Origin: a virus
DNA: 20,352 nt
Strand: one strand, 5' to 3'
Virus record (IMG/VR): IMGVR_UViG_3300009128_000166
Location: 1 to 20,352 of that record
Numbering within the stretch: the stretch's first letter is position 1; each line of letters starts with the position of its first letter. The translations under genes and the position numbers were made by a program. The notes beneath the pieces are model-generated. The model was not told the origin of the DNA. It ran no database searches and saw only the letters and a list, made by a program, of their open reading frames with translations. Positions 1-20,352 of this stretch are shown here, in pieces.

Positions 1-624
1 ATCGAAGTCACCACCTGGGTTTGTCCAGGCGACACCCGTGGTATAGTTGTTCCATGTTGCATCATCCACTTCATCATGAATATCGAACACATCACCATTC
101 GTGAAGTCATCATTAACACCACCACTCAAACCACCAGTCATATTCGCTTGATCTGTTCCTGTGAATGATGTGATAACTCCAGCACAACCATCGTTTCTAT
201 TGAAGACCGAATCACCGATTGCGGCACCATCACCTGGAAAATCCTCACCAGTATCCTTTGCGAATGCTGCACCATTCCCCCCATCGTGTGAGTAGGTTGC
301 TATTTCATTCTCCCCACCAGAACCCTCAGTCCAATCACCATGGTTCAACTTATACACCTCTAACAGACCTGGACCTGGTGACCACCCAACAGGAATATTT
401 AACCTGAGAAGAACCTGTTTTATTGCGAGGTCTGCATGCGGATATGGGTTGCTTGGCATTGTGCATCCAAGAAGGATTCTCGTACCATGGGCGACAGGCC
501 AACCACCAGCAACCGTTCTCCAATATGCACTTAATTCCTGGTTGCTCCCATTATTCACATACTGTAATGATTCATCAATTGAGGTGTCCTTAGTGATGCT
601 TTCTGTCACGGATGCTTCGACCAT
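1..624 (-). CDS. Fibre- or receptor-binding-type virion protein, partial (runs off the left edge)
   Basis: Reading the minus strand from the ATG at 624, all 208 codons to the window edge are open, so this is the N-terminal part of a longer gene. The product begins MVEASVTESI and is rich in Gly, Asp, Asn and Thr. A segment near residues 70-110 (LRLNIPVGWSPGPGLLEVYK followed by HGDWTEGSGG) resembles DNRLRE-type beta-sandwich domains, which occur in surface and carbohydrate-binding proteins; this is a resemblance by eye only. There is no signal peptide. A TATA box lies 22 nt before the ATG and no Shine-Dalgarno site is obvious, which fits a leaderless mRNA; an in-frame GTG at 630 is an alternative start. 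It follows the terminase genes, where a distal tail or fibre gene is plausible. The coding call is firm, the role inferred. Confidence 0.8.
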   Translation of the reverse strand, partial: MVEASVTESITKDTSIDESLQYVNNGSNQELSAYWRTVAGGWPVAHGTRILLGCTMPSNPYPHADLAIKQVLLRLNIPVGWSPGPGLLEVYKLNHGDWTEGSGGENEIATYSHDGGNGAAFAKDTGEDFPGDGAAIGDSVFNRNDGCAGVITSFTGTDQANMTGGLSGGVNDDFTNGDVFDIHDEVDDATWNNYTTGVAWTNPGGDFD

Positions 625-795
625 AATCACAAAAAGGAAATTATAATATATATAATTATTGTGTCATGGGGGGTGGAGTGGGAAGAAGGATGTGCCCTCC
701 CTCCATCACTCCTGATCTGGAGAAAAAAGATTCAATCCCAAAGATAAGCGCGGCATAATCGCCTATTGGTTCAAATGCATTCGAGATATATAAAA
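625..795. other. Intergenic region between TerL and the fibre-type gene
   Basis: This is the longest gene-free stretch between well-supported genes. In the direction of transcription it holds an AT-rich TTTTATATAT just after the terL stop, a T-run (CTTTTTTC, about 726-733) that could act as an archaeal oligo-T terminator, a C-rich stretch (G-rich on the plus strand, about 667-682), and the TATA box of the fibre gene. Two frames of 16 codons start at 756 and near 716 but nothing supports them as genes. A packaging site could lie here, but no recognisable one is seen. Confidence 0.5.
647..654 (-). promoter_or_regulatory. TATA box of the fibre-type gene
   Basis: The minus strand reads TATATATA here, in an AT-only stretch (about 641-658). 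Its last base is 22 nt before the ATG at 624, the same spacing as three other TATA boxes in this window. Because the surroundings are an AT alternation, the exact register is less certain than at the other sites. Confidence 0.5.
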
Positions 796-2229
796 CTATT
801 GGAGACGCATGGTGCGTCCTTGTGAAACCTTCGATAACTGGTGCGCTCCCTCTAACGCATCGAGCATATCATCGTGCTGAGAGGTTGGAAACTCAGAATA
901 CTCAGTGAAGAAGTCCCTGTCGTTTATATCGATCCATATAGAACCGTTCTGGAAGAAGGGTGCAAGAGCATCGATCTTCATCTCTTTGTTTTTGGTCTGC
1001 ACGACCTCAATCACAGGGATCGCGTGTGATCGTTGTCTGACAACCTGTGCGTAACCCTGCTGGAACTGGTTCGCCTCGATTCCGACCACCATGGGTTTCT
1101 CCCGATGGTACTGTGCCTCGATCTGGGTGATCGCAGTGGGAAAATCAATTCTATCACGGTAGAACTTCGCAAAGCATCTCCCCTGCTTATCAACCATCAA
1201 CGTGCAGCAAACTGTGTAATCGTTCGTGGTCTTCAATCCGATGGCAAGATCCCAGAACTGCACCTTCCGAGCGAAGAACTTTGGAAGCATCATCACGTCT
1301 TCCCTCACCTGTGCGGGGTTCGTAGTGTAGTAGTGCAACCATTCTGTTTTTAATCTCTGCCCTTCCATAACTTTTGCATTATTCTGGAACTCTCTCTCGA
1401 AATAAATGATCATCTCTTCCTTCTTTAATAACAGTTTCTTGATGGGCCATGAATACTGCTCAAGGGGATCATCCCACAGAACTTTCGAGGGTCCGTGTAT
1501 CTCGACATCCGTTACCACATCGAACCCGTCTATCTCTTCAACAATGTAATCATGCTCTGGCTCTTGTATGATCGCTTTATCTATCGTCACATGGAACATC
1601 TGGGAATCTATCAAACGTTGGTAAATGTCATCAGGATGCTTCCTGGTGCCGACAACATGCTCCTTTGCCCCCGGTGCCAGAAGACCACCGACTGTCCCAG
1701 CATGCCACTGGAAAACGAAGTCTCGCATGCTTGGGGTCCTGGTGTTCTCATCGTCAACAATATCGTCCATAATAATAAGATCAAAGTGACCTCCAGTAAT
1801 AGCAGACTCAAGACCCACTGCTTCAATGGTTGCCTCAGTTCTGAACTCAGGACGATTCACCCAGAGCATGTTCCCAACCTTCTTGAACGTTCCGAGTTCT
1901 TCCTTGAAGTCTTCCTGTATCTTTTCTTTCCTCAATGCTGCTTCTATCGCTTCAAGGAACTTGTTCGCCATTTTAAAGGTCTTTGAAATGATAAGTATCC
2001 TGTAGTTTGGTCGATACAACGCATGCCAGAGTGGAGAAACTAAGGTGAAAATAACAGACTTCCCATGCTCCCTTGGAGATAATTGAAGGTGCCTGTCATA
2101 GTCCAGAGTTGCATACCATGCTTTTTGGTGGGGGGGAACTGACAGGTTCAGATAGTGGTTTGCGAAGAACGCTGGGTTTGACTCTCCCAGGGATTTATCC
2201 GTGTAGGCTTCCTCTTCTGCTGCTTCCAT
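796..2229 (-). CDS. terL: Terminase large subunit (TerL): packaging ATPase and nuclease
   Basis: This 477-aa protein drives genome packaging into the prohead and cuts the concatemer. The ATPase half has a Walker A-like loop SPREHGKS (residues 51-58), in which His replaces the more usual residue before GKS, and a Walker B strand LIIMDD (151-156). The C-terminal RNase H-like nuclease half has FWDLAIG (Asp327), GIEA (Glu385) and HDDMLDA (Asp453/454), giving the expected acidic triad. The length is normal for the family. The ATG at 2229 follows a good AGGAG site, 28 nt after terS ends. It is transcribed with terS and is the last gene before the fibre-type gene, whereas terminases usually stand at the head of the structural cluster. 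Confidence 0.95.
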   Translation of the reverse strand: MEAAEEEAYTDKSLGESNPAFFANHYLNLSVPPHQKAWYATLDYDRHLQLSPREHGKSVIFTLVSPLWHALYRPNYRILIISKTFKMANKFLEAIEAALRKEKIQEDFKEELGTFKKVGNMLWVNRPEFRTEATIEAVGLESAITGGHFDLIIMDDIVDDENTRTPSMRDFVFQWHAGTVGGLLAPGAKEHVVGTRKHPDDIYQRLIDSQMFHVTIDKAIIQEPEHDYIVEEIDGFDVVTDVEIHGPSKVLWDDPLEQYSWPIKKLLLKKEEMIIYFEREFQNNAKVMEGQRLKTEWLHYYTTNPAQVREDVMMLPKFFARKVQFWDLAIGLKTTNDYTVCCTLMVDKQGRCFAKFYRDRIDFPTAITQIEAQYHREKPMVVGIEANQFQQGYAQVVRQRSHAIPVIEVVQTKNKEMKIDALAPFFQNGSIWIDINDRDFFTEYSEFPTSQHDDMLDALEGAHQLSKVSQGRTMRLQ

Positions 2230-2257
2230 TTATTTCGTCTCCTGTTCCTATTTGTTA

Positions 2258-2881
2258 TCATGCATCGATCACCTTCGCTTTTTTTGCCCTGCTCTCCATG
2301 CGCTCATCAACGATAAGGTCAGCGATCTTCTTCCTGGTCTCTATCGATAGTTCTTTAATGTTCACAATTTGTTGACTTTGCTTGCTCACTATGTTCATTT
2401 GATTCTTAATGATGGTCTTTGCCTGGAATTCTAACACACCAAGACTCTGCAGATCTTCACGATAGTCAGAGGTGAGTTTGTTCAAGAATGATAGTTCCCT
2501 GACAACCTCCGTGCTATGACTCCACGCTCTTCTTTTTTTATTGTTCTCATCTTCCTCTGCAAGTATCGCTTCAATTCTTTTCTTCTGCACATTGATCATC
2601 TGCTCTCTTTCTTCAAGAATATTCAAGACCTTCATGCCCTTCATGATCTTTTTCCGCATGAGTCCTTTGAACTCATCTGGCGTGTCAATGTGCTTTCTCT
2701 TATACTCGTAAAGTTGTCGTGTGGTGTATCCTTCGCGCCACCTACTTTTACAAATTTGAACTATCTCTTTATATGTTCTCTTCGGTTCAACATCATCCTT
2801 CGTTTTAATAAGGTGTGCTATCTCTTTGATATGTTTCGATCTTGGAAGAATGCCGTGAGTGATTTTCTGATTCCCGTTCAT
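2258..2881 (-). CDS. terS: Probable terminase small subunit (TerS)
   Basis: The 207-aa, highly charged and largely helical product lies directly before TerL, where the small subunit that recognises the packaging site is normally found. Residues about 15-60 (HIKEIAHLIKTKDDVEPKRT, then a segment around YTTRQLYEYKRKH) could form an HTH-type DNA-binding region. The rest is predicted coiled coil, suiting the ring oligomer of TerS proteins. The frame is open back to a TTG at 2899, but I prefer the ATG at 2881 (MNGNQKITHG) because the octamer TATAAATA lies 22 nt before it, as at the portal gene and at 19083. The identity rests on position and composition, not on a conserved motif. Confidence 0.75.
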   Translation of the reverse strand: MNGNQKITHGILPRSKHIKEIAHLIKTKDDVEPKRTYKEIVQICKSRWREGYTTRQLYEYKRKHIDTPDEFKGLMRKKIMKGMKVLNILEEREQMINVQKKRIEAILAEEDENNKKRRAWSHSTEVVRELSFLNKLTSDYREDLQSLGVLEFQAKTIIKNQMNIVSKQSQQIVNIKELSIETRKKIADLIVDERMESRAKKAKVIDA

Positions 2882-2903
2882 TGTAAAAACATCCCTCAAC
2901 CCA

Positions 2904-2911
2904 TATTTATA
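2904..2911 (-). promoter_or_regulatory. TATA box of the terS-terL unit
   Basis: The minus strand reads TATAAATA, with 22 nt between its last base and the ATG at 2881. The box overlaps the flank of the preceding tail-terminator-type gene, which stops at 2914. A GAGGGATG about 10 nt before the ATG could be a weak ribosome-binding site. Confidence 0.65.
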
Positions 2912-2913
2912 AT

Positions 2914-3609
2914 TTATGTTGCATAGGTGATTCTCGAAACAGGGATCATGAACATGACAAATACAAGTGATGATTTATCGTGGTTGAAGTCATAATCAAA
3001 GTCGAAATCAATATCACCACGAATGACGCCCATGTATGCAGAGGTTGAACGATAGTTTCCCGTAGCATCGTCAGCAACCCAAGTGTCTGTGATCTTGAAG
3101 GTGTCCGTTGTAACGCCTGAGATGGTGAACGTTCCATTGTAGCTGGTCGTGTTCGAGATCACTACAACATCACCGTTCGAGAGGGCATGCCCTGCAGAGG
3201 TGACCGTGACCGTTCCTCCGCCTCCATCAGCGAACGCGGTGATTGCTCCAGCGTTCGGAATATCCCTGTTTTGAAGCAACCATTGTTCAAGGTCCTCAGC
3301 GATATTAATTGCCCGTGTGAAGTCAACTACCCCTCGCCTTCCCTTCACCACTACAATACAGGTAATCTGGAAGTCATGGTCTTCTCTTGCTACCGTAGCA
3401 GCGGACACAGGATCAATGAACGGACCCAACCAGACCTCTTCCTCGTACTCGATGACTTTAAGATTTCGAGGGTCCTTATTGCAATACAGGACAGCATTGG
3501 CATTCATTGCTTCAAGGTAGGTCCACGTTCCACCGGCTGCCGTTATTAGTCCTTTCCAATAATCTCTGAGTGATGTGATGATCTTGTTTCTGTTCATTCT
3601 GACTGCCAT
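2914..3609 (-). CDS. Tail terminator/completion-type protein with an inserted FCCH-like domain
   Basis: The 231-aa product follows the HK97-gp10-like gene, the usual place of the tail terminator that caps the tube and joins it to the head. The outer parts (residues 1-120 and 189-231) read as one alpha/beta domain interrupted by an insert. The insert, about 122-188, contains SAGHALSNGDVVVISNTTSY, then NGTFTISGVTTDTFKI, a pattern like the E1_FCCH beta-barrel repeat (GH-LS-GD-V-I ... NGT-T-V--TTFT) common in phage virion proteins. The insert may be a surface decoration around the neck. The start ATG at 3609 has GGTGA 4 nt before it, overlapping the stop of the upstream gene. Terminator role inferred; the FCCH-like resemblance is seen by eye. 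Confidence 0.65.
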   Translation of the reverse strand: MAVRMNRNKIITSLRDYWKGLITAAGGTWTYLEAMNANAVLYCNKDPRNLKVIEYEEEVWLGPFIDPVSAATVAREDHDFQITCIVVVKGRRGVVDFTRAINIAEDLEQWLLQNRDIPNAGAITAFADGGGGTVTVTSAGHALSNGDVVVISNTTSYNGTFTISGVTTDTFKITDTWVADDATGNYRSTSAYMGVIRGDIDFDFDYDFNHDKSSLVFVMFMIPVSRITYAT

Positions 3610-3613
3610 GCGT

Positions 3614-4006
3614 TCACCGTCCGAGTAAGTTTGCCATAATGTTCGATGTGATACCTTTTGCTCTGAGGTTTGTCTTCTTCACTGCCTTCTCCATGTATTT
3701 GTAGCCCTTGAAGGAAGTGGAGGTGCCCCAGCGTGGATGCCTGCCCCCGATCTCGATCCATACTGAATAGATTCGGTGCGGTCCAACGATACGAGTTAAA
3801 CCACCACCAAGGATCCTGTCTGTTCTGATGGATCTTGAGAGTTGCCCGGTCCACTTCTTCACGTTCCGAACAAGGACGATCTTCGCTTCCTTCTCCAAGA
3901 ATAAGGCGAGTGCTGCAACCGCTTTGACCCTTCCTTTTTTCACCAGGGTCTTATTCTGGTTCATTGCCTGGTTGAACTGGCTGAGATCAACATCCATCTC
4001 GATCAT
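3614..4006 (-). CDS. HK97-gp10-like head-tail joining or tail completion protein
   Basis: The 130-aa product has the family pattern: an N-terminal helix, then W-T-G-Q-L-S-R-S-I (near residues 57-65), a strand around IYSVWIEIGGRHPRWG, and a C-terminal helix beginning YKYMEKAVKKT. HK97 gp10-like proteins sit at the head-tail interface. The ATG at 4006 overlaps the stop of the upstream gene in an ATGA arrangement, so translational coupling is likely. An in-frame ATG four codons on is an alternative start. The length is normal and nothing appears broken. Confidence 0.8.
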   Translation of the reverse strand: MIEMDVDLSQFNQAMNQNKTLVKKGRVKAVAALALFLEKEAKIVLVRNVKKWTGQLSRSIRTDRILGGGLTRIVGPHRIYSVWIEIGGRHPRWGTSTSFKGYKYMEKAVKKTNLRAKGITSNIMANLLGR

Positions 4007-4410
4007 GCATCATCATCTTCGTTCACTTCATAGAATTGCTGGCTGTAGTTCTTTCTTATTGGCCCTGGTGATCCTGTTCGTTTCCTGCTGTCGTCAACAT
4101 AGGTGTTCTGGATGTGTTTCTCAAGTCTGATCATACCTCTTTCCTGAAGCCATGATGCTTTCTCACGCAATTCATCAGTACGTTCAAACTTGTTCTCGAT
4201 CACAAGACCTGCCGCAATATCCGCTTCTATTTCTTTTATCAGCTGGGTGGGGGAGGAAAGGGGAAGGGACGATTCGAAGTTCTGCAGTTCATCATCAATG
4301 ATACTTTGAGCATAGACGCGCATTGCATCAATGATCGTGTCGAAGTCAGTGTGCTGTGCATCGTCTATCCTGAAATACACCATGGCGTCTGTAGAATAGG
4401 TCGTGGTCAT
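4003..4410 (-). CDS. Probable head-tail connector protein
   Basis: This 135-aa acidic and mainly helical protein (FDTIIDAMRVYAQSIIDDEL, later ELREKASWLQERGMIRLEKH) stands between the 109-aa gene and the gp10-like gene, a position usually held by head completion or adaptor proteins. I do not recognise a family motif. The ATG at 4410 directly follows the TAA of the gene before it, with a strong GGAGGT site inside that gene's last codons. The segment around ESSLPLSSPTQL is encoded by a C-rich tract that makes a G4-type motif on the opposite strand. The connector role is inferred from position and size. Confidence 0.55.
   Translation of the reverse strand: MTTTYSTDAMVYFRIDDAQHTDFDTIIDAMRVYAQSIIDDELQNFESSLPLSSPTQLIKEIEADIAAGLVIENKFERTDELREKASWLQERGMIRLEKHIQNTYVDDSRKRTGSPGPIRKNYSQQFYEVNEDDDA
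4245..4268 (+). other. G-quadruplex-type motif on the plus strand
   Basis: The plus strand carries four G-runs: GGG (4245-4247), GGGGG (4249-4253), GGGG (4260-4263) and GGG (4266-4268), with loops of 1, 6 and 2 nt. This fits the classical G3+N1-7 rule. It lies inside the 135-aa gene on the strand that serves as transcription template. Formation in the cell is not shown. Confidence 0.5.
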
Positions 4411-4740
4411 TTAGGGACCTCCGTTCGGAACACCGATCTTCGGCAGTCGTCCTTCACTCTTCGCGGTAGCCTGTTCGATGATTGAAACGTTGCCTGTGTA
4501 TTTATCCACGGTTTTGCTTTGTTTCCGCACAAGCGTCAACAGGTTTCTCATGTGACTTCGTGACATAAAGTGGACTTTGATCATCGCCCTGAATTGTGCC
4601 TCTGTGAACAGTGTCTGCCATCCGTCCTTGAACCTGCTTGGATACAGGTTGATCAGTTGCTTTGCAACCAGCATGCCATCCCTGCCCGATACCGCTTCAT
4701 TGATCCAGTAGTTGAATGTCTTCCGTACTTCTGCCGACAT
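4411..4740 (-). CDS. Small structural-cluster protein, function unknown
   Basis: The 109-aa product is basic and largely helical (VRKTFNYWINEAVSGRDGML, then FRAMIKVHFMSRSHMRNLLT). I do not recognise its family. It is the first gene after the giant surface protein and the first of four tightly packed genes leading to the tail terminator, so a head completion or neck role is possible. The ATG at 4740 is preceded by GTGAT, which overlaps the TGA stop of the giant gene. The translation has no frameshift or truncation. Confidence 0.6.
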   Translation of the reverse strand: MSAEVRKTFNYWINEAVSGRDGMLVAKQLINLYPSRFKDGWQTLFTEAQFRAMIKVHFMSRSHMRNLLTLVRKQSKTVDKYTGNVSIIEQATAKSEGRLPKIGVPNGGP

Positions 4741-4744
4741 GGTA

Positions 4745-7700
4745 TCACGTCCACCTGTTTATGCTATCAAGAATCTGATCAAGTTTAATGTCTTTGTCGA
4801 GAATGTGTCCCTGCTCAAAGGGAACCCCCCCGACATGAATGTTCCCCCCATAACCCGCACCCCTGTTCCACGTCCCGTTCAAAGTAAAGGTCGTCACATA
4901 GTAGTCTACAGAATCAGCAACCTGGATGGTGGATCCTGCGTTGATCACAAGATCGTCACAGATGTTGTTGTCTGCGGTAAGTCCAAGGGTCCATGTTCCG
5001 GAGTATAATGTTACATCATCAGTGCTGATCGGGGTCAGGGGAAGGTTGGCAAAGGAGAGTGCAGTGAGTTGCAGGTTGAACACATTTGAGACCGTTGCAT
5101 GATCTTCCGAGACTACATTTCCAGTGGTGTTCAGCGTGACTGATCCTGTGGGGAAGGTGGAAGACTGGAACCCGATATTGCACCCATCCTTCGCTTCCAC
5201 GTTCGACACAATGACGTTCGTTGCAAGTAGGGTCCCTGTAGCATTCCCGATGAATGTTCCTGCACTTCCGGTGTCCTGTATCGTTCCTGCACCGGTGAAT
5301 GTATCCCCGAAGGTTCCAGCATTTGAATTGAAGTCCCAGGTGTCAGCAGCATCAACATCCACCGCATCAAACTCTGTTGCACCATCAAGCGATAGTGTTG
5401 CTGCGTTCGCTCCACCTGTTGCAGTATCAATATCGATCTGGAAGTCTAACCATTTTAAATTCCAGGTTGCGCCAGCGTTCACGCTCCAATCCCAATCCGA
5501 GCCGGTGACAACACACGGGAATCCTGCGTTCGCACCATAGACTGATACGGAGGCAGAGGCACCCGCTGTCTTGATGGTTCCTGAGTTGTTCGTGATGCTC
5601 CCTGCCGCTCCTGCGGTTCCCATAGTCAGGGTGAATGTGTCAGTGATAAGAATGCCATCCCCCCCTGCTGTTATCACAAGTGCGGTTTCAATCGTAACAT
5701 CATTGCCAAGAGTTACAAGGTCCGAAGCTGTCAGGTTATCGAACGCTGGCTCAAGTGTTCCGGTGCCATTAATCGTTCCTGCAGCACCCCAGATGAATGT
5801 GCCTGAACTATGGGTGAGGGTTCCACCAGTTACCAGATCAAAGGCTCCAGACATCGTAGTGTTCCCGTCTGTTGCGGTGTACGTTCCCCCGTTGTTAATG
5901 ATGCATGTGTTGAACGCTATCGCTGAACTATTTCCGGTTATGGTTCCAGTTATACTGGTTGCTCCTGTTACTGAGAGGTCATAACTGGTGCCTGAGACTG
6001 TCTCTGATGTGTCAAACTCTCCAGCGGTAACCGTCAGGTCATTAGTGATGGTCAAATCAAAACCAGAAAGATTCCTGAACCGAAGTTTCCCAGATGCCTT
6101 ATTCACAGTGACATTATAGAAAGTCTGTGGGGCGTTCCCAAACTGGTTCAGATACTGGTCGCCTGCTTTTGTGAATATCATCGTTCCGTTGCCATCGTCG
6201 AAGACCCCACCAGTGACCAGGTTAAAGCAAATGTCGTTATTTTGTTTTGTGTTGTCAATGGTAGAAACGCCAGAGGTTAGTGTCATTGACCCGGTGTTCG
6301 CAATGAGAATGCTTCCAAACGTATGAGCACCGCTTCCGCCCGTGAACGTACCACCGGACTCGATTGATATTCCATATATGGTTGCATGCCCTCCGCTGTT
6401 GAACGAGCAGTTTGAAGCGTTACAGGTTAAAGTATCACTAACCGATGTTATGTTCACTACCGTTAAATCCCTGCTGGTTCCGTCAGTCGTTGTGAGTTCC
6501 CCGGCTGTGATGGTTAGATCGTTTGAGATAATGAGATTGTTCGTCTTCGGATTGAAAACACAAGAGGCGTGATTGACAATAATATTGTAGGGGTGGGTGG
6601 AGGCGTGGGCGTCGGTGATGCTCATGTTTCCGGCATAGGTGAATATCAGAGTTCCAGAGGCATAGTTCGGAGTAGATCCTGCGTCCACGTTCCACGCATC
6701 GAACAATGAAGTATCAACGTAAGATCGAGATACCGTCCAGTTTCCGCTTGTGGTAGTGATCGTTGCTCCGTTTCCTATATTCACCGCTCCGCTTTCAATC
6801 GTTGCAGTCTCACCGTCGAGGGTCCCACCACTCCCGATGCTCAATGCCCACCAATCCGTATTCGTGGCAAGGCTGATGGTGGAAGAACCGAAACTCATGG
6901 TTCCGTTCAGAACAAGCCCGTTATTGTTCCCAGATACGTTGAGCGTGAAGGCAACATCGTTCGTATCCCAAGCATCCGAAGCCGTGATAGTTGTAGTTGC
7001 GTCCACGATGACGGCACCTGTCTGCGTGATGGTAACTCCACCACCTCCAGTAGTCACAGCGATGTCTATCTCACACCGATCCAACTGAACCTTAGATCCT
7101 GATCCACCGAAATCCCAATCGACAAGCAGCGTGGTAGCGGTATCGAACAGAACATTATACGTTCCGTTCCCTTCGATCTCCGTGTAATTCGTGCCGTTCC
7201 CGGTGAACCGTAGGGTCCCTGGTCCTTCAATCTTCGGCTGCGCTCCCGTCTTACTGAAGGTAAGGGTCACAGTATTGCTGGTTCCATCGAGCGTTACGAA
7301 ATCACCGCTCCCGATAGTCAGATCCCCGGATATGGTAGCGTTGTCCACGAAAATAGTATCCCCTGGGCTCGTGCCTGCGTTGACATCGGCCAAGGTAATA
7401 GAAGTCCCTGAGATAGTATGATCCCCTTGAAGCGTGATTGTCCCGGTATGCGTGAACGTACCATCGATGTTGATCTGTCCTGTTTCGACTATGAAGTTAT
7501 TCGCTCCTGCATCAAGTTCCCCTGTGTTTGCAATATCAAACCCATCATGAAATACACATAGAGCATCGTCGATGACTACCTTCTCAGAAGCACCGATGTC
7601 AGTAATATCTGAATGGATGCTTGACCAATGGAATTCAGGACCAGGCGTATACGTTCCCTCAGAATGAAGGTGAGCGAAGGATGCGGCGGTGTCTAATTCT

Positions 7701-8974
7701 GCGTATCCTGTGGATCCTGTGCCTGTGGTATCAATAGTCCCAGTAGCAGATATAGATAAAACAGAACCCCCATCAAGCGTGAGTTTCGCTACAACAGAAT
7801 CAACCTGCCCGTCGAATGTGAGTGTTCCATTAACCGACCCGTCAGCAGATGCCTCTGTTCCCTGTATGGTCATGGTATGTGCAGCAGCGATTTCCCAGGT
7901 GTCACCGGATACAGGGGCGTTTCCCCCATCCCACTTTGCATTATCATCGAACGCCCCAGATGCATTGGTTAATCTGTCAAATTGAGTGAACGTAATATCA
8001 ACGTCGTTATTCCCATTATCAGTACCATTGAAAATAGTGAGCGTGTCTCCAGCACCCAACTGCATGTGATCGACCGCAACATGGTTGGCAAATTTAACAC
8101 TGATAGAGGCATCAAGGTCGAGGGTAAAATTCCCTGCAGCAGTGATCGTTACATCGTTCGCATCAGTCCCGAATATGCTTAGATTCTCAAGGACGGTGAC
8201 CGTGTTCCCCGTAGTGAATGTGATAGTTCCTCCGATGGCATCCAATTCCAGTGTTGTGGTCGTCAGGGTGGCGTTCCAGGTGCAGGTGGCATCTATATCA
8301 ATTGTTCCTCCACTATCTGTCCATGTGGCAGACATGGTGAAGTTTCCAAGCACCTCCACGAAACCTGAGTTTATCATCGTCCCTCCTGCATGGGTGAACG
8401 CTCCATCAACGAACAGATCAAAACCTTGCACATCGAATATGTCACCGTATCCCGTAGTAGTGAAAGATTGGCATACTGCATTAACATCGAGATTACAATC
8501 TCCAGAGTTCGCATCGAAGAACACGTCATCAGTATCCACTGGAACAGTTTCACCCCCACCCCCTCCTGAAGAAGCAGACCAATTCTGAGTCCGAGTCCAT
8601 CTATCGTTCGCACCCATACCATTCCCAACGAAATATCGGTTCGCTAATGGTATCGCTAAGGGCAATGAAAACAAAAGGTATCCTACTATTGGAATAAGGA
8701 TTAAAAGCCCATACACGGCAAGAGAGCGTGGTTTTTCGTACGATTCACCACCTATGTTTACCTTTCCCCTGCAATTCCGAAGAAAAGGATACTGTTCACA
8801 CGCTCGATCCCACCGTTGCCGCTCTTGGATTGGCTTGCCAAGGGGGGAGGAAACGAACTGCTGTCTTCGAGTAGGTTGATAGTTGAAAGGATAGAGGAAC
8901 CAGTTCCTGGTCAGCCATGCACGTCTGTCGAAAGAGATAAAGCTGAACAGCATCAATAGTGCAAGGATGAGCAT
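4745..8974 (-). CDS. Giant membrane-anchored beta-solenoid surface protein
   Basis: The product has about 1409 aa, the largest in the window. It starts with a short hydrophobic segment (residues 1-15 from the ATG), a strongly basic loop of about 70 residues with many Arg, and a second long hydrophobic span (about 85-112, LLILIPIVGYLLFSLPLAIP). The remaining ~1290 residues are Gly/Thr/Ser/Asn/Asp-rich, starting near RWTRTQNWSASS and VDTDDVFFDANSGDC, and read as a repetitive beta-solenoid. By the positive-inside rule the basic loop is cytoplasmic and the solenoid is outside. The frame opens at a GTG at 8983, but the ATG at 8974 has GGGGTGA five nt before it. Ordinary tail fibres have no membrane spans, so this may be a cell-surface protein made during infection or lysogeny, or a very unusual virion adhesin. 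No enzyme motif is seen. Confidence 0.75.
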   Translation of the reverse strand: MLILALLMLFSFISFDRRAWLTRNWFLYPFNYQPTRRQQFVSSPLGKPIQERQRWDRACEQYPFLRNCRGKVNIGGESYEKPRSLAVYGLLILIPIVGYLLFSLPLAIPLANRYFVGNGMGANDRWTRTQNWSASSGGGGGETVPVDTDDVFFDANSGDCNLDVNAVCQSFTTTGYGDIFDVQGFDLFVDGAFTHAGGTMINSGFVEVLGNFTMSATWTDSGGTIDIDATCTWNATLTTTTLELDAIGGTITFTTGNTVTVLENLSIFGTDANDVTITAAGNFTLDLDASISVKFANHVAVDHMQLGAGDTLTIFNGTDNGNNDVDITFTQFDRLTNASGAFDDNAKWDGGNAPVSGDTWEIAAAHTMTIQGTEASADGSVNGTLTFDGQVDSVVAKLTLDGGSVLSISATGTIDTTGTGSTGYAELDTAASFAHLHSEGTYTPGPEFHWSSIHSDITDIGASEKVVIDDALCVFHDGFDIANTGELDAGANNFIVETGQINIDGTFTHTGTITLQGDHTISGTSITLADVNAGTSPGDTIFVDNATISGDLTIGSGDFVTLDGTSNTVTLTFSKTGAQPKIEGPGTLRFTGNGTNYTEIEGNGTYNVLFDTATTLLVDWDFGGSGSKVQLDRCEIDIAVTTGGGGVTITQTGAVIVDATTTITASDAWDTNDVAFTLNVSGNNNGLVLNGTMSFGSSTISLATNTDWWALSIGSGGTLDGETATIESGAVNIGNGATITTTSGNWTVSRSYVDTSLFDAWNVDAGSTPNYASGTLIFTYAGNMSITDAHASTHPYNIIVNHASCVFNPKTNNLIISNDLTITAGELTTTDGTSRDLTVVNITSVSDTLTCNASNCSFNSGGHATIYGISIESGGTFTGGSGAHTFGSILIANTGSMTLTSGVSTIDNTKQNNDICFNLVTGGVFDDGNGTMIFTKAGDQYLNQFGNAPQTFYNVTVNKASGKLRFRNLSGFDLTITNDLTVTAGEFDTSETVSGTSYDLSVTGATSITGTITGNSSAIAFNTCIINNGGTYTATDGNTTMSGAFDLVTGGTLTHSSGTFIWGAAGTINGTGTLEPAFDNLTASDLVTLGNDVTIETALVITAGGDGILITDTFTLTMGTAGAAGSITNNSGTIKTAGASASVSVYGANAGFPCVVTGSDWDWSVNAGATWNLKWLDFQIDIDTATGGANAATLSLDGATEFDAVDVDAADTWDFNSNAGTFGDTFTGAGTIQDTGSAGTFIGNATGTLLATNVIVSNVEAKDGCNIGFQSSTFPTGSVTLNTTGNVVSEDHATVSNVFNLQLTALSFANLPLTPISTDDVTLYSGTWTLGLTADNNICDDLVINAGSTIQVADSVDYYVTTFTLNGTWNRGAGYGGNIHVGGVPFEQGHILDKDIKLDQILDSINRWT
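5760..6668 (-). repeat. Three degenerate protein repeats in the beta-solenoid
   Basis: Within the giant protein, a unit starting SGTLIFTYAGNMSI (near 6660) recurs as NGTMIFTKAGDQYL (near 6204) and SSGTFIWGAAGTI (near 5825). The first two copies continue in parallel: YNIIVNHAS / YNVTVNKAS, then ISNDLTITAGELTT / ITNDLTVTAGEFDT and RDLTV / YDLSV. The third copy is more diverged (LGNDVTIETALVITAGG). Spacing is about 150 and 126 residues. The repeat is visible in the protein but not as long exact DNA repeats, so the duplication looks old. Confidence 0.6.
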
Positions 8975-8989
8975 GCTTGTCACCCCTGA

Positions 8990-9379
8990 TTAATCTGCAG
9001 GATATATGATTCTCGCGTCAACCTTCGAGGTGATGGCACCAGTGGCGACAATGCTGACCGCAAGCCATCGAACAGGAGTTGTCCAGGTGTAAACCTCACG
9101 ATCGCCAGGGGAGAGGGTAATGTCGCTTCCAAGCTGTGACCAGTCTGCCGCACCCGCATGTGCTGGGGTTCCAGGTACTGCCTTATTCGACATCCAGACC
9201 TTCGCGGTGACGGTCTCACCTCCCCCAGATTCATTATTCTCAAGCTGGACAGATCCTTGCCTGTATTGGAAAACTTCTTTTGCTGCAAGTATGTTTGTAG
9301 CAACAGCACTTGAACTCTGATCTTCATGTGCCCATGCAAGAACTTGTCCTGGTTTTAATTCATCAGTAGTTTCTGCCAT
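8990..9379 (-). CDS. Small beta-rich protein of the virion cluster, function unknown
   Basis: This 129-aa product has no cysteine and no membrane span. Alternating hydrophobic strands (VTAKVWMSNKAV, REVYTWTTPVRWLAVSIVA, KVDARIIYPAD) suggest a beta-sandwich. I do not recognise a family. It lies between the glycosyltransferase and the giant surface protein, whose ribosome-binding site begins a few bases after this stop. The ATG at 9379 is preceded by TTGGTGTC, a modest site. Size and fold type would suit a head decoration protein or an accessory to the surface protein, but that is a guess. Confidence 0.55.
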   Translation of the reverse strand: MAETTDELKPGQVLAWAHEDQSSSAVATNILAAKEVFQYRQGSVQLENNESGGGETVTAKVWMSNKAVPGTPAHAGAADWSQLGSDITLSPGDREVYTWTTPVRWLAVSIVATGAITSKVDARIIYPAD

Positions 9380-9413
9380 AAAATGACACCAATTCTATTG
9401 ATGCATGAAAGTT

Positions 9414-10007
9414 CTATTTAATCTTTATGTTTTCCCAGTGTTGCAAATATGCCTTCTTATATGCAGGGTCAAGTTCCTTCATGGAGTTGTGAATATAGAA
9501 TAAAAGTTCCTGCGGGATCTTCTCAACACGGTATGCGGGATTGCACACGAACTTACCACGTTTGTCCCAAAATAGCTGACCAGGGCTGTGCTTCCACTCA
9601 TCACGATAATTATAAACCCAGATGACTGATTGTGACCCTGTTTTCTCAACGATCGTGACTAATCCAGAATCCCAGTTCTTAAGCCTTTTAAAAAAAGAAA
9701 AAGTCCGGTCTGTAATGACCGGTATGGTATCAGCGTCCATCACAAAGAAGATGTCATCATCATTGACCCCTTCAAGGTAGATGTCCCTCTGCTTGTGCTG
9801 TTCCAACTTATCATCCGAGATGATCAGGGATGTGCAAAGGTCTTCCAACCACTCAGGGGGATCAACCCAGGGGTGAGGGAAGCCTTTGAACCTACCATAA
9901 ACGACAGTGATCGAATCTGCATGTTTCTGCAGTGTCTGAAGAGAATCACGAAAGGAGTCGGGCACGTTGAATGCCGCGACCCCGAACTTGATCTTTGCCT
10001 CAGTCAT
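9414..10007 (-). CDS. GT-A-type glycosyltransferase-like protein
   Basis: The 197-aa product starts with a strand resembling a nucleotide-sugar-binding Rossmann half (KIKFGVAAFNV) and contains DDIFFVMDADT (residues 83-93). Its Asp91-Ala-Asp93 is the DxD motif by which GT-A enzymes hold metal and nucleotide-sugar. Acidic and aromatic residues follow (FWDKRGKFVCNPAYR). It is shorter than most family 2 enzymes and has no membrane span. The ATG at 10007 overlaps the end of the gene before it, without a clear ribosome-binding site, so coupled translation is likely. Its place among head and surface-protein genes suggests it may glycosylate a virion protein or the giant surface protein. The donor and acceptor are unknown. 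Confidence 0.6.
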   Translation of the reverse strand: MTEAKIKFGVAAFNVPDSFRDSLQTLQKHADSITVVYGRFKGFPHPWVDPPEWLEDLCTSLIISDDKLEQHKQRDIYLEGVNDDDIFFVMDADTIPVITDRTFSFFKRLKNWDSGLVTIVEKTGSQSVIWVYNYRDEWKHSPGQLFWDKRGKFVCNPAYRVEKIPQELLFYIHNSMKELDPAYKKAYLQHWENIKIK

Positions 10008-10347
10008 TCAATGCACGAAGTTTGTCGATCTCACTTTGGAGTTCTCGATTTTGTTCGTGCAGTGCATCGACCTCTGACTGGTCTGCTGGAACCAGAGGAA
10101 TTTCCAAGGAATCCTGATGTGCTTCGAACCACTCACGGGGGACGGTAATGATCGATCCACGAAGAACTACCTGGTAGCCCTTGTTCGCTTCCTCTTTCGT
10201 GGTTGCGGCAAGGATGTCCTTGCCGATCGCCATCTGATGGACTGCAACCCGACAGGTCACAGTGTCATTCAGTGGTTCTTCGATCTCTTCTGGTTCTGGC
10301 GTTGGTTCCGGTGAAGGCGTTGCCTTCTTTGTGCGTTTTGCTGACAT
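10000..10347 (-). CDS. Small protein with Pro/Glu linker and C-terminal coiled coil
   Basis: This 115-aa protein has a basic start (MSAKRTKKATPSPEPTPEPE), a Pro/Glu linker, a compact middle (about 30-85) containing GYQVVLRGSIITVPREWFE, and a C-terminal heptad-like helix (EVDALHEQNRELQSEIDKLR). I do not recognise a family. Small proteins of the form 'hydrophobic core with a residue-boundary VP--WFE' are often found beside capsid genes. The ATG at 10347 follows a good AGGAG site 15 nt after the capsid gene stop. It overlaps the glycosyltransferase start by 8 nt. Confidence 0.6.
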   Translation of the reverse strand: MSAKRTKKATPSPEPTPEPEEIEEPLNDTVTCRVAVHQMAIGKDILAATTKEEANKGYQVVLRGSIITVPREWFEAHQDSLEIPLVPADQSEVDALHEQNRELQSEIDKLRALND

Positions 10348-10362
10348 AGTTTGGTCTCCTGT

Positions 10363-11271
10363 TTAGATGTCTGAGATTTTGCAGATGGCGTTGGTCTCAT
10401 AGATGATCGGGATGAGACTTTCGAAGACTTTCCCTTTCAGACCTCCACCGTCTGCGATCGGTCTGTTCCACAGATCGACATCAAGATCCTTCTCAATCAC
10501 CAGTTCAAAGAATCCAAGGTTGGACCCATCAACTGGGAGAAGCATCCCGTCACTGGCTGCCATAGTTGCAGACTGCCAGATTCGTCCACGGTCTGGACCG
10601 ATGGATGGACCGCCTGATCCACCCCCGTCATTCAGCATGTCTTCGATGATCGGAAGTTCATGGACTCCAGTGCTTGAGATCGATCCCTTCAGTTCTGCAT
10701 ACTGTGTCGGGTTCAGAACCATGTGATAGGGTGGTTCGATATTGTCGTTCAGCAGAAGGTTCATTGCACCCTCAACTGCGACTGTCGGCTTCCCGAAGGT
10801 GCCGAAGTCAGCGGTTGTGCTGAAGTCATTCCCTGCTGAGTTGTAGAGTCCGTTGATCGCAGGACCGGGTGCGCCTGCCGTGGTTCCCACCAAGATCAGA
10901 GCGTTCTCAAGTTCAGCGACCTTCCTGCTTGCCTTCTCCACAGCGTTCGACTGCAGTGACTGTCCTGCTGTCATGGAGGCAGCAACGTCACGATCATCCA
11001 GGTCGAAACCATGCTGAATCACTGGGATGTCCACTGACGTCCTGGTGAGTTTGGGCTGATCCAGCTGTTCCACAAGACCGTAGGCGATCTGTGCTGTGCT
11101 GAACTCAGAAGCGACATCGTATCTGAAGACCGACTTTCCCCATCCAAGGGGTGGTCTTTTGACACCAATGAGATCCCGTGCCCAGAGTTTTGCCCGTGCC
11201 GCGATGTGGATCTGCTGCCTGATGAATTCGTACTGTTCGGTTGTTGTGATTGCATCTCTAAAGCCATTCAT
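10363..11271 (-). CDS. Major capsid protein, HK97 fold, encapsulin-like
   Basis: The 302-aa product reads like the encapsulin (Linocin_M18) branch of HK97-fold shell proteins: an N-terminal helix with LWARDLIGVKRP, a strand around LTRTSVDIPVIQHGFDLDDR, the long spine helix region (SNAVEKASRKVAELENALIL) and then GLYNSAGN, followed by A-domain residues near YHMVLNPTQYAELKG. The position fits: it follows the protease-scaffold and decoration genes. The ATG at 11271 has a near-perfect GAGGTGAT five nt upstream, the best ribosome-binding site in the cluster, as expected for the most abundant virion protein. Assignment is by pattern and position; a structural match would settle it. Confidence 0.85.
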   Translation of the reverse strand: MNGFRDAITTTEQYEFIRQQIHIAARAKLWARDLIGVKRPPLGWGKSVFRYDVASEFSTAQIAYGLVEQLDQPKLTRTSVDIPVIQHGFDLDDRDVAASMTAGQSLQSNAVEKASRKVAELENALILVGTTAGAPGPAINGLYNSAGNDFSTTADFGTFGKPTVAVEGAMNLLLNDNIEPPYHMVLNPTQYAELKGSISSTGVHELPIIEDMLNDGGGSGGPSIGPDRGRIWQSATMAASDGMLLPVDGSNLGFFELVIEKDLDVDLWNRPIADGGGLKGKVFESLIPIIYETNAICKISDI

Positions 11272-11280
11272 AGTATCACC

Positions 11281-11814
11281 TCAGATCAAGGACAGGACGA
11301 TGATGTCCTCCGCGCCTCCTGACGCATCTTTGTCTTCCAGAGCAATCGCAACCACAATACCTTGGGTTGGAAGTCCTCCACCCATGGTCATCGCAGGTGT
11401 TGCAGATGTGGATGTCACTGCTGTCGAACCGCTTGGGGTTGTTGCAGTGATAGCGGTCGAAGCGGTGAGTTCACCGGCTGCAGCTGCTGAGAGTCTTGCA
11501 CCGAAGGTCACGTTCTGACCGTTCGCCAGACTTCCAACGATTGCGAACCCTCCACCGTACAGGACAGGTGCCCATACAGCAGTGTAGATGGTGTCCACAG
11601 TCTCAGGACGGGTTGATTTCTTCCCTCCCTGCTCGTATCCGAGCCAACCGATGACCGCATCGTTCACAGTGCCGACCACGATCTGATGATCTGCGGTGCC
11701 TTTCTCGACCAGCCGACCAGCATACATCGTGGTGACTGTCTCGATCAGGAATTCATTCACCATGGGGGTTCCCTGAACCAAGATTCCGTTGTTTGGTTTC
11801 TGTAGTGTTCCCAT
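11281..11814 (-). CDS. Head decoration or cement protein, DUF2190-like
   Basis: The 177-aa product is rich in Gly, Ala, Thr and Val with short strands such as AGRLVEKGTADHQIVVGTVN and GFAIVGSLANGQNV, a pattern like DUF2190/Gp24-type capsid stabilising proteins. A low-complexity Ala/Thr/Ser stretch lies near residues 108-142. It stands between the protease-scaffold and the capsid protein, the usual place for such a protein. The ATG at 11814 is preceded by GTGATC, overlapping the stop of the protease-scaffold gene. Expected function: binding the outside of the expanded capsid. Confidence 0.65.
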   Translation of the reverse strand: MGTLQKPNNGILVQGTPMVNEFLIETVTTMYAGRLVEKGTADHQIVVGTVNDAVIGWLGYEQGGKKSTRPETVDTIYTAVWAPVLYGGGFAIVGSLANGQNVTFGARLSAAAAGELTASTAITATTPSGSTAVTSTSATPAMTMGGGLPTQGIVVAIALEDKDASGGAEDIIVLSLI

Positions 11815-11818
11815 ATGA

Positions 11819-12289
11819 TCACTTACCCTGGTTCCTCAGATCGTTCATTGCGGACCCATGCTTATAGACAGTGAATCCATCCTGTGGTCCTGTTTGCCGG
11901 TCTGTCCCAGACCCTGCAACATGGGCGTTCCCAGGTTTCTTCATGCTGTCTGCTACCTTGAGGGCAGCTTCCATGGCTTCCTTTCCCATCGTTTTGATGG
12001 CTGCGTCTTCGAACACACCTGTCTCTTTCACCTTGGAACGGAGTTCATCGATTTCCTTCTTCTGAAGTTCCTCAACAATCGTCTTGAACTTTGTGAGTTC
12101 ATCGCGTTCTTTGGTTAAAGATTCAACAACCGTGCCCGATTCATCGAGTTGTTTCTGAAGCTGATCCCGTTCCAAAACCAGTTCTTCGACACCTCGATTA
12201 TCCTTTGCCAGTGCATCAACCGACATCTTCCCCACACATGGTGGTTTGACTGGTGGTTGTCCTGGCGTGTTCGCGTCGTTGTCGGACAT
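11819..12289 (-). CDS. Nested scaffold protein from an internal in-frame start
   Basis: Met198 of the protease-scaffold gene (ATG at 12289, MSDNDANTPGQ) has GAGGT at 12298-12302, eight nt before it, and lies exactly between the linker and the scaffold region. Starting there would give a separate 156-aa scaffold. Its start (MSDND) also resembles the start of the full-length protein (MSDEE). Nested scaffolds of this kind are known in lambda (Nu3 inside C) and related systems. An AT-rich CTTATATATTTGG lies 60 nt upstream. This is an inference from the site; no expression evidence is available. Confidence 0.45.
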   Translation of the reverse strand: MSDNDANTPGQPPVKPPCVGKMSVDALAKDNRGVEELVLERDQLQKQLDESGTVVESLTKERDELTKFKTIVEELQKKEIDELRSKVKETGVFEDAAIKTMGKEAMEAALKVADSMKKPGNAHVAGSGTDRQTGPQDGFTVYKHGSAMNDLRNQGK

Positions 12290-12880
12290 ATTATCTAACC
12301 TCGTATCTTTATTGTCAATACTTGGTGTTTCATGAAAGATGTCACCAAATATATAAGAGTTATTGTTTTGTGAGTCTGCACCAATACCACACTGAGGAAG
12401 GGGGCAGGCGGGGGGGGATGTAGGAAGTAGTGCTAAGTGGAACGGCATCACATTGGTTCTTTTGTGGGTGTAATCCTTCCCATTGAATGTTCCCGGTTCC
12501 ATCACCTTCGTCATAGAGTATCCTATCGATACATTCTTCAGTTCTCCTTCATCCATTTGTTTGATGATCTCAGTGTGATCCTTCTCGATGCCCACTTCAC
12601 CCCATGCCGCAGGAACACCATTCACTTCCTCCATTGTGACGTTCCTGGTGAAACCATAGGATCCATTATCCCTGTTATAGACTTCGATACCCTGTTCTGG
12701 GTGTTCCATCGTGATCGGAAGTCCATTTAGGTAGGGCAGCATCCGTGTCAGTTCGTCTGCTGATTGGAACCCTCCGTTGATCACACCTTCTTTCGTGAGT
12801 CCCACACGGTAAAAGATATGGGTCTCTGTTTCTTCAATGCGCTTTGCATCGATCTGTTTCACTTCTTCTTCATCAGACAT
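11819..12880 (-). CDS. DUF2213-type prohead protease fused to a scaffold domain
   Basis: The 353-aa product has two parts. Residues 1-165 match the DUF2213 protease pattern: GLPITMEHPEQG with His60, NVSIGYSM with Ser118, and FHLALLP with His148, the likely catalytic residues. A linker (about 154-197, with PTSPPACPLPQC and an Asn/Gln run) leads to a charged coiled-coil region (about 225-300) typical of scaffolds that fill the prohead and are then digested. The ATG at 12880 has GTGAT 4-5 nt upstream. The DNA of the linker carries a run of 8 G on the plus strand (12410-12417). A nested start for the scaffold part alone is listed separately. Confidence 0.75.
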   Translation of the reverse strand: MSDEEEVKQIDAKRIEETETHIFYRVGLTKEGVINGGFQSADELTRMLPYLNGLPITMEHPEQGIEVYNRDNGSYGFTRNVTMEEVNGVPAAWGEVGIEKDHTEIIKQMDEGELKNVSIGYSMTKVMEPGTFNGKDYTHKRTNVMPFHLALLPTSPPACPLPQCGIGADSQNNNSYIFGDIFHETPSIDNKDTRLDNMSDNDANTPGQPPVKPPCVGKMSVDALAKDNRGVEELVLERDQLQKQLDESGTVVESLTKERDELTKFKTIVEELQKKEIDELRSKVKETGVFEDAAIKTMGKEAMEAALKVADSMKKPGNAHVAGSGTDRQTGPQDGFTVYKHGSAMNDLRNQGK

Positions 12881-12884
12881 TTAA

Positions 12885-15059
12885 TCACGTCCCAGGAATA
12901 ACAGGTATTAAGTCGCAGGTGCAGTTCGGGTGGACAGGAACAACACCATGAGCGGGTGGAAGATCATCAGGGTTCGGACCCTGCAACCAGTATTGATTCC
13001 CAACCAGAACCTGGCACTCTTCATCGGCTGTCGGGCTGACCAGAATCTCAACGATGGTGATCTGCTCCTGCTCATACGAGTCCAAGCGTGACTCCACCAC
13101 CATTCGTGCGGTCTCAGTTCTGATCATCGTCCTTAGATTGTTCGTGTTGTATTTATCGAATGTTTCCGCTATGGATGACTGCATGGTTCTCAGGAGTCTC
13201 TTTGCGTCAGCCTGTGTGCTGACTGAGATCCCTTTTGTCAGGATGTCGTTCAGTGCCTGTTTGATGTTCCGGTCTATGGTTTCATTGGTGTTCACGAACT
13301 GAATATCAGCTTGATTATTGATCCACTTTTGTGCTTGGGCATCATTGGGGTCAAACGTTGTCCCTATCTCATAGATGCCCTGGTCTATCATGAGATCATT
13401 ATGTTCAGTTCCACCAGCAGCATAGATTTCCTGCATGCTCTTCAGCATTTCCCTATGTAGTTTTGGATTAGTTACCTTCAGCTTTGCAAGTGCTGCCTGC
13501 ACATCGATCACAGAATCAGTACCGATGTTCTCATTGAATATCTTCTCGATAGCCATCTGCCATTTTCTTTCCCACCTTGCCATCTCAGGATCCACGTTGG
13601 TGTGGAACTCTCGCTCGAAAGGCTTCGGGTTGATACCGATGCTTGATTCTATGCGCTCATATTCCTGTGTTCCTTTCTGATCATGTGCTTTCAATAACTT
13701 CTGATCGATTGCTTTGTGTTCTTCGAGCATACCACCAGATTCATCAGAAACAGTTATCTCACCCTCAACGAAGGCGACTGACATGCCCATGTTCTTCCAG
13801 ATTAATGCAGTCTGCGCTTCTATCAGTGCGGTGGTCTTCTCGATCTTCACGATCTCAGCAAGTTCTTTCCTTGATAAAACCAGTAGTGAGGTCCAGTTGA
13901 ACTTGTAGATTCCGTCACCATGTATTTGATTCGATTCGAATCCAAGGTTGTTGATCTTCCTGATGATGGGTTCTGCATCGATTATCTGCCTATTCTCTAT
14001 GTATTTATAATACTCATCCCTATTGATCTCGGAACCAGTTAATTTACCGGCAGGGAGACCTTCAAGGAGATACCGGGGAACACCGGCAGCGGAGAGGGCC
14101 GACATGATGAAATCAACATGCTCACTTATGTTCAGTCCGTTATTCGTGGCAACCGTCTCGATCTCATACCCTGGAAGCATCACCCAGGTTTGTTTTATGT
14201 TCAGATCCTTGAAGGTATCAAGCAGGACACCCATCAATGTATCCTGTTCATCTTTCGTGTAAACAGTATATATCCATTCTGGAAGTTTTAAGATTCTGTA
14301 GGGTGAAATATTCTGCCATACATCTTCTGCGATAGCATACATGAGATTGTGATATGAAAGTAATGCATTGTAGATACCTTTGAACCATGACTCCCCATAG
14401 ATACTGTTGCGGATGTCAGGACGGGTCCAGTGGATGACACGCGATGCATGCACATTAAATGTATCTGTTCCATTCCCGTCTGCCCTGATAAGATCATACG
14501 AAAGGATCTTCCCATAGGTGTCTGATTTTGTATCAAGGTCGATGTTTATCTTCTTGATTGCTGGTTTTCCGACAGGCGTCAGGTACTCGATCTCTGCCCC
14601 CTTCTTTGCCTCTTGTGCAAGATCCATCTCACCGTCTTTGAAACCGATGACGATCAATGACAAACCATAGATCATTCTGAACCGGTCAGCTGTCTTCACG
14701 ACTGGTCTTGTTTCAAGGTCTGATTCAAACTGCCTGATCGATTCATCTTGCCCCTCAGAGTCTGAAACAGGATCATACCATTTATCAAACGTATCGCTGA
14801 GAATCCGTGACAGCATCCTGTTCGAGATAAGGACACGCTCTGCCATGTATTCATATTCACCATCGTCTATTGTCTCTGGGAAGTTCCTTCGTGTCTGTGC
14901 TGGTTGTCTTCTTTCGGTGAATCCTTGGGAGGGTATCGCACGGGGTCCACCACCGACCATTAACTGATCATGTCCAGTCTGCATGACGCTGGTCATTGTA
15001 TCTGCGGAAGGATGTGGTTGTGATGTTCTTCTTCTGAACGGATTCTTGAACTTTCCCAT
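12885..15059 (-). CDS. Portal protein fused to a MuF/SPP1-gp7-like head morphogenesis domain
   Basis: The 724-aa protein is much longer than an ordinary portal (about 450-550 aa). Residues about 70-460 look like a portal of the DUF1073 type (EYMAERVLISNRMLSRILSD near the start, NSIYGESWFKGIYNALLSYH, then LLEGLPAGKLTGSEINRDEY). The C-terminal ~140 residues match the MuF/gp7 head-morphogenesis domain, including NLRTMIRTETARM and the ending PVHPNCTCDL with His710, Cys713 and Cys715. So the protein that forms the packaging channel carries the minor head protein as a tail. The ATG at 15059 has AGGTGA 4 nt upstream and a TATA box 22 nt upstream; it opens the head module. Confidence 0.85.
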   Translation of the reverse strand: MGKFKNPFRRRTSQPHPSADTMTSVMQTGHDQLMVGGGPRAIPSQGFTERRQPAQTRRNFPETIDDGEYEYMAERVLISNRMLSRILSDTFDKWYDPVSDSEGQDESIRQFESDLETRPVVKTADRFRMIYGLSLIVIGFKDGEMDLAQEAKKGAEIEYLTPVGKPAIKKINIDLDTKSDTYGKILSYDLIRADGNGTDTFNVHASRVIHWTRPDIRNSIYGESWFKGIYNALLSYHNLMYAIAEDVWQNISPYRILKLPEWIYTVYTKDEQDTLMGVLLDTFKDLNIKQTWVMLPGYEIETVATNNGLNISEHVDFIMSALSAAGVPRYLLEGLPAGKLTGSEINRDEYYKYIENRQIIDAEPIIRKINNLGFESNQIHGDGIYKFNWTSLLVLSRKELAEIVKIEKTTALIEAQTALIWKNMGMSVAFVEGEITVSDESGGMLEEHKAIDQKLLKAHDQKGTQEYERIESSIGINPKPFEREFHTNVDPEMARWERKWQMAIEKIFNENIGTDSVIDVQAALAKLKVTNPKLHREMLKSMQEIYAAGGTEHNDLMIDQGIYEIGTTFDPNDAQAQKWINNQADIQFVNTNETIDRNIKQALNDILTKGISVSTQADAKRLLRTMQSSIAETFDKYNTNNLRTMIRTETARMVVESRLDSYEQEQITIVEILVSPTADEECQVLVGNQYWLQGPNPDDLPPAHGVVPVHPNCTCDLIPVIPGT

Positions 15060-15081
15060 TGTTTCACCTTTCGCATTGTTG

Positions 15082-15089
15082 TATTTATA
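15082..15089 (-). promoter_or_regulatory. TATA box of the head module
   Basis: The minus strand reads TATAAATA, with AAAA directly before it as a possible BRE. Its last base is 22 nt before the ATG at 15059, so transcription would start at or very near the ATG. The box overlaps the TAA of the tape measure gene. The AGGTGA at 15064-15069 would be missing from a strictly leaderless transcript, so it may serve read-through mRNA from the tail module. Confidence 0.65.
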
Positions 15090-15091
15090 TT

Positions 15092-16987
15092 TTATGATGT
15101 TGATGGTTGTGTTCTTCTGATGTGTGCAATATCTTCTGCGTTTCGGGTTTGTTGTATCTTCCAGAACTCTTCAGCGTCTACAAGGAAGTAATTATTAACG
15201 ACTTGACCACCACCTTCATTGGCTCCGGAAGGGGGGAGGGTGCTTGCAGTGTTGCCAGAAAACGCATCACCAGTTCGATTGGTCATGTCTTCAACGCCTG
15301 CGATAATATTCGGATTCTGCATGCCATCGAACCAGGCGACTGCAATCTCTTCTCCTGCCTGTTCAACGTTCGCAAGTTTCCCCTTCTCCGGCAGGGACCC
15401 ACCGAACCACTTCCCGACTTCATCCACTGCGTCACCTATCGGACCCATATTGTCAAGTATTCCTTCCTTTAAGCCATCCATCCACGCAGTGCCAGCATCC
15501 TGCCCCATCTCTCTCATGGTTTCCGCAAGGTTGAAGATGGTCGTCACCATACCAAGAACAACTGCAACGAATGCCTGCACTGAAGCAGTGACTCGATCCC
15601 AGTTCTCATACAAAGTAACAAGTGCTAAACTAATAAGAATTATCTGCCCTATGATTGGAACACCGATCAACAGAAGCAACCACTGCCGATTCTCTTTTAT
15701 TGCCTCTGTGACTCGATCCCAGTTCTGCCAAAGAAGAACAAGAGCGAGTATCACAGCAAGGATGCCTGCGGCAAGCCATACACCAGGGAATGCGAACGCG
15801 GCAACGTTCGCTGCCCACTGTGCGATGGTGTATGCCCATAGAGCGATCTTGAAAGCAATGTATGCAGTGACTAAACCAAGGATAACATCAGTGTTGTCTG
15901 CAATGATCCCGATCAAAGGTGTCAGGATGCCGACCATCTGAACAAGCGCGGGAAGGACACCTTCTGCAAGTTCTATCTTCAGGTCCTCCATTGCAGACTC
16001 GAACTTCTGTGTCTCTGCAGCATCCGACTCAAGGAACTGTGCTGCACCATCGGCTGCAGTACCCACTGCGCTTAGATTTGATTCTGCGGTTGTCTGCACA
16101 GCATCCATTGCATCGATGATCACCCCCATGGCAGCGGCAGAACGTTGCCCGAATGCAACGAACATATCAGAGGTTGTTGCACCGGCATCCAACAGATCAT
16201 TGAAGACCTCTGACATGGTTCTCAGGTTGCCGTTCACATCGAATGCAGAGACCCCGAAGTTCTCCATCATGATCGCTGCGTTCCCGGTGCCTGATGCCAT
16301 CTGCTGGAATCCAGTAAGAAGACCTTGGATCTGCCCGACACCTGCATCCTTGAGAACACCGATAAGAGCGGCAGTCTCTTCGAATGAGACACCAATGCCC
16401 GTCATGATCCTTCCAAGCTGGATAAGTGAAGGAATCTGCACATCGACAGCTGTGCCTGTTGCGAACATGGTGTTTGCAAGAACGTCAACAATTCGAGTGG
16501 CATCTGATGCTTCCAGTTTGAACGCTGACATGACATCCTCAATGCCTCTTGTGATAAGCGCAAGATCCCCACCAGCGACAGCTGCCAGGTTCATTGCATT
16601 CCTCACCGTGTCAAGAGTACCCTGCACCCCTCTTCCTTCGTCAGCGATAGCAGCGAATGCCTTCGCGGTTTCAAGGTGTGAGAAGATGCCCCCTGCAGCG
16701 GTGTCTGCAAGAAGGTCGATGCTCTCCCTCAGCATGTTGGCTTCATCGGTTGCAAGACCCATGGCAATCGCAGAACGGGTGACGGCAGCATCATATTCAA
16801 TAGCACCCTCTGTGAACTGCTTCACCATATTAATAGCACGACTTATTGATTCTGTGATGAGAATAAAAGAGGCAGCGGTGTCTGTGATAGATGACCCCAT
16901 GCTGCTCGCTGAAGATTTGATATTGTCAAAAACTTTGGTTGCTTTGTCGATTGCAGTGACCGTGACTGCAACCTTCGGGTCAACCAT
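15092..16987 (-). CDS. Tail tape measure protein
   Basis: The 631-aa product sets tail length and lies inside the tube. It has the TP901-type pattern: a polar start with an early helix (AIDKATKVFDNIKSSASSMG), Ala/Gly/Met-rich segments (AMGLATDEANMLRESIDLLA; GTAVDVQIPSLIQLGRIMTG), then a strongly hydrophobic stretch at about 350-480 and a polar Gly-rich tail. The ATG at 16987 touches the stop of the frameshifted chaperone. At 1.5 angstrom per residue the tail would be about 95 nm. It is followed by the portal gene, not by a distal tail protein, which is unusual. Two copies of a W-NWDRVT motif are listed separately. Confidence 0.9.
   Translation of the reverse strand: MVDPKVAVTVTAIDKATKVFDNIKSSASSMGSSITDTAASFILITESISRAINMVKQFTEGAIEYDAAVTRSAIAMGLATDEANMLRESIDLLADTAAGGIFSHLETAKAFAAIADEGRGVQGTLDTVRNAMNLAAVAGGDLALITRGIEDVMSAFKLEASDATRIVDVLANTMFATGTAVDVQIPSLIQLGRIMTGIGVSFEETAALIGVLKDAGVGQIQGLLTGFQQMASGTGNAAIMMENFGVSAFDVNGNLRTMSEVFNDLLDAGATTSDMFVAFGQRSAAAMGVIIDAMDAVQTTAESNLSAVGTAADGAAQFLESDAAETQKFESAMEDLKIELAEGVLPALVQMVGILTPLIGIIADNTDVILGLVTAYIAFKIALWAYTIAQWAANVAAFAFPGVWLAAGILAVILALVLLWQNWDRVTEAIKENRQWLLLLIGVPIIGQIILISLALVTLYENWDRVTASVQAFVAVVLGMVTTIFNLAETMREMGQDAGTAWMDGLKEGILDNMGPIGDAVDEVGKWFGGSLPEKGKLANVEQAGEEIAVAWFDGMQNPNIIAGVEDMTNRTGDAFSGNTASTLPPSGANEGGGQVVNNYFLVDAEEFWKIQQTRNAEDIAHIRRTQPSTS
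15588..15726 (-). repeat. Duplicated NWDRVT unit in the tape measure
   Basis: A 19-nt sequence occurs exactly at 15588-15606 and again at 15708-15726, 120 nt (40 codons) apart. It encodes NWDRVT in LVLLWQNWDRVTEA and LVTLYENWDRVTAS. Both copies follow a hydrophobic helix, so a 40-residue unit was duplicated. Repeated W-NWD motifs are known in other tape measures. Confidence 0.75.
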
Positions 16988-17862
16988 TTAATTCCACCCC
17001 TCGCGCTCTCTCCTGAGACGTTCCTTGGTGGAGGTTGCTGGTTTCGAACGTTCTTGAATTTCCTTGTTCACAATTCCAGTAAGTTGTATGTCTAATAAAT
17101 ATCTTTCCATTTCACCCGGCATGTCTTCAAAGTTAGGGTCTATGAAATCAGAAGGTTTCATGGAGTAGTTTTTGGCTGCGGCACCTACTGCAATCCAGGC
17201 GTCAGAGTGGAGATCTCGTTTTTTTTTGCAAGTTCATCCAATTCTGAGTGGATCGTGACATTTGTGAAGATAGCATCACGATCATCAACATCTATGTCAA
17301 GGATGAAGATTCCATCACCATCAGGGTATGGAGTGATCAATGGTTCAATAACTGCCTGACATATTACCAGATGTTTGAAGGTCATTGGGTTGTCGTCTTT
17401 CCCCAGCACCTTATCCAATTTCCTCACTAATTCAGGACTTAGATTATTTGGATCTATGCCTTCACCTGTCTTTGTGTTGTGCATCTTCTTCACTTCGTTC
17501 ATCGTCTTCTTATCCATCATTGCAATGGCATTGGTGAATCGAAGCGGGGTGATCTTTCGTATCTTGAACACAGCACCTGAATCTGTAGTGATGATCTTTT
17601 CTTTCTTCTTCTGGTATGCTTCCTTTAACGCAAGATAGTCAGAGGGGGAGGTGGGGGTGGGTGTTGCAGGTGCAGGTATTGGTTTCAACTGGGGTCCTTC
17701 TTCAACCCAGGTCTCTTTTACATTCAAATCAACTTGTGGGTGATTATCAAAGTTATGTCGATCGAGACCACTCTGAGATTCGAATTGTTCGTTACATTTA
17801 ACGCAAAAATGTCCTGTTTTTTGATAATCTGTATCAAGCATTTCGTCCGTCATGTGTATCAT
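16988..17862 (-). CDS. Tail assembly chaperone, long form made by -1 frameshift
   Basis: Shifting the reading frame by -1 at the run of nine A (plus-strand T at 17219-17227) gives a continuous frame that passes the stop at 17185 and continues RDLHSDAWIAVGAAAKNYS MKPSDFIDPN ... to a TAA at 16988, immediately before the tape measure ATG. The full product would have about 291 aa. This is the G/GT (or gpG-T) arrangement of tailed phages, where the long form binds the tape measure while the short form coats it. The extension of 57 residues after its own ATG (17161) has no ribosome-binding site, so a frameshift explains it better than a separate gene. Frameshift efficiency is unknown. Confidence 0.7.
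17185..17862 (-). CDS. Tail assembly chaperone, short form, with N-terminal C2H2 zinc finger
   Basis: The 225-aa product has an N-terminal classical C2H2 zinc finger: Cys20-X2-Cys23-X12-His36-X4-His41, with Phe27 and Leu33 at the standard core positions. A Pro/Thr linker follows (about 63-75), then a chaperone-like alpha/beta domain (ITPLRFTNAIAMMDKKTMNE and onward). Its place between the tail tube and the tape measure, and the frameshift site near its end, identify it as the gpG-type chaperone. The frame opens at 17862, but the in-frame ATG at 17853 has a better upstream site (AGGA) and may be the true start. A zinc finger is not usual in this family. Confidence 0.75.
   Translation of the reverse strand: MIHMTDEMLDTDYQKTGHFCVKCNEQFESQSGLDRHNFDNHPQVDLNVKETWVEEGPQLKPIPAPATPTPTSPSDYLALKEAYQKKKEKIITTDSGAVFKIRKITPLRFTNAIAMMDKKTMNEVKKMHNTKTGEGIDPNNLSPELVRKLDKVLGKDDNPMTFKHLVICQAVIEPLITPYPDGDGIFILDIDVDDRDAIFTNVTIHSELDELAKKNEISTLTPGLQ
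17219..17227 (-). other. Slippery run for -1 ribosomal frameshifting
   Basis: The minus strand reads GCAAAAAAAAACGAG, nine A in a row, in zero-frame GCA AAA AAA AAC GAG. Both A AAA AAA and A AAA AAC heptamers are in the correct phase for -1 slippage. The short form ends 11 codons after the site, and the -1 frame is then open to 16988. Polymerase slippage on the homopolymer is another possible mechanism. Confidence 0.7.
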
Positions 17863-17915
17863 TCCTGTTCATTGGATGTGAAGACCCTTCATGTCTCCCG
17901 TTCCATGTATCGTGA

Positions 17916-18872
17916 TCAGTATGCTGCAATTTCATTCTGCAGTTCGATGGCAATCGTTCTGGATGCAGAAACATTATAGATGGCAGTCCATGATATGTTC
18001 TCATGCATCCGACTCTGTTTGTCTTGGTTCCCTGACCGGGTATCGAAGATGACTGAACCCATCAGGACATTGAACTGATACGCATCGCTCCCACTGATGA
18101 TGGGACCGGTGAATGATGCGTTCAGGGCGAAGGGAGCAACGGGTGTCGCAGGGGATGTTCCTGTTGATCCATCATAGAACTTCTTCCATTGTGTGATCGA
18201 GCCGAAGTTCAAGTCCATGGTTCCCGATACTTTCAGACCTCCCCACTGTGCCCTTCGCAGAAACTGGGATCCAATACTATACCCATCTTCATAGACGTTG
18301 TTCTCAATGTCGATCTGTATGGCTTCAACGTTCGTGTCAGATACACCACCAATCGTTATGTCTCCCTCTGTGAAGGAGAAGGGGGTGAGCGCAGAGAAGG
18401 TGGGTGTTGCTATCGCGGCCTGTTCTGACGTTTCTGCAATGACATCTATCGTTCCGGATACGAACTCATTCACTGCCGCTTTGATCGATAGTTTCTTGAT
18501 GAATGCACTGGTCAGCTTGTTCTCGCCTGCAGCAACGTCACCACCAAGACCAAGAGTGAATGTTGTGATCGTGTCGGCTGGGGTGAATGTGTGCTTATCG
18601 ACAGCGTTCACCACCGATGAACTGACGGCACCAAGGGACCCAAGAAGGATGAATCCACAGTTCTCAGGAGCAATGGGGAAGTCTATCGGTCCACCGACCT
18701 TGTACGTTCCGACAGCCTGCTTATGAGTATTCCTGCTTTCAACAGTATCAAGATACATGATCTGTCGGTCTGCGGTCACACCATCCTTGTAGATGTCAAC
18801 ATACTTCGTATATGCAACCGCTGTGCTGAAAGCAGATTCCTTTCCCAATGCCATATAACGATCCTGTGCCAT
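17916..18872 (-). CDS. Tail tube (major tail) protein
   Basis: The 318-aa protein has features of phage tail tube proteins: an N-terminal segment MAQDRYMALGKESAFSTAVA, conserved-looking strands (GPIDFPIAPENCGFILLGSL; TFTLGLGGDVAAGENKLTSA) and a beta-rich C-terminal half (QWGGLKVSGTMDLNFGSITQ). It lies just before the chaperone and tape measure genes, the usual order. The frame begins at a TTG at 18881, but the ATG at 18872 (MAQDRYM) directly follows the previous gene and has GAGG upstream; I use this start. The protein should polymerise into the tail tube. With no sheath gene seen, a non-contractile tail is likely. Confidence 0.85.
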   Translation of the reverse strand: MAQDRYMALGKESAFSTAVAYTKYVDIYKDGVTADRQIMYLDTVESRNTHKQAVGTYKVGGPIDFPIAPENCGFILLGSLGAVSSSVVNAVDKHTFTPADTITTFTLGLGGDVAAGENKLTSAFIKKLSIKAAVNEFVSGTIDVIAETSEQAAIATPTFSALTPFSFTEGDITIGGVSDTNVEAIQIDIENNVYEDGYSIGSQFLRRAQWGGLKVSGTMDLNFGSITQWKKFYDGSTGTSPATPVAPFALNASFTGPIISGSDAYQFNVLMGSVIFDTRSGNQDKQSRMHENISWTAIYNVSASRTIAIELQNEIAAY

Positions 18873-18873
18873 G

Positions 18874-19083
18874 TTACTCAACCTCTGCTGGTTCTTTTGG
18901 TGATGGTTTTAGCTTATTGACGATCTTGAAAAGAGGGTTATCGTTGGCAACCAATTGGTCTGCGACATCCTTCGGGATCTTCTTTATCTCGTCAGGTGCC
19001 CACATCCCAGGGACCAACATGGTGTGAGCAGAAGAAGTGCCAAGGTATTGAACACTTATCAACTTCACCTGTTTTTTTGTCAT
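18874..19083 (-). CDS. Small protein opening the tail module, function unknown
   Basis: This 69-aa protein (MTKKQVKLISVQYLGTSSAH, then VPGMWAPDEIKKIPKDVADQ) has a short strand-rich start, an acidic helix and a charged tail with SPKEPAEVE. Small proteins with a 'P--VA--L' helix of this type occur beside head or tail genes in many phages; the function is unknown. The ATG at 19083 has a TATA box 22 nt before it and only a weak GAGAAAG, so a leaderless transcript is likely. It is the first gene of the tail module, and its last codons contain the ribosome-binding site of the tail tube gene. Confidence 0.65.
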   Translation of the reverse strand: MTKKQVKLISVQYLGTSSAHTMLVPGMWAPDEIKKIPKDVADQLVANDNPLFKIVNKLKPSPKEPAEVE

Positions 19084-19105
19084 GCTTTCTCAAAAGTGAT
19101 TAAGA

Positions 19106-19113
19106 TATTTATA
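19106..19113 (-). promoter_or_regulatory. TATA box of the tail module
   Basis: The minus strand reads TATAAATA, preceded by AAAA. The surrounding 12 bases AAAATATAAATA (19106-19117) are identical to those before the portal gene (15082-15093). The box ends 22 nt before the ATG at 19083. Confidence 0.7.
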
Positions 19114-19143
19114 TTTTCCCATTGTAAATAATATCAAATTAAC

Positions 19144-19347
19144 TTATACGTTGGAAGGTATAATGTTATTCATGTCTGGTGTTGAGTTGGCTGGGGGAAC
19201 GGGAAGACTACGGCTAACGATGGTGACGCATTCATAGCATAGATAAGTGAACGTTGCATATCCATCACCCATCTTCTTCTCACTCTCCGTCTGGTGGACA
19301 CACTGAACAAGAACATCAAAGTTTTCTCCACATCTTTTGCAAATCAT
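19144..19347 (-). CDS. Small CxxC zinc-ribbon-type protein
   Basis: The 67-aa product contains CKRC (residues 3-6) and CYEC (about 38-41) with a Cys-His pair in between (VQCVHQTE), so it probably binds zinc through the two CxxC knuckles. The C-terminal tail is Pro/Asn-rich and likely disordered. It begins three codons after the MscS-like gene ends, with GGGTGAT upstream, overlapping the MscS stop. The family is not recognised. A regulatory or nucleic-acid-binding role is possible but not shown. Confidence 0.65.
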   Translation of the reverse strand: MICKRCGENFDVLVQCVHQTESEKKMGDGYATFTYLCYECVTIVSRSLPVPPANSTPDMNNIIPSNV

Positions 19348-19353
19348 ATGGTA

Positions 19354-20211
19354 TCACCCTTTTAGTTCGTTGTAGCATTGGAGAGTTAGTTTACCTATAT
19401 AGCTGTGCCATTTGCAGAAGCCTTCCCAGTAGTTTTCGCAGGGGATTAATATTACGAATTGAACATACGGGATGCCGCTCAACGAGGCGACTATATTGAA
19501 ATAGATGCGGGGGGCAACGTGGGTGCCCGTTGTTTTGTCAAAGACAAAACCCGTCATAACGTCACTGTCGATGGCTTCCCCATCGACTGTTACACCGTCC
19601 GTTGAGTATTGTGATAGTTGTGTCTTGATGATTCCTTTTGCTATGTTCTTCTTTATGCCCATCCAGTCGGTTGTGGTGCTGAATGGAAGTGCAACGTCTA
19701 CCCGATACATATAGACGTTCGTGAGGGATCCTGATGCATCGACTGTTATATCAAGTCGTCTTGGGTTGCCGTTCAGGAAGGATTGGTTCTCTATGATATG
19801 GAGGGTCCCTTCTTCGTCCTTCAGGGTGACTGCGGTGGTTCTCAGGGCGACAACCTCACCGATGATCTTATGATCGTTCAGGATGATCTCGATCCATGCT
19901 CCCTTTGGTGCAATGTTGTATCCGACTATTTTCAGGTGTGCAAGGAAGTGTTCTGACGATACTGGCATCTGGAGATATGCACCGAATGCTGCGAGTAGTG
20001 CAAGAGATGTGATCCCGGTTAATGATCTAACTGGATTCCATTGGAGCAGGACAACAATGATATATCCTGCCATGACAGAGAGGATGAAAATAGGAACGAA
20101 GGTTCTGAAGACTGGTGATTCAAATAGAGTTCTGTTTCTTACGCTTATTCTCCAGATGAAGAAGATACATATTGAAAGGAATGCTATTAATCCGATGATT
20201 TCAGCTATCAT
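19354..20211 (-). CDS. MscS-like mechanosensitive ion channel
   Basis: The 285-aa product has three membrane spans near residues 2-22, 37-57 and 62-85, the last (LTGITSLALLAAFGAYLQ) like the pore-lining TM3 of MscS. Then comes a beta domain: GAWIEIILNDHKIIGEVVAL, RTTAVTLKDEEGTLHIIENQ, matching the MscS G-x-V-x-x-I-x-x-R-x-T pattern, with IENQ in place of the typical iPN. The C-terminal alpha/beta part follows. The length equals that of E. coli MscS. A GTG at 20220 and ATG at 20217 are in frame, but GGTGAT is placed 4 nt before the ATG at 20211. A channel of this kind is unexpected in a viral structural cluster. Confidence 0.7.
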   Translation of the reverse strand: MIAEIIGLIAFLSICIFFIWRISVRNRTLFESPVFRTFVPIFILSVMAGYIIVVLLQWNPVRSLTGITSLALLAAFGAYLQMPVSSEHFLAHLKIVGYNIAPKGAWIEIILNDHKIIGEVVALRTTAVTLKDEEGTLHIIENQSFLNGNPRRLDITVDASGSLTNVYMYRVDVALPFSTTTDWMGIKKNIAKGIIKTQLSQYSTDGVTVDGEAIDSDVMTGFVFDKTTGTHVAPRIYFNIVASLSGIPYVQFVILIPCENYWEGFCKWHSYIGKLTLQCYNELKG

Positions 20212-20350
20212 TATCATCACCTTTTATCGTTACAGTTCCTGCTGTTGACGTGGTAACAGAAATATTAATATCTTCGAATGGGTATTTGAAATCGATAGCA
20301 TAGAAATCATAATAAAAAGTTGCACTCTTTGATTTTGGATGCTGCTCATA
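20201..20350 (-). CDS. C-terminal end of an unknown protein, partial (runs off the right edge)
   Basis: On the minus strand a frame is open from the window edge to a TGA at 20201, giving 49 residues (YEQHPKSKSATFYYDFYAID ... TAGTVTIKGDDNDS). It overlaps the start of the MscS-like gene by a few bases, in the same tight style as other pairs here, and contains that gene's ribosome-binding site. The fragment is too short to assign. A second frame of 40 codons in the same stretch, with ATG and TAA, is less convincing. Confidence 0.5.
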   Translation of the reverse strand, partial: YEQHPKSKSATFYYDFYAIDFKYPFEDINISVTTSTAGTVTIKGDDNDS

Positions 20351-20352
20351 GA

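Follow-up and report, generated by a model that had tools for sequence, protein, structure and literature searches.

Gene layout of the window

The stretch of DNA analysed here (the window) is the whole of IMG/VR record IMGVR_UViG_3300009128_000166, 20,352 nt long, and its minus strand holds all recognisable genes. Profile searches identified a tail protein (phrog_290), a tape measure protein, a portal-MuF fusion, a head protease, an HK97-type capsid protein, a tail completion/neck protein and a large terminase. The features on which the analysis turns are listed below in descending order of coordinates; gene starts were selected partly by hand, and the labels 'fibre' and small terminase (terS) are based on position or appearance.

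19106..19113, minus strand: TATA box TATAAATA, 22 nt before the ATG at 19083, with GGGAAAA just upstream (the BRE position)
18874..19083, minus strand: 69-aa gene opening the tail run (open reading frame list; no family match by profile search)
17916-18872, minus strand: tail protein (phrog_290), following the 69-aa gene
Between tail protein and tape measure, minus strand: a 225-aa gene, then a 57-aa gene (open reading frame list)
15092-16987, minus strand: tape measure (profile search)
15082..15089, minus strand: TATA box TATAAATA, 22 nt before the ATG at 15059, with CATAAAA just upstream
15064..15068, minus strand: Shine-Dalgarno (SD)-like GGTGA, past the box and ahead of the portal ATG (pairing energy -8.5 kcal/mol)
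12885..15059, minus strand: portal-MuF fusion opening the head run (phrog_146, PF06381; MuF-type C-terminus)
14002..14009, minus strand: a fourth copy of TATAAATA, inside the portal gene, with no start codon at 22 nt
11819-12880, minus strand: protease, second in the head run (profile search)
11281-11814, minus strand: head-run gene between protease and capsid genes (open reading frame list)
10363-11271, minus strand: HK97-type capsid protein (profile search)
2904..2911, minus strand: TATA box TATAAATA, 22 nt before the ATG at 2881, with CATAAAT just upstream
2258..2881, minus strand: putative small terminase (terS), opening the packaging run (position before the large terminase only; no family match)
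796..2229, minus strand: large terminase (terL), second in the packaging run and SD-led (phrog_38, E 8e-85)
787-794, minus strand: TTTATATA, just past terL, with no start codon at 22 nt
647..654, minus strand: TATA box TATATATA, 22 nt before the ATG at 624, with CAATAAT just upstream
1..624, minus strand: gene truncated by the window edge, earlier labelled fibre (no family match)

The head run continues past the capsid gene with further genes, down to 2914. The earlier note had described the four boxed genes as opening the tail, head, packaging and fibre modules. Profile matches bear this out for the head run, through the portal, and for the packaging run, through terL; the tail opener, the supposed fibre gene and terS are without a family match.

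Two other genes drew attention. The product of the gene in the position of a tail chaperone (17185-17862) has, close to the N-terminus, a motif resembling a C2H2 zinc finger (FCVKCNEQFESQSGLDRHNFDNH). A 197-aa protein (9414-10007) has a DAD motif and relatives encoded near the capsid gene in two of the related loci (L008 and L012); it has no match in PHROG or Pfam, and we take it to be perhaps a GT-A type glycosyltransferase.

Four TATA boxes at one distance from start codons

At all four boxed starts the last base of the box lies exactly 22 nt before the ATG, as the earlier note had reported for the three copies of TATAAATA and for TATATATA at 647-654, and the 12-mer AAAATATAAATA is indeed common to the sites at 19106 and 15082. 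When the 60-nt upstream regions of 22 gene starts were scored against TWTAWATA, only these four boxes reached 8/8, all with a gap of 22. The minus strand holds six TWTAWATA sites in total, and in four of the six exactly 22 nt separate the box from the ATG of a gene. The remaining two had escaped the earlier note. The copy of TATAAATA at 14002-14009 is presumably not the promoter of any annotated gene. TTTATATA at 787-794 sits in the 171-nt gap that follows terL (624-796), 30 nt before the ATG of a 16-codon frame; it is TATA-like and could be a second promoter in that gap.

The boxed starts also differ from the rest of the genes in their surroundings, with intergenic gaps of 32-171 nt against 0-15 nt for most other genes. 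The spacing helps to choose between start codons: it supports the ATG at 2881 over the TTG at 2899 as the terS start, as had been proposed, and likewise the ATG at 624 over the GTG at 630.

Boxes of this kind could in principle line up by accident: they sit in AT-rich intergenic DNA, and the motif was picked post hoc. TATAAATA occurs four times against 0.19 expected, and none of 100 dinucleotide shuffles reached four. Three boxes at one gap never arose in 20,000 base shuffles of the same 60-nt upstream regions, which preserve composition and gave at most two (in 11 shuffles), and 6 of 20,000 draws of 22 random minus-strand ATGs yielded one octamer three times at a single gap. Against the post hoc choice of the motif, both tests score whichever gap gives the highest count, and the random-ATG test does so for octamers too. 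The shuffles and draws thus uphold the claim that three boxes with identical spacing are improbable by chance, and a chance origin is effectively refuted.

Archaeal or bacterial promoter elements

All four sites carry a TATA octamer of the TWTAWATA type and an A-rich BRE, as expected of archaeal core promoters. The dinucleotide AA stands at box positions -3/-2, the BRE position, in 4/4 spaced boxes and in 0/2 of the other minus-strand boxes, which are preceded by GAGTAT and AATAGT. An archaeal initiator would have a pyrimidine ahead of a purine start; the base before the ATG is a pyrimidine (C or T) at 19083 and 624, and A at 15059 and 2881. The virus itself has the HK97 capsid, portal and terminase of an archaeal tailed virus, with relatives in archaeal genomes.

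The same letters might be read as bacterial sigma-70 promoters, with TATAAA or TATAAT as the -10 box and a leader of about 18 nt. ATGACA-16-TATAAT (11/12) before the gene at 624 and TTGATA upstream of the 19106 box would fit such a reading. However, the start at 624 is the only one with a minus-strand candidate among -35/-10 hexamers 16-18 nt apart; no -35 hexamer among the listed sites pairs with the minus-strand boxes of 19083, 15059 and 2881, and sigma-70-like sites are not enriched (30 vs 26.2, sd 6.0). The capsid protein also speaks against it: its best cellular matches, at about 37-39% identity, are in virus-like elements of the archaeal metagenome-assembled genomes (MAGs) JdFR-19 and B74_G9 and of genome G377, and it has no match in the annotated phage collection. 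These three elements are likewise the nearest rows of the capsid tree, with weak support. We therefore regard bacterial promoters as very improbable here.

The spacing in cellular genomes and published promoters

A calibration of the spacing comes from 0.8 Mb of the archaeal MAG JdFR-19, which carries a related element. TWTAWATA-to-ATG distances there have a sharp mode at a gap of 22, where 11 sites fall, the background being 0.8 per gap; another 4 sites have a gap of 23. The 11 gap-22 sites are all distinct sequences, and in 14 of 19 sites of a broader pattern a pyrimidine precedes the ATG. The spacing in the window thus equals the mode of a cellular genome; gene starts in the comparison genomes were called mechanically. 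Two other genomes that carry related proviruses, G165 and G377, have no clear gap-22 peak, in line with the wide variation in leaderless usage among archaea (PMC4983044).

An apparent gap-22 peak in a further genome, G149 (10 vs 1.0), was discarded, as eight of its sites are the promoter of one repeated gene and only about three sites remain. This gene, mostly of 314 aa and probably encoding a transposase, has TTTAAATA 22 nt before the ATG in every copy (L098, L100, L101, L102, L115, L122 and L132), and looks like a mobile element whose leaderless promoter inflates promoter counts.

The geometry also agrees with published maps. In Methanolobus psychrophilus the BRE/TATA lies about 19-22 nt from measured start sites (PMC5378194), and in Thermococcus the TATA centre is near -27 and the BRE near -33 (PMC5316973); in the window, 26.5 nt separate the centre of the box from the A of the ATG. 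Archaeal leaderless promoters, found in Sulfolobus and Haloferax and for a minority of genes in Methanolobus, Methanosarcina and Thermococcus, also have an 8-bp TATA box, with its centre some 27 nt ahead of the transcription start (PMC5316973, PMC4983044, PMC3160421). They share with the window an A-rich BRE just upstream; in them a leaderless opening gene is followed by SD-led distal genes, an arrangement reviewed for Sulfolobus (PMC3160421) and predicted for the window. The window differs from these known cases in that it belongs to an uncultivated tailed virus known from sequence only, has one invariant spacing at four starts and retains SD-like sequences at portal and terS.

The arrangement in related viruses

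Relatives were sought by single-protein scans with five proteins (terL, portal, capsid, tape measure and tail protein) and, for capsid, terL and portal, by alignment scans as well. None of these scans found a relative above about 39% identity over the length of any query protein; a 177-aa protein has one 91-residue stretch at 59% in another locus (L011). The distant relatives are mostly ordered otherwise, with terL adjoining portal, and are therefore a poor test of the spacing; most of them have no strict box at gene starts.

The earlier note had suggested a search of relatives for the box and the 22-nt gap, and its outcome was divided. Among the relatives found, only L018 (IMGVR_UViG_3300032516_000091, 20.9 kb) has this portal-MuF fusion preceding its capsid gene. 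There, as in the window, portal-MuF opens the head run and has a TATA box ahead of it; in L018 about 100 nt of intergenic DNA precede the gene, and the box is the single TWTAWATA lying 14-34 nt before any called start. L018 differs in its gap, which is 26 rather than 22, in having one box rather than four, and in a portal only 24% identical to that of the window. A TATA box 26-27 nt before an ATG is also found at a 319-aa gene in L054 (13545, minus strand), L055 (8470, plus strand) and L071 (10498, plus strand), so that a TATA-opened head run recurs among these viruses and the value of 22 is not universal. In these three proviruses the 319-aa gene sits just upstream of the capsid genes, as a recurrent internal head promoter.

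A search of 238 genomes of the class of JdFR-19 for CRISPR spacers or shared DNA identified no spacer; the DNA matches fell in the provirus capsid region, apart from short hits at about the level that chance would give. Head-tailed viruses of ANME-1 and related archaea, which infect uncultivated methane- and alkane-cycling archaea, likewise have the HK97-fold capsid, portal and terminase toolkit (PMC9894754). The main text of that study does not contain the word 'promoter', and the likeness to the window virus lies in the shared toolkit.

Two archaeal MAGs of separate assemblies (L020, MTMG01000013.1 94384-115208; L021, QMVI01000066.1) have a capsid/portal/tail cluster beside the same RND-type transporter gene; the stretch read showed no recognisable terminase. 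This cluster is possibly a domesticated or gene-transfer-agent-like element.

Predicted leaderless starts and Shine-Dalgarno-like sites

Most genes that follow their neighbour after 0-15 nt show strong pairing with the 3' end of 16S rRNA upstream of their start. At the boxed starts the picture is mixed: pairing is weak at 19083 (-2.7) and 624 (-3.2), and SD-like at 15059 (-8.5 kcal/mol, through GGTGA) and 2881 (-8.2). At terS the SD-like sequence is GAGGGATG, also within the 22-nt interval and farther from the ATG than GGTGA is at portal. Both are odd for purely leaderless genes and count against the explanation that we favour.

They could point to transcription that starts several bases upstream of the ATG, still from archaeal promoters, so that some mRNAs, the portal mRNA above all, would carry a short SD leader. 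The gap of 26 in L018 would suit this. Against it stand the weak pairing at the genes at 19083 and 624 and the mode of 22 in JdFR-19 as well, and for an mRNA to include an SD 5-16 nt upstream of an ATG whose A lies 26.5 nt beyond the box centre, the TATA-to-start distance would have to be unusually short. We consider such leaders unlikely. GGTGA would be missing from a leaderless portal mRNA and present on a read-through mRNA, and the portal and terS cistrons could thus also be translated from read-through transcripts through GGTGA and GAGGGATG.

Our preferred reading, to which we give a probability of roughly 85%, is that the four sites are archaeal TBP/TFB core promoters, with transcription predicted to start on the ATG or only a few bases away from it and with SD-led genes downstream. 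Host TBP and TFB would bind the A-rich BRE and the TATA box, RNA polymerase would start at, or a few bases from, the A of the ATG, and the gene that opens the run would be translated from a leaderless mRNA. For most genes behind the opener, which that polycistronic mRNA also carries, translation would be SD-initiated; portal, and possibly terS, would in addition be translated from their SD-like sites upon read-through from upstream. What is seen directly is the sequence of the boxes, their spacing and its non-randomness, AA at the BRE position, SD sites before most internal genes and a matching spacing in JdFR-19; it is from these that we infer the start sites, the use of host TBP/TFB, the extents of the operons, the timing of expression and the identity of the host. 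The proposal of archaeal TATA promoters, made in the earlier note, is supported, and the spacing likewise argues for leaderless or nearly leaderless transcripts, with the SD-like sites of portal and terS as a qualification. Judged by the spacing, transcription of the four genes very probably starts right at the ATG.

The proposed shared late-gene programme

The identical box and spacing at four runs of structural genes had been taken to suggest one shared late-gene programme, which might mean a virus-specific class of late promoters, box and spacing being selected for joint switch-on by a viral activator or a late TFB. The regions upstream of the four boxes hold no 6-mer found in at least three of the four and no shared 8-mer, and the programme thus finds no support in a common motif. 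Moreover, cellular genes of JdFR-19 already have 22 nt as their modal spacing, and the early genes lie outside the window, so that no contrast with them is possible. We judge a late-promoter class to be highly unlikely. A common core promoter is expected for any gene read by host TBP/TFB, and the notion of a late programme therefore goes beyond the evidence; the 22-nt spacing reflects cellular promoter geometry.

More tentatively, and with the odds against it, the SD-like site at portal may have been kept for dual-mode output, both from a leaderless mRNA that starts at the gene and from mRNA that reads through from the tail run, with the structural genes arranged in a few runs under uniform promoters. 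If true, dual-mode translation of portal could set the ratio of head to tail proteins.

The promoter arrangement is clear but of a textbook type: a clean further example of known archaeal leaderless initiation that leaves the picture of this process unchanged. Promoter maps are scarce for viruses of uncultivated archaea, and a sharp TATA-to-ATG spacing in raw sequence makes it possible, with no RNA at hand, to locate where transcripts begin, to choose among start codons and to make a case for an archaeal host.
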